Shown here: piece after piece, positions 1 through 64,000 of the stretch
Numbering within the stretch: position 1 is the first letter of the stretch
Layout of the letters: each line of letters opens with the position of its first letter
DNA from: Flectonema sp. DT1601
Lineage: Eukaryota; Euglenozoa; Diplonemea; Diplonemida; Diplonemidae
Length of the DNA stretch: 64,000 nucleotides
Direction of reading: 5' to 3'
Assembly: GCA_964019425.1 (NCBI GenBank)
Contig: OZ025860.1
Location: 124,001-188,000 of the forward strand
The notes under the pieces: generated by a model
The model's input: only the letters and a program-made list of their open reading frames with translations
What the model was told of the DNA's origin: nothing
Database searches by the model: none
Program-made: the position numbers and the translations under genes

Positions 1-3000
1 ACCAACAAGTTTTCGTTGTCACGGCGAAGTGCAGCACATTCCTTTTCGAGCTTTTCCACCAGGGCAAGTGAGTCTCTGTACTTGAGTCCGTCTCTCATAA
101 TCTTCCTTCTTTCAAGTTCTTCAGGTGACATGTCAGAGTCTCCGGCATCTGTACCGCTGAGGGAGTAAGATCTTCCCTTTGATCCAGAGAGATCGATTTG
201 TGGTTCGCTGGTGGTGGCAACTCCGGCAGTGACATTTTCATTTTCTGAAGCGCTTCTAAGATCGAATGGACATCCAGCAATCCATCCCTGTATTGATGAA
301 ATGAATTATTTGTGTAACAATAAATTGATAGACGATGACTCGATAGTTACTACTACATACCTTCTTGAACGCGTTCTTCAATTCCTCACCAAAGTCAAGG
401 TCTCTTGTTTCAGGAAGCTGTTTATTTATTTATTGATAGTTAATATGGTTATCATTCTACTCTATTCAGTACTATTTTTAGTGCGGATGCCTTGGTTATG
501 GAAAAGAAATTAGTAGAAAATAGACAAACCTCTCCCTGAATCAGACCTTGTAAGAACGCGTCACGCAACTTCGCAACACGTTCAGTCTCAGCTTCACGCA
601 TATTAGGTTTGTCAGTGTACTCGGATGGAATCAAAGACTTTGCCTTTTGACCCTGTTTTTGTTTGTTTTAAAACCTCTTAAAGATAGCTTATTGCTAGTT
701 AGTGCTTGAAATCAAGAATTCCTCTGATATTTTGAACAAGTTACAATGTTTTGAACGACTCTCAAGAACAAATAATCACATACCTCAATAAAAGCTTCTC
801 TAGACAGCTCCTTGCGCTGCTGGACATCAGCGGACAAGTCAGACACGCTGTCCACGTATTCGGAAGGCAAAGTGGCTCCAGGACCAGCAGCCAATCCGGC
901 GAGGAAGTGCTCACGCTGTCTGCGACGGTTGTCTCTGTCCTTCGAAGGCAATCCGATGTTGTCCTCGTATTTCGGTGGAATGGTCATCACAGCGCATCTC
1001 GCCTTCAGGTACGCAGAACGCTGTCCCTCTCGCAGTTCACGAGTGGTGGCTGGAAGGTACGACTGGTCCTTGAACTCCTCAGGAAGAGGCTCGTTGGCAG
1101 CAAGACCTCTGGCATACGCAGCTCTGTTTGGACGGGAAAACGACACCTCACGCGGGAAGATGTGTCCCGCATCCTTACCCTCCAAGTACGCATCCCTCTG
1201 CGCCCTCCAATCTTCCATCTCCTGTTCGTTGGTGGTGCCGGTTGGCTGCGCTGGGAGCTTGTCGAGGCTTCCCTCGATCAGTCCTCCGACAAAGGTGCTT
1301 CTCAGCGAGTGTCTCTCGTCGCGCTGCTGGTCCGACAGGTCCCCTTCGCTCAAGAACGAAATTGGGATGATCGGCTGAGCCGCGCTGTCCTGCCACTGTG
1401 GGAACGCTGCGTCGAGGTACTCTCTCAAGCGGTGCGCACCGATCACATCTCCGTTACGGTACGCGCGCTCAAGCGCAGCCTTCAAGTAAGCTTCCTTGGC
1501 ATCGTGGTCAGGGCGACCGCGGGTCGGCTTCTCAGATCCGGTCGGTGGTCCCGATCCCTTCCCCTTCAAGAACGCCTCCCTCAGTGCCGAACGCCTCGCA
1601 CGCTCTTCCGGCGACAATCCCGGCTCGTCGCGCCACTCCTCAGGCATCTCCGCACCAGGTTCCAATCCCAACTGGAACGCCCCCAGAAGCTCAGGAACGT
1701 CCGTGTACTTCGCAGGCGCAGCAGCAGGCTGGTCTCCCACCTTTTCAAGCTGCGCCTTGTAGTCGTTCACACGCTGAGTCGCCTCAGCACACTGCCGGCG
1801 CATGTCCCGGAGTCCCTGCTCGTACTTGTCCTTCTGGCTGTCCATCGTGAACTGGATCGTGTCCTTCTCCGATCCGAGCTGCACGCAGATCTGCTCCATC
1901 TCACGCATCTTCTTCTTCTCCGTCTCGATCAACTTCTGGGCCTCTTCCAGCTGCACCATCGCCTCTTCGAGACGACCGTCTGAAACAGCGTTCATCGCAT
2001 TCTGGAAAGTGCACTCAGTGTCCCACAGGTTGATCACTCCGTCGTTGCTCGCAGACCAAACACGCGACACAACAGCCTGGTGAACAGGGAGCAACGCGTT
2101 GATGCACCCTTCGTGGTTCTTAAACTGTCCCTTCAGCTCCAAAGTTTCCGGGTCCCACACGAACACAATGTTCCATGAGCTGCTCCACATCAGGGATCCG
2201 ATCAGCGACAAGCAGTTGATCTGTCCAGTGTGCGGGTGTCCGAGCACACGAACGCAAGGCTCCGCCTCATCCGGGTTCCACACACGGATCGTTTTGTCCT
2301 CACTGGCCGACCAAACGTACTTTCCGCAAGCGAATGCCAACGCGTGCACACCTCCAGTGTGGTCCTCCCACGACTGTTGAAGGTTTCCGTTCTGTGTGTC
2401 CCACACTTTGATGCTGTTGTCGTCAGCTCCAGAGAACAACCTCCTCCCCACAACCAGCAGAGACCTCACGTTGTTCCTGTGTCCGCAAAACTGCTGCATG
2501 CGCTCCATCTTCGGTCCGTCCCACTTCACAATTGTGAAATCCGACGATCCTGAGAACACCAGTCTGCTTCCAGGAGTGTCTACCAAACAGTACACTCCTC
2601 CTACGTGCTCTTTCATTTCCTTGATCAACTCCATCGTCTCCGCATGGAACACGCGGATGAAAGAGTCAGAACTGGCAACCCAAACGAAGTTCCCGTTCAC
2701 CGGTCCCAAGATGGACCATACGAAGATGTCCTTCTTCTTAGTCGATCTGAAGATGCGTTCTCCGCTCTATTTTGTTTTGTTTTTGTTTTGTTTTGGTTTG
2801 TCTTAATTCTTTTTTGTTGTTTCATTAATCAATTAATTAATAATCTTTTACCAACCTCACACAACCTAACTGCTCCCACTCCGCAGTGAGATTTATAAAA
2901 AGTGTGAAATACATACGTGAAAGTCCCAGACGGAAAAGCATCCTTCACGTTCACCGATCCACACTCGCTCATTCACAACAGACATGCAACGAACACCAGT

Positions 3001-3240
3001 CAACCCTTCATCTTTACCAACTGACTTGATGACTTGTGATCCCGAGAAGAAGAAGTTGTTCTGATCCACGTCGTATTTTTGTAGGGGGGCATTTCTTCTA
3101 ACCCAATCCTTCGTTGGGTGAGTCTGAAGCTGAGAAACCTGACGACCAGGTGGCTGGCCAGGTCTCATTGATGTCAAGTTTGAGTCATTCGAAGCATAGT
3201 AGGACCTGGGACTCTTTTCGTCACCATTTTCCCTAATCAT
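1..3240 (-). CDS. WD40 / coiled-coil / tandem-repeat protein, 3' end outside the window
   Basis: Five exons join in phase 0: 3240-2917, 2766-784, 652-530, 417-361 and 287-1 (running off the window), giving at least 920 residues. Donors are GTATGT or GTTTGT and acceptors CAG or TAG. The start ATG at 3240 follows an acceptor at 3284-3283. Seen: a WD40 propeller over about residues 90-370 (repeats ending VWD, VWN, LWD), a charged coiled coil at about 370-450, then at least seven diverged units built on P-x-E-[YWF]-x-D ... R-x-x-[AF]-[FY]-[LI]-x-G-x-x-x-G, and a second coiled coil at the left edge (from about 20 residues after SDMSPEEL). The last three introns fall inside or at the ends of repeat units. 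The WD40 part implies a protein-binding scaffold. I do not recognise the repeat family, so its function is unknown; a cytoskeletal or flagellar role would be a guess. Confidence 0.88.
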
Positions 3241-3588
3241 GGTGATGAGGTGTTACACGCAGACCGCGTTTATCGATAATGTCTGTCGAGGAGGGGAATT
3301 AGAAATGTAAAAACTCAAATCAAAATGTGACACAAACTCCAACCAACTGAATTGCTTCTACGGTAGAAGTAATCAATAAAAATGACCAATAAAAGCAAAA
3401 CAATAATAAACATGATTTACTACATAAGCGTTGAGAGAACACTAACAAGTAGTAATCATACCTGCGGTAAAACAAGTGAAAGAGATGTTTGTGACCCAGG
3501 TAACTTTCCTCTGAAATATTTCCAGTTTTTTTTTTTTTTCTTCGAGTTTGTGGGTGTAAGAATAATAAATATAACAAAACCAGATTTA
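3241..3588. other. Intergenic spacer, no gene seen
   Basis: The spacer between the FIGNL1 stop and the WD40 start holds a T run at about 3526-3538 and, on the minus strand, a C/T-rich stretch ending in CAG at 3284-3283, about 40 nt before the WD40 start codon. Short open frames here look random. Confidence 0.6.
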
Positions 3589-5729
3589 CTACACATCATC
3601 AAAGAAATGATCGATATCGTCTGGTTTGATGTTGTTTTCAGTACCAAAGCTGCCGTACTCGTCGTTGAACTTTGTGTGGCATTTAATGTCAGCCTGAGAA
3701 ACAGTCGGTTTTACGCATGAAAAAGCATACGCAAAGTCTCGAAGATTGACAGGTCGAACTGCTTCTCGATCTACTTGTTTAATTTTATCTCCCTGTTCTC
3801 GAAGTGAAACAAAAGCTGCCTCTCGGCACAGGATCTTGAGATCTGCACCACTGTACCCTTTACTCTTTTTAACAACTTGAGCTAGTTCTGTTTCAGAGAC
3901 AGTATTCGGTACAGTTTTCAATAAAGAAGTAATAAGTACACTTCTACCGCTTTCTTCAGGAAGTGGAATGTATAATCGCTTCTCCATTCTACGTCTGGCA
4001 GCCTCATCAAGTTCTTGAGGTCTGTTTGTTGCTCCAACAATTAGTATTCTATCTAAACTACAGGTACCAGCACCATCAAGTTGTACCAAGAATTCGGTTT
4101 TCAATCGACGTGTGTGGTCTTGTTCTCCATCACATCTTTGAGTGAGAAGAGAATCTATTTCATCGATGAATACAACAGCCGGTTGTTTTATTGAGGCAAC
4201 GGCAAAGAGTGCGCGGACCATTTTCTCTCCTTCACCAACCCATTTAGACATCAGTGTTGATGCGGATATGTTAAAGAAAGTTGACTGTGATTCACTAGCT
4301 ATTGCTTTACCGATCATCGTCTTACCAGTTCCGGGTGGACCAAAGAGAAGAAGTCCCTTAGTAGGACCACGAATACCATCGAAGAGGTCAGGTCTTTCTA
4401 ATGGCCAGATAATGGCTTCGTAGACTGCACGTTTGGCGTATTCTAATCCAGCGATGTCGTCCCATGCAACGTAAGATGATTCAAGTATTTCATTATTTAT
4501 TGTTGTTAGTAGTTCAGGATCAATGTTCTTTAACTTTTCAGGTACATTACCATCAGCATCAAGCAACTCTGGTGGTATACCCGCAGAAGGATCTTTCTCT
4601 TTGCTGTCAGCATCTTTCTTGGCGGTGCCTCCGTTGTTGGCGTTGCTTTTGTTTTGGTTGGCGACTTCCCTTTCGATGTCCGTTTTTCTGAATGGCGGAA
4701 CGAATCTCTTGACTCTGTTTGGTAACTTTTAAAGAAAGTATAAAACAAATAAATCTAATTAATGAAAACAATAACATACCCGAGAGTCTTACCGCTTGGT
4801 TGTCGACGACGTTCAGGAACTTTTCCTTTTTTCAAATCATCGACTTCAAGTTGACGCGCTGCAGAAACAAAGCCAGACGGAGGTTCTTCGCGCTCACGTT
4901 TAGTCAGATTACTGTTGTAATTCGATTCAATACCTCCACCTCCTCCATGACGAAGAGTATCTCTGTTAAAGAAGTTTGTTGCCCCAGGAATCTCATCATG
5001 TTCATCAACATGATTGGTGCGAAGATTTCGAAGAGCAGACCCACCAACTCTGTCATTAAATTGGTTCGTGTTAGTGTCGTTGTTAGCAGCTCTATTTTGA
5101 AAAAAATCATTATTGTTATTTCTTACTAAAGGTTTGTTAACATCGTTGATATGATTTGTAGCAGAATGATCAGTCTTTGAACGTGTGAAGTTATCACTTC
5201 CATCATCTCTTCTACTTGTTGGATATGTGTTTGTAGCATCTGTTCGTAAGTTGGTTGGTAATTTAATGTTATTTCCATTCCCACTTCCAATTCCAGAAGA
5301 AAATAATGAAGATGAAGACGGTCTATGCAAATCACTAGGTGTTGGTATTGGTGAGTCAGTTTTGAATAATCTCATATTATCTCTTCTCTTGGTTGGTACT
5401 TGTGTAGATTCCAATGGTCTTTTTGATTGAGATCTATTGTAGGAAGAGGTGTTTCCGGTTATTTTTTTATTCCAAATATCTAAAAGATCGTTTGGGTTCA
5501 GACCCGGAATGTTAATTACTTTTTCATTGCTATCTGGATGAGCTGCTATCATGGTTTCTCGAACTACTTTAGCAACTTCCCCTCCGTGAGCATCCAACAG
5601 CTCAGATGATTCGCAAGCAGTTGTATAACTCATTATCTTTCTCGCTTTAATCAATCGATCTTCTTGTACTGATGATCTCTGAACCAGAGTTTGCATTGCT
5701 TTGTTCAGCCATGCAGTCTCAGAAGCCAT
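3589..5729 (-). CDS. FIGNL1: Fidgetin-like AAA ATPase (FIGNL1 type)
   Basis: Two exons, 5729-4780 and 4714-3589, encode 691 residues, close to the 674 of human FIGNL1. The intron has donor GTATGT and acceptor CAG, and splits a Gly codon; after the junction the protein reads VKRFVPPFRK, the conserved FIGNL1 block before the AAA domain. Seen: an FxxA motif (F287-A290, FVSA) at the place where FIGNL1 binds RAD51, Walker A GPPGTGKT at 442-449, Walker B VVFIDEID at about 497-504, and the RRRMEKRLYIPLPE arginine-finger region. Family knowledge: a hexameric ATPase in homologous recombination that takes RAD51 off DNA, related to microtubule-severing fidgetin. The N-terminal 280 residues are Asn/Ser/Arg-rich and probably disordered. 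An acceptor-like CTAG lies at 5742-5741, 12 nt upstream of the start. Confidence 0.93.
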
Positions 5730-6374
5730 TTATAAGGCACCTAGTAACATCAAAAATATTAATAAGATTATATTATTCAGTTTTCTGTCAAGGGATTAGT
5801 CTTTTAAAATGGTTTTTTTTTTTATTGTAGTTTGTGTGGTTCCAGAAGGACCACAATTGTCTTCTTACCGATTATAAATTTATGAATTGTAGTGTAAGAG
5901 TGTAAATGTTTTTTTTTTTTTTTTTTTTTTTTTTGTTTTTTTAAAAACAATATTTTTAAAAAAAAAAAAAAAAGACGACCGTTTTTGCAACGAATTCAAC
6001 GGAAAAAAATTGGGGGAAAAAAAACGAGATTTTCAGATTACTTTTTTCCACTCAACCAACAGGAGAGAATACAACAACAATAATCCATTCTCATGGTAGA
6101 CGGGATTATGGATACTTATCACACAGAATAAAAAAATACTCGTTGCCACACTCGCCATCTAACGAGAGAGTAACTAATAATACTAACTAACATAACCTAA
6201 TTACTAACCAAAAAGAGTGTACTATGTGAAGGAAAAGGGAGGGTGGCAAGATAAAATAAAAATAAAAAATAGTTACAAAAGAATCTTTTTTTGACTACCT
6301 CTCAATTACTTATATTTAGTATGAGTTGAACAACTTACGGATTATCCGACAAAATAAATTGTTGGTAATACGAA
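5730..6374. other. Intergenic spacer with long T and A runs
   Basis: About 640 nt between the IQ-protein stop and the FIGNL1 start. It contains a T run of more than 20 at about 5910-5933 followed by an A run at about 5958-5972, facing each other as an imperfect inverted repeat. No coding frame with protein-like composition was seen on either strand. Confidence 0.6.
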
Positions 6375-6783
6375 TTAACTGTCGTGTAAAAAAGACAGAC
6401 CAGAAGTCATTATTGACAAGCAAGGTGTTTCTTTATTCCCTGCTGCCATCATCAGTTTCAAATTACTTGACGAAATGAAGAGATTCCCAATTCCCTTTTC
6501 AGGTGAAAGTTTCTTTTGAGTAGCCTGCGTATTGTTTAGTGATAATAATGACTACCCTCAATTAATTATTTAATTTCTTATTAAAAAAACAATACAAACC
6601 TTTGCTGCGGCCATTAGAGTACTTAAGCAATAACCAGTAGGGAATGAATCACTGTCTGGGGCCTGTGGACAGAATTCTCTATATACAGCTCCAGCTGTGC
6701 TACTTGGAGAGCTTTCGCCAGATACATAGCCCATCATCATGTTTGCGAATGCAGAGTCGTGAGAAGTGGTGCTAGAATCCTCG

Positions 6784-6825
<42 letters not shown>

Positions 6826-8402
6826 CTATCCCTAATGAAATCAAACTCTGTTGAGGTAGGTGGAGGTGATGTACAATCAACATCCCCAATATCGTTATTC
6901 CTCATCTCTGTGATGTAATCACAAATATCATTCTGTCGCTTCTTAACCTCTTTCTTTGCGGCATACCTCCTGAAACATCTCTGAATTCGTTCAGAACACT
7001 GCTCACCAATGATATCCGTAATTACGTATTTCTTAACTTCTTCTCTCTTCGTATTGTAAATAGAACCAGCTGCTGTATATCTAAACCAACATTGTATCAT
7101 TAGAGCGGCCACAGTGTCCTTTGTTGAGCCAACTGGTTTCTGTGAAAGTAAAACATTAATTTGTTCCACATCAGTTGACTCTGACGACAATACTTTTGAT
7201 CCGACCAATCCGTCCAGCTGCTTTCTCATGCGAGCGACATACTCGCTGGCAGTTTCACTGCGAGTGGCTGCTTGTGAGGGTTCGCTATAAAACGGATCAT
7301 CGCGGGTAGCTGAGGAGAGTAGTTGAAGCTCGAAGGCGCTGAATGTTAATTGTTTGTCAGATCGTTCTTCGCGTTCCTGTCGTTTTATTACATCTCTCGC
7401 CTTTGATTCTGAAATAATACAATGAGACTCCTCAAGAGTTGTGAAATAGTGTTTTGGTATCGGTGACTGGGCTGAGTTGAGACAAAGTGAAATGCTTACT
7501 TGAGAATCAGAGCGTGCTCTGGAAACTTTTGGTTTTTGTTGGACTTTAGACATGCACTCGTCTGGAGAGCGAGGTTCATAACTTGGAGTCTCAGACCTAA
7601 ATCTTTGATTGAATATCATCTCACCTCTCCTCCATTGTCTTATAGGAGATCCATCTTTATCACCATCAGAGTATAAAGCTATTCTACCACTGCTCAGTGA
7701 TACAGGAGCAGCATGAGGAGGAGCAGGGGTAAGACCTGGTGCGAATTGAAGACAAGGTTCACTTCGAGTTGTCTGCTTCAACCCTTTTAGATTACGAGCA
7801 CAGCAACCAGCCCAAGCACCTTGAGTACTTCTGATTATTGATAAGTTTTTCTCATGAGATTCGTTGATTTTAATGTCATCTAAAGAAGTAGATTCCTCAT
7901 CAGAGAGTTTTGATCGATACCTTCTCTCTTCACATGAGATGTGAAGGATTGTTCCTCTGTACTCATCAACGATACGTGATAACGCTGCGAGTGCATCTTT
8001 AATACGTAAGTTGTCCAGTTCAATGACTTCTTCATTACAAATGTTAACTCTCAAGACGGTTTCTTTTATCGCAAAGGTCTCAATATAGTGTCTTCTCTTA
8101 CTTTGACAAAGAACGTGGTATTGACGTTCTAATTGTTCTTCCGTCTGGAGTCCTTTTATTTGTCTTTTTGATGTTAATTCGTACTTCTTTAGCTCTAAGG
8201 AATCTTCAATTTTCTGAAACATTCTGCTCAGCTGGAGCTCTAAATCGCTTCTTCTGGTTCGTTCATGTTGTAAGCAAGTTATTCGTTCATAACTTTCTTC
8301 ACGTTGTAAGTGTGATAAGCCAATGTCGGGGGTGTCACTGTTTTGTGAAAACAGTCTCATCCCCCAATCGTTGCGACAAGTCATGTCTGCCGCGCAGGCC
8401 AT
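6375..8402 (-). CDS. IQ-motif protein with an Asp tract, otherwise unknown
   Basis: Two exons, 8402-6600 and 6524-6375, joined in phase 0 across a 75-nt intron (donor GTTTGT, acceptor CAG), give 650 residues; the second exon adds 49 residues ending SFLHDS. The ATG at 8402 is 6 nt after a strong pyrimidine-tract CAG (8410-8409). Seen: a Glu/Arg/Lys-rich helical first third (LELQLSRM, YELTSKRQIKGL), a Pro/Ser/Arg-rich middle, and two IQ-like helices toward the C-terminus (MIQCWFRYTAA and RIQRCFRRYAAKKEVKKR), which usually bind calmodulin or myosin-light-chain-like proteins. An acidic tract of about 15 Asp follows, coded only by GAT. The family is not recognised; calmodulin binding is inferred from the IQ-like helices alone. 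Confidence 0.78.
6785..6823. repeat. (CAT)13 microsatellite inside the IQ-protein gene
   Basis: About 13 perfect CAT units on the plus strand, read as GAT (Asp) codons on the minus strand. Codon uniformity means this is a plain trinucleotide repeat likely to vary in length between isolates. Confidence 0.95.
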
Positions 8403-8408
8403 ATTCGG

Positions 8409-8440
8409 CTGTGTTAGAGAGATAAAAAAATATAAACAAT
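8409..8440 (-). promoter_or_regulatory. Splice-acceptor-like site 6 nt before the IQ-protein start
   Basis: Minus strand: TATATTTTTTTATCTCTCTAACACAG, then CCGAAT and the ATG. Pyrimidine tract and CAG are of textbook quality. No coding exon with a donor is seen upstream, so this is a candidate spliced-leader addition site or the end of a 5'-leader intron. Confidence 0.65.
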
Positions 8441-11400
8441 TTTTATATTACAACTCAAATTTTTCTTTCATTGGAAAAATCACACCCGGCTTACTAAAAC
8501 GTTTTTAGGTACCGAGAATAAACTTTTTTTTTTTTTTTTTTTTTATTGAAGCCAGTGGAGTCAAAACCCCTGGGGAAGTCCACGGGGTACCAGTAATTCA
8601 GTACACAACCGTGAAACTCTCAGGCGAGAAGAGACGTTTTAACCAGAAGTAATTGACTACTAAGACCCAACGCATGCACGAGGCAGGCAGTACAAGAGAC
8701 GGTTGCATATAAACTTAACCGATTTTCTTTTTTTTCTTTCACAAAAGGAAAGAATGAACAAGGTTTTTTTTTTTTTCCCCCATAAAAAGAATAAAGGAAA
8801 AAAAAAAAAAAAAGAAAAGGAACGAAAAACTAACAAAAGAAAACTAGAGAGAGCTGAGAGAGATAAAATTATTAAATGCCTAAAAAAAAAAAAAAAAAAA
8901 ACTAAAGATGCCCGTTGAAAATTACGTGCACGAACCAAGAAAAAGAACAGCATTCTACTTAACCTCTCAATGAGAGGGTGATAGTTTTGCACACTAAAGT
9001 ACGAAAGTACTAAGAAGATAAACAGACAACATAAACAGCCAACAAGGCTTCACTACCGAATAGACATATTCAGAGAAGCACAAGTATAACAAAAGAGTAA
9101 GGAGAACGCTTCAAGTTATCTTCCCCAGTTGGTAAACAAAGGACCTATCGTCACATACGCTACGAACTGTGAAAGGATGGTAACTAAAAGGTTCCTAAAA
9201 CCCTTTCTTAAACCGATTAATCGGTTTGCTACCATAAACGAGTGGGCAAGAACCTTCGCAATGTGTGCAGACACAGAAGCATAGAATTCAAAGACAAAAA
9301 CCAGGTTAGTGTAGTATTGCAATATTGCTTTCGCTCCTCCTTCCGATCAGGACATCCTCGTTTTAGTTCGCAGAGGGAAAGGATAAACAAAAACAGCACG
9401 AACGATCAGATCAAACGAAACACAACAGAATTGCCTCTCTTGAAGCGAGTGGAGATAAAGTATTCCTAAATATGATAGTAGTCGTCATCACGTGTGTCAC
9501 GGTAGGTGGGATGTACATACCAGACGTATGTAAATTGATTGTTTGTTTCGTTTATTTTATTTTGTACCATCGCGTATATAACATTGGTTAATCGGAGGGG
9601 AAGACTCAACCAATAAGAAAAACACGAATTTATTTATAAAATAATTTAAATTGATAAAAAAAACGACGACTAACAATGCTGTAATGATGTTATGTATAAG
9701 CACTGCATTGTGTAGACGTGATCCGTATTGGGGGACGTTTCGAGAAAGGAAAGAAAATAAGAAATAATAGCTCAACAACTGATAACTCATAAATGAGCAA
9801 CCCTGTCGGAGGATCAATTAATTAGTATCAACCGAACACACTCCCAATGTGAGTATTTAAACGGGACTCGGGGCACGCACACCGCGCAGTTTCATAACAG
9901 CAGTACTCCTTGATGGGAAGAACACAACAAAAAGTAATCCACCTATGAGTCACCCATTCCGATTCCGTGAATACGTAAAAAAACACGGTGGAAACCCAAA
10001 ACATTTTAGACTATTTGTTCGCATTATCGTTTAGACACGTTTGTTTTTTTAAATATTTTGTTCTCGTTGACAATTCTACGGTTGTTCATTAAAAAAAAAA
10101 AACCATTCAGATAAGCAGCCTTACAATATTTTGTTGATCGCAGACAGTATTACTGCCCCACAAGGGAAAATAGGTAACTCTTTCTATCTGAAAAGTTTCT
10201 AATCCGACTTCGTCGGTTCAAAAAAAAAAAGAAAAAAATCAGCGACAGCAGTGACTTGTCGACGAATCACTCTGCCGAACTTATAGTACAAATAAAAATT
10301 GAAGTAATAATCAGGTGAATGCGAAGAGCAAATACCACAACAGCAGTAATGACTGTAACTCTCATCATTACTTTTAATGCGAAGAAACAAATTAGAACAT
10401 TTTTTTTTTTTATCATTTTCAATACGGATGACGTGTGAAAAAGGTAAATCGAGCTAACCTCGTAGTACAAGTTTTGTAATACGTAGCCGCGACGTTCAAC
10501 CGTATTCACAAAATTGAGAGTACTTGTAACAAGTACTCATAAAAAAATAAAAAAATCGGGAAAGAGAGCAAAAAAACAAAACAAAAAAAAATATAAGTGA
10601 CATCAACTGCCACCTTTTCACCTGTTTTATCTATTTCGTATACAATTGTTAATTTTTGAATACTTTTTTTTAATAAAACAGACTGACTATTGAAAGTGTG
10701 GAACCCAACAGGTTCCCATTGAGACAAAATGGTTTCACCATGAGCACGTTCCAAAAGAAACAAAAAAAAAAAAAAAAAAAAAGAGTCCACAAAGACGATA
10801 CTTGCTTGTTACATAATATCACTTGTTGTTCTACTTTTTAGGCGGCTGTCTCTTAAAATCTCATCTGGTTAAACGACAGCAACTCTAGTCGAATAATCGT
10901 ACTAGTTTGTAAGAAAAGAGAAATCAAATAGGATGCTCATGGATGAAATAGATAGACACATACATAAGGAAGTCCAATACAATGCATACTGAGCATCGCT
11001 GATACAGCAAACTAAAGAGAGCATCGGGTTAACTCCCTAGAGCTACGAGGCAACTGCAACGTTATTGGACCCAATCTTATTAAGACTGTTTTATTATAGC
11101 TTCGGCTGACGAATAGATTCATAGGTCTGGACCAGACGTAAAGAAGGATTTCAGAAAAAAAAAGGAGAACACGGTAAGTTTAATGTCTTAGTTAGTTTGT
11201 TGCTCAAGATTATGAGTGGTGATGACATGTGATAAACTCACAGCAGTCTTACCTGCAATGGGTTCTCTTTATTCCGATGAAATAATAGAATGTTATATAA
11301 TCAACAAAAAAAAATTGAAAAAGTAAAATAGACAACGCAAACGTGCGGTTGGGGAGATAAAAAAGAAAGAATACTACTCTCCTTTCATTATGGGAAGAAC

Positions 11401-11516
11401 TCTCTTCGGTTGAAGACAGAAAAGAAAAAGATCGTCAGACGATCATTCTTACGTCACAACGATGTGTCCCCCACGTGATGATAGAAACTAGTATCCTAAA
11501 GGGATGAAGAGATGAA

Positions 11517-11548
<32 letters not shown>

Positions 11549-12362
11549 CCTCCCCAAAAACCCAACAACGGGAAATGAAGAAAAAAAAAAAAAAAAAATA
11601 GAAAGCGAAAAGTTCACCAATTATTAATAGGTTGATGCAAGTAGGAAGAAGTATCGAAAGAATCAAAACGACAACAAAGACAAATCACTGAGAAGAGAAA
11701 TAAACGGAGTACAACATGCTACAGAGTACTACTTGAACGATGCCCAAAGAGCTCTTCAGGGATCTCCAGTACTACTGAAGATATGTTGAATCTCCGAAAA
11801 GGATTATTTGCGTTAATTTCAACACAGGGATGATTAGGTCAGATCAATAACCTACATACGGCTACGGTAGATAAAAGAAATTAATTTTTTTTTTTTTTTC
11901 TATTTTAATTTTTTTTTAAAGTCACTGCTGCAGGATGCGTGACTGAAAAAGAAGAAAAAAAATGAAAAAAAAAAAAAAAAAAATTCTCCTTTATTGTATT
12001 GATAAATTTCACAAAAAAACAACACGAGAGAAACACATTCAACTTTATAATTATCACAAAAATGAATTTTTTTTTTATTTCTTTTTAAAAAAAAAAATAA
12101 ACAGAAATAGAAATAGAAATAGAAGAATCAAAAAAAGAATTATATATAGCCTGAAAAACACCACTTACAGTGGTATCTCGGAATTGGAAAAGGAGAGGCA
12201 ACAAATGAACAACCGAAGTTCACGCAAAGAAATATGAGAGGGAGAGGATCTTCACAGGGAATACTCACGAACTAAGAATTCTCACATTTGCTGAAGCAAA
12301 GTAAGGTAACTAAAAACTACTTAAGTTAGAATCATTCCCTGTGTAAAAAAGAAAAACGAGAA

Positions 12363-12478
12363 AAAGAATCGGCAATCTCACTAAATAATCCACACTTTGT
12401 TTTTGTTTATGCGCAAACTAGAAACAAACCTATAAAGTAAAAAAAAGTGTTAACGTTACGCTGCCACAATTCTCTTTC
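12363..12478 (-). repeat. Copy 1 of a ~120-nt dispersed noncoding sequence
   Basis: Shares with 17341-17463 the blocks AAAGAATCGGCAA, CACACTTT, TGCGCAA and the 24-nt end GTTACGCTGCC...CTCTTTC in the same order, with drift between. On the minus strand both copies end GCCGATTC followed by a T run, which would suit RNA polymerase III termination. Orientation is chosen on that basis only. It could be a small RNA gene, a SINE-like element, or a shared 3' flanking element; this copy begins about 140 nt downstream of the cyclase-like gene stop. Confidence 0.6.
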
Positions 12479-12618
12479 GCTCGTAAAAACATGTCTTCGA
12501 GATGAAAATAAAATCACGACAAAAAATTTGACAAAAAAAAAAAAAAAAAAGGTAGAAGCAATAACAAAAAAATACAAGCAAAAAAATAAAATAAACAAGA
12601 AAATAAAACAAATACAGA

Positions 12619-15319
12619 TCATGTGTACCGAAAGTTCTCTATAACAAGGGGTTCACGACAATTAATAGCGTCTATTACTTTAGTGACTTCTTTTATTTGT
12701 GAAAGAGACATCAGCTGTTCTAGTTTATCAGTTAGTAGAGGCCAGTCAGGTGTAGGGTTGAAGATTTCTTTGACTGCCGTATTCCAATAGATCCACTTAT
12801 CATTACGCTCTCCTTCAGCGAGGGCGTACATCCATTCTTCTTCAGAGATTTTACGTTCTTCTGTCAGTTCGAATATTGTTGTCGGAGATGATGAAATCTT
12901 TTCAAAGTTCAATGGAAACATTGCTCTGAAAGCCATCTTACTATTCGCATCTTTTACGAGATATCCATTAGCGAGAATTGAAACATTATTCCATCTGGCT
13001 AGTCGTTCTAAAATATAAACCAGAGACACACACTTTCCTATGTATGAATATTTCTTCATTCCCTGACATCCCATATTACCAGTCATTACTGAGCCGTACA
13101 CTAGCCCTGATGATATTCGTAATCCTTGATTCTCAGCCAATAATGTATCTCTGATAGTTATAACAGTTTTAGATGCGGCGATGGAATGAGCACCGCAAGG
13201 TCTAATCGCGTTAAACGCACAGAGTATACGATCCCCATTGAATATATCAGGTGTCCCACCATTGTTTCCAACAATTCTCATTATCGTTCCCACAATCGTA
13301 GCATGAGTTTCTGTTATACAAGTTTCTGTTTCAGTATTTTCAAGAAAACCATGAAAATCAACGACATTTATATAAGCCAAAGTACACTTTTTCTTTTTAA
13401 GACTGGAGTCTTTGAGACATTGATGATGACCACTATTCAACCCAGCCTTAAAAGAGCTACTAATTCCCATACCCATAGTGAGTGACGCATTAGATAAGTT
13501 GATTGTTAGAGTTGATGGTTGTCCGCTATTAAAACTATTGCTGTCGACATTACCACGTGTGGGAGTGTTTCCTTCACTGTAAACACTTTCGTCATCAGAT
13601 GTTTGAATCTGATCAAGCATGGATTGAGGTAAATAGTTTCTGTATTCTAAAATAGCATTAGCCATCGTCGCGAATGAGGTTTGCATTCTTCTTAACTCCG
13701 ATAAAGATGACAGTTCTCGAACTTCGTTTAGATTTTCTAAATTCATACTCGCAACCTCATGCATATCATGAGCTAGTGATTGCAAAGGTGCTGTAATTTG
13801 AGTAAAAAACACCGCCGTCACCACGACTATCAAACATATTGACGCTGCGAGCACACCAATTGTGACAAAGTTTGAAGTCTGTAGATTTTCATCAGTTTTT
13901 TTCTCTTCTTCCTCGATAGTTGATCGAACCTGTTGAGTTGCTTTTGTGATTGTTGCCATGGCAACGTCTCTGGGAACTAATACAATCGCATAGAGTCTCA
14001 ACTCAGACTTACTTCCAATTGTCTCATCTGTTATTAATTGTAACTGAACCCAATAAGTTGTTCCGTTATTTGAAATCCAATCAGGAGCTGAGGTACTTCC
14101 ATTGTATGTGAGGTTGTAAAAAGACTTTTCAAAACCAGTCTCTATTGATCTCTGAACCATGAACGTAGAGTGTTCTTTAATAAGATGATCCTCAACTGTT
14201 GAAGCATTCGCTGGAAGTCTGCTGGTCAGACCATTGACGTCAATGGTTGATATCCAGGACTTCCCGTGAGAAGTCGCAATTATTGAATCTTCTGTTTGAA
14301 GCCAAGAGTCTCTTTGAATCAGATATAATCTTGAACCAGTCGGTAGGGACAATATAGATTCTTGTAGGAATTTAGACATTCGGTCCACGTCAATTGAACA
14401 AACCACCATCACACTCGGTGAGAAGAATAAGTGAGAATTACCTTTTATAATTGCTTTATAAGCAGGTATTCCTAATAACTGATTCTTACTCTCGATTGGA
14501 CCCCATCCGAGTACTCCCGGGTTAGAACTAAAAGTATCAATCCAACTAAGAATACCTCTTCCAGTTGAAGCTGCTAGTCGACACAGAGATGGTTCAGTGT
14601 AGAGATCTGGAACACATGGAGCGACAATTATTTTTCCTCTTTCATCTGCTAAACCGTGATCTACATGAGTCGCGTTGTAGTTACCAACAGCAAGTGCTGC
14701 TTGTAATTCACTTGGTGACTTACCTTGAAATTCCGATCCGAGAATTTTTTCTCCAAGTGGAATATTCTTTAAACCTTTACTGTACACTGCGTCTGATGCG
14801 ATATAAAAAGTCATAGCTGTGTTTGATTGTTGTGTTATAAATAATCTGATCGTGACAACATAACAAAAACACTAATATAATCATACCCGTAGTAAACGAT
14901 GATGACGTCGCAACTAGCAAGTCTGTAACACCTCTATTAGCACCCCATTTAACAAAGTGATGAATCATAGGTTTAATTGTAGTGTTTAACATTAATTCAT
15001 CGTGAGTTGCGTTACCCTCACCCATTCCATTAGCTCTCATAACTCCAGAAAGGAAGTCGACTATGTAGGGTTGCATACCAAGAAATCCTCCTATCGATGA
15101 TTGAACTTCAGAACCAACAGTGCTCATTAAATCGTTAGCTATCAGTAAGACGTTTGATGTTCCGCTGTCAAAGCATCTGGTTAGTCCTTGTTCACAGTTT
15201 GATTTCGTATCATCAAGAGCATTATTACTACTGGTCCACGTTAAACTCCAAGCGATCATCGATGATGATAAAATTCCAAATATTGAAATGAATACTGAAA
15301 GTGATCTAGCAGACACCAT
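12619..15319 (-). CDS. Membrane receptor with a degenerate class III nucleotide cyclase domain
   Basis: Two exons, 15319-14887 and 14816-12619 (donor GTATGA, acceptor CAG, Gly/Ala codon split), encode 876 residues. Seen: an N-terminal membrane segment at about 5-27, a glycosylation-rich extracellular part of about 430 residues, a second membrane segment at about 461-483, a HAMP-like helix with the motif F-x-x-M-x-x-A-I-x-x-[FY]-x-x-Y-L-P typical of protist cyclases, and a cyclase fold from about 620. Both metal-binding Asp are present (D631 in VDFHGF, D673 in NGDRI). The catalytic helix reads GKCVSLVYILERL (738-750) where GDxVNxAxRxE is expected, so the transition-state Asn and Arg are replaced by Ser and Ile. 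Ligand sensing is likely and cyclase activity doubtful; it may act as a pseudoenzyme or dimer partner. Confidence 0.87.
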
Positions 15320-15504
15320 TTTTATTATTTATTTATTTGTTTATTTTTATTTTTCGTGTGTAATACGAAACTGTATTTTGGGGGGGAGGAGAAGAAATAA
15401 CTTATTAGACAGATTTACGTTGGCTTTAATATTGGTTAGTTTTTATATATTTTGTTGATTATCAAACAAATTACTTCGTCTCTAAATAAAAGACGTGGAA
15501 GTGG

Positions 15505-16647
15505 TTAAAAGAATTTCCGTCTTGTTTTCGATGTGATGTTCTTGGCGCGTTTTCGTTTTTCGTAAATATCGTCGTCGTCGTTTTCAGCTTCGATTCCAAC
15601 TTCGATATCTTTTCGTTTTTGTTTAACTTTTGTTTTTAGTTGTTTTAATAAATCATCATCTTCATCAAATACGACTCGCTGTTTCTCTTCTTTGGAAGTT
15701 TTTATAGTTTCTAAGTATTCCCGTCTCTCATCAGATATTTGATTCATCGTTGATGTTGGAATACGACCACCTCTACTGACCCTCCGACAACTTGTTATTG
15801 TTACCATTTCTGATGGTATTCCATTTGAGTTGTCCACTGCTCCAATCTTCGTTAAAACTTCCATGCCGCTTAAGACACGTCCGATGACAACATTCTTATT
15901 ATCTAACTCTGGAACTGCCTGTAGAGTCAGCGCAAACATTGAACTGCACATCTTTTTGTCATTTCGTACAATAGAAAGAACACCAGCTCCTGTATTGTTT
16001 TGTTGAGGTTGTTATTTTATTAGGAATAATTAATAAAATATAGTAAAAGGTACCTGTGTGTTTCATTCTGGTCTCCTCAACTAAGAACTCTTTTCCATAA
16101 ATTGAATCCCCTCCTGTTCCGCTAAATTCTGTGATGTCACCTGCTTCGATCCACTTGCTCTTTACTTTATGAACATTACTTCCAATGTATCGAAGTGGTT
16201 TCTCATCATGTTCTCTGCGAGCTTCACCAGTGCAAAGACACACAAAGTTATCGACTGCTCGTTGGCAAACATCTGGAAATAATTCTATGGTAATACCACC
16301 CACTGTTGGTTGTTATTGTTGTTGTTTACATAGTCTGGTTATGTGTGAATACCTAACAAAAGTCATAGTTACATACTCTCTTTCAAGCCACTACTAAAAG
16401 TAAGAGAGACAATAGTAGCCTTACTGGAAGAGAAGTCTGATGGGCTTCGAACAGTCATTGGTTGTATTAATGGATCACTGTTTGATTAGATTGTTGTTTC
16501 GATTAATTAAATAAACAAACTCTTCCAACAGAACTATTGTTGTGCAATAATTACATACGTTTCCTTCGCATCTCGGGCCTTGTTGTGTAATTTTTGATCA
16601 CGACTTTGGTAGGCAACAGTCCGCGCTGTTCCCTGTTTTCTCTCCAT
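15505..16647 (-). CDS. Divergent cyclophilin-type protein with a basic C-terminal tail
   Basis: Four exons, 16647-16559, 16477-16377, 16302-16054 and 15989-15505, keep one frame for 307 residues. The ATG at 16647 follows a pyrimidine-tract CAG at 16663-16661. Within exon 2 an earlier donor (GTAAGG) would also keep frame, but the GTATGT donor restores the first beta strand of the fold (ATIVSLTF before MGGITIELF). Seen: NFVCLCTGE, GTGGDSIYGKEF and KHTGAGVLS, all standard cyclophilin blocks, followed by a Lys/Arg/Asp-rich tail. Active-site positions are mostly changed: the FHRVI-like block is VHKVK, the Gln-Phe-Phe block is SSMFAL, and the loop Trp is missing. I infer weak or no prolyl isomerase activity; a peptide-binding or spliceosomal role is possible, as in other divergent cyclophilins. 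Confidence 0.85.
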
Positions 16648-16660
16648 TTTTGTGACCAAC

Positions 16661-16680
16661 CTGACAAAAGGAGATAAACC
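16661..16680 (-). promoter_or_regulatory. Splice-acceptor-like site before the cyclophilin gene
   Basis: Minus strand: GGTTTATCTCCTTTTGTCAG, 13 nt before the ATG. Confidence 0.6.
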
Positions 16681-17340
16681 AAGCTACCCTCAGACTATAG
16701 TCAGAAACTTAATCAGTTCTATTTATGTAGTTGAGATAGTGAAACCTGTAGAAAGTAACTTCAATAATAATCATCACACACACTAAATCAACTAATCACT
16801 TACAAAGTTGTTACTATTGCACGGAAGTGCTTTACTCAACTCATGTGATTAGTAAGAATGAACCTTCACAGGTATCGGCTGAACAGCTTCACAACAACAA
16901 CACTATTTGTGTATGCCGCACTCACAGATTCATGGACAAGCAATACCTTTATGCAGAGAGAGGGAGAGAGAGAAAGGGTCAGTAAGATACATGTACTTAT
17001 AAAGTACACCTGATTACAATAAAGTGTTTCCGACTATTAACTTTATACAAAATACCTTTTTGAGTTGGTTTTCGTTTTTTTGTTGTACGAAGTTGTCAGT
17101 TTCAGAAACCTTTGTATTGAGACAAGTCAGTTAGTAGTGAGGTTGTTAATTATCAACTGGTTAATCCAACGTTACTAATGTTAGACAGCAACAGAGGACC
17201 CAATCCGTAACCGTTTCCGACGACTCAGTATGGGAAAAACTAACAGATGAGATGTTAAAGCAGAACGAGTATCATAGAAGACTTCATCACCGAGGAAGCT
17301 ACAAATATTCGCTACTAACAGATTGAAATTAAAAAAAAAA

Positions 17341-17463
17341 AAAAAGAATCGGCAAACTTCACTTTTTTTACTTACTCACTCACACTTTTATTTTGTTTGT
17401 GCGCAACCAGGTAGAAAATCCTAATGAAGGAATAGGTTAGTTACGCTGCCACAATTCTCTTTC
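17341..17463 (-). repeat. Copy 2 of the ~120-nt dispersed noncoding sequence
   Basis: Partner of 12363-12478; the 24 bases at one end are identical in both copies apart from the first position or two, and blocks CACACTTT and TGCGCAA are kept. On the minus strand it ends at a run of about 15 T. Sits in a gene-free spacer, like copy 1. Confidence 0.6.
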
Positions 17464-17973
17464 TACCGAACAATGGGTTTGTAGGTACAAAAAAAAAAAA
17501 AAAAAGTATCTTTCATTGTAAATGTGAGAACATTCCCAACGAAGACAATCAGAAAGAGGAAGACGAATATACCATTGCAATAAGCGTGTGGAGTGAAGGG
17601 AGAGATTTCAAACGAAGAGATAAAAAGAAAAGCACACCCGCCATCGATGTGAAAATATCAAGCTTAGATCTGACTAAAACAGATGCACCGGCTGTTGATG
17701 ATAAAAGAATAAAACGAAAAATACTTTTTTTCATTTTTATAGCTAAGGATGTCCTTCCTGATCCTTAGACTCAGTACGTTACATTGTTGACTACAAGGAT
17801 TCACAATCAAAAAACTTACTAGAGGTTAGCTAAGAGAAAAAAAAAGAAAAAAAAAAAGAAAATTTTGATGCGAAAAAAAAAAAGGTAATAAACTTCCGAA
17901 AGCAATGTTTCCGTTGACAAGACAGCTTGAAGTTAGTAAATATAAATAATTTAAAGTATTTCAAAATACTTTA

Positions 17974-18795
17974 CTACCTGTTACAATAAGGGCCGTCAGG
18001 CATGACTGGCTGCTGAATGACTGGTTGCTGAGGAAGTGGAGGAGCTGAAGGTTGATGGTGGTATTGCGCTATAGGTTGCCCAACAACAACTTGAGGACCA
18101 CTCACTGTATCTTTACTAACGTGTTGAATGACGTAACCAGGTTGAACAACATGAGAGTATACTGGTTGAGGTTGTCCAGGATAACCCGGTTGAATTTGTT
18201 CAGGTGATACCGCAATCGTAACGCTAGCTTTGACTCCTGAATCACGAGCTCCAGTAGTAAATTGATAATTTAAATTACTCGGCTGACAACAAGTACTTCC
18301 AGGATTTAGTCCTCTTGCCCTCATTTCTCTATTTATTCTAATTAAAGTACAGCAGCCACAACAAAATGCTTCCCAAAAACATTCAAAACAAGGGTGATTG
18401 CGGGGTATACCCCAGGAATCTTTTATTTTCCCAATAAAGGGCCATATGACCCAAGCCTCACATCCAATAAATAACGGAAATCCTTTAATGAAGAAAGTTC
18501 CAATAGTCCACGTGACCATTATCGGAATGCACGCGGCTGCTGCGATTGTTCCGCAACGACCGAAGTCCATGTGGTCCTGAAGACCTTCGTTTGCTGCATA
18601 CATTCGTCCATAAGTACAGTACAGACAGCAGAATACATCACAACATAGACCACAGTCACTACAACAGTCGCACATTTGGAACATATATCCTCTTGGAGCA
18701 ACTATCGTCATTTTGTGTATGTTACCCCCTCCTAAACAAGTATAGTAATTCTTGTGGTTCACTTTAAACTTTTCGAATTCTTTATAATTAACCAT
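17974..18795 (-). CDS. PLAC8-domain cysteine-rich protein
   Basis: Single exon, 273 residues; the ATG at 18795 is 2 nt after a CAG (18800-18798). Seen: the PLAC8 signature, CDCCSDCGLCCDVFCC around residues 42-57 and CFECFWEAFCCGCCTLIRINREMRARG around 140-170, with a hydrophobic stretch between them (AAAACIPIMVTWTIGTFF) that may cross or enter a membrane. The last 90 residues are Pro/Gln/Val-rich and low in complexity. PLAC8 proteins in plants and fungi affect cell size and divalent metal transport at the plasma membrane, but the biochemical role is not settled, so no substrate is assigned. Confidence 0.9.
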   Translation of the reverse strand: MVNYKEFEKFKVNHKNYYTCLGGGNIHKMTIVAPRGYMFQMCDCCSDCGLCCDVFCCLYCTYGRMYAANEGLQDHMDFGRCGTIAAAACIPIMVTWTIGTFFIKGFPLFIGCEAWVIWPFIGKIKDSWGIPRNHPCFECFWEAFCCGCCTLIRINREMRARGLNPGSTCCQPSNLNYQFTTGARDSGVKASVTIAVSPEQIQPGYPGQPQPVYSHVVQPGYVIQHVSKDTVSGPQVVVGQPIAQYHHQPSAPPLPQQPVIQQPVMPDGPYCNR

Positions 18796-19432
18796 AACTG
18801 TGCTTTGGTGATAATGTTAATCATCAGACTCGCGTGGTTCAAAGATTCTCTCTTTCATATGCAACTACAAAACTCAAACACAAGAGCTCTGACAGAAAGC
18901 AAGAGAAGGCACACACACATGAAATATAAAGATGTTTTTTTTTTTTTTTTTTTTTTTTCCGTCCTGAAGATTTTGAGTGCAGTATACTGAAAATTTCAGT
19001 CAAAACACAACTGTTTAATCTATCGAGCAGGCATGAAAAAATATGGGAAAAAAAAAGAAATGAAAAATAGGTGAGGACTGTTTGCTTGATAAAGCAAAAA
19101 TTAACAAATAAAAGAAAAGAAAAAGAGAGAAAAGAAGAAAATTCACTTTCTGGGGGGGGTCGTTTAAAACCCAAAATTAAGAAAAATGCAAGTAAGGTTG
19201 GAACCAGTTGGCCCATTATAGATAAGAAGGTTCACTAAGTATCTTCATCATGAACCACTCGTACTTTGTTTTGAGACAAGTTAGCTGACTCTCAAAACTC
19301 GGACAACTAGGAATTGTGATATCGAATAGTAATCACAGAAACTTAGTAGTAGTTTTATCTCCTTTCAGGCGAAAAGTTTAGTTAGTTTATTTATCACCCC
19401 TCTCAGTTGTTTTTTTTTTATCAGAAAATACG
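18796..19432. other. Intergenic spacer with a ~24-nt T run
   Basis: The spacer between the iGluR stop and the PLAC8 start. It contains a T run at about 18934-18958 and an eight-base G run near 19152. No gene seen. Confidence 0.6.
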
Positions 19433-22177
19433 TTAGTTAAAAACTTTATTATTATTCTTTTTAGATTCTTGAAGGCCGAGTTTCTTCTCGAGTTCTTCGA
19501 ACCTGCCGTCCATATGACTTAGCATGTCTGCTAATTTTCCTTGTTCAACAGCCGAATCAGCCTCATCAGGTTTAACTTGAATAGTGACAGGAGTTTTCTT
19601 AGATGTCTTAATCTCGTAGATGTAGATCAGTGCTGCAATACTAACAGCAATAGCATAACAGATGAAGGCTCCTCCCATATCAGCTGCTTTGATTTTTGGG
19701 GTTCCATCAATAACACTGGCTCCCTTCGTTGAGCAGCTACCTGATGAGAAGTACTTCATAAACATTGCCTTGATATCAGTTTTTGATACGTCTTGTCCGC
19801 TTCTAACTGTTACCAAGGCGTGGCTTAACTCTGCAGCGTATCCCCAATTTTGAGACACACCAAATGCGTATGAAACCTGACCAAGTTGAGATCCAAAAGT
19901 CTGTAGAGGACATCCTCTTGTCACACCCCATGAACTTGTTAGATATAAAGCGATAGGGTTTTCTTCTACCATCATCTTTAAACTACTGTTGGCAACATTT
20001 TCAGCAAGTTCCTCAGCTGTTTCAAAGACCTGATATCCTAAAGCACCCTTCATCGCTTGTACGAGATCGAGTGCAACGCTCCCTATTTCAGCACCCACAG
20101 TTGACCCTGAAATAGTAGTACCGATATTGTCTACTGTAGGTCCTGATGGATTGGGGCTTATCACTAAAAAGGCTGCTAAATTTGCAGTGTAAGCACTCAC
20201 AATTAATAAAGCGATGAATAACATTGCCCATCCTGAGATTTTACCTGCCCAGGTCTTGGGAACCATGTCCTGACATGCTAGTGAAGCAGTGAAGGAAAAC
20301 CACATTGACTGAAGCAGTGCTTCAGGGATACTTAGACTACTGAGTTCTTCGTTGACTCGATACTCAAATCCAAAAAACACCAAACCTGCAAATATGATCC
20401 AACAGAACCACAAGGCCCACATGTCTCCTGCAAATGGACTTACAAAGTGCCAAAGATCTGTTTTTGACTTTGCATCAGATACTCTCCCAACAGCTATAAT
20501 ACCATCTGTCCAATACGGATGAGTATAAGCGACACTACCGGCAGTATTTCCAGCTACTGTTGGATGAAGTGGTATGTGACCAACTAGTATATCGGCTCCT
20601 CTATCAACCATTGAAAGTAAATCATCGTCACTGTAGTTACCCACAATGAGATTTACATCAAAACCAAGTTGCATTTGAAGCAGTGCGATGATATCACATG
20701 CGAATCCGGAATACTGACCAGCTAGCGAACCTCCAACAGCTGCATGACAAAATGGATACGATCGAAGTGATACTGCGATAGTCACAGTGAGAGACGATAG
20801 AGGTGGTCTATCAGAAGGAAGTGTTCCATTTCTTAAAAACCAAGACAGCTGTTGTGGATCTACTCTATCGTTTTCAGTAGCCCAGTTATGTCCTTTTCCT
20901 GAAAGGAAACCAAGAGATCTATATTTTAAACCATGAGTCGTCTGATCCCAATAAACTTGCTTACCTTCAACCATCCAGTTCTCAAGTCTTCTAGCGCGGA
21001 TACCTCCTGATTCGTGTATTGACATGTTGAATGGGGCTTCTGATAATAATTTATTTATTATAATTCCTTCAGACCATTGATTTATTGGATTGTCGAGAGG
21101 GAAGTTTGGATTAATTTGAAGTCCTCGGGTTCTCATTTCTCCAGAAGCAGCAGCTTGTAACAAAACTGTTCCGACTTCAGTCACAATTCCGCTGGTTGCT
21201 ATTGCTGTGGCGACGATTGTGGAAAAACCAGCGTCTTCCATTTTTGTTTCGAAAGTCTCAAAGGCTTCATTCTCAGCTTTGTATGCTGGGGCTGCTAGTA
21301 TGACTCCTTCAAAAAGACCATCAAGTTGATTTGCTTCTTTGTCTTGAATCCCTTGAACCATCCAAACATAAGTTGGTGATAGTAAGCCTATGCTTCTTGC
21401 TGATCCTAATACACTGTATGCATGTTCGTATGGTGCTGCGACAAAGAAAACTGTTGCCCCAGATGCTTTAAAACGATTCAACGCCGCTAACGTGTTATCA
21501 GGTTCATCTGGTGCTATTGAGTAAGATCCGAGTAGAGAAACACCATTCTGAAGACATCTCGCTAAGAAATGCTGAACCCCATTAACCCCGTCAGCATTCT
21601 CAGTGTAGATAACTGCTACTCGAGTCCAGAGAGATTTTTCCATCAATTTTTGAAAAAATTCACTCAAATGATCATCACTTACGATGGGTTGATATAAATA
21701 CTCCGCCCCAATGGTTAAAAAAGGATCAGGTGCCGAAGGAGTAATTAATGGAAGCCTAAAGTAGTCACATTGAACTCTCAAATCCATCGCAACCGCACTA
21801 AAATAAGGACCGATAACAGCACCTTGTGGAGACTCCGTTAGTATTTTTAATAAAGAACTGTAAACGTAGAAATCGTTAGCGACGTGTTCACTGTCGAATG
21901 TGTCAGGTCCAAACGGTGCTTCTTCTTTTAGCCTTCTAATGTTTGGGTATTCTTTAGCTACTATTCTTGATACAAGAACGAGTCTGTTTTGACCATTTCT
22001 TGATAGCACGGCATCAGCGTTTAGATCGTCGACTGCAATCCTTGCAGCTTGTACAACTGAACTACCATGGTTGGTGTCCTCAAACTCTAACAGCACTGCG
22101 ATTCCAATATCAATCCCAGAAACGGTATTCACACACAGCAATAGCACAAATCCTAGTACTGTCTTAATGTAATTCAT
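19433..22177 (-). CDS. Ionotropic glutamate receptor-like channel
   Basis: Single exon, 914 residues, the usual length of iGluR subunits. Seen: signal peptide (1-21), a periplasmic-binding/ANF-receptor-like amino-terminal domain (about 23-400), the two-lobed ligand-binding domain (about 460-570 and 680-820), M1 (585-606), pore loop (about 623-638), M3 with the hallmark SAYTANLAAFLV (661-672), M4 (832-855) and a C-terminal coiled coil (about 878-905). The full ANF-S1-M1-P-M3-S2-M4 order is present, so it should form a tetrameric cation channel at the cell surface. The S1 segment that normally carries the ligand-binding Arg reads GHIPLHPTVAG with no Arg, while an acidic pair (VEEN) is kept in S2, so the ligand may not be glutamate. 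A CAG at 22184-22182 lies 4 nt before the start. Confidence 0.92.
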   Translation of the reverse strand: MNYIKTVLGFVLLLCVNTVSGIDIGIAVLLEFEDTNHGSSVVQAARIAVDDLNADAVLSRNGQNRLVLVSRIVAKEYPNIRRLKEEAPFGPDTFDSEHVANDFYVYSSLLKILTESPQGAVIGPYFSAVAMDLRVQCDYFRLPLITPSAPDPFLTIGAEYLYQPIVSDDHLSEFFQKLMEKSLWTRVAVIYTENADGVNGVQHFLARCLQNGVSLLGSYSIAPDEPDNTLAALNRFKASGATVFFVAAPYEHAYSVLGSARSIGLLSPTYVWMVQGIQDKEANQLDGLFEGVILAAPAYKAENEAFETFETKMEDAGFSTIVATAIATSGIVTEVGTVLLQAAASGEMRTRGLQINPNFPLDNPINQWSEGIIINKLLSEAPFNMSIHESGGIRARRLENWMVEGKQVYWDQTTHGLKYRSLGFLSGKGHNWATENDRVDPQQLSWFLRNGTLPSDRPPLSSLTVTIAVSLRSYPFCHAAVGGSLAGQYSGFACDIIALLQMQLGFDVNLIVGNYSDDDLLSMVDRGADILVGHIPLHPTVAGNTAGSVAYTHPYWTDGIIAVGRVSDAKSKTDLWHFVSPFAGDMWALWFCWIIFAGLVFFGFEYRVNEELSSLSIPEALLQSMWFSFTASLACQDMVPKTWAGKISGWAMLFIALLIVSAYTANLAAFLVISPNPSGPTVDNIGTTISGSTVGAEIGSVALDLVQAMKGALGYQVFETAEELAENVANSSLKMMVEENPIALYLTSSWGVTRGCPLQTFGSQLGQVSYAFGVSQNWGYAAELSHALVTVRSGQDVSKTDIKAMFMKYFSSGSCSTKGASVIDGTPKIKAADMGGAFICYAIAVSIAALIYIYEIKTSKKTPVTIQVKPDEADSAVEQGKLADMLSHMDGRFEELEKKLGLQESKKNNNKVFN

Positions 22178-22473
22178 ATTTCTGTTTTTTTTTTCCCCTC
22201 CCCCTTCTTTGCCAGAGCAACCTACTAATAAAAATAATAAATAATGTTATCTTACGCAAATCAAAACAAACCAACAAGCACTCATCGAAACAAAATGAAG
22301 ACCGTAAGGAAGACCAAAAGTGATATGAAATACTAATTCGTATCCATCGCGTTAGGGAATAGGATCAAAGGGAATGTTATTATTAACAGTCTATTCTTCT
22401 CTAAAGAATGAACAAATAGATACTTAAAAAACCAAACTGAAGAAATCTATTGTAAAGTATGATGAGCTACCGG

Positions 22474-24582
22474 CTATCCATCATCACCTTCTTCAGGTGA
22501 TGTAATAATTTGAGATAATAACTCTGTAAGGTTGGTAGTAACTTGTGTAAACTCATCGAGATTTGGATCAGACGGAGGTAACGTCTGTGAAGCCGATAAA
22601 AACTCAATTACCTGAATCCGAACTTCACCAGCAACGTTTGTTAGAAAACCTTTATCAGCCAGGTTGAAGTATAATTTATGAAGAACTGTTAGTAGTTCTA
22701 AGTCTGTCGGTTCGACCACTTGGTGTACTTCAAATAAATTCGATAATAAATCATACTGAGCGAATAACTGAACGTGATTAATATCTGCTGAGTAGTTTAA
22801 TAAAACACCACAAACTGCGAGTACAATACGTCTATCTCCGTGGTCAACAAGAATAGCACAGGCTTCATCAACTCTGCATTGCATCATCCAAATTCTCATT
22901 TCTTCACTTCTGCTAAAATTACCAAAAGTTCTGGCAACTTCAACAACAGCGTCTACGTGGTCATGCATTAGTAACATTGCGATAGCATCACCAATCTTAA
23001 CCTGATTGTCAAGTATCAGATTGTGTTCAGTACAGTCGTAAAAAGATAAGTTAGTAATACAGCAAACAGTGTTTAATATTAACTCTTCACTGTTCTCAAC
23101 AGTCTTTCTAGTGACAAGACCAATAATCGCGTCAACAATCTCTTGGTCTGCTGCTAGTACAGGTCCAACCTCATGTGATATCGACAGGTTAGCAATTATT
23201 CTCATTATCTTAACTAACCTTTCATCTGATTCTACCGCAACTGTTTTACTCACCACAGCGTCCGTCAGCAATGCCGGTTTCTTTGGATCACTTGCCTTGC
23301 TATTACTTTCTCCGTTACTGTTTTGTGGCAGGTTCGCATCAAGGTTATAATAATACACAAAGAGTTCTTTTATTTCTCTTAATAATTCTCCTCCATCAGC
23401 TGTTCCGATGTATTCTCTGTTTGCTTCAGTATTTTGTAATAGATTTCCTAACGTGTAGAGAACTCGTACACAGATTGATTGACTGTTTTTATAATGCATG
23501 CAGATATGTACTAGTGAAGAGAGGTTGGATGGATCTCTGTTCAGAATGAGCTTACAGTCATCTGAGTGAGATAGTTTTGAAAGAATTCTACAAGTGTTGA
23601 GAACGACTTCTTCGTATTCATAAAGTTGTTTAAAAATAGTTGGATGCAACACGCTAATCGTTCCTAATTTTGTAAACAACTGACCATGATTACCAGTTGT
23701 CGATAAGTTTCGTAGCGATGCCGTCGCTTGAATTAACAAATCAATATGAGAACGAAGCTTCTCATCTTTCTTAATCGCTCCTGCGATTTGAACTTTACAA
23801 GTCGCAGTTAGAATTCGAATAGCTCCAAGAGTCGCTAATGATGTCTGATTTTCAGTATTTATACTTATGTTTTTTACTATACCCGCAGCTAGTGTCGTGA
23901 CCTCAATCTCTCTACAATTCTCGAGAACTGATAAGATTGGTTCTACAATCTGTTCTTGTTTGAATAAAATATCATTTTCTTCAATCTTGGAACAGTGATA
24001 CAGCTGTGAAAGCGTGTCTAAGTCGTACTGTCCACACTTTAATCGGATCCTACAGTGACGAAGTATGACTACAGTGTCTCTGCAATTATCAATATTAGAT
24101 TGTAGATGATGTAATAATGGCTCAAGTCGAGAATCATTTAACAATGAATTAGTAGCAAGTAAATGATCTACCAGTTGATTCATTTTAGAAAGGCTAACTT
24201 GAAGTGTTTCAAAGGAGTGTTCGTTATTAATTAAAGTAATGATTGATAGTAAGGATTTCCAATTCGGATCATCATCGTCTAGAGAAAGGATATTCGTTGC
24301 GTGAGTTGGTTTTCTTTCTGCTTCAGAGAATAATTCCTTACTTTGTTTTGCTTTTGCTGCAGCTTCTGATACCTGCGGGGTACCACTAGCATTTCGACTG
24401 GTATCCCAACTCGAATAATCTAATGGTTGAAGTGTTAAAGGTGTGTTCTGACGTGACATTCCTTTACCGTAAAACATTCGTTCCATATCTGCTGGGGTTT
24501 CTGGTCTCGTTGGGTTCATTAAAGTTGCTCTCGCATCTTTGATTATTCTTTGTACACGGCTCTCTCGAAATTCACCTCTCAT
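22474..24582 (-). CDS. ARMC2: Armadillo-repeat protein ARMC2 (axoneme assembly)
   Basis: Single exon. I use the ATG at 24582 (MRGEFRESRVQRII), giving 702 residues; the open frame reaches 24687, but a strong pyrimidine tract plus CAG at 24599-24597 makes the upstream part noncoding. Seen: the N-terminal motif KDARATLMNPTRPETP shared by ARMC2 proteins, then armadillo-type helical repeats over about residues 200-640 (ISINTENQTSLATLGAI, RNLSTTGNHGQLF, TLGNLLQNTEANREYI, RIIANLSISHEVGPVLA, TNLSFY, FGNFSRSEE, GVLLNYSADI). ARMC2 is needed in animals and green algae to bring radial spokes into the growing axoneme, which supports a flagellated host. Confidence 0.88.
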   Translation of the reverse strand: MRGEFRESRVQRIIKDARATLMNPTRPETPADMERMFYGKGMSRQNTPLTLQPLDYSSWDTSRNASGTPQVSEAAAKAKQSKELFSEAERKPTHATNILSLDDDDPNWKSLLSIITLINNEHSFETLQVSLSKMNQLVDHLLATNSLLNDSRLEPLLHHLQSNIDNCRDTVVILRHCRIRLKCGQYDLDTLSQLYHCSKIEENDILFKQEQIVEPILSVLENCREIEVTTLAAGIVKNISINTENQTSLATLGAIRILTATCKVQIAGAIKKDEKLRSHIDLLIQATASLRNLSTTGNHGQLFTKLGTISVLHPTIFKQLYEYEEVVLNTCRILSKLSHSDDCKLILNRDPSNLSSLVHICMHYKNSQSICVRVLYTLGNLLQNTEANREYIGTADGGELLREIKELFVYYYNLDANLPQNSNGESNSKASDPKKPALLTDAVVSKTVAVESDERLVKIMRIIANLSISHEVGPVLAADQEIVDAIIGLVTRKTVENSEELILNTVCCITNLSFYDCTEHNLILDNQVKIGDAIAMLLMHDHVDAVVEVARTFGNFSRSEEMRIWMMQCRVDEACAILVDHGDRRIVLAVCGVLLNYSADINHVQLFAQYDLLSNLFEVHQVVEPTDLELLTVLHKLYFNLADKGFLTNVAGEVRIQVIEFLSASQTLPPSDPNLDEFTQVTTNLTELLSQIITSPEEGDDG

Positions 24583-24912
24583 TGTTGTTGTTGTTTCTGG
24601 AAGAAAAAAGAGAGATTTTTTGAGAGATGAATTTATAAACCTGTGTGTGGTTAGATTCGCTAATTCCAGTAGTCGTTTGAGTGTCACTTACCACATATTC
24701 TTAGACAGCTGGGTTAAGATGCAACGTTAATAACACACTCAAAACATCACTTAAGAAGCCATGAGCTTCTTCTAATAAAAATGTTTGTTTTTCTTTTTTT
24801 TTTTTTTTCTTCTTCTTTTTTTTCAAGTTATTTGTGTAAGCTGCGCCAATCCCTTCAATTTTTTTTTTTTTTTTTTTTTTTTCAGTAGAGTAATACGAAG
24901 GTGAGAATCATT
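24583..24912. other. Spacer with T runs and the ARMC2 upstream acceptor
   Basis: Contains T runs at about 24794-24807 and 24858-24882. On the minus strand the sequence just before ARMC2 reads CTCTCTTTTTTCTTCCAG. No gene seen. Confidence 0.6.
24597..24614 (-). promoter_or_regulatory. Splice-acceptor-like site before ARMC2
   Basis: Minus strand: CTCTCTTTTTTCTTCCAG, followed by an AAC-rich leader and the ATG at 24582. It decides against the longer open frame. Confidence 0.65.
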
Positions 24913-25159
24913 TTAAGGCATTCCAGCGTGTACGAGACCACCATCGTAGGCGGTGCTTCCGGTAAAGGCATCGTAGTTCTTAGTGGTTTTACAGCACTGG
25001 TATTGGTTTGAGATTCGTTTACATGCTTGATGTTGGTTTCTTATGTTATAAAAAAGGACATACCATTGAGATTGGTCTTGCTGTGGCAGCTCCGTTATCA
25101 AGTGCGAACCCGATCTTTCCCTTTGCTGTAGTTGTGACACCTCCTAATCCGATTGGCAT
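24913..25159 (-). CDS. 59-residue protein of unknown function
   Basis: Two exons, 25159-25064 and 24996-24913, joined in phase 0 (donor GTATGT, acceptor CAG, intron 67 nt). The joined protein is 59 residues: MPIGLGGVTTTAKGKIGF..., Cys-Cys at residues 33-34, then TGSTAYDGGLVHAGMP. The frame is short, but the consensus splice sites, the phase match and the non-biased composition (Gly/Thr/Ala rather than the Lys/Phe of random frames here) support it. It lies between ARMC2 and HUS1 on the same strand. No family is recognised. A CAG in an AAC-rich stretch lies about 22 nt upstream of the start. Confidence 0.68.
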
Positions 25160-25332
25160 TGTTGTGTAGTGTGTAGAATGCTGTTGTTGTTTTTTTAAAT
25201 TTTTTAATAATAAAAGTGTGAACGGACAAGTTTTGCAGTTAGGTTGTAAAAAAAACAGGTTAGTATTTAGGATCTTTTTCTTCTTCTAACAGCAGCAAGG
25301 GCCGCTTTAACAAAAAACAATATAATGAACCA

Positions 25333-26166
25333 TTACGACAGACAAGGGAGTACGAAAACGACGGATAATTCCTCGAATCCTGATACCTGAATTATTAAAG
25401 ATCTCGATTCAAGGAAATGTCCCAAAACTTGTGTTGGAGATAATTTATCTAGATCTATTATCGAAAGTAGTTTTTTCGCATCGACGATACACGAAGCAGT
25501 CGGAGGAGGGACGTCGTCATGATCGTCCTTCTTACCAATTGTTAGTTTATGAAATCTAGTTGCAGAAGAGACACAAGAGGTCTGAATACGAAGTTCGATT
25601 GTTGCACTAGAAACGTTTGCTGTTACCTGAACTTTATCAGTCATTTTAACAGCTTTTTCAAGAAATGGACGCAACTCAGATACCGGTGGTAAGAATATCG
25701 AAGGTGTTGTGCTTCCTATACCCGTACAGTCCGGGACAGTCATTTCTCCAACTTCTTCTTCAGTCAGTACAGCAACAGGGATATCGTGAATTACATCATG
25801 AGAACTGTTGGATTTCATTGCCATGCAAATTTGCAGAACCGGTCTTCCACCAACTACTCCGAGTTTTATTGTTGCACTTGTTGCTTTCTCTGCTGGCTTT
25901 AATACTCTCAAAAGAGCACCAGCGTCAACTCGGAGGTATATAGAATTATCCATTCTGCTTTCAACTCTCATTTCTTCCATTACTTGGGATGATTTTATTG
26001 TTACGACAGTTTGTACTCCAGACCCTCCTGTTCCTGCACCACAGATGAACATTATCCTTCGTGCTCCTATTTTCCAGACTGTTTCACCGTATCTATTGAC
26101 CTTTTGAAGAACTGCTAGCACTTGTACCAATGTTCGGACCTGTCTAAGTTGGGCTCTAAAACGCAT
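25333..26166 (-). CDS. HUS1: HUS1, subunit of the 9-1-1 checkpoint clamp
   Basis: Single exon; ATG at 26166 (MRFRAQL) gives 277 residues against 280 in human HUS1. Seen: MRFRAQL at the start (MKFRAK in animals), IYLRVDAGALLRVLKPAEKA, the HDIPVAVL block near residue 130 (HDIPIKV in animals), FLPPVSELRPFLEKA, and the C-terminal pattern PTQVLGHFLESRSL...FVLPCLS (PALS in animals). HUS1 forms a ring with RAD9 and RAD1 that is loaded at DNA damage and activates the checkpoint. The open frame continues upstream through a T-run, but that part is Lys-rich and lies beyond an acceptor-like CATTTCAG at about 26187-26180, so I exclude it. Confidence 0.9.
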   Translation of the reverse strand: MRFRAQLRQVRTLVQVLAVLQKVNRYGETVWKIGARRIMFICGAGTGGSGVQTVVTIKSSQVMEEMRVESRMDNSIYLRVDAGALLRVLKPAEKATSATIKLGVVGGRPVLQICMAMKSNSSHDVIHDIPVAVLTEEEVGEMTVPDCTGIGSTTPSIFLPPVSELRPFLEKAVKMTDKVQVTANVSSATIELRIQTSCVSSATRFHKLTIGKKDDHDDVPPPTASCIVDAKKLLSIIDLDKLSPTQVLGHFLESRSLIIQVSGFEELSVVFVLPCLS

Positions 26167-27836
26167 TCTGCTGAGTGTCCTGAAATGGAACCTGTTGAAT
26201 GAATTAAATAATGTATTAAATGAACTAATTGGAAAGTTTTTTTTTTTTTTTTTTTTTTTGTTATCGACAAAACAAGGGACTAGCAATGCAACTAAATACC
26301 ATTCAAAGGCGGGGGGCACCACGCCGTGCAAGGACGGGGTGGCTGTGAACGGTCTTTAGTTTGTTGCTAACAACTTCCACTTTTTTTTTTTTTTTTTTTT
26401 TTTTCTTTTCAAAAAGTCTGGGGGGTTGGTTCGGAATCTCTCCGCCTCTCCTTCTTCCTGTTTATTTATTCATTTATTTTTTTTTTACTTGAGGTATTTT
26501 CTTGAAGTTTTTTTTTTTTTTTTTATAAGTACTATTTTTATCATCTAACTTACCTTCGTATCATTCGCCCTGCAGGATGATTTTATTCGCTCACTACCGG
26601 CAGAAATTAGTTATGAGTTGGTACATGCCGGAAAGTACTCACACTTTCGTTGCCTGTGTATGAAGCCCAAATGATGACACCGCCATTGAACTCACTTATC
26701 AAAGCCAGCTAAAAGAGAATTTTTATTTTTTCACTCTTGCAGGCTGCAAGACAATATTGACTACGTGCAGTTGAGTCCAAAAGACTTATTTAGCAAAAAG
26801 GCGATAATGGTTTTAATTCCCTTCCTTCTTATTCTTTTCAAAAAATAAAAAAACAATAAGTTTATGAACAAAATCAACGACGAATGCAACTCTTGCACTC
26901 AGAATCAACATAAAAAAAAAACAGACAGTTGGATGATTCTGGCCGTCGCATCAAAGCAGAAATTGTAAGTAAAATAAGACACCGGATACGTGTAGCACTC
27001 CCGTCTTATCGTGCAGCTTAAGATGGGAAAATTACAAATTTCATGAGAAAAATTGGGGTCGGCGTGGGTGGGGAGAATTTGGGAACTGAAAAAGCTAAAA
27101 CAATATACATATTTCTTTTTTTTTTTTTTTTTTTTTTTTTGCTTTCTTTTCTTTTCCTGGGGAAGCTTTGGAATGGGACATTTGGCTGGAGGGAGGAATT
27201 TCTTGTTTCCTTTTTTTTTTTTTTTTTTTTTTTTTTTTCCACAATTTTTTTTTTTTTTCGTTGTTGTTCGACAAGGTTCAACCCTATTAAAGCTCAAACA
27301 AACCAACACACTTAAAGAAGTACAGAACTGCAAATAATGCGAACAATACGGGACTTACAAGGAAGCACATAATACCAAGAGCTTCTTCAACTCACCCACC
27401 CAAAGCTATGTGTGACTTGCAAACGGTACATAAAAATAGTTGATGAAGGCAGCGGGGAGGTACACTCAATTCTTTGTTTTTCTATTATTTTCTTTTTTTT
27501 CTTTTCTTCTGTTGGGGAAGCAGTGACACGCACGTTCATGTTGTACATCCTTCCCATTTCATGAGCAGAAGGAATTGCAAGGGGAAGTCTAAACGTGAGG
27601 GGTACTTGGGGGGCAATTCCAGTTGCGTGATGCTTACACTTGGTGGGGGTTCAAAAATTTCCGTTTTTCTTACAACTTCATACGGTTTTTCTCTTTCCTC
27701 AAAAAAAATCTGGGACACATGGATGGGGGGTCTTCCGGAATACATTGGGCTGTCTTTTGTTCTTAAAAAGACTACAAAGACCATAATTCCCACCCATATT
27801 GCTGTGGGACGAGGCCGCAAAGCAAAACATAAGTTT
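26167..27836. other. 1.7-kb gene-free spacer dominated by T runs
   Basis: T runs of roughly 20 or more occur at about 26238-26259, 26380-26404, 27116-27140 and 27209-27238. Open frames on both strands in 26900-27340 are Phe-, Lys- or Gly-rich translations of these runs. A 126-codon plus-strand frame at 27474-27854 has no supporting feature and runs into the end of the Cys-rich gene. Confidence 0.55.
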
Positions 27837-29936
27837 CTACAGAAGGATGGTTAATACAATAAGGGCGATTGTAAACAAACTAACAGCAATCTGTCCACCA
27901 GAGTTGCAGTAGTTTCCACAACCAGCCTCAAGACAGTTCTGAAGGATCAGTTGGTATCTCTTCGTACTCATACAACCTCCTCCTCTGTAGCAGACTTCCT
28001 TCTCCTTCAAACAGTTACAGACTTTGTAGTTCTCGTTAAGATCTTCTCTTACTTCAAAAGTATCAGCCGCAAGGTTCCAAAATCTCGGATACTCAGCTGG
28101 GTCAGTTGCCAAACACATGTTAGTCTGAGCCTCACAGGTTTGCTGTGTTGTTATATTTACCACAAAAATTAATTACAAACCCAAAGTAATGTACTCAGAT
28201 TTCAAAAAGGGTTAACCGTCAACTCACATTAAATAATAATAACAACATACTCTAGTTCCTGGCTCACAAAGCCCACCAGTAGTGGTGGAAATCCATGAAG
28301 CAGTCACTTCCAGGTTGCACTGCTCGTGGAAAGAGTTAACAACGGTTGCGTCAGGTACGAAACTGTTTTTATTTTTATTTAGAATTCAGTAAATAGAACC
28401 GCACCTGTCATTTGTGTGATTATACTATTTTCCTATAACCCTAATGCATACCTGTTGATGTAACGTAACAACCAGGTGCGTGCCTGGGATCCTCCTGTGT
28501 ATCCCCTGACTACTTCAGGTTCAGTAGTGATCGACGATGAACGTGGTCCGTGAATCTGTGATATTATTTTAATTTTTCAACTAATTCGTCTTAGAGATAT
28601 ATTCAAAACATTATTTTAGTAAACAAAAGAATTAAATAAATACCCTGTTTGACTGGAACACGTAACCGTTTCCCTTGTCGGTGAGGACTCCTCCAAGACG
28701 GAGGTCGGTAGTGGAGATGACGTTTGGGTAGCAAGTGCTGGATTCTTCAACCCAAATGCACGAACCCGTAGGTTGGACAGTAATATTAACGATGCCATTG
28801 TTTTCTAATTCCGCTCCACTTCTATCACCGAGACATGTTGCTTCAAGAGTGTTGCTGCAACATCTTCTCTGAGCAACAGTCAGATCTGAAATGAAAGCAT
28901 CACATGATGGAACTTCTAATAAATGAAATGACCATCCTTGGCCAACAGGAACAACTGCGAGTGATGCAACACATCCAGCAGTTGGAAGGCCAGCAGCAGT
29001 GTGGTGAATATCAAGACAAGATAATTCAAGCTGAGGTCCCCTTCCAAGTTCCCAGTAACGAGTGTTGCTGGCAAGGTAAGCGTTAGTCAACTTACCTCCA
29101 AGTGACTGGGCGTCTCTTCTCAGTCCGCTTACGGTGACTGTTGAGCTTCCGAAGGTCTGACTTGCGTGGCGAGGGGCTTCAGTTCCGTTTGCGAAGTATG
29201 GAAGTTGTCCATCAACTTCAATAGGAAACTGAGAGTCAATCGGAGCAGAGCAGTGACGCTCTTGTGGGTTGAATGCTCTAGCAATCCAAGAAAGTCTTAA
29301 TCGGTATGAACAACCAGCTGGAACATTTAAAGTGTATCCCATCCACCAGTCATGTTGAACAGTACTGTGACCATTATACTGAATATCAATTCCAGTCGCA
29401 ACATTAGCAACATCAAATGGCCATACAATAGGAGCTCCGACAGTTGTTAAGGTACGGATATCAAGAGTAACGAATCTTTGGAATGTACCATTACCAGTTA
29501 GAAATGATCTCATAGCACGGCAGCTGCTGGTTGGAGAAAAGTCTTCTCTCTGACACCATCTGATACCTCCTTCAGGGCTAGTCTTAACAGGTCTATCCCA
29601 ACAGTTACCAGTAACTGGTTCACTGCAATCAATTGCGTCAGTTCTGTTTAATCCATCAGTCTCGTTAATTGATTGACCGTAGAATATTCTAGTCTGAAGA
29701 GTTACAGCTCCTGCACAAGCGCCTATCACGTCAAGCTGAGTTGGGGCGAATGTTGTTGGGACTGGTTTTACAATAGCACTTCTTCCCTTACCAATATAAT
29801 AAAATCTCGTCGTTGCTCCAGCACCGAATACGTTTGCATTAGCGTTATTCGGATCAGTAGCAAGTTCTACCCGATAACCATCCTCCTGCGCTGCAACTAA
29901 CGATGCTGAGAGCAATACGAGTGCCGACCTGATCAT
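27837..29936 (-). CDS. Cys-rich surface protein, family X member 1, probably GPI-anchored
   Basis: Four exons, 29936-28644, 28555-28452, 28362-28251 and 28142-27837, encode 604 residues; junctions agree with the paralogues at 33847-38433. Seen: a signal peptide (MIRSALVLLSASLVAAQ), many Cys and N-glycosylation sites, and a C-terminal Cys motif NCLKEKEVCYR...CLEAGC. The end CNSGGQ plus about 17 hydrophobic residues has the form of a GPI-attachment signal, so the product is likely on the cell surface. Shared with the paralogues: a region around WIAR...HC, RGPQLELSCLDIHHT, and STTTGGLCEP. The family is not recognised and function is unknown. A clear acceptor (TTACTTTTCACAG) ends at 29965, 28 nt before the start. 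Confidence 0.82.
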
Positions 29937-31109
29937 TTTACGGGGTGGGCGACGGGTAGTCCACCTGTGAAAAGTAATAAATAGTTAGTATCATTAATTT
30001 TAGAACAGAAAAGTGAGAATAAGAAAAGTAGAGATTAGTAAAAAAGTATTCATTTCCACAGTTTCCTAACATCAAAAGGGTAATAGAATATGTAGTTTCA
30101 GGAGCCTTAATCTTATACTACTTGTCCCTTTTTAGGCCTTCATCAGTAAGTTCTAAGGGACTTCATTCTATGTTGAAGTTGCTATCGTTCAAAGATAAAA
30201 ATCCATCGGAGCTCGCCAGGATAGGGCTAGCAATGTTTATTTGCTTTTACTCAATTTGAATTTTTGACGTCTGGTCGTTTCACTATTACAGCCGAGTTAT
30301 TAGATGAGTCGTCATCCAATTTGCGTTTTACTTTATCTTCGCATACCATCAAAGGTCCTATTCGCAGGTGCCATCAGTTCAATAGTTAGAATATGAGTTT
30401 ATTATAAAAAAGTGCACTAAAATAAAATATAAAAAAGAAAAGTTATAAAAACACATTGTTCTGCTGTTCCATAATACACTGTGGAATACGTAGTTTTAAG
30501 TTTCAATAGTTAGCTAGAAGGTCTTAAGACTTTAGTGAAATAAACGTCTCGTGCAATCCATAAATTAAATACCTGTTAACAATAATTATTATCCACAAAC
30601 TGACTACGTTCAGCTTCATTACGTAACCCCCGAGACACTGGGCGGATTTCGTTCGCGTAGTTTCTTCTTCTTTTCGCCATTTTCTTTTCTTTTTTTTTTT
30701 TCCTTCTCGTTTTTTTCTTTTTTCTCTTGTCGATTCGTAGTTACCGACCATTGTCAACCCACTTCAAATTATGAGAAGAATGTTTAAAAGGGAATTCAAG
30801 CGGGATCTTGGCTACCAAAGCCAACGTTTTGAATATTTCAGAAAAGACGAGAAATTCGTGTGTTTTTTTCCATTTTACTATTCTTTTTTCGTTCTTTTTT
30901 TCCTTAGTTATTTCATCATTCTTTTTTTTTTATTTTTATTTATTTTTTTTTTTTTTAAAAACTTCCTCTTTTTTTTTTTTCTTCTTTTTTTTTTTCGGTC
31001 GATCTCGTTGTCTTCGAAAATAAAAAAGAAACTTACACGGGGCGAGGGGGGGCTACGATAACATCATTGTAAAAGTCGCGAAAGTCAACGCGCGTAAAAC
31101 GAAGCTCTC
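29937..31109. other. 1.2-kb spacer, no gene seen
   Basis: Contains T/A runs near 30690-30725 and 30920-31000. Minus-strand frames such as 30524-30757 are Lys/Arg-rich and are not supported. Confidence 0.55.
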
Positions 31110-31552
31110 CTATCCCATAAAGTGAACAGCAGTAAAGAGAAGCAAGATAGAGCACAGGCAATAATCGCAGAATGATGATTGAACAGTGCACTCTCTAAAT
31201 TGAGGAGCATTAGCTGGTGCGGCCTGCATTCTCAGTGAGATGGTAAAAATCAGCATTCCAAGGTTCGAAAATAGTCCTCCCAAGTACGCGTTGAAAGGGA
31301 AGGATCCAACAATGTTACAGTACGCAAAGATTACCAAACAATTCAACAAGAAGAACACAATGAACGCATCACACACACGAAGTCTCTGACTGGTGTTTGC
31401 ATCATAACTTTTCTTAAATGCCCCGAAAATAGATTTTGCGTCGTTCGACATTTTATTAATATCAGATGGCTGAATATAAGGAATAAAGGAGAATACGAAA
31501 TCCAAATATAACACAAAAGAAGAAGTACACGATTGCATTCCCAACTCACCAT
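31110..31552 (-). CDS. DAD1: DAD1/OST2 subunit of oligosaccharyltransferase
   Basis: The main frame from ATG 31451 to 31110 is 113 residues, exactly the length of human DAD1. Seen: SQRLRVCDAFIVFFLLNCL, CNIVGSFPFNAYLGGLFSNLG (GTFPFNSFLSGFISCVG in animals), LRMQ, and an end in HFMG (NFVG in animals), with the expected three membrane helices. DAD1 sits in the ER membrane as part of the complex that N-glycosylates proteins. An alternative start exists: ATG at 31552-31550 followed by donor GTGAGT and acceptor TTATATTCAG (ending 31470) would give an exon coding only Met, then PSDINK in frame with MSND, for 120 residues. The same acceptor could instead be a spliced-leader site with translation from 31451. 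Confidence 0.92.
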
Positions 31553-32784
31553 TTTATTAAAAACCTGAAAAAAACAGATACGAACGATAATTTATATAAA
31601 CAATATTGTTTTTCCTCAATTTTTTTACATGCTTGGTCGGAGGTAGAATCGCAATACAAGGGACTGCTCTGAATCACAGCCCGATTGAGAAACTCGTGCT
31701 CCGGGGGTTGGGATGGGAGTGGGGATGGGGGTGGTTGTTTCTATTCCTTTTTTCACATGTCATTCAGCTCGTATAGAAGGGCCCTATTCTGAATTTTTAC
31801 ATATTTTTTTTTTTTGTCCAAAATTTGGTGATTTTCTGGTCTTGTCAGTTGTACCACTTTGGTACACTATTCTTCTTTTTTTTCCTTGACATTTTTTTTT
31901 ATTTAAAAATTCTTCCTTTCGTCTATTCTAAGCAGAATGGATCCTGGTGCTGCTTAAAAAAAATCTTTTTTTTAATGACAAGATCGTCACTGAACCACTC
32001 TTAGGGCTCTTGTCGCAACGATACCCATTTTGAGAAACGATACCTTTTTGTTTATGTATAATCAGGTGATGTTATACAGGGAAATGATTTCGACAATTGG
32101 GTCACTTAAGAAAAACGGATTTCATCTCGCACAAATGTTTCCCCATGACGAATCAAAAGTTTTTTTTTTTTTAATAAAAGACTCATTACGTGACAAAACA
32201 TTTATCAAGATTTATCGTTGACTAAGTGGCATTAAGGGGATCTCCCATTCCTGCTGCTGTGTGCTCAACAAACGAGTTAAGAAATGAGTATACATTCACA
32301 TTAAGGTGGAAGGGAAAAAAAAAAAAAAAAAAAAAAAAAAACCAAAAAATATATCTTTTATTAACAAGCAGTAATTTATATGACATATTTTTTTTTTGTT
32401 GTTGTTGTTTTTTTTTATTTTATTTTATCCGACTCTTCTCTGCAACAGAAAAGACGAAACACATGTCAAAAAAAAAAAAAAAAAAAAAGCATTCGCACTT
32501 TATAATAATACGACATCCCCCTGGTCAGGGACAAAGTCAATACTACAATGGGTGAATCACCTACTGCCAATGGAAGAATTGGGAATGCGTGCAGTAAGCT
32601 GAGTGCGAATGAATCGTAGAACATCACCACACGCAATGTTTGCTACGACAATGAGACTTCCCTTTTTTTTTTTTTTTTTTTTTTTTTTAATGCTTATTTA
32701 TTCATTTATTTAATCTTTTTTTCTTTTTTTTCCCCCTCTTTTTTTTTTTTTTTTCGTCGTAGTAATGTTTTTTCGAGTGGGGAG

Positions 32785-32818
<34 letters not shown>

Positions 32819-33840
32819 TATTATTTCACTACAAAGAAATTTAAAGTATTTTTGACAACACCTTTTTTTTTTAATGAACTTTTTTTGTAATGTTAAGAGA
32901 TTTTTATTCTAAGCATCAGAACGTATAATTTTACAGATAGAAAAAAACACTAAAGGGGGGGACGTAATGCAGAACACACAGCAACACTGAAACTGGGTAG
33001 TGGGTAGTCCATAGCAGACTGATCTAGCGAGTGGGGTTTGAGGATACCAGCGGCGCGTTAGCATGCATGATGATTTCCTTCTTTTCTTTTTATTTTTGGG
33101 TATTCTTATTCTTTTTACTTGTTTTTTTTTTTTTTTTTAAAAGTTCACCATCTTTATTCACAGAGGAGAGCCTACCTCCGCAATTAACAAGGTACGCACA
33201 AAATCAAAAAAAACTTGGCAGAAAGAAAATCAAAAAAACATAAGAAATGGGGAAATGGAAAAATGGGACCTTTTTTTTTTTTCCTTCTTTCTTTCATTTT
33301 CTCTCTGGAAGAGAGAACCGCCATACAAATTCGTCTTCTGAATTTCTTTTTTTTTTTTCCACCATTCTTTCTTAAACACTAATATGCCGTTTTCGGGAGC
33401 GGGAACTAATTTGTTAATTCTTCAATGATCAGGCTACAGAACAACGTTGAAGCCAGTGTTGGAATGAAAAAGGCAAAACTGCAGTGCATTTCATTGTTTA
33501 AGTATCCCAGTACTCTGGAAAAACACACTCAATAGTAATAATAATTGCTTCGATACAACAAAAGCAAGCTGCTACTAATACTTTGGCCTACTTATCTATC
33601 TTCAGCGTGCCTTTATGTAATAGGTCGTTAAGGGCTGAGATAGGGAAAATTATGAAAAAAAAAAATAAAACTAAAAAAATTGTACATTTCAAAAAAAAAA
33701 AAAAATAAAGCCCACACAAAAAGAAAATATAAGAAAAAAAAAAAAGAGAAACCGACTTATTAAGGATACAGCAGACTTATAGAATTAGTAAACACCTTCG
33801 GAATAAGTACTTTTTGCGCCTAAGCTCGCATGAACTAAAT
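31553..33840. other. 2.3-kb gene-free spacer with very long A/T runs and a G-run cluster
   Basis: Holds T runs at about 32663-32688, A runs at 32315-32341 and 32788-32813, and the G cluster at 31703-31734. Frames across 32226-32600 translate A runs and are not supported. No RNA gene recognised. Confidence 0.55.
31703..31734 (+). other. Candidate G-quadruplex sequence
   Basis: Plus strand reads G5-TT-G3-AT-G3-AGT-G4-AT-G5, five G runs separated by 2-3 bases, in a stretch that is otherwise A+T-rich. It is about 150 nt upstream of the DAD1 gene in transcription sense, so the C-rich strand is the sense strand. Confidence 0.85.
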
Positions 33841-35867
33841 GTTCACTTAATACGAACGGTGGATGCAGAAGTCACCACAACCAGCCTCAAGACAGTTCTG
33901 AAGGATCAGTTGGTATCTCTTCGTCGCCAAGCATCCACTCTTTCTGTAGCAGACTTCCTTCTCCTTCAAACAGTTGCAGGTGGAGAACTTCTCAAGAGGC
34001 CAAGTGCTGTTGTTGTCAGCCTTCGCCGCGAACCACATCGCATTGTCTCTTGGAGCTGGGCTGGTTCTGCACTGAGCGGCTCTGGTCTCACACATCTGTC
34101 TACCAGATGGTTCGCAAAGTCCACCAGTAGTGGTACTGATGAATGAAGTAGTTACTACCTGATCACACATTCCAGTAGGAGATCCCTGAATCTGTTCATT
34201 AATTACCTGAAGGAACCATCTTCTTGCAGATACTCCCTGGTATCTAGCCTCCATTAATCTCTTGTCGGAGATTACAGTCGATCTGGCGATGTGAACAGCG
34301 TGGGACTGAAGTGAGATCTTCTCTCTGGTTCCAACAACAGGTGTGACATCAGTTGTGGTCATCGAGTAGGTTGGAAGGCACTCCTCGTTGATCCATCTGC
34401 ATGCGTGGATGTTCTCTCTCTGGAAAGAGTTTTCCCTCACTCTGCTGAACTGAACGGATGAGCAGCTAGTTGCGTTTGTCATCGGGCAGCATCTCGAATA
34501 CTGTGCTCTCTCCTGCACGTTCTCTCCAAGAAGACCAACTCCCAATATCTGATCATTGTTTGGACTGAAGGTGAAAGCATTACATCCGTACATCTCAATA
34601 ATGTTGACTCTGAAGTTTAAGGCAGCGTGTCCAACCTGTCCAGCAGCACAACGCGTACTGCTCACAAGTGGGGTGGTGTGAACATAAAGGCACTCAATAT
34701 CAAGAATTGGTCCACCTCCCAAGTCCATGAAACGGACGTTCTTATCCCAGTGCTGATTGTAATTGTTGGTGTTGGTGTATTGTTGTTATTGAATTCAAAG
34801 TAAGTTAAGAATGAGTAAATATATGAAAGCATACCTCGACAACTGGATCGTTGATGTACTTCGATGACAGGGTTGAGGTGTCCTTTTTGAATACGCTTCC
34901 CGAGTGACGGACCATCGCCGCACGCTCGGTGCTGTATTCATATGGGCTGTCTAATTCAAGAGGGAATCCTGCGTCGTTCTCAGTGACACAGTGTTCCTGT
35001 CCTGGAGTCAGTGAGCTGTTTTGTTATTACCGTTGATACGTTGTTATTGTTATTCTCAATTTGTACAGCTCCAAAATAACTGCTCACTGAAATAGATAAG
35101 AATGAAGGGAACTTTGCGAGAACAGAACCCACAACGATATGACAGCTGAACATGTTTCAGTCGCTGAAGTCTTTTTTCTTAATCTGTTAGTTGTCTTGAG
35201 CAACAATAGAAGTTCTTTGACATTAACTTATAAAAACATACCGAGCAATCCATCTTGCTGTGAGCGTACTAGTACAAGCAGTAGTAAGAGAGTACTCGTA
35301 TTCGAGGAATATTTTGAACAAGTTCTTACCGTGAGTCTTGTAGTAGTACGGAGCTTCTGGAGTTGCTGCATTCGCTTGGGCGTAGATGTCTGCAGATTCC
35401 CAATAGGTAATCGGCGTCGTATCGTTCAAGTCAGGGCGGTACTTAACAGCAGTACACAGTTCTGGACCAGTAGTTGCGAAGTCGTAACCCATTCTGGTTC
35501 TAACACACTTTCCGGAAGTCACTTCTTTTCCGATGATCGCTCCCCTCTGACATTCCTCAGGATCACAAGTCAGAGTCTCAATTGGTAACTCAACGTATTT
35601 CACTCTCAAAACTGGAGTTGTTGCAACGCAAGCTGCAACAGTGAAATCCAGGTGGTCGAACTTCACCATTCTTCCAGTTCCGAGGTAGTGTTGGCGTCTG
35701 TACAAACGAGTTGCTCCCTGGTTGTTAGTATCAGTAGTCGCTACACCATCCCACTCTTCCCACGCCAGATAGTTTCTCGTCACACCATCTCCACCAGTAA
35801 TTGGAACGTTGACGACTGCCGAAACAGATGCCATGCTCGAAAGCAGCAACGCAGCAACCGACTTCAT
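33841..35867. repeat. Tandem duplicate unit, copy A
   Basis: Matches 36407-38433 at an offset of 2566 nt. By eye the only difference is one base (C at 35855, T at 38421). Identity starts 6 nt past the stop codon and ends exactly at the first base of the start codon; introns are included, flanks are not. Confidence 0.93.
33847..35867 (-). CDS. Cys-rich secreted protein, family X member 2 (copy A)
   Basis: Three exons, 35867-35242, 35015-34835 and 34752-33847 (donors GTATGT/GTATGC, acceptors CAG), encode 570 residues. Seen: signal peptide (MKSVAALLLSSMASVSA), paired Cys throughout, N-glycosylation sites, the family blocks ARWIARSLTPGQEHC and LDIECLYVHTT, and the C-terminal motif NCLKEKEVCYRKSGC...CLEAGCGDFC. 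Unlike member 1 it ends eight residues or so after the last Cys (IHRSY) with no hydrophobic tail, so it is probably secreted or held by another partner. Function unknown. The acceptor (TTTTCTAAATAG) ends at 35904, 36 nt before the start. Confidence 0.83.
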
Positions 35868-36406
35868 GTTAATGAACTTCTTGCGATGGGTTGCGCGGAT
35901 TCCCTATTTAGAAAATTAACGATAAATGACTACTAGACATAAGCTATTGACGTTCAATATTATACAACATATATTGTTAGGCAGCTTTCCTGGACGAAAA
36001 CACTAGAAAATAAATAACACTTAAGATCACTTTTTCCAAAATCCAATTAAACAAGAACTCCATCACCGCCTAAACAGGAAACGTTCGTACGCTTAAATAC
36101 AAACAGACGTACACACTGTTGGTTACCTGCTGGTCACCAAATTTCTTTCCTTTTTTCCTTTCCTTTGATTAAGTAGTACTGTACAACTGTTATTTGAGTA
36201 TCAGTAATACTACTCAAATATCTCACATAACTGGACCCATTTATTTCAGTTGAGAATAAGTTGACTCTGCTGTGGATATTATCTACTTCAAACTACAGGC
36301 TGCTGATTACAAAACGAAGTTCAATAACGGATATAATAACTGCATTTAACTGAACAGTAAAACAAGGTCATATTTGAGTAAGAGCATCTTAACTTCTTCA
36401 ATACTC
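35868..36406. other. Spacer between the duplicated genes
   Basis: This 539-nt spacer, with the 6 nt after the copy B stop, separates copy B (upstream in transcription) from copy A. Just upstream of the start codons the copies share only short blocks on the minus strand: AGGGA, then GCAACCCATC. The rest differs. No gene seen. Confidence 0.6.
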
Positions 36407-38433
36407 GTTCACTTAATACGAACGGTGGATGCAGAAGTCACCACAACCAGCCTCAAGACAGTTCTGAAGGATCAGTTGGTATCTCTTCGTCGCCAAGCAT
36501 CCACTCTTTCTGTAGCAGACTTCCTTCTCCTTCAAACAGTTGCAGGTGGAGAACTTCTCAAGAGGCCAAGTGCTGTTGTTGTCAGCCTTCGCCGCGAACC
36601 ACATCGCATTGTCTCTTGGAGCTGGGCTGGTTCTGCACTGAGCGGCTCTGGTCTCACACATCTGTCTACCAGATGGTTCGCAAAGTCCACCAGTAGTGGT
36701 ACTGATGAATGAAGTAGTTACTACCTGATCACACATTCCAGTAGGAGATCCCTGAATCTGTTCATTAATTACCTGAAGGAACCATCTTCTTGCAGATACT
36801 CCCTGGTATCTAGCCTCCATTAATCTCTTGTCGGAGATTACAGTCGATCTGGCGATGTGAACAGCGTGGGACTGAAGTGAGATCTTCTCTCTGGTTCCAA
36901 CAACAGGTGTGACATCAGTTGTGGTCATCGAGTAGGTTGGAAGGCACTCCTCGTTGATCCATCTGCATGCGTGGATGTTCTCTCTCTGGAAAGAGTTTTC
37001 CCTCACTCTGCTGAACTGAACGGATGAGCAGCTAGTTGCGTTTGTCATCGGGCAGCATCTCGAATACTGTGCTCTCTCCTGCACGTTCTCTCCAAGAAGA
37101 CCAACTCCCAATATCTGATCATTGTTTGGACTGAAGGTGAAAGCATTACATCCGTACATCTCAATAATGTTGACTCTGAAGTTTAAGGCAGCGTGTCCAA
37201 CCTGTCCAGCAGCACAACGCGTACTGCTCACAAGTGGGGTGGTGTGAACATAAAGGCACTCAATATCAAGAATTGGTCCACCTCCCAAGTCCATGAAACG
37301 GACGTTCTTATCCCAGTGCTGATTGTAATTGTTGGTGTTGGTGTATTGTTGTTATTGAATTCAAAGTAAGTTAAGAATGAGTAAATATATGAAAGCATAC
37401 CTCGACAACTGGATCGTTGATGTACTTCGATGACAGGGTTGAGGTGTCCTTTTTGAATACGCTTCCCGAGTGACGGACCATCGCCGCACGCTCGGTGCTG
37501 TATTCATATGGGCTGTCTAATTCAAGAGGGAATCCTGCGTCGTTCTCAGTGACACAGTGTTCCTGTCCTGGAGTCAGTGAGCTGTTTTGTTATTACCGTT
37601 GATACGTTGTTATTGTTATTCTCAATTTGTACAGCTCCAAAATAACTGCTCACTGAAATAGATAAGAATGAAGGGAACTTTGCGAGAACAGAACCCACAA
37701 CGATATGACAGCTGAACATGTTTCAGTCGCTGAAGTCTTTTTTCTTAATCTGTTAGTTGTCTTGAGCAACAATAGAAGTTCTTTGACATTAACTTATAAA
37801 AACATACCGAGCAATCCATCTTGCTGTGAGCGTACTAGTACAAGCAGTAGTAAGAGAGTACTCGTATTCGAGGAATATTTTGAACAAGTTCTTACCGTGA
37901 GTCTTGTAGTAGTACGGAGCTTCTGGAGTTGCTGCATTCGCTTGGGCGTAGATGTCTGCAGATTCCCAATAGGTAATCGGCGTCGTATCGTTCAAGTCAG
38001 GGCGGTACTTAACAGCAGTACACAGTTCTGGACCAGTAGTTGCGAAGTCGTAACCCATTCTGGTTCTAACACACTTTCCGGAAGTCACTTCTTTTCCGAT
38101 GATCGCTCCCCTCTGACATTCCTCAGGATCACAAGTCAGAGTCTCAATTGGTAACTCAACGTATTTCACTCTCAAAACTGGAGTTGTTGCAACGCAAGCT
38201 GCAACAGTGAAATCCAGGTGGTCGAACTTCACCATTCTTCCAGTTCCGAGGTAGTGTTGGCGTCTGTACAAACGAGTTGCTCCCTGGTTGTTAGTATCAG
38301 TAGTCGCTACACCATCCCACTCTTCCCACGCCAGATAGTTTCTCGTCACACCATCTCCACCAGTAATTGGAACGTTGACGACTGCCGAAACAGATGCCAT
38401 GCTCGAAAGCAGCAACGCAGTAACCGACTTCAT
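36407..38433. repeat. Tandem duplicate unit, copy B
   Basis: Partner of 33841-35867, same orientation. See copy A for the boundaries; the left flanks (before GTTCAC) and the right flanks (after the start codon) are unrelated apart from a ten-base block near the acceptor. Confidence 0.93.
36413..38433 (-). CDS. Cys-rich secreted protein, family X member 3 (copy B)
   Basis: Exons 38433-37808, 37581-37401 and 37318-36413, same structure and 570-residue length as copy A. The protein differs from copy A only at residue 5 (Thr for Ala) in the signal peptide. Its upstream acceptor (TTACCCAAACAG) ends at 38470, 36 nt before the start, the same distance as in copy A. Function unknown. Confidence 0.83.
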
Positions 38434-38748
38434 TATATTTTATTTTTGATGGGTTGCCTTGTAAGCTCCCTGTTTGGGTAAATAACTATTACAGCATTCA
38501 TACAAAAAAAAAAAAAAAAAAAAAAAAAGAAAGAGAAAACCAAAGCAAATAACTTTTTTAATGCTACCAGCGGATCGATATCTTGGTAATCTCTGAACGA
38601 AAACTGCGACCTTCAGAAGCAGATTTCCCCTTAGTTGGGGACGTAAACATTTATATAAGTGTTAACTTGTCCACGGTTTAATGGTGAATACGTCAACAAA
38701 CGAATAATTATGTGTCTAAGGCTAATCTCTAGAGTAAGCAAGTCACAA
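38434..38748. other. Short spacer with a ~25-nt A run
   Basis: A run at about 38503-38528. Carries the acceptor for copy B at 38471-38470. No gene seen. Confidence 0.6.
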
Positions 38749-39898
38749 TTATCTATTTATAAATGAACAGGGAAGGGTTGGTTTTGTCCAAGCAAGAGCA
38801 TCGCCAGTTCCCTTTAATAACATTCCACCAATCAGTCCATAAAGCGCAAGTGCTTCAGAGAATATGAGAATTAGAATTCCAGCAGTGAAGGCTTCATTGT
38901 TACGAATTAGAGTTAAATTGAATTCACTTCCAATGATACCTATTAAGACCCCTGAAATAAGTCCACTAAGACCAACACATATTCCAGCTCCAAGATGGAG
39001 GAAACCAGCCTCTAGTGGATACCGTCTACCTCCAATAGAGGATACGGAAAGTGTTAGTGACACGGCAGAGATCAGTCCGTAAATAGAAATAAGTTCTGCC
39101 ATCACAACAGATATAAAACCTTTTAAAAACATCGGTCGATTGTGCTGCGCCAACTGACCGAGTGACACCCCAGAATAAGCGATACCGTAAGCTGCTCCTC
39201 CACAGCAGAATATCAATGCGAATGACGCCCCTAAGTACCCAAATGCTGGTGCCAAAGGAGTGCATCTGTAGTACTTGTGTCGGGGTCTTGAAATTGTTAT
39301 ATTCGTCTCAGTTGCATTTAGTTGGCTGTCTATTAATATTTGTTTGTTGTTATCGTTATTGTTTTTGTTTAACATTTCATGTTCTTGTAATTTATCATTT
39401 TCGATGCTACTAATTTTTTCTCCCCCAGATTCCTCCGCAAGCGGCCTCGGTAATTCCGTCGGATAATTCCTTTTCCGCTTTTGTTTTTCTTGTTGTATCC
39501 TTTCAATCTTTAATAAGTCGTCTTCTTCATCGAAGTTATTTCGGTTTGTACGAGCTTCCTCTGTCTCTCCAGAGGTGTCGAGAGACTGTGTTGTGTTGTG
39601 TGTGAAGAAACATTTTACTTATTACTTTTTTCAGAGATTATTATTTACATACTATTGGAGATCCTAACATTAATTCACTGCTTACCCATTGAGATGGTAA
39701 CCTGGATGATTTCACAAGATCACCTCCGGAGAGTAACAGCATCATCACTTGCCACATAACAATTACACCAACCAACAGTACCTTCCATCGTATTTTCCAT
39801 TTCCTTGGTGCGGGTGATCCAGCTCTTGTGGTATTGTTGACGTTGCCTTCTCTTTGGGTTGACTCCCGTTTTCTATTTGTCGGTGATGTTGGTGGCAT
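38749..39898 (-). CDS. V-ATPase proteolipid (c / c''-like) with a long N-terminal extension
   Basis: Two exons, 39898-39653 and 39585-38749, joined in phase 0 (donor GTATGT, acceptor CAG), give 360 residues. Residues from about 195 on are a classic proteolipid: GAAYGIAYSG, FISVVMAELISIYGL, LQ-like HLGAGICVGLSGLISG, and ILIFSEALALYGL. Glu is present in both the second and fourth helices (AEL and SEA), whereas the 16-kDa c subunit has Gly in the second. The family forms the proton-carrying rotor of the vacuolar ATPase. The first 150 residues are unusual: a basic stretch, one membrane helix (WKVLLVGVIVMWQVMMLLL), then a highly charged linker (RIQQEKQKRKRN). An internal ATG at 39375 would give a normal-sized 208-residue subunit, so two start sites, or two genes read as one, must be considered. 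A pyrimidine-tract CAG at 39939-39937 precedes the first ATG. Confidence 0.85.
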
Positions 39899-40379
39899 AT
39901 CACATGAGGAATGTTGAAACTTTATAAATGAGGGGCTGAAAGGGGAAAATAATTAAAATTATTTTTAACACAACACTAACAGCACACACGCAACTTGTCC
40001 CTTTTTTTCCGATGATGACAACTTGTAGTTGTTCGGGAGCGATTATCGAAACAACAAATCAGTAATCAGATACTGGACGAGGATTACATGTTCACTTACT
40101 GTTGGAAATATTCCAAGAGTTTACATTAAATAAAAACAACACAACAGATGCCTCCTTTGTTAAATAACACAGTCTCTGATCATAGCGAGAGAATCAAACA
40201 AACACCACACAAGATTATGCTGGGCCACCTTAAATAGTAGCACAGGTTTTTTCTTATATGGTTGATAACTCAATTAAGTCGTTCTGGAGCCGTTGTATTG
40301 AACGATAAATAGTTTTCAGTTTGAGAGCTACAGTCATACAATATGAACATCAATGTGACGACAGAGTTAATTAGTATTC
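39899..40379. other. Spacer, no gene seen
   Basis: About 480 nt of A+T-rich sequence between the TPR-protein stop and the proteolipid start. On the minus strand it ends in a C/T tract, CCCCTTTCAG, the acceptor of the proteolipid gene. Confidence 0.6.
39937..39950 (-). promoter_or_regulatory. Splice-acceptor-like site before the V-ATPase proteolipid gene
   Basis: Minus strand: TTTTCCCCTTTCAG, 38 nt before the ATG at 39898; it supports the long form of the protein. Confidence 0.6.
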
Positions 40380-41084
40380 TTAAGAAGTAATCATGTCTTC
40401 TAAATCAACTAATTCATCTAACTCACCATGTAACTGACATGTATCTCTTGTGGGACAAGTTCCACAGGTGTGACCGCACGGCATCTCTGGATTGCTACTG
40501 AGGTGTTGTTGTACTGCCGGAGCTATTTCAATCCACCTAGCATGAAGCTCATCAGAAGAGATTGAGAGTTTATCAGAAAGGACATCCCATTCTTTAGCAC
40601 CGTGTAGACTAACGTGTTTTATAACTGCTTGCTCAACATCTGAAAAGTCAGACATCATAATTCCATCAGGTGAAGCTGAACATGATACTTCTTCACAAGG
40701 AGGGTAGACAATGATACCTTCATTAAGAAAGTTTCCGTCTCCAGTAACTCCACCACAGATTGCAGTGTGAAGACCAGCAGCTGTTTTAACATCTTCGACA
40801 GTCGCTTTTATATTACTCTCAGCCATTCTGATCATGTTTGTTATGAATGATTGCTGTGCTTCACTTCCAGCTGTTTCTAATGCTGTCTTAAAACACGTCA
40901 CGGCTTCTACATATCTCTCCATCTGACTAAGAGAATGTCCCTTACCAACTAATAGCATTTCACGTCCTGCTGGATCAGTAACTTCATTGCATCCTTTGGT
41001 GAAAATTTGGATACTTCCCTCGTGGTCGCCTGCTTCCCACAATGCTTGGGCTTCCTTCGCGAATTCTGATGCTTCAGTACTCAT
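40380..41084 (-). CDS. TPR protein with a SANT/Myb-like segment and a C-terminal Cys motif
   Basis: Single exon, 234 residues, ATG at 41084, 11 nt after an acceptor ATCAAACAG. Seen: TPR-like helices at about 1-85 (EAQALWEAGDHEGSIQIFTKG, RYVEAVTCFKTALETAGS), a helix-rich Trp-containing block at about 143-195 (SDVEQAVIKHVSLHGAKEWDVLSDKL...LHARWIEIAPAV) that looks like a SANT/Myb fold, and a C-terminal motif with Cys/His spacing CGHTCGTCPTRDTCQLH followed by an acidic end. The last part could bind metal. I do not know this architecture as a named family; function is open. Confidence 0.75.
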   Translation of the reverse strand: MSTEASEFAKEAQALWEAGDHEGSIQIFTKGCNEVTDPAGREMLLVGKGHSLSQMERYVEAVTCFKTALETAGSEAQQSFITNMIRMAESNIKATVEDVKTAAGLHTAICGGVTGDGNFLNEGIIVYPPCEEVSCSASPDGIMMSDFSDVEQAVIKHVSLHGAKEWDVLSDKLSISSDELHARWIEIAPAVQQHLSSNPEMPCGHTCGTCPTRDTCQLHGELDELVDLEDMITS

Positions 41085-41302
41085 AATCAGAGTTCCTGTT
41101 TGATAAATAATAGTAATGAATCGTAGATGTTTTTTTTATTAAAATTTCTTATTTCTCACAGCTGGTGTCATATGCCGTTTGTAAACCAAAACACAGCAAC
41201 AACAACAAATGAATTCATCTATTTTTTTTTTTTTTTTTTTGAGGGGAAAAAAAAAAAAAAAAGTCGAAACTGACTACTCATAAAGATTCAAGCAGTTTAT
41301 AT

Positions 41303-42097
41303 TCATCCAATCAGAGAGGCAACTTTCATTCCTTCCATTTCCCTTACTGATATTAGATCAGAAGGAAGACTTTGTAGGAAATCAGAAACTGGTACATCAA
41401 TATCGTACGTTTGATTAATATAATTAAGAACAGCTGACAGATTGTTAAGACAACCGTCAGCAGCATCTGGTGATAGGTAAGGAGGAATATATATGACGTT
41501 GTTTGAATTGCAACGAGCGTACTCGACTCTGTCATCAACGTGAATGCATCTACTTATGTCTCTGTTAAGTAGTTGAAGAGGCTTGCAATCATTTAAAAAT
41601 GGCCAATCACTTTGACCGATTTGATGTCCATCTTTACAATATTTAAAATTATTAGACATAACGAGTTGTTGAAATATCTCTTGTTTTGGATCAAGTGTTT
41701 GAATCACACTTGCGACGTATTTTATCCCTCCAACAGTCCAAAGAATACCTTCGTACTGTTCTTTAATTGTTTTTGATAATTCATCCCAATATGGTCTTAC
41801 GTGAAGTATGAAATCAGTACCTCCCTCAGGACCTTTTAAAATCAAACCCTCGTTAGAACTGGTTTCCCAATCATCAGAAAGACATCCATCTGGTGCTCCT
41901 CGTTCTTTTTTATAAGTTGATTTTATAGCCTCTACTCTCACTAGTGTTTCGTGGAGGTCTACCACTACTGATCTTTTATTTGAATAACTTTCTGATTGAG
42001 TAGTGCAGACGTACCCCAAGGAATTCAGTTCTTCTGCAGTTGGTAATGGTCGCATTGTTGAAGCAAACCTTGCAGTGGCTACCCGAAGCCTCAACAT
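41303..42097 (-). CDS. TIM50/FCP1-like HAD protein, probably mitochondrial
   Basis: Single exon, 264 residues. The first 27 residues are rich in Arg, Leu and Ala with no acidic residue until the mid-twenties (MLRLRVATARFASTMRPLP), typical of a mitochondrial presequence. The rest is the NIF/FCP1-homology HAD fold: VVVDLHETLV, HVRPYWDELSKTI, ILWTVGGIKYVASVIQTLDP, LLNRDISRCIHVDDR, and an Asn-x-Ile-x-Ile-Pro segment. The motif DLDETL of active phosphatases is DLHETL, so the second catalytic Asp is His; TIM50 proteins of animals and fungi also lack the intact catalytic pair. TIM50 receives presequence proteins for the TIM23 translocase. An inactive phosphatase of another type cannot be excluded. 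The start lies next to a long A run; the acceptor CAAGACAG ends at 42128. Confidence 0.8.
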   Translation of the reverse strand: MLRLRVATARFASTMRPLPTAEELNSLGYVCTTQSESYSNKRSVVVDLHETLVRVEAIKSTYKKERGAPDGCLSDDWETSSNEGLILKGPEGGTDFILHVRPYWDELSKTIKEQYEGILWTVGGIKYVASVIQTLDPKQEIFQQLVMSNNFKYCKDGHQIGQSDWPFLNDCKPLQLLNRDISRCIHVDDRVEYARCNSNNVIYIPPYLSPDAADGCLNNLSAVLNYINQTYDIDVPVSDFLQSLPSDLISVREMEGMKVASLIG

Positions 42098-43140
42098 TTT
42101 TTTTTTTTTTTTTTTTTTTAAAAAAATCTGTCTTGGGAATAAAAGTTACTCAGACAAATAACTCTCTCGAGAGTTGTTATGTTATTTTATTACATGTTTT
42201 GTTAAGTTATCTGTGTTTTTTTTAAAATACATTTTTAAGAAAATTTGTGGACAGAAAATATAATTCTACCAAAAAAAAAAAAAAAAAACGAAAAAAGAGA
42301 GAAAAGAACTACTTTGCAGTGTAAAGGTCACGCGGCGTACAACCTGTTCATAGGACGATGATGGCAGCCAATGACTCTTGGGTCAGTGAAGTGAAATAGA
42401 TGACCACAGCTTTGCACTGTAAATACACCCACAAAACTAGAAACTGAAACTAAAAATTCGGTTATTAAATTACAATTTAAATTATCCGAAAAGAGAAAAG
42501 AAAGAAAGAAAAAAAAAAGGTGACCAACAACATAATCAACGCTCATTAACAGAACGTGTTTAACCTTGCAAGAATAACATTCAGGATTGAAAAAAAAAAA
42601 AGAAAAATCGTCAAACAGTATTGATTTATATATAAAAAAAACACAACAACAAATAGAAGAGTTGTTCTCCAGTAGACGGTATGAGAGTCCAGTAAGAAAC
42701 ACAACCAATAAAAAAAAATATAACAATGTAAAAATATAAAAATATAAAAATATAATTGACCCTTTGATCTTGTTCAGTAATTCCTGAGGTAAAGTATAAT
42801 GGGGGTTAAAGTTCCACTAGCACAGGGATTGGCGCTGCTAGTCAGAAATCACAAACCCTTTACGAACACACACAAAACGTTTTTGCTGCAGTCGCTGAGA
42901 CCGATTTAACCCAAGTAAGAAGCGGGTTTGGTTTAGTTTCAGCGACTCAACTGGAGAAAAGGAAAAGGGGGATGAAAAACACGGAGGGAAAAACGGAGAA
43001 CAGAATTGTGAAATATGATCCATCGGTCAATTATACTTCCTTCCAAATAAAAGTGCGGATGCAAAAATATTATCCACTTGCTAACAAGAATAAAATTCAG
43101 GATAAAAAAATAAATTGGCAGAATACAAAAAAAAATTTTC

Positions 43141-43174
<34 letters not shown>

Positions 43175-43246
43175 AAAATAGAGAAACCGATCGGTTGTCC
43201 CTTTTCAACTGTTAAAATATAATTTTATCATCCGCAGGGCGAAAAG

Positions 43247-43279
<33 letters not shown>

Positions 43280-43294
43280 GAATTTGGAGGCAAT
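42098..43294. other. 1.2-kb spacer, no gene seen
   Basis: A runs at about 43144-43171 and 43247-43277, and three copies of AAATATAA at 42729-42752. A 132-codon minus-strand frame at 42328-42726 starts with TTG, is Phe-rich and has no upstream acceptor, so I do not call it. Confidence 0.55.
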
Positions 43295-44056
43295 TTAGGA
43301 TTCCTTCTCAGATAAACTTTTTATAATAGTTTTCGAAAGCTTGCAGATAGTTATTGAACCTTCCTCCTCGAACACCCGATGAGAAATTTTATTACCCGCT
43401 ACTTTAGTTGAAATCGTTAACCTTCCTGTTATTCTTTGACAAGGTCTCACAATGAAAGTTCCATCAGAATCCTTCAACAGTTTCTTAACACAGTCATCTT
43501 TCGAGTATCCAGTGATTATTATGTTGTTTTTAATTAACCAATTAATATCATCACATGCTGTACGAAGATCTGTTGCTCCAAATAGCTTAAGAACCCTATT
43601 CAGATCAGATTTCGTTATGACATCACAAAATGGAATTGTATTAGAGAAATACTTCAACGCTTCTATCTCCTCTCTGTAATTATCGTTTTTTTTTAAAATA
43701 TCATCCCAAGGTATGAGCGTATTCCCATCAGAAGTCGGTGAATCTGATAATTTCCTAACTTTTTTAACAGATGTAGGTGAATCGATGCTACTTACAGATG
43801 ATCCACACGACTGTGATAAAACCATTACTGTGATATTAATTACCTTTCCAGTTTGTTCTCTAATCGCTTCCTCCCATTCTATTTCTGATCCAACAACAAC
43901 AGTATCACCATCAGTATCTTTATAAGTTATTTCGTACGGTTCTCCAGTGACCCATCCATCTATATGTCTGACTACTTCACTAAACATATCTGGTACAGGA
44001 ATCCTTCGCACTTGCGTTGTTTCACCCCGACAAATTAAAAACTTCAGCGTCGGCAT
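43295..44056 (-). CDS. PB1-domain plus SH2-domain protein
   Basis: Single exon, 253 residues. Seen: a PB1-like fold at about 1-80 (LKFLICRG at strand 1, then ITYKDTDGDTVVVGSEIEWEEAI, the acidic OPCA-type motif), a Ser-rich linker, a helical block at about 125-180, and an SH2 domain at about 183-250 (GYSKDDCVKKLLKDSDGTFIVRP, with FIVR in place of FLVR and its key Arg kept, then GRLTIST and a conserved HRVF position). SH2 domains bind phosphotyrosine; PB1 domains pair with other PB1 domains. The helical block directly before SH2 resembles the linker-SH2 layout of STATs, but that is a weak likeness. It may act as an adaptor in tyrosine-phosphate signalling. An acceptor CACTTTTTCAG lies about 120 nt upstream. 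Confidence 0.78.
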   Translation of the reverse strand: MPTLKFLICRGETTQVRRIPVPDMFSEVVRHIDGWVTGEPYEITYKDTDGDTVVVGSEIEWEEAIREQTGKVINITVMVLSQSCGSSVSSIDSPTSVKKVRKLSDSPTSDGNTLIPWDDILKKNDNYREEIEALKYFSNTIPFCDVITKSDLNRVLKLFGATDLRTACDDINWLIKNNIIITGYSKDDCVKKLLKDSDGTFIVRPCQRITGRLTISTKVAGNKISHRVFEEEGSITICKLSKTIIKSLSEKES

Positions 44057-44496
44057 ATTTGTTCATTAAGCTGCTGTCTATAACAATTGAGATGATGTCA
44101 AAAGTACTATTTCGTATAGTCAAACTACTTTTTACAATCCTAACATCGTAGCCATCAAATTCGTAAACTGAAAATACCTGAAAAAGTGAGAATAATATAA
44201 GTTTTAATGAAACCGTATAAAAACAATTTGTTACATGTCAGCTACTAAAATTGTACCTGTTACAAAGAGCTGTATAGAAAAAGTCTATCCGTTAAATCGT
44301 TTTACTCAACTCATCGTTTACGGTGTCATCTAATTTATTGTCAATCTGGTTTAGAATGGGGAAAAAAAAAAAGATCAAAATATATTTCCCCTTTCCATTG
44401 TTATTCTTTTTTTCGCTCATAAAAAAAAAAAAAAAAAACAGAAAAGATGGCTCACATGGAACCTGAGTTTGAATGGAAGTATTCACTCACTTCACT
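44057..44496. other. Spacer and probable 5' leader of the PB1-SH2 gene
   Basis: Contains minus-strand pyrimidine-rich acceptors near 44175-44190 and an A run at 44421-44438. No separate gene seen. Confidence 0.55.
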
Positions 44497-45273
44497 TCAC
44501 TTCGCAGATACAGGAACAGGATCCTTAATACTGTTAATCCAGTGTAACAGTTCTTTTGATTCTTTTGAAACCGGAAATCTATTTGATACATGTAAATCAA
44601 ACTCATGAGAAGCCTTCGCAAGTAGACATCTAATTCTATACAACTGATCGCTGTTTAAACATTTCAATAGTGTCGTTACTCGAAGGACTGCTATCACTAC
44701 TGATAGCATGTCAGTACTTGCTGATGGAGATGGATTTGGTGACAACAAACAAATCAAATCAACGCTACTAACAATTGGTGTAAACACTGAATCAGAAATA
44801 GCCTCTTGTAGTGTGAATGAACACTGAGAAAAACTACTGCAAATCGATGATATTTTTCTAATTCCAGACATGTGAATGTCACAGTTGGTAGTGGTAGTGG
44901 CAGTTGGTTGATCAAACAGAAGGAAATCACGGTTTAGATCTTCTTTGATTGCTCTGAATACACTTTTAGCAGCTGTAGTGATGTATCCACACTCAAGACA
45001 ATTCTGACTATAACGAAGAATTCCTTCCAGAGGAGGTGATGAAGTAGTTTTGTTCGTGCTATTGTTCCAATCTTGTTCGTCGTGATCCCAATTCCAATGA
45101 TCCCAATCTTCATAATCTTCATAGTATCCGTCATAGTCGTTATAGGCGTATTTATTATTATCCTTCTCTTTTATCGTCTCCAACTGTTTTCTCGCCTCTC
45201 CTGGACTTCTGGCTTTCTCACCTGCCTGTTGCCATTCTTTTTCGAGTTCATCAATTTCACACGGTCGGATCAT
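44497..45273 (-). CDS. Unknown 258-residue protein
   Basis: Single exon from ATG 45273, 9 nt after the acceptor CTTAAACAG. Seen: a charged helix at 1-37 (EIDELEKEWQQAGEKARS), an extremely Asp/Tyr/Trp-rich stretch at about 40-68 (DYDGYYEDYEDWDHWNWD), then a compact helical region with four Cys in the first half and Leu-rich helices (VIAVLRVTTLLKCL, LYRIRCLLAKASHEFDL) to the end. No membrane segment and no signal peptide. I do not recognise it. The composition is protein-like and the start context fits the neighbours, so I regard it as a real gene. Confidence 0.72.
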   Translation of the reverse strand: MIRPCEIDELEKEWQQAGEKARSPGEARKQLETIKEKDNNKYAYNDYDGYYEDYEDWDHWNWDHDEQDWNNSTNKTTSSPPLEGILRYSQNCLECGYITTAAKSVFRAIKEDLNRDFLLFDQPTATTTTNCDIHMSGIRKISSICSSFSQCSFTLQEAISDSVFTPIVSSVDLICLLSPNPSPSASTDMLSVVIAVLRVTTLLKCLNSDQLYRIRCLLAKASHEFDLHVSNRFPVSKESKELLHWINSIKDPVPVSAK

Positions 45274-45454
45274 TTGTATATCCTGTTTAAGAAGTTATAA
45301 AATTAGTTCTCATTTTAGTTTTTGAAAGGGTTTCCTTTTTGTAGATGTCGGAACCGAAAAGACAGGTCTGCCCGATTCCTGTTCTCCATCTTTTGCTAAG
45401 ATAATAAATCACTGTCACTGGTAGTTGACATAACGTTATGCTGGACGAAAGAGA

Positions 45455-45487
<33 letters not shown>

Positions 45488-45800
45488 TAGAAATAGAAAT
45501 TGGAAATCAAAAAAAAAAAAAAAAAAAAAAAAAAAGTTCCTTACTACAATATTGGCCACTGCTATTGTTAATAACACAAAACCGATTTTTGACCGTGTAC
45601 CTCTACTTCGCTTTACAGGGTTCATTTTTTTTTTTTTTTTTTTCCTCTAATTTTCAACACAAAATCGCCACTCAAATGGCGTCTGAATAAATGCATTTTT
45701 TTTTTTTTTTTTTTTTTGATAAGTTTCACTCAATAATAAAAGTGAAAGAACGCAAATACTACCCCCAGACAGCTAGGGTGACGAGGGGTTTGAATTTATA

Positions 45801-45840
<40 letters not shown>

Positions 45841-46190
45841 TGGCAGGTTACTACCACCCACATGAAAGGTGGCCTGCCGAATACATTAAAAAAAGGGATA
45901 AAATGTTACAAAAGAACATCCTTCTTTTATTTTTTTTTAATTTTATTTTCCCCCCCTCTCAGCAGTTCTGCGACTCTGAGTGTGGCACGCACGCAAAAGA
46001 CGAAACAGCATAACCTATTTGAATGAGAACAAAAGAGGGGAAGAAACAAATATTGATCCCTGCTTCTTTTCACCTTCCTCCGGGTACGTTGAATATGCTG
46101 CACAAAATCAAAAGCAACATTTAAAAACATTATTTATTGAGAGGCAAACACAAAAATACAAAAAAGCGTTGTTAAAAAGACTACAGTTTG
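45274..46190. other. 0.9-kb spacer with four very long A/T runs
   Basis: A runs at about 45460-45487, 45509-45535 and 45808-45835; T runs at 45626-45644 and 45695-45718. No gene seen. Confidence 0.6.
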
Positions 46191-49100
46191 TTATTGTCCC
46201 CAAGGATCACTACCAGGAAGTCTATTAGTAGGAGTTGGTTGATCAGCTGTTAAGAAACTATTTAATAAAGTAGTGATAGCATTATTATTATCATCTCTAT
46301 CATCATCTTGAAGTGGAGGTGGTTCTTCACTGTCAGACACAGATCCGTAATCTTGGTCTTGTTGAACAAACTGTGGATGAGAGAAGAGCGGGTTTTCAGA
46401 TGAGAACAAATTAAATTCTCTTTGGGGTTCAGTCTCTCGCAGAGCACCAACTTCAAGAGGATAGAAGTCACTCTGTGAAGTCGGAGGTGGCATTGCAGGA
46501 ATTTGTTCCACTACAGCAGGTCGTTCAGTCAGAAACTGAATACGCAATTCCGCGCGGTCTTCTTTCTCGGTGTGAGATGTCGCCTTACGCGTTGCTGATT
46601 CCTCATTTTCGAATGATTGAAGTCGAAGTGCGTCGTCCTTTTCCTTCATGACGACGAGTTCTTTACGAAGTCGGAAGAGTTCTTCTTCTTGTTCCGCAGC
46701 TTTTTCTCGTTCTTCGTTATTGTTATCGTCTGTTTCTGGAGGAGAGCTTTCTAGAACAGGTTCCTGTGGTACAGAGTTAGTGATGTCTGTCACTTCTTCT
46801 TCTGATACCTCCTCTGGTTTTATAATCTGTTCTTCTTCTTCTTCTCTCTTCTCTGGTTTACTGCTACTGCTTGGAGATGAGGGAATTGATAGTTTCTCTC
46901 TTTGTTTCTTCGATAACTTCTTCTGCTTTTCCTTTGCAACCGGTCGCGGTTTTTCAGTCTTTTCGACTTTCCGTTCCTTTTGGTTAACGTCTTTACCCTG
47001 TTTTATTAGTTTTTGTGATTAATAATATAACCCAGAGAAAAAATCAAAAAGCAACAGCTAAACACACCTTTGAAATATTCAACTCCGCTTCACGTTGATG
47101 ATGTTGTTTAGTTAGTTGAGTTGAAATGTATCCATCTGTTGAAGAGATTTGTTGAAGAATTGACTCAACGGATATTTGATAAGCGATTGGTTGTTCTTTT
47201 CGTAGTAATTCATCAACTGAATCCATTACAGTATCAACCATGAGAAGAACTCCAATTACAAGAAGAAGAAAAGTACAATACGACCTAACAAATGAATCAG
47301 CAGACTCAGCAGTAGCCATCAGTATTGGAAATAGAGGTTCCGGTAGTGATCCAAACACAGGTAGTTCTACACTAATGCAATCACTTCCTGGTAGCCATAC
47401 TCCCTTTGCAGCATGTGGAACAGTCATTTGTCCTCCCAACTCTGTTGAACAGATTGCTAAAGTCGCATTACTCTGTTGAACCAACAGAGTCGGTTCAAAT
47501 ATCACTCTGAAAGTAATATTTCCTCCGGGTTGTAGTACAGAGTTAATCTCTGAATCATGACTACATGGATATATACCCTCTAGTCGAAGATCACCAACAC
47601 TGCATGATAGAAACTTACCAACTTTATAACCAGCTCCTACCACATTTACAGCAATAGCTCCCTCATTCTTTAGTAGTAATGTGTACTTAGAACGTATTGC
47701 TGGTAGTGGAGGGTTGAATGGTGGGGGATGTGGCCAACCAAAAGCATTCAATATGTACCTCAAGAAGTCAAGTGGTGATACTGGAGCATAACTTAAGTCT
47801 AAAATAGCATTTAATTGTTTGTCAGATAGTCGGAGGGTTACTTTTGATTTCTTGCGAGGGTTTTTTTTACTTTTTCCATCCACAACAGATAATTTCATAT
47901 AACCTAATCTCGCATGGATCGTAACAAACTCATAACCTGTTGGAGTACGTATTCCAATTGTGTTCGCTGAATGACCAGAATCAGAAACGTTCTTCGAACT
48001 CGAATGTTGTTGAAACACAACAGGTCCTATTCTATCAGACTCACCAGGAAGAAGTGTTATTCTTCTGGTTGCTTGTTTTAATGATCGTCCCCATTGAGAA
48101 GTATCCCCGATGTGAATTTCTTGCTGTTTTCGTTTCCGTCCCTTACCACTGATATACTTCCTCTCAGCAGCAGCTACTATTTCACTCCAGTCTGGTGGAA
48201 TCTCAACAAGTTCGAGTTCAACATCAAAAGGAAGAGGATTGGTAACACTAATCCAGTTAGATGTTTCAGTACCTGGTGGTGAAGGTGGTAATTCTAAATT
48301 GATATCATCAGCGAAGGGGTGAAGTGTAGCGTTTGCCTGTACCCAGAAAGTTCTGGTTATTTCTGATCCAAGACCCTCTACTATGAATGATGTCGTAACA
48401 TATGTTCCTATCTCATCACCAAGTAACCTGTCGTAGAACTGTTGTAGTTGAATGTGTTCCTCTGCGTCACTTGGTGTGAGTTGCATTGTTCTTCCGAATT
48501 CAGTTCCTGCAACAAGCTGAACTTTGATATCAATAGTTAAGTCATAAGGAGTATTCGGTAATAGTCTTTGTGAAGGAAGTTGGACAACAATACTCGATGA
48601 ATGACTTTTCACAGAGGCGACTCTCAACGGAGAGCTAAAGCTATGTTGCATCTGTGCCGTGATAATTTTCATAGTTCCACAGTTGACGGAAAAGTAGTCG
48701 GCACTTGATCCACCCGCTGTTTTATTTTGAGATTGCAAAGCACGTTGCCAGTCTTCGGTTTCTCGACCTTTTAACCTCCACAAGATCTCACCAGCTATTA
48801 TACTAAATCTAACTGTGAGGGATACCTGTCTTGAAGTAGTACTGACACTACTTCTCTTGGTGTCAAATATTATTTTTATCTCACGATCTACTCCACCACT
48901 GCCTGACATATAAACTTTTGGAAGGTGTTTATCAACATCCTTAGGAAGTGTTAATGTCATTTTTCTAACTGAGTTTGGTGATACCGGGTTGTCTGTTCCC
49001 ATCCCACTCATTGAATAATTATTAATTTTGTGCAACACGTCATCATCTTCACATCCTGCCACCGTATAAAACACCGCTGATTTAAATACTGATATCTTCC

Positions 49101-50931
49101 AAGGAGTTGGATTTGCTAAATAAAAAACAATTTTTCTATTATCAGGAGGTAGTGGACCAGCATCAATGACTCTGCTTTCTTTATGATGACCTGTCGTGTT
49201 AGTAACAACTAACCCACCGTTATGAACCGTAATTGGAATGAAAAAAGATGTTAAATTCGTCTTTACAATTAACGTAACAATTGCACTGTAGACAGGTGTT
49301 GGAGGAAAGACTCGAAGAGTAATAACAACAGGACAACCCTGTTGATATGGTTTTAGAACTGTATTTGCATCAAGAAGAAGACCAGCCATGTATCTTGACG
49401 ATACCGACACTGAATCAACTCGAATTGGTTCATTAAAAGTACTATAAAGAGGGATTCTACTGTGCTGAATAGTATGAAGACCCATATCCTCATTCTGAAA
49501 TGTTGTCGTTGACAATGGATATATAATCCTTCCGTATAAGGTCCTCACTCTAATTGGAATAGCTAATACTGAAGAATCGTTGAAGTACACTTGTAATGCT
49601 TCGTTTATAATACCTTGAACATATCCAGTTGCTACTACTTCGGCAACCACAGCAGTCTGACCTGGATAAATAACAACACTGCTGTCATAAGATAACAAAA
49701 GCAATGAATTATTTGAAGCAAAGTTAACAGTATTGACAGTAACGGGGCTTTCACCATCGTTAAAAACTGACACCGGACGAAGACGGGTTTCTGATAGGGT
49801 TGAGAGAAGTCCAAAATCAAGTTCGTTTGGAACTGCAAAAAGTTCAGTCGCAGAAATTTGAATAAAAACAGGAACATACAATGAGACCTTTCCAGTTACT
49901 ATAACTGTTTCTTCACTACTGTCAGTTGTGTTCTTGCGAGATGATTGATATTCATCTTCTGTTTCTTCTTCGGAATCATCAGAATTGAATGACGGGACGG
50001 TAATCAACTCAAGTCGGAGTCTACTTCTAAAAGCACCTGTTTTCGGAATATTCGCAACAGCGTAACCAATTACACCAAACTTCCGAGGAGGTATCTGAAA
50101 TTGAGTCGACGGAGCTGGATCACCACTATGAGATATTGCTAATTGGATATAATGTTGACTGGATTCAATATTCTTAACAACTAACCAATCATCGTGAGGA
50201 TTGTAAACTTCAATTTCAATTCCAACAGCAACACCAGGAGGGGTTCTTCCCATACTGATAGCTGTCACATTATAGTCACTTCTTACTCCATAGCCTTCTA
50301 CAGGTATGCGAAGCTGTCCAAGTGAGGATGTTATAATTAACTGAGTCGTTGACTTTATTGGTGTCGATGGAATAAATCCAATCGAGAGAGTAATGTTTCC
50401 ACCAGGTGGGAGAACATGATAGCTTCCTGACTTCTGCGGAAACATAAAAAACGAACCTTCCCACGTATCAATCATAGGATGTGGTCTCACATAACTAGAT
50501 TCATCCTCAGAGAGAATGACTGACGTTATAGTTATATCTTTAAAACCTGAGTTTATAAGTGCAATGGATTCCTTGTGAGATTCACACACGCTAGCTGAGG
50601 TGAAAACCACACCTCCTTTTGAATACGATGAACCTTCAATTCTTAAATCATCAATGAAATCCGTAGTTGAAGTGTGTTTACTAGATTTCTGTCTCAACAG
50701 ATGCCTTCTAGCCAAATCGACTCCTTTTCTGTAATATTCAGTCCGTTCTTTCTCAGCAGGTGTATTTTTTATTTCAACGTCACCCAGGCTGTTAAAACCA
50801 GATTCTTTTAATTCTTCCAAATTACTGATAACCATCACAGTCGGTATAGATCTTATCTGGTCCATATTTACTTGAAGTCCAGGAATTAAATAAATTCCCA
50901 TCATCATCGAAAACAATGTAAGCCACTGCAT
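46191..50931 (-). CDS. TMEM131-like protein with PapD-like domains
   Basis: Two exons, 50931-47068 and 46997-46191 (donor GTGTGT, acceptor CAG, phase 0), give 1556 residues. Seen: a signal peptide (MQWLTLFSMMMGIYLIPG), a large lumenal part with PapD-like beta-sandwich blocks (LPPGGNITLSIGFIP; PPGVAVGIEIEVYNPHDDWL, the TMEM131 block; LLPGESDRIGPVVF; LQPGGNITFRVIFEP), one membrane helix at about 1213-1237, and a charged Glu/Lys/Pro-rich cytoplasmic tail that occupies nearly all of exon 2. In animals TMEM131 handles collagen cargo at the ER through its PapD-like part and binds TRAPPIII through the tail. The cargo in this organism is unknown. An acceptor TTATTTTCCCAG ends at 50962 before the start. 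Confidence 0.87.
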
Positions 50932-51176
50932 CCCTTCAACAGGGACAGTTCTTACAACCGGCTGGGAAAATAAAGTAATAAAACAAAGTTATTTTTTGAT
51001 AAAAAAAAATTTTTTTTTTTAAAAATGTCTGTAGTATTTTGATGTGTTGTGAGGGTCCGTCCTGTTTAAATAATAACAAATATTAAAAAAGTTGAAAATA
51101 TTTTGGGTATTTACAAAAAAAAAAAAAATACTATTCGTTTTGCAAAACAAGTGTAAATGGATAAGGTGCGAAAAAG

Positions 51177-54100
51177 TTACAATGATTGTTTGTTCTTCTT
51201 CAGGTCTACTGGAAGTAGATCATCAGTGGCACGTCTTCCAAGTGGCTGTGACATTAGCCATGGTCGTTCTGAATCTTGAATTGGTCTCTTGAGTAGTCCA
51301 CAAAGTGGAGTGACTTCAATTAAAAGACGAGTCTGACGAGGTATCCAAACAAAGGCTTTTACTAACGGTACTAGTGAAGCGACTACTGCCACTATACTGG
51401 TGAATTTATAAACCAAAGGCATCGAAGAACAAAGTGACCTGACCGACGCAGAAGTTCTGGATCCGAGGGTACAAAGTCTTGCGTAGTTTCGATTCTTTTT
51501 AAGTTTTGCAACTCGCATGTGATTTTCATTATGATTATCTGTTGGTTCAGAGACCGTTATGGTACAATACGGTGTTGAAATTAGTGTTGTTGATGGAAGG
51601 TGTTCATCTATTGGTTGTTTGAAAGTGTTTCGTTCATCATCTCCCTCTTCAGTTGTATCAGATCTCTGACCATCACTGTCGTCAGGTATTGATAGTCTCA
51701 TCCTTTTTAGTATGTCATCTTGTTCTTCTTCTACACTAGTGTCACTTTTATCATCATAAGAATGCTCTTTCTTGTTAAAGACATTTCTGATAGTGGTATT
51801 CGTCTTGAATTGTGGAGATAAAACTTTATATTTCCAATTGATATTTCTACTTTTGTTTCGTTGTCTCAAAGTTATCTCACTGAGTGTTGGTGATAACACG
51901 ACTGGGCTCACTGCAATGATTTTATTAGTATCGTGGTCAACAGTGTAGAATTGATTTTTCTTTTTATCTAGATAACGATTTGAAGCGATGCTAGATAAGT
52001 CAGTTAACTGTCTCATGCTAACATCATAGTCTGGGGTTCCAGAGTCAAGTTCTGAAGACTGAGTGGTGATTGATTTTAAAGCGAGGTCTCGTTTCTGTTT
52101 TGAAGTTAAAAACTCAGGCTCATGAACAGAACAAGCCACGACAATGAGAGACGTTGAGACCGCCGCATCCTCAGCTGGAGTTATTATCACAATGTTGTAT
52201 GATTCTAATTCCTGTTGAATTGTTCTTTGTTTCTTTTTAATAAATGATTTCATCGCTACTCTTGTTCCGTCCTCTAACAGTTTTCGAACCGCAACTATTC
52301 CCATTAAATTAACTTTCGGTTTAACAGTTTCCTTAATACAGTTTATCATCATTGAAAAGTCTTCTGATTCGTTCATTGTTAGTTTCATGTTCTCAATCTC
52401 TTCAGGTATTGAAAGAGAAACAGCTTCCTGGATAGGAATCGTTCGTTGAATTGAGATGGCTTTGTTATTTATACTTCTTTCGTATTCTTGATCAGTAAGT
52501 CTGTCAGGTTGTGAAAGAAACGTAACACTACTGAGACGGTTCAACATCGTGTGACGTGTTTCTAATAAAGCATGTTTACTGCTAGAGACTGAAAGTAACT
52601 GTCGTCTTGGAGAGTCTGGATTTATTGATTTTCCCATAATATTAATGGCTGACTTCTTAGGTTTGTGTTTCGTTTTTTTTCGTCCCCTGACAACAGCTTT
52701 TGCGATTCCAGCGACCGCAGTGACAGCCACAGCAGGTGCAGTATCTCTAATTATATTTAGTGTATCAATGTTTTCTGAATATCCATATATCTTATAACAA
52801 GAAGATAGAGTCCACGGAGGAGGTATATCAACATAAGGGACTGAGCTGTAATCTCGTTTTTTAACAGATCGTGAGATGAATTCTGATTCAGACATAACAA
52901 CCGATTCACGTATATAACTTGTTGAGGCTGAAAAACTTTTATTAAGGTTCTCTTGGTTGTAATTATCAAGGTTTATTTTCATATTGTTAATAAGATTTCC
53001 CTTTTCATCAACACCACGATCTGCTTCTGTCCAATTAATAAGACCATGTAATGCTCCCGAGAGAGGACCAACAGTACTTCGGTATCGCTGTTGTGTTCTT
53101 TTTTCAAGAGAAATTTTCAATTTATTATTTATACACTCCGTTGATCTCTCGGCTATCGGAAGTGGTTCATGTGTTTGTGCGTTGCTTTTTGATAATTTTC
53201 CGAGAAGTCGACCCCACATACTCCAAAACCTTACAGCACAGTCCTCACCCGTTGTTACTAAACAGCTGCTCTTTAGATGCTGTGTCGATGCTATGGTCGT
53301 ACACCTCCCTTCATGAGATTTCCAAAAAGTTATTAATTTCACGTGTTTTCTCCTGTTTGATGCTACAACCTCATCTCTCACAACGACCTTTTTATTAACT
53401 TTATTCGGTTGAAACGGTGGAAGTGAAAAGAACGAGAGATAAGAAGGATCTGAATTACCATTCTGAGGAATACCTTGTAAGTCGTACACAGTGGTATATC
53501 CACAATCATCAATGCAATAAAGTATTGAAACAGATCTAAATAAGTCATTTTTAGACTCACCAGAGTAATACACCATTCCCGTCACAACAGGGAGGTTACT
53601 TACATTAGAAGAACAATACGAAACCCAACTACATAATTGGACTCCACTTATGTCCCACAGATGGAGACCTCCACAAGCATCAGCAGAGACGAATTGATGA
53701 AGCGTTTCGATTAATTGAAGTGCTGTTACTGTTGCGTGTTTCGGATTGTTTACGCAATTACATATCCACCTCCACTCTGGAGCAGATTGCAATGGTCCCT
53801 TTGGTGATTGCAACCTCCATATTGAGATAACATTTCTAGTCTCACCCAATAATAAGTATTCCAACCTCTGACTGTATTGTAAGGAATACGCATCAGTTTT
53901 TTCTGATGTTTTCAAAAAATCACATAACTGCATTGCTACCATTGTTTGTTTACTACCAGACGGGTCTATCAGAACTTGTGAACGTCCGTTTCCCTCTGAA
54001 GATATTAGAATTTCAGTGTTTCGGATGGTAGTGTAAACAAGTCTCTGAATACCTCCCAAATGATGAGCGAATGACGCAACTTGAATACCACATGTATTAA

Positions 54101-56511
54101 ATATATATAACGTTCCATCATCAAGACCTGCGAATACCCTATCCTCAATAGGACTATTGACAGCAAGTGATGTCACTACTTCATTACAAGTGAATAGAAT
54201 TCGCAATGGTATTCCTGTTTCTCCATCCCAGAGACGAACATGATTGCTTGCTGCTGTAATAATCTGTTTGCGGGTTATTAAGAGGCAGGTTGCCGCGACA
54301 GCGTATTGTTCTGCTTCTCCAAGACTTACTTTCTTTTCAATTTTTTCATAATTTAGTAACTGCAGTGACCCCGCAGCTCCGTCTGCACCTCCACACGTTA
54401 AAATCATTTTATTCTTCTCAAAGTAGAAAAGGTCTGAAAAACTTTCTCTACCGTCAACACTAGAAGCTTCGACATCTTGTTGACGTTTCATTTTTGTAGC
54501 GAAGGCGCTGCGTTCGTTGGAGTCTGCTGTGCGAGTTCTCGCATTTGGAGAACAGTTAACAGTGTGTACTGATTTCAACATCCTCAAGTCCCACACCTTC
54601 AAACATCCTCTACAGTCTATTGATAATAATTGAGGTGTATTAGGAACACAACACAGCTTTGAAATCTTTCCCAAATGCGGATCTGGATCTCTCAGTATAA
54701 GCGGCTTCGGAGCCATCCCACAACTTGGTACCCACAGGTACGGATACGGCTCCTGACCAGAAGACGCTATGAAATTATAATGTTGAGCATAATCCATACA
54801 ATGAACACCTGATTTTGATTTGTATTTTATTATTCATTTTCTCACTTTATGTAAGCCGTTAAGATGATGAAATTCATACCTTGTGAATGACCAATTAATT
54901 TAGTAATTGGTTTCATAGAGTGGGGGTTTGAAATACAAATAGAACTATCTAAAGAAGCTGTCGCTAACATATTATCAGGCAACAGTAAGAAGCATGAAAT
55001 AGCTCCAGAGTGGACAACGGTATTGCTAATTTCTTTTGAGCAATAGTCGCTACCGATTTTAAGCCAGATGACACGACCTTGTCGGCTTCCGCAGAGGAGC
55101 TTTGATCGATCCCGTTCGAATGTAAATAATGAAGTTTGACTAACCTTCAAGTTGGTAACAGAATACTGATGGGTAGTACCTGTTATGATTGTTTTGTTGT
55201 TACTTTTTTTTTTTTTTTTTTTTTTCAAGATTTGTTGAAGACAAGACAAACATACCAATATCATATAACCGAACACATCCATCTGATGTTGATGTCGCTA
55301 GAACGTGATTGCCTTGTGTCCCAGGTAGTAATATGTCAAGGTCGAGAGTCTTGCCATAGTTTATATCCCAGGGATATGATTGAATAACTCTCATACCAGT
55401 CGGGTTTACTAGTCTGCAGATATTATCCTTTCCTAAGAATATCATTCTCGACAACCCATCAATATATCTAATCTTCCTCAATCCTTTTATTGCTGCACCA
55501 CTTCCACATGTTCGTTTTGAGCCTGGTGTTGTATCCACTCGACCAGTTTTATAAGTTGTTAAAATATAAGATCGGATTAATGGGGTCAATTGATCCTGTT
55601 TTTTGGTTCTTAGATGTACGAAGTCAATAAAATTTGTATTAAAAACATCTCAAGAGACATACATGATAAAAAGAATCATTTTTAATTGACGCTCCGATTA
55701 AATAAGCGTTTAGATCTTCCCAAGTGATTTCATCTTTTGAGTTCATGTCAATTTCAGAAAATAGTGAAGCAAGAGACCATTCAGCAAAGCGATTGGTACC
55801 AAGATAATCCATCGAGTGTTGAGAAGAAGGTCTCGATGATGATAACGCTGCCCATTCATGCATGAGAGTAGTTTCACGAGAGCGAATCGCACTGCGAGTG
55901 TTGTAAGATTTTATGATTCTTTCTGATAGCTTCCAAGTATCATTCTGAGTTGTGTTCTGTTGTTGTAAACTCCTTCGTGTTTGAATTAGTTTCATCATGT
56001 TATCAACAAATTCAAATCCTCGAAGGGTTTGTCTCTCACTCTTTAAAAAGATTTTTTTAATCGGTTCCGTGTCCCCCAACAATTGCAAAACTGATATCGC
56101 AAATGCTCTTGACGATGGTTTCCAAGCTCTCTGTGAGTCTGATGGAATTCCCTTTCCAACAAAAGCGGTTTCTAATTTTGCCATTCTCTCTGAATGAGAT
56201 CCACCAGCATCGCTCTGAACTATCAGTTGTTGTGGTTCATGAAATAGAGAAGTAGTTTGTATTGATGAATCGTTCTCTTGTTGTTTAAAAATGCTGTTCC
56301 AAAAATCTTCACTTTTCTCATTTTGATCGTGTGTTGATATTTTTTTCTTTACAGTTGCTTGCTGTCTGTCAATCCTCGAGACGTCATCACTTCTGTATAA
56401 TAAATCATCGCAAGTAGGACTATTTTCAGGTTTTCTATGTGGTTCCCATTTCACAACCGACGGAAGAGGAGATCCGAGTGTATACTTCCTTTGAGAATCT
56501 TTAATATACAT
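51177..56511 (-). CDS. EF-hand / WD40 protein of the WDR49-WDR64 type
   Basis: Four exons, 56511-55663, 55595-55256, 55179-54880 and 54808-51177, stay in frame for 1706 residues; donors are GTATGT or GTATGA and acceptors CAG. I start at the first ATG after the acceptor CAAACAG (56531-56529); an upstream coding exon is not excluded. Seen: an EF-hand near residues 245-275 (EIDMNSKDEITWEDLNAYL), then a WD40 array from about 330 to 900 (LASTSDGCVRLYD-type blocks, GHSQGVHCMDYAQHYNFIASSG, CRGCLKVWDLR, NHVRLWDGETG, CAVRFWSMWGRLLGKL), then a long Ser/Arg-rich, mostly disordered tail. The EF-hand directly before two propellers is the WDR49/WDR64 plan, found mainly in ciliated organisms. Its precise role is unsettled; an axonemal location is inferred. 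Confidence 0.85.
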
Positions 56512-56809
56512 CTTAATTTCATTATTTACTGTTTGAGAATAGTTATTTTCATACACTTCTCTCTTTAGTTTTATTTATATTGCTCTTTTTCTGTAAAAGG
56601 AGACTTGGTAAATTTATTATTTTTTGTATTCTCAAAAAAGGAGATACGTTTCTTTTTTTGAAATAATTCAAAAATTGAAAGCTAGAATGCAGCAAAAACA
56701 GGTTTGCAGTCATCGTGACTTCAGAATACCCAATAAAGGTTTCAGGTACACATTTACAGGTGTTCCTGACTGGCTTGGTGATCAAACAGGTGGATAGATG
56801 TCAGTGGTG

Positions 56810-57595
56810 CTAAGTACCCCCTGAAGTGACCACTCTGTGGGGGTGTACATTACTATTTTTCATTCCCTTTGACTTCGGATTTCTAGGAGGAATGTACATC
56901 GATGAACTCTCGTCAATAGTTCGAAGCTTCCTTAATCGATCCTCCATTTTCTCAGCGAAGGCTTCAGTAACATCAGGTCTGAGTGTTGGAGGCTGTTCAT
57001 GAGACCATCTTCTACGACAGCCAGTAAAACACAAGTAAACATATGTCACTACGAAGAATGGAATGATAGCAGGTAGTGCTGAAGGAGAACCTCCAAAAAT
57101 AGCTGTCAGTGTGAGAGACTTTTCAGTACAAGTAGGAAGTGACCATTGAGGTTGACAACTATTGCAATTAGGACCCTGCCAGTGTCCAAGTTGATTAGTA
57201 TTCCAACATTGACATGTTCCGTCTCTACCACAGCAACCAAAATTACATTCAAGGTTTTCACATAATGGATGCGGTACCTCATCTGTAGTGCATACTGTAC
57301 AAGTTAACCCTAGAGGACTGTGTGGTGAGGGAGGGAACGATCCTGCAGTCAAGACACACCTCCCTCCACTCACTTGCACAAATTCTGGTGCATTTTGTTC
57401 TATACCGTTACAAATACACCTCAACTCTAAACCACTTGAAGTTATAGAACAGTCGTGCTCCATAATTCCTCCGTAACGAACCATCTCTGAGCAGATTCCA
57501 GCTGCAGTGTCGCATGATGGTGGACAGTCAAACTCAAGTACAGCTCTCGGAGCTGCAGTTGCAATTAATAATACGATTGGTAATAATATTATCAT
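56810..57595 (-). CDS. Cys-rich single-pass membrane protein (EGF-like)
   Basis: Single exon, 261 residues. Seen: signal peptide (MIILLPIVLLIATAAPRA), about 22 Cys over residues 24-155 including an EGF/laminin-like run (LECNFGCCGRDGTCQCW...GPNCNSCQPQW), a membrane helix at about 175-193 (PAIIPFFVVTYVYLCF) followed by a basic stop-transfer (CRRRW), and a cytoplasmic tail of about 65 residues. A surface receptor or adhesion protein is likely; ligand unknown. A strong acceptor CATTCTCTCAG ends at 57608, 12 nt before the start. Confidence 0.85.
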   Translation of the reverse strand: MIILLPIVLLIATAAPRAVLEFDCPPSCDTAAGICSEMVRYGGIMEHDCSITSSGLELRCICNGIEQNAPEFVQVSGGRCVLTAGSFPPSPHSPLGLTCTVCTTDEVPHPLCENLECNFGCCGRDGTCQCWNTNQLGHWQGPNCNSCQPQWSLPTCTEKSLTLTAIFGGSPSALPAIIPFFVVTYVYLCFTGCRRRWSHEQPPTLRPDVTEAFAEKMEDRLRKLRTIDESSSMYIPPRNPKSKGMKNSNVHPHRVVTSGGT

Positions 57596-58617
57596 TTATC
57601 TTGAATCCTGAGAGAATGATTAAAAATAAATAAAATAATGTCGAACAACAAAAAAGTTTGTTGTTAATAAATTATCAAAGTCACTAATTTTATTATTTTT
57701 AGTAGACTCGAATGAAATGAAAAAAAAAAAAAAAAAAAATCAATTAGTATTAATAATGTATGTTCCTTGAATTCAGCTGCACTGCTATGCAAACAATGAA
57801 CAACCAAATGAGAAGAAGAAGAAAAAAATGCTGAAAACTACTTTAGAACGAGATGTTGCTGACGTTTTTTTTTTTTTTTTTCTTCTTCTTTCCTTACTCC
57901 TTTTATCCTTGTTGTTGTTGTTTTTATTTTTATTTTATTTTTTTTAAAAAATTTATCTTTCTTCCCACCTTCAAAAAGAAAATATCGAAGTAGAATTGAA
58001 GTAGGAAGTTGAAGTCAAAAGCACTGCCAGCAATAATGTTTTCTTGGAAAGCTGCACGCACTGTCTGTTTTTCTCGTAACCATTCTTACTTTTAAGAACC
58101 GTACGATCCTTTCTTTTATGTGAACTAAGGATTTCCTCTTCTTGTCACTTTTTCATTTTTTTTATTGCATTTCCGGGCAAGAAATATTCGTAAGTTTAAA
58201 TTAAATTATTTTGCACTCGTTAAATCATTCTTCGTAGAAGAAGATTATACGAGTTTGCAAGCAGGAAATCAACACGTTTCCATACGCACTGAGGGGAGTG
58301 GGTTTGTTTTTTTGTGAAACTTGCGAGACATTGGAAAAAAAAAAAAAAAAAAAAAAAATCAATAATAACTTGAAACAGAAAGTATACATAACCCTCACAA
58401 AAAAAAACGGGTAGCTTTCCAAAAGTTAGGACCACGATTGGTGTTGATTAGCATTCGCAAGGGAAACTGCTGAATGTCAACGAGTCCTAACACAGATGAT
58501 TACAACGGGAACAACTTATTGTGTTGGTTAGGATGCTCACTTCGTACTCGTATCTAGTTATTAATTTGTATTTTATGTTACTAAACTAAAAGTCAATACA
58601 TCGAAATAATAATCGAA
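57596..58617. other. 1-kb spacer, no gene seen
   Basis: A runs at about 57720-57739 and 58334-58357, T run at 57866-57880. It may include the 3' end of the GH65 gene if the alternative splice noted there is used. Confidence 0.55.
57608..57625 (-). promoter_or_regulatory. Splice-acceptor-like site before the EGF-like membrane protein
   Basis: Minus strand: TTTAATCATTCTCTCAG, 12 nt before the ATG. Confidence 0.6.
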
Positions 58618-61600
58618 TCATACCTTAGCTGCTTCACTCAATACGTGACATAAAATATCTGGTGTTGGTAGAAATAATGATCGTGGACATAAACTAGATA
58701 CCTGTTGTCGATTGTTGTTTAATGTTTAAATTAATTATATCGTGGGTGATAATGAGGATTACATACCTTTTTTTGAAGCTCTTTGTCTTCAGTAACAAAT
58801 ATGACGTATGTTCCTGTCGCATTTCTCTCCATTGCTTCTCGTACCATAGGGAGGTCCCCAGAGGTGTCACCCGTCACTAGTACTGGTCCGGAGTCGAGAT
58901 CGAGATTGAGTTCACCTGATAGCCAATGGAGACCATCACCCTTGTCGAATCCACGAGTCTTATCTCCAGATTCGTTTAAGGGCATTATCTCAATATCTAG
59001 TTTGGTGTCAATTACTTCGAAACCATTCGGAGCTACTTCTTCACAAACACTCTTAACCTTTGCCATAAACAGTTCACTCTCTTTCCTTCTGATTGTGTTG
59101 TAAATGTCTTGTCTTGCGACAGTCGTTTGCGCAAATTTCAACTGCAATCCACTTCCTATCATCATAAACTTTGTGTAGTCAGGTAGTCTACAGAGGTCAC
59201 TTATCTTTTGGTTAAGTTTCGCCATCTTAAGCTGCTCTTCTTCAGTGATGCAAAAAGTTCGTCTAAACCCAGCTTTATCAATGTACTCTTTTCCTTTAGA
59301 ACCAGCGTATACAAAAGTTGTTTCATAATTGACAGAAACATTAACGATTCCTGGGTTAGCGAGGGGTGCGGATGTAATGAAGACGGCGTTGTCACAACAC
59401 AATGCGAATCTTGTTATCCAAATACTGTTATAAACAGACTGAACAGAACTGTTGTATCGACCACAGTAATTATTAGTCGTACCATCCCTGTCAGTTATCC
59501 AGTTGGTAAACTTTACTCCCGAAAGGAAGTCGAGACCTTTCTTAAGCCAAACATCAAAGTCAGGAAACAGCGGCTTTAGCATCGAATCGATGAGCGCTTG
59601 TTCACCTCTCTCAATAAGACAAATGTCTTTTCTCAATTCTATTATTTCATAACTCAGATCGCAGTCAACTCTAGTTCCACTAGAACCGCCTCCAATCCAC
59701 AGCCGCGCTTTACCACTTTCATTCTTTGGAATGTCTACGAGACAGCGTTCGACATGTCTGAGGATTTCAAGTTGTTTTCTGTCACTCAGAATGCTGTTTT
59801 TAAAGTACGAATTACACATCATTTTCCTGTGATGCCAAGTCTTATGCATTAGATCGTAGAACTCAGCTATCTTACAGAGACTATCATGTTGAATGGTTGC
59901 AGGTGTCCAAGGTCCAAGCTGAATTTTTGAATGTCCAACACGGAATGTGATTGGCTCTTCTCCATCTCGTATATCACCTTCAAGGCAGAGTCGTATACTG
60001 CGAGTGTCAACCTTGATTGAGTAGTTGTAGCCTCTGATTTTTGTTTTTAAGGAAACAGAATTCCAATGAGATGGTAGGTTTGGAGTTATACACCAATTGT
60101 TTTCAGATTCTTCACGAAGACCAACAAACCTTGAGGATATAAATGAAAGAGATCCAGCCATTACTGACATGTGAATACCTTCTCCTGTGATACCTTCCTT
60201 GTTGTAAATATCAGATCGTGAAGCTTCAGACCACCAAGACCATTGGTCTGAAACCTCTCCTAACTCTGCTGCTAAGTGAGCATGTACTAATAAACTTAGG
60301 GTACTTCCATCATTCGTTCTCGGAACATAAAAATCAAAATTAGACCTCAAAAGGTCAATTGGTGTTATCTTTTCATTCAAAGTAACGGATTTTTGTTTTT
60401 TTATAATCGAGAAAACCTCTTCTTTCGACAGAAGATGCCATGCTAGCAGCGTGTCGGCTTGTTTTAAGATTTGATACTCGCTGGGATTTTTATTATCAGC
60501 GATCATTATTAGGTCCATTCTAGAGATATCACGACAGGTTTGTTTGTATTTCGATAAATACAACTCTTGAAGGTTAAAGAACCCGTCAAACTGTTCCACA
60601 ACGTTCTCACCACTAATAGAAAGACTGATATTGGTTGAAATATCCAACCACAAATCCAAATCACTTTCAGTAACTCCAGCAGCTACACACGTTTCATTTG
60701 ATGCCTGCTTAGCTACGTCAATTGCTTTACATAAAAGCCACACAACCATTATATTCGTATAGGCGTTATTTGAAACTCCTCGATCTTTATCTGTTCCAGC
60801 ATCGTGGAATTCGTCTGGACCCATGACATCCGTTATGTGATAAAAACCATCGTCCTTTTTGTGGCATATTGACCCCCAGAAGACTGCAATACTAAGCATC
60901 AGTTCATCATATTCATCTCCAGTCTCACCAGTTCTTCGTTGGTATAAACAAGTATCGTAGAAGATTGCAATATTGACGTGTCGTTGTTTGTGAGATCGGT
61001 CTTGATGCCACTTCTTATTGAATGGGTTGAAATGAACTTGTTGAGTAACTTCAGCACCAGAATACGCAGTTTGCCATGGAAACATTGCTCCACGATAACC
61101 AGCCTTAGCTGCTTCAGCTCTAGCTCCAGGTAATCTTGCAAATCTGTAGCTTAAGTGACCCTGGCAGATTTCAGGAAAACTAGTGCTGTAGAATGGAAAT
61201 GCGTATAATTCGTCCCAAAAGATGTGTCCTCTGTACGCTTCTCCGTGGAGTCCTCTAGCTGGAATCCCCACGTCAATGTCTGCCAAGTGTGTTGAAGCAC
61301 TTACAAATAAATTATAAATATGACACCTTGCTATTTTTTGAGATGCTCGGTCACCTTCAATCACTATATCGGTACTCTCCCAGATGTCATGCCAAGCCTG
61401 TCTGTGAGGATCAAGTAAACGATGATAACTAACACAATCGTCTAGGGCGTACAGACTAAGGTTGACAAGCCCTCGAAAACTTCCTTTTAAATGATAGTCT
61501 GGTGATGAAGTATTGCTTCCTGGTTTTGGTATTATTTTAAGTCCGTTCTGTGTTTGAATGTCAGAACCGTGTCTCAGTTTGTTCAATTCAGCAGCAATCG

Positions 61601-63512
61601 CAACAGTCGGACATAACTCTGTGAATGATGCTCCTCTTATTCTTGATAAGTGAGTACTACTTCCGTGGTGAGTTAGTTTTTGCCATTGCTTCCTTTGAAC
61701 AAAATTATCTTTCTCTTCGTTTGCACGTTTTAGTGCAGATTTTGCTTCAGCTGAACTTTCAGAACTATCCTTAGAGCAGTATACTGATATTATTTTGTCA
61801 AGTCTAAAAACTGATTCGTGTTCATCAGTTTGATTACTATCAACGTAGGCAGTGAAATCTTCAAACACGATATTATTAATAAAAGTCGCACCAGTGTTAG
61901 TTATAGGTTCTGTTGAATCACCCTGAGTAAGTGACGCAGTCTGATGAACTGAAATCGCAATTCCTGTTTTTGGATCCTCAACTTGAGATAGGACATAAAA
62001 AGGAGTACCAGCTCCACCAGGTTGTCCATACTCCTTGAAAGTCAAATGATCTGACGTCAGTCCTCGATAACGAACAACTCCATCATTTTTAACTGAAGCA
62101 TCAACTCCACTTCTAATAGTTATGACACCTCCGTAATTAATTGGTGTAAACGTGAACTGAATTGCTGCTAAATGAAGAGTTTCCATACTCACGATACGAG
62201 AGCTTTCAATTCTACTTATTCTACCCTTTTCATCTCTTATTGTTAATGACCTTTCCATTACCGCGTCGTGAAGATTTAGTTGATGAGTATAACCTAGTAT
62301 TTCACAATCAACTGGACTAATAAATTCATCACTTGAGATAGACACTCTAATGTATGACCAGTCAGGGCAGTTGACGAGGTCAGTGTTGCATATTTCTTCA
62401 GTCTTTCCGTCGTGGGATATTACCGAAAGAGCCTTTGAGTAACAACCATTGATGTAGTGTCCGGGATAGTGAAGTAGATTTCCGTCAGAGTCAGAGGTTG
62501 CAGAGTAACATTCAAAACAACCTCTGCTAGAGATGTATCCATTACCAACAGTTGAGAGAGTTTCTCGTTGTGATTCAAGTAGGGGGTTGTATGCGTTGAA
62601 GGCAATTTTCCAACTGTCTTTTTGAACACCTTTAACAAACCATCCTAATAATGTTAGTAGTTTAACGGTACTGATGTCAGACGTAACAAAATCAGCTGAA
62701 GCAACATCTTGAATCGATGCATCTTTATCAGTTATTGCAATCACAAGACCAAAATTACCTTCTCTTGCTGCTTGTACTCCTGCTGTTGTTGTCTCCACAG
62801 CTATCGTTTCAGCCGTACCAACTCCCAGATCACTACATGCTCGTAGAAGGGAATCCGGACTTGGTTTTGCTCTGTGTCTGTATTGCCACATTACAGACAT
62901 GTCAACTACTGATTGAAACAAATATCCCAACTTCGCCTTCTCCAATAGTAATGACACATGCTCTGAACGAGAAACAATACCCAGAGTAACTCCATTAGAT
63001 TGTAATCCTTTAAGAAATGTTTTCGTAGATTCAAAAACAGTAAAGTCTCTGTCGATAATATGAAGCAATTTAGCTTCTCGCAACTTATCAAATGCGAATA
63101 TTGTATTTGTAGCTGGTGGATCGTCTGCAGTACCCCAAGGGAGGTTGATATTTCTAGATTTTAGTATAGTTTCGATACCCTGTTCGCGAGATGCTGCATT
63201 GCTCATTGTAATGTGATCATCGATTGATAGCAGAGGTGCATTTTGTTCTTTGAGCCAATCATTAAAAACTGCTTCCGAAGCGGATGCTACAAATGCCGAA
63301 TAAGGAATCAGGCAATCTATGTCAATTACGGCTGCTTTGACATGAAGTTGTAGATCTCTGATGTCGGGGTCAATTTGAAGAAGCTCAAACCCCATCACCG
63401 ATCCAGGAGTCATTGGAGTCTCTGGACGTGCTACCACCAACCCTTCTCCATTTTCTGTGCTCTCCGTGCTTGCCACGGATGATATCTCCACGTTCAACTC
63501 GTTCATTGACAT
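58618..63512 (-). CDS. HAD - GH65 disaccharide phosphorylase - HAD fusion enzyme
   Basis: Exons 63512-58767 and 58701-58618 (donor GTATGT, acceptor CAG, phase 0) give 1609 residues. Three domains are seen. First, a beta-phosphoglucomutase-like HAD at about 58-285 (VIDIDCLIPYS, SRSEHVSLLLEKA, KPSPDSLLRACSDLGV, VETTTAGVQAA). Second, a GH65 domain at about 301-1200 (ETLSTVGNGYISSRG, FWDELYAFPF, GYRGAMFPW, and VMGPDEFHD, with E901 at the general-acid position). Third, a second HAD at about 1330-1609 like trehalose-6-phosphate or sucrose phosphatases (ITDRDGT, SAPLA, KGDGLHWL, GDTSGDLPMV). GH65 phosphorylases split trehalose-type or maltose-type sugars with phosphate to beta-glucose 1-phosphate; the first HAD would turn this into glucose 6-phosphate and the third would act on a sugar phosphate. 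The first HAD has Thr where the fourth motif normally has Asp, so its activity is uncertain. A donor-like GTATGA directly before the stop leaves another short exon possible. Confidence 0.87.
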
Positions 63513-64000
63513 CTTTTTTCAACCACTATTGTTGTTGTATTAGTGCATTGGAGAAAGATACTAAAGACCTGTTTTTTATATTTTTGAAAAAAGGGTGACA
63601 TTGCAACAATAACAACAACAACAACAAAAAAAAACTTTTCTGATTGTTCAACACGACGACGGTACAATTGGAAACCCTCTCTGAGGAGGTATAAAATTCC
63701 TTATATTTAACAGGTTTTTAGATTTTTTTTTTTTTTTTTTTTTTTTGGAAAAATCTTGGTTTTTTTTTTTGAACTAATACTACACCCACCATGCAAATAA
63801 CAGCACATTCATCAGGTCAAAAATTGACTTTTTCATGTAAAAACAATTATAGGCATGGGGAAAAGAGACGGAGGCTTAGTGCAATTAGAGCACTGAAAAA
63901 AGCCGTATTATCTTCCTCTTTTTTTCTTTTTTTATTATTATTTTTTTTTTACATTTGTTAAAAGTTTTTTTTTTTTTTTTTTTGATAGTACTGATTTTGC
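63513..64000. other. Right-edge spacer with T runs
   Basis: T runs at about 63724-63746 and 63966-63983. Contains the acceptor-like AATAG (63527-63526) before the GH65 gene. No gene seen to the window edge. Confidence 0.6.

Follow-up and report, generated by a model that had tools for sequence, protein, structure and literature searches.

In the window analysed here, a stretch of 64,000 nucleotides, genes follow one another on the minus strand and an AG lies shortly before nearly every start codon. The question raised by this locus is whether a spliced leader (SL) is attached to the mRNAs at these AGs, as the original prediction proposed. Our results make it close to certain that the start-site AGs are SL trans-splice acceptors, i.e. 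the 3′ splice sites of outrons; the mechanism itself is already known for Euglenozoa. The one-way array (1..64000, minus strand, 21–22 models) described earlier is borne out by the gene finder, which gives 22 minus-strand models with a score of at least 25 against one antisense plus model. The flanks of the window share this bias: 5 minus models are found in the 20 kb on each side, together with 5 plus models that are antisense to large minus genes. One-way organisation was thereby assessed over the window and 20 kb on either side. In its first version the gene finder had fused adjacent genes by means of false introns; the second version was stricter. The host is a eukaryote with a genome of 89.5 Mb that contains U1, U2 and U5 snRNA genes. 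Judged by protein similarity, the window proteins are nearest to diplonemids (Euglenozoa), pointing to diplonemid ancestry. More specifically, Hus1 has its best outside match in a EukProt transcriptome protein (95%) and its closest match bearing a species name in Diplonema papillatum (50%). A trehalose-phosphorylase-like protein is likewise best matched outside by a EukProt transcriptome protein (81%), and its closest species-named match is again D. papillatum (57% over 43% of the query). The third protein query gave weak WD40 matches only.

A minus-strand AG is present at all 21 positions listed in the original prediction, 20 of them exact; the site given there as 39937 is really 39936. Most of these AGs, all on the minus strand, are good candidate acceptors: 3283..3284 (42 nt before ATG 3240, behind a pyrimidine-rich tract), 5741..5742 (11 nt before ATG 5729 of the AAA ATPase gene 3589–5729, which has one 65-nt cis intron), 8409..8410 (6 nt before ATG 8402), 16661..16662 (13 nt before ATG 16647; the gene model has four exons), 24597..24598 (14 nt before ATG 24582), 29965..29966 (28 nt before ATG 29936), 42128..42129 (30 nt before ATG 42097), 45283..45284 (9 nt before ATG 45273) and 57608..57609 (12 nt before ATG 57595). 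The same AG-to-ATG distance of 36 nt is found in both copies of a tandem duplicate gene (35904..35905 with ATG 35867 for copy 1, 38470..38471 with ATG 38433 for copy 2). At 31470..31471 a likely acceptor lies 18 nt before ATG 31451 of a 113-aa frame that has no gene model. In five cases the gap between the upstream stop and the ATG is merely 185–298 nt, among them 15371..15372 (gap 185 nt, 51 nt before ATG 15319), 41096..41097 (218 nt, 11 nt before ATG 41084) and 50962..50963 (245 nt, 30 nt before ATG 50931). At 39936..39937 and at 56529..56530 the coding ATG (39898 and 56511, respectively) lies beyond the first ATG. We infer the use of each single AG in the window, and four of the 21 are weak or cis-like. 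These are 18798..18799 (2 nt before ATG 18795; pyrimidine 0.50, adenine 0.45), 22182..22183 (a purine/poly-A context, with possibly a better AG farther upstream), 56529..56530 (pyrimidine 0.45, adenine 0.50) and 63526..63527 (A/C-rich, with TAG), for which there is an alternative in a CAG about 55 nt before ATG 63512, behind a CCCTTTTTTC stretch. The distance of 2 to about 90 nt stated originally is right at its lower end, with the first ATG found at 2 to 51 nt; the start that the gene finder favours for 18798 is ATG 18711, at 86 nt, perhaps the source of the upper value. The gene 43295–44056 has no site in the original list.

It was also claimed that coding exons upstream of these sites are not evident. 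This agrees with the two starts compared with relatives, those of the 63512 gene and of Hus1 (acceptor 26180..26181, 13 nt before ATG 26166), where the start Met coincides with the start Met of Hus1 in four relatives. The claim has to be qualified by the cis introns that occur within genes. Examples are GTATGATT..AATCAAACACAG at 14817..14886 (minus strand, 70 nt, with an A-rich end) and GTATGTAA..AATCGACAACAG at 58702..58766 (minus strand, 65 nt). A probable cis intron, GTATGAAT..AATCAAAATCAG at 54809..54879 (minus strand, 71 nt), was picked in one of two gene-finder runs, and according to this model ATG 54797 is probably internal and joined through the intron to the upstream gene.

The window contains no SL-like sequence, which is expected and therefore carries no weight. 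Genome-wide, the 33-nt exon-plus-donor pattern (at most one mismatch) occurs at 621 places and its reversed control at none, so that the tandem SL RNA gene for which the original prediction suggested a search exists. The SL was searched for with the kinetoplastid SL core, ACAGTTTCTGTACT.TATTG, which the SL found here shares. The SL RNA genes consist of a 39-nt exon (ending in CTACAGTTTCTGTACTTTATTG) followed by a GT donor, and are arranged in tandem arrays with units of 623 and 610 bp. All three units scanned (locus L028) contain a 5S rRNA gene. The 114-nt SL RNA folds far better than shuffled sequences (z −4.37), with the donor pairing with CUGUAC of the exon; by eye, a U-rich stretch, AAUAUUUAG, lies between two stems of the predicted fold.

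The SL is found dispersed in the genome as well. There are 73 dispersed copies (control 0) in which the base after the last 28 nt of the SL is not G, and their downstream sequences fall into 17 groups, 9 families and 8 singletons. These fusions look like inserted cDNA and would give an indirect view of the exon at the 5′ ends of different mRNAs. In 38 of the 73 the first ATG within 100 nt opens at least 60 codons; for 2000 randomly chosen places in the analysed loci the figure is 255. The other 35 have no such early open frame. One copy, on C17, is a processed protein-kinase gene in which the SL is joined to the gene body. Its parent, on another contig (C18), reads TTTATCAAATTCCAG|CCCCTCC, with ...ATTCCAG ending at the exact base of the SL junction. 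It also contains four stretches, each of about 70 nt, that are missing from the copy; two of them are resolved as GT–AG introns. In the second pair, a repeated sequence with 36 matches, L066 carries the SL and L076, L078 and L079 carry CCTTTCCTTAG|CAAATTT instead. In the two resolved pairs of parent and copy, neither of them a window gene, the SL stands in place of all sequence 5′ of an AG of the parent, which makes these pairs a DNA-based stand-in for the full-length cDNA suggested as a check in the original prediction. In six of the 73 copies an older SL relic contains the AG to which a new SL has been attached. As a point against this reading, three cases have SL letters repeated at a non-AG place (L042, L121) or off the junction (L048). 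L048 and L057 match a Pfam endonuclease/exonuclease/phosphatase domain below the curated cut-off, so calling them LINE-like is a matter of judgement. We found no report of SL-tagged retrocopies for diplonemids in the literature searched.

The scattered exons might be thought to be the tag of a repeat or mobile element that spreads with no trans-splicing involved. Such a tag would fit the three largest families (21, 13 and 9 copies, 43 of the 73 fusions) and the upstream sequence of the SL RNA gene itself, which precedes the SL in 3 of the 73 and points to insertion at an SL RNA gene or to recombination with one. Against it, the SL ends at the identical base in all 17 mutually unmatched groups, the exon is followed by a GT donor at 621 places, and the set includes the intron-less kinase copy whose parent has an AG at the SL-end base; a mere tag is therefore extremely unlikely. 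A different objection is that AG is frequent enough to precede any ATG by chance, and that no splicing takes place there. Closeness of an AG to an ATG is indeed uninformative alone because random upstream points do equally well (the nearest AG lies at a median of 13 nt from them and 11 nt from the 22 predicted starts), and we dropped it as evidence. The claim that the sites are usually CAG after pyrimidines holds for the set as a whole, with C before AG in 18 sites, T in 3 and pyrimidine-rich tracts overall. The background at 946 AGs in sense-strand intergenic gaps is C 0.21, T 0.22, A 0.375 and G 0.20, but this comparison is biased because the sites had been picked by eye in the original prediction. 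However, with a blind choice of the nearest AG, the preceding 20 nt still contain 56% pyrimidine at the 22 gene starts; the figure is 48% for random points upstream (p=0.01), and 45% before 235 internal in-frame ATGs (p=0.0004). As the two resolved retrocopy junctions also sit at AGs of this kind, there is hardly any room left for chance as the explanation.

The other way to obtain an AG before the start codon is an ordinary 5′-leader intron: the AG would be the end of a cis intron, and a leader exon and a promoter would lie just upstream. The genome certainly has cis introns, 22 in the window models scoring at least 25, as well as the snRNA genes mentioned, and 63526, 56529 and 18798 are in an A-rich or mixed, cis-like context. 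We compared the 21 start sites, which were chosen for pyrimidines in the original prediction, with 21 of the 22 cis acceptors, leaving out one with A before the AG. The single intron of the low-scoring model 24913–25159 was excluded from the cis set, and the 21 cis introns include two near-identical pairs from the tandem duplicate, leaving 19 independent ones. Leader introns with local donors had been named in the original prediction as a refuting result, and we looked for them: a GTATG donor is present 40–160 nt upstream of 15 of the 21 cis acceptors and of none of the 21 start sites. Any of GTATG, GTATT or GTAAGT within 45–160 nt is found at 16 of the 21 cis acceptors and at 5 of the 21 start sites, the latter being a point in favour of leader introns. 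Composition before the AG is opposite in the two sets: pyrimidine 0.64 at start sites and 0.38 at cis acceptors (p 7e-6), adenine 0.30 and 0.58, respectively (p 7e-7). Moreover, the five short gaps of 185–298 nt and the host-gene retrocopy, which bears the SL at its site instead of a local exon, speak against leader introns. Based on the donor and tract comparison we reject them as the cause of the AGs at most sites, and consider them very unlikely overall. Three results decide in favour of SL trans-splicing as originally predicted: the SL RNA genes, the retrocopy junctions and the difference between start-site AGs and cis acceptors.

Regarding the tracts, the adenine bias of cis acceptors is seen again in held-out Ras-family genes (A 0.66, n=14), picked by eye in 13 gene pieces as the exon boundary at which two domain pieces meet. 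In the held-out flanks (10 starts and 11 introns) the difference gives p=0.04 for pyrimidine and p=0.17 for adenine, a noisy set because it has few genes and includes antisense shadows. There may be two opposite 3′ splice-site codes, T/C-rich for trans and A/C-rich, pyrimidine-poor for cis splicing, with the spliceosome reading the tract before the AG, although we hold this tentatively, at somewhat less than even chance. If so, tract-specific binding factors would perhaps separate leader addition from exon joining. The literature searched yielded no report of an A-rich cis/pyrimidine-rich trans contrast for diplonemids.

We propose the following course of events. Transcription of the gene arrays is probably polycistronic. 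About 600 places, many of which belong to 5S–SL tandem arrays, encode a separate SL RNA, and this RNA would donate its 39-nt 5′ exon via the GT donor. The spliceosome would attach this exon to a good AG that follows a pyrimidine-rich tract and precedes the start codon by a few to about 50 nt. SL addition would release the mRNA from the precursor and presumably provide its cap. The same spliceosome presumably removes the cis introns, mostly 65–110 nt long, with GTATG donors and A-rich ends. Our results show that genomic DNA alone is enough to establish SL trans-splicing, by way of an SL RNA gene and of retrocopies of SL-capped messages beside their parents. The SL exon and the acceptor rule can now be used for start-site annotation in this diplonemid. 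If A-rich cis and pyrimidine-rich trans acceptors contrast in this way throughout the genome, it becomes testable how one spliceosome separates the two types of acceptor.

One-way arrays and a pyrimidine tract before the AG are features of kinetoplastids, and both are also present here. SL trans-splicing in Trypanosoma and Leishmania is covered by a general statement in PMC8061765. Kinetoplastids are extremely poor in introns (PMC12621601), whereas many gene models here contain them. In Euglena gracilis, as here, cis introns and outrons share one genome; PMC11170887 describes a C-rich tract common to conventional introns and outrons, in contrast to the A-rich cis and T/C-rich start sites in our data. 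GTATG donors and CAG ends are shared with the diplonemid introns of six species described in PMC12621601. For Diplonema japonicum, A is reported as most abundant before the 3′ site, as it is here, but the median intron length is 41 nt (PMC12621601) as compared to mostly 65–110 nt. The SL-tagged retrogenes of dinoflagellates (PMC6050394) resemble ours in having SL relics upstream of retroposed genes and SLs stacked on one another; the differences are that our host is a euglenozoan, that the SL is another one and that ours are mostly repeated families. SL trans-splicing is also described for D. papillatum. Its repeat unit is SL–5S–U2, a triple unit that, according to PMC10161547, seems absent from other diplonemids; the three L028 units contain 5S and SL only, the U2 genes found are located elsewhere, and 8 of 9 U2 places, each read over 3.2 kb, contain no 5S. 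The genome of D. papillatum is also larger, about 280 Mb (PMC10161547) versus 89.5 Mb. Both organisms have a 39-nt SL exon, tandem SL RNA genes with 5S rRNA, one-way gene clusters and cis introns beside trans-splicing, and in D. papillatum essentially all mRNAs bear the SL (PMC10161547).

SL RNA genes are multicopy in the genome to which the window belongs (89.5 Mb in 92 contigs; window at G000:C81:124001-188000). A 20-nt search pattern based on euglenozoan spliced leaders occurs at 754 places with at most 2 mismatches and at 0 when read backwards. A 33-nt pattern across the exon and its GT donor gives 621 places at ≤1 mismatch (control 0). The SL exon sequence is AACCAACGATTCTAAAGCTACAGTTTCTGTACTTTATTG, followed by GTACAG. 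The first 114 nt of the SL RNA are predicted to fold at −31 kcal/mol, whereas shuffles reach −18.7 (z −4.37); in the predicted fold the exon pairs with the donor. The original prediction had suggested looking for a tandem SL RNA gene in the genome, and it was found: units of 623 bp (contig C16) and 610 bp (contig C20) are among the matches listed, the lengths being taken from the first 100 of the 754 and the first 100 of the 621 matches. A 5S rRNA gene is present in all three units scanned at one locus (L028). Among the matches listed, the array of 610-bp units at C20:1248665-1318631 has recurrent 1695-bp intervals, each with an extra 1085 bp, and opposed orientations either side of ~1292-1306 kb. 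SL-type sequence was absent when the window itself was searched. U2 snRNA genes give 9 matches in the genome; of the eight U2 loci read, one has U1 and U5 genes next to it and another has a U5 gene.

The 28-nt end of the SL exon is followed by A, C or T at 73 places genome-wide (control 0). All 73 fusions were read, 30 as loci (L039-L068) and 43 as 441-nt pieces (L082-L124). By downstream sequence they form 17 groups, namely 9 families (21, 13, 9, 6, 5, 4, 3, 2 and 2 members) and 8 singletons. The SL runs in full back to CCAACGATT in 67 of them. A first ATG within 100 nt opens at least 60 codons in 38 fusions; of 2000 places drawn at random from the loci read, 255 have one. The other 35 fusions have no such early ATG. 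It is probable that these dispersed fusions are SL-tagged retrocopies. The singleton L051, encoding a 306-aa protein kinase (Pkinase, E 4e-79), matches three places in the genome, its own locus and two segments of a single parent on contig C18. The parent reads ...TTTTTTATCAAATTCCAG, and its next base is the base after the SL in the copy. Four stretches of ~70 nt in the parent are missing from L051; two were resolved by script as GT-AG introns (72 and 75 nt) and the other two appear as BLAST gaps. Because the introns are absent and the SL junction lies at the parent's AG, L051 was most likely made, as judged from these alignments, from a spliced message that carried the SL at that AG. A similar junction is seen in L066, which carries the SL where the related loci L076, L078 and L079 have CCTTTCCTTAG; the L066 sequence is repeated (36 matches).

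In six of the 73 copies a new SL is spliced to an AG within an older SL relic, the join being CTACAG|TTTCTG in five and AAAG|CTACAG in one. Such stacking does not explain L042 and L121, where 10 nt of the SL are repeated at a non-AG place, or L048, where 13 nt are repeated a few bases further on. Three copies (L055, L112, L086) have the SL exon on a foreign body and yet the upstream sequence of the SL RNA gene (TTTTTAAGGTTAACCAACG) in front, which points to an insertion placed precisely where the SL exon ends, or else to recombination of a retrocopy with an SL RNA gene. In the L048 and L057 family the SL is followed by a first frame and then a second, whose weak match to endonuclease/exonuclease/phosphatase (E 0.0015-0.007) is below the cut-off; these are perhaps non-LTR retrotransposons with trans-spliced RNA.

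Regarding the window, a one-way array with AGs before the start codons had been noted. There are 22 minus-strand gene models versus one plus-strand model (score 29, antisense to a minus gene), and the AG is present at all 21 proposed sites, one displaced by 1 base. These sites, chosen by the original reader, are CAG in 18 cases and TAG in 3, while a pyrimidine precedes 43% of the 946 AGs in gaps between genes. Because the sites had been picked, a blind test took, for each of the 22 predicted starts, the closest upstream AG. The 20-nt tract before it is 56% pyrimidine, as compared to 48% at random upstream points (p=0.01) and 45% at internal ATGs (p=0.0004). Closeness of the AG to the ATG carries no weight as evidence, because an AG also lies at a median of 13 nt from random points.

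Ordinary leader introns with local donors would be an alternative to trans-splicing. At a distance of 40-160 nt upstream, 0 of the 21 start-site AGs and 15 of the 21 cis acceptors have a GTATG donor, the latter figure being partly built in because the gene finder favours GTATG. In the cis set (21 of 22 introns, including two tandem-duplicate pairs), the 20 nt before the NAG contain 58% A and 38% pyrimidine; at the start sites they contain 30% A and 64% pyrimidine (p 7e-7 for A, 7e-6 for pyrimidine). The finder scores donor, base before the AG and intron length, and ignores A content of the tract. The blind nearest-AG sites also differ from cis acceptors (A, p 5e-6; pyrimidine, p 8e-4). Elsewhere in the genome, 14 cis acceptors from 13 Ras-family gene pieces have 66% A and 31% pyrimidine. 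Six minus-strand introns in the flanking 40 kb end like those of the window; the full set of sites from these flanks is noisy (pyrimidine, p=0.04; A, p=0.17).

Some sites fit poorly. Purines precede the AG at 22182, and the tracts at 63526, 56529 and 18798 are cis-like or mixed. In agreement with the claim that no coding exon is evident upstream, the 63512 gene seems to lack none, because its relative P0006 begins at almost the same Met. A CAG that follows a T-rich stretch ~55 nt before the ATG may be the real acceptor of this gene. ATG 54797 is probably internal. Two stretches, 8500-12600 and 29970-33800, lack good coding models in an otherwise dense array; candidate site 31470 falls within the second. 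A tandem duplicate at 33847-35867 and 36413-38433 (copies 2566 bp apart) holds a 570-aa model with three exons in both copies and a start that is signal-peptide-like by eye; Pfam gave no match for the pieces tested. Just past the low end of the window (C81:104001-124000), two large multi-exon models ~10.7 kb apart look like tandem copies.

The host is taken to be a diplonemid on the grounds of protein similarity. The protein of the Hus1 gene (25333-26166, minus) has four database matches, with identities of 95%, 56% and 46% to EukProt proteins and 50% to Diplonema papillatum. Leaving out the window's own match, the top matches of the 58731-63512 protein are from EukProt (81%), and its closest species-named match is D. 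papillatum (57% over 43% of the query). The 51177-54797 query finds its own copy and weak WD40 matches, nothing else.

The titles, abstracts and selected passages covered describe neither SL-tagged retrocopies in diplonemids nor a cis/trans acceptor contrast in Euglenozoa. The D. papillatum paper (PMC10161547) uses none of the words retrogene, retroposition and retrocop in its main text. In Diplonema japonicum, A is reported to be the most frequent base ahead of the 3' site (PMC12621601), and no treatment of outrons was found in the passages of that paper covered. In Euglena, a C-rich tract is reported as common to conventional introns and outrons (PMC11170887). SL-tagged retrogenes are described in dinoflagellates (PMC6050394). 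In D. papillatum, according to passages of PMC10161547, a 39-nt SL exon is added to essentially all mRNAs, genes form one-way clusters and SL RNA genes are linked to 5S. SL trans-splicing here is thus one more case of a system already published for D. papillatum.
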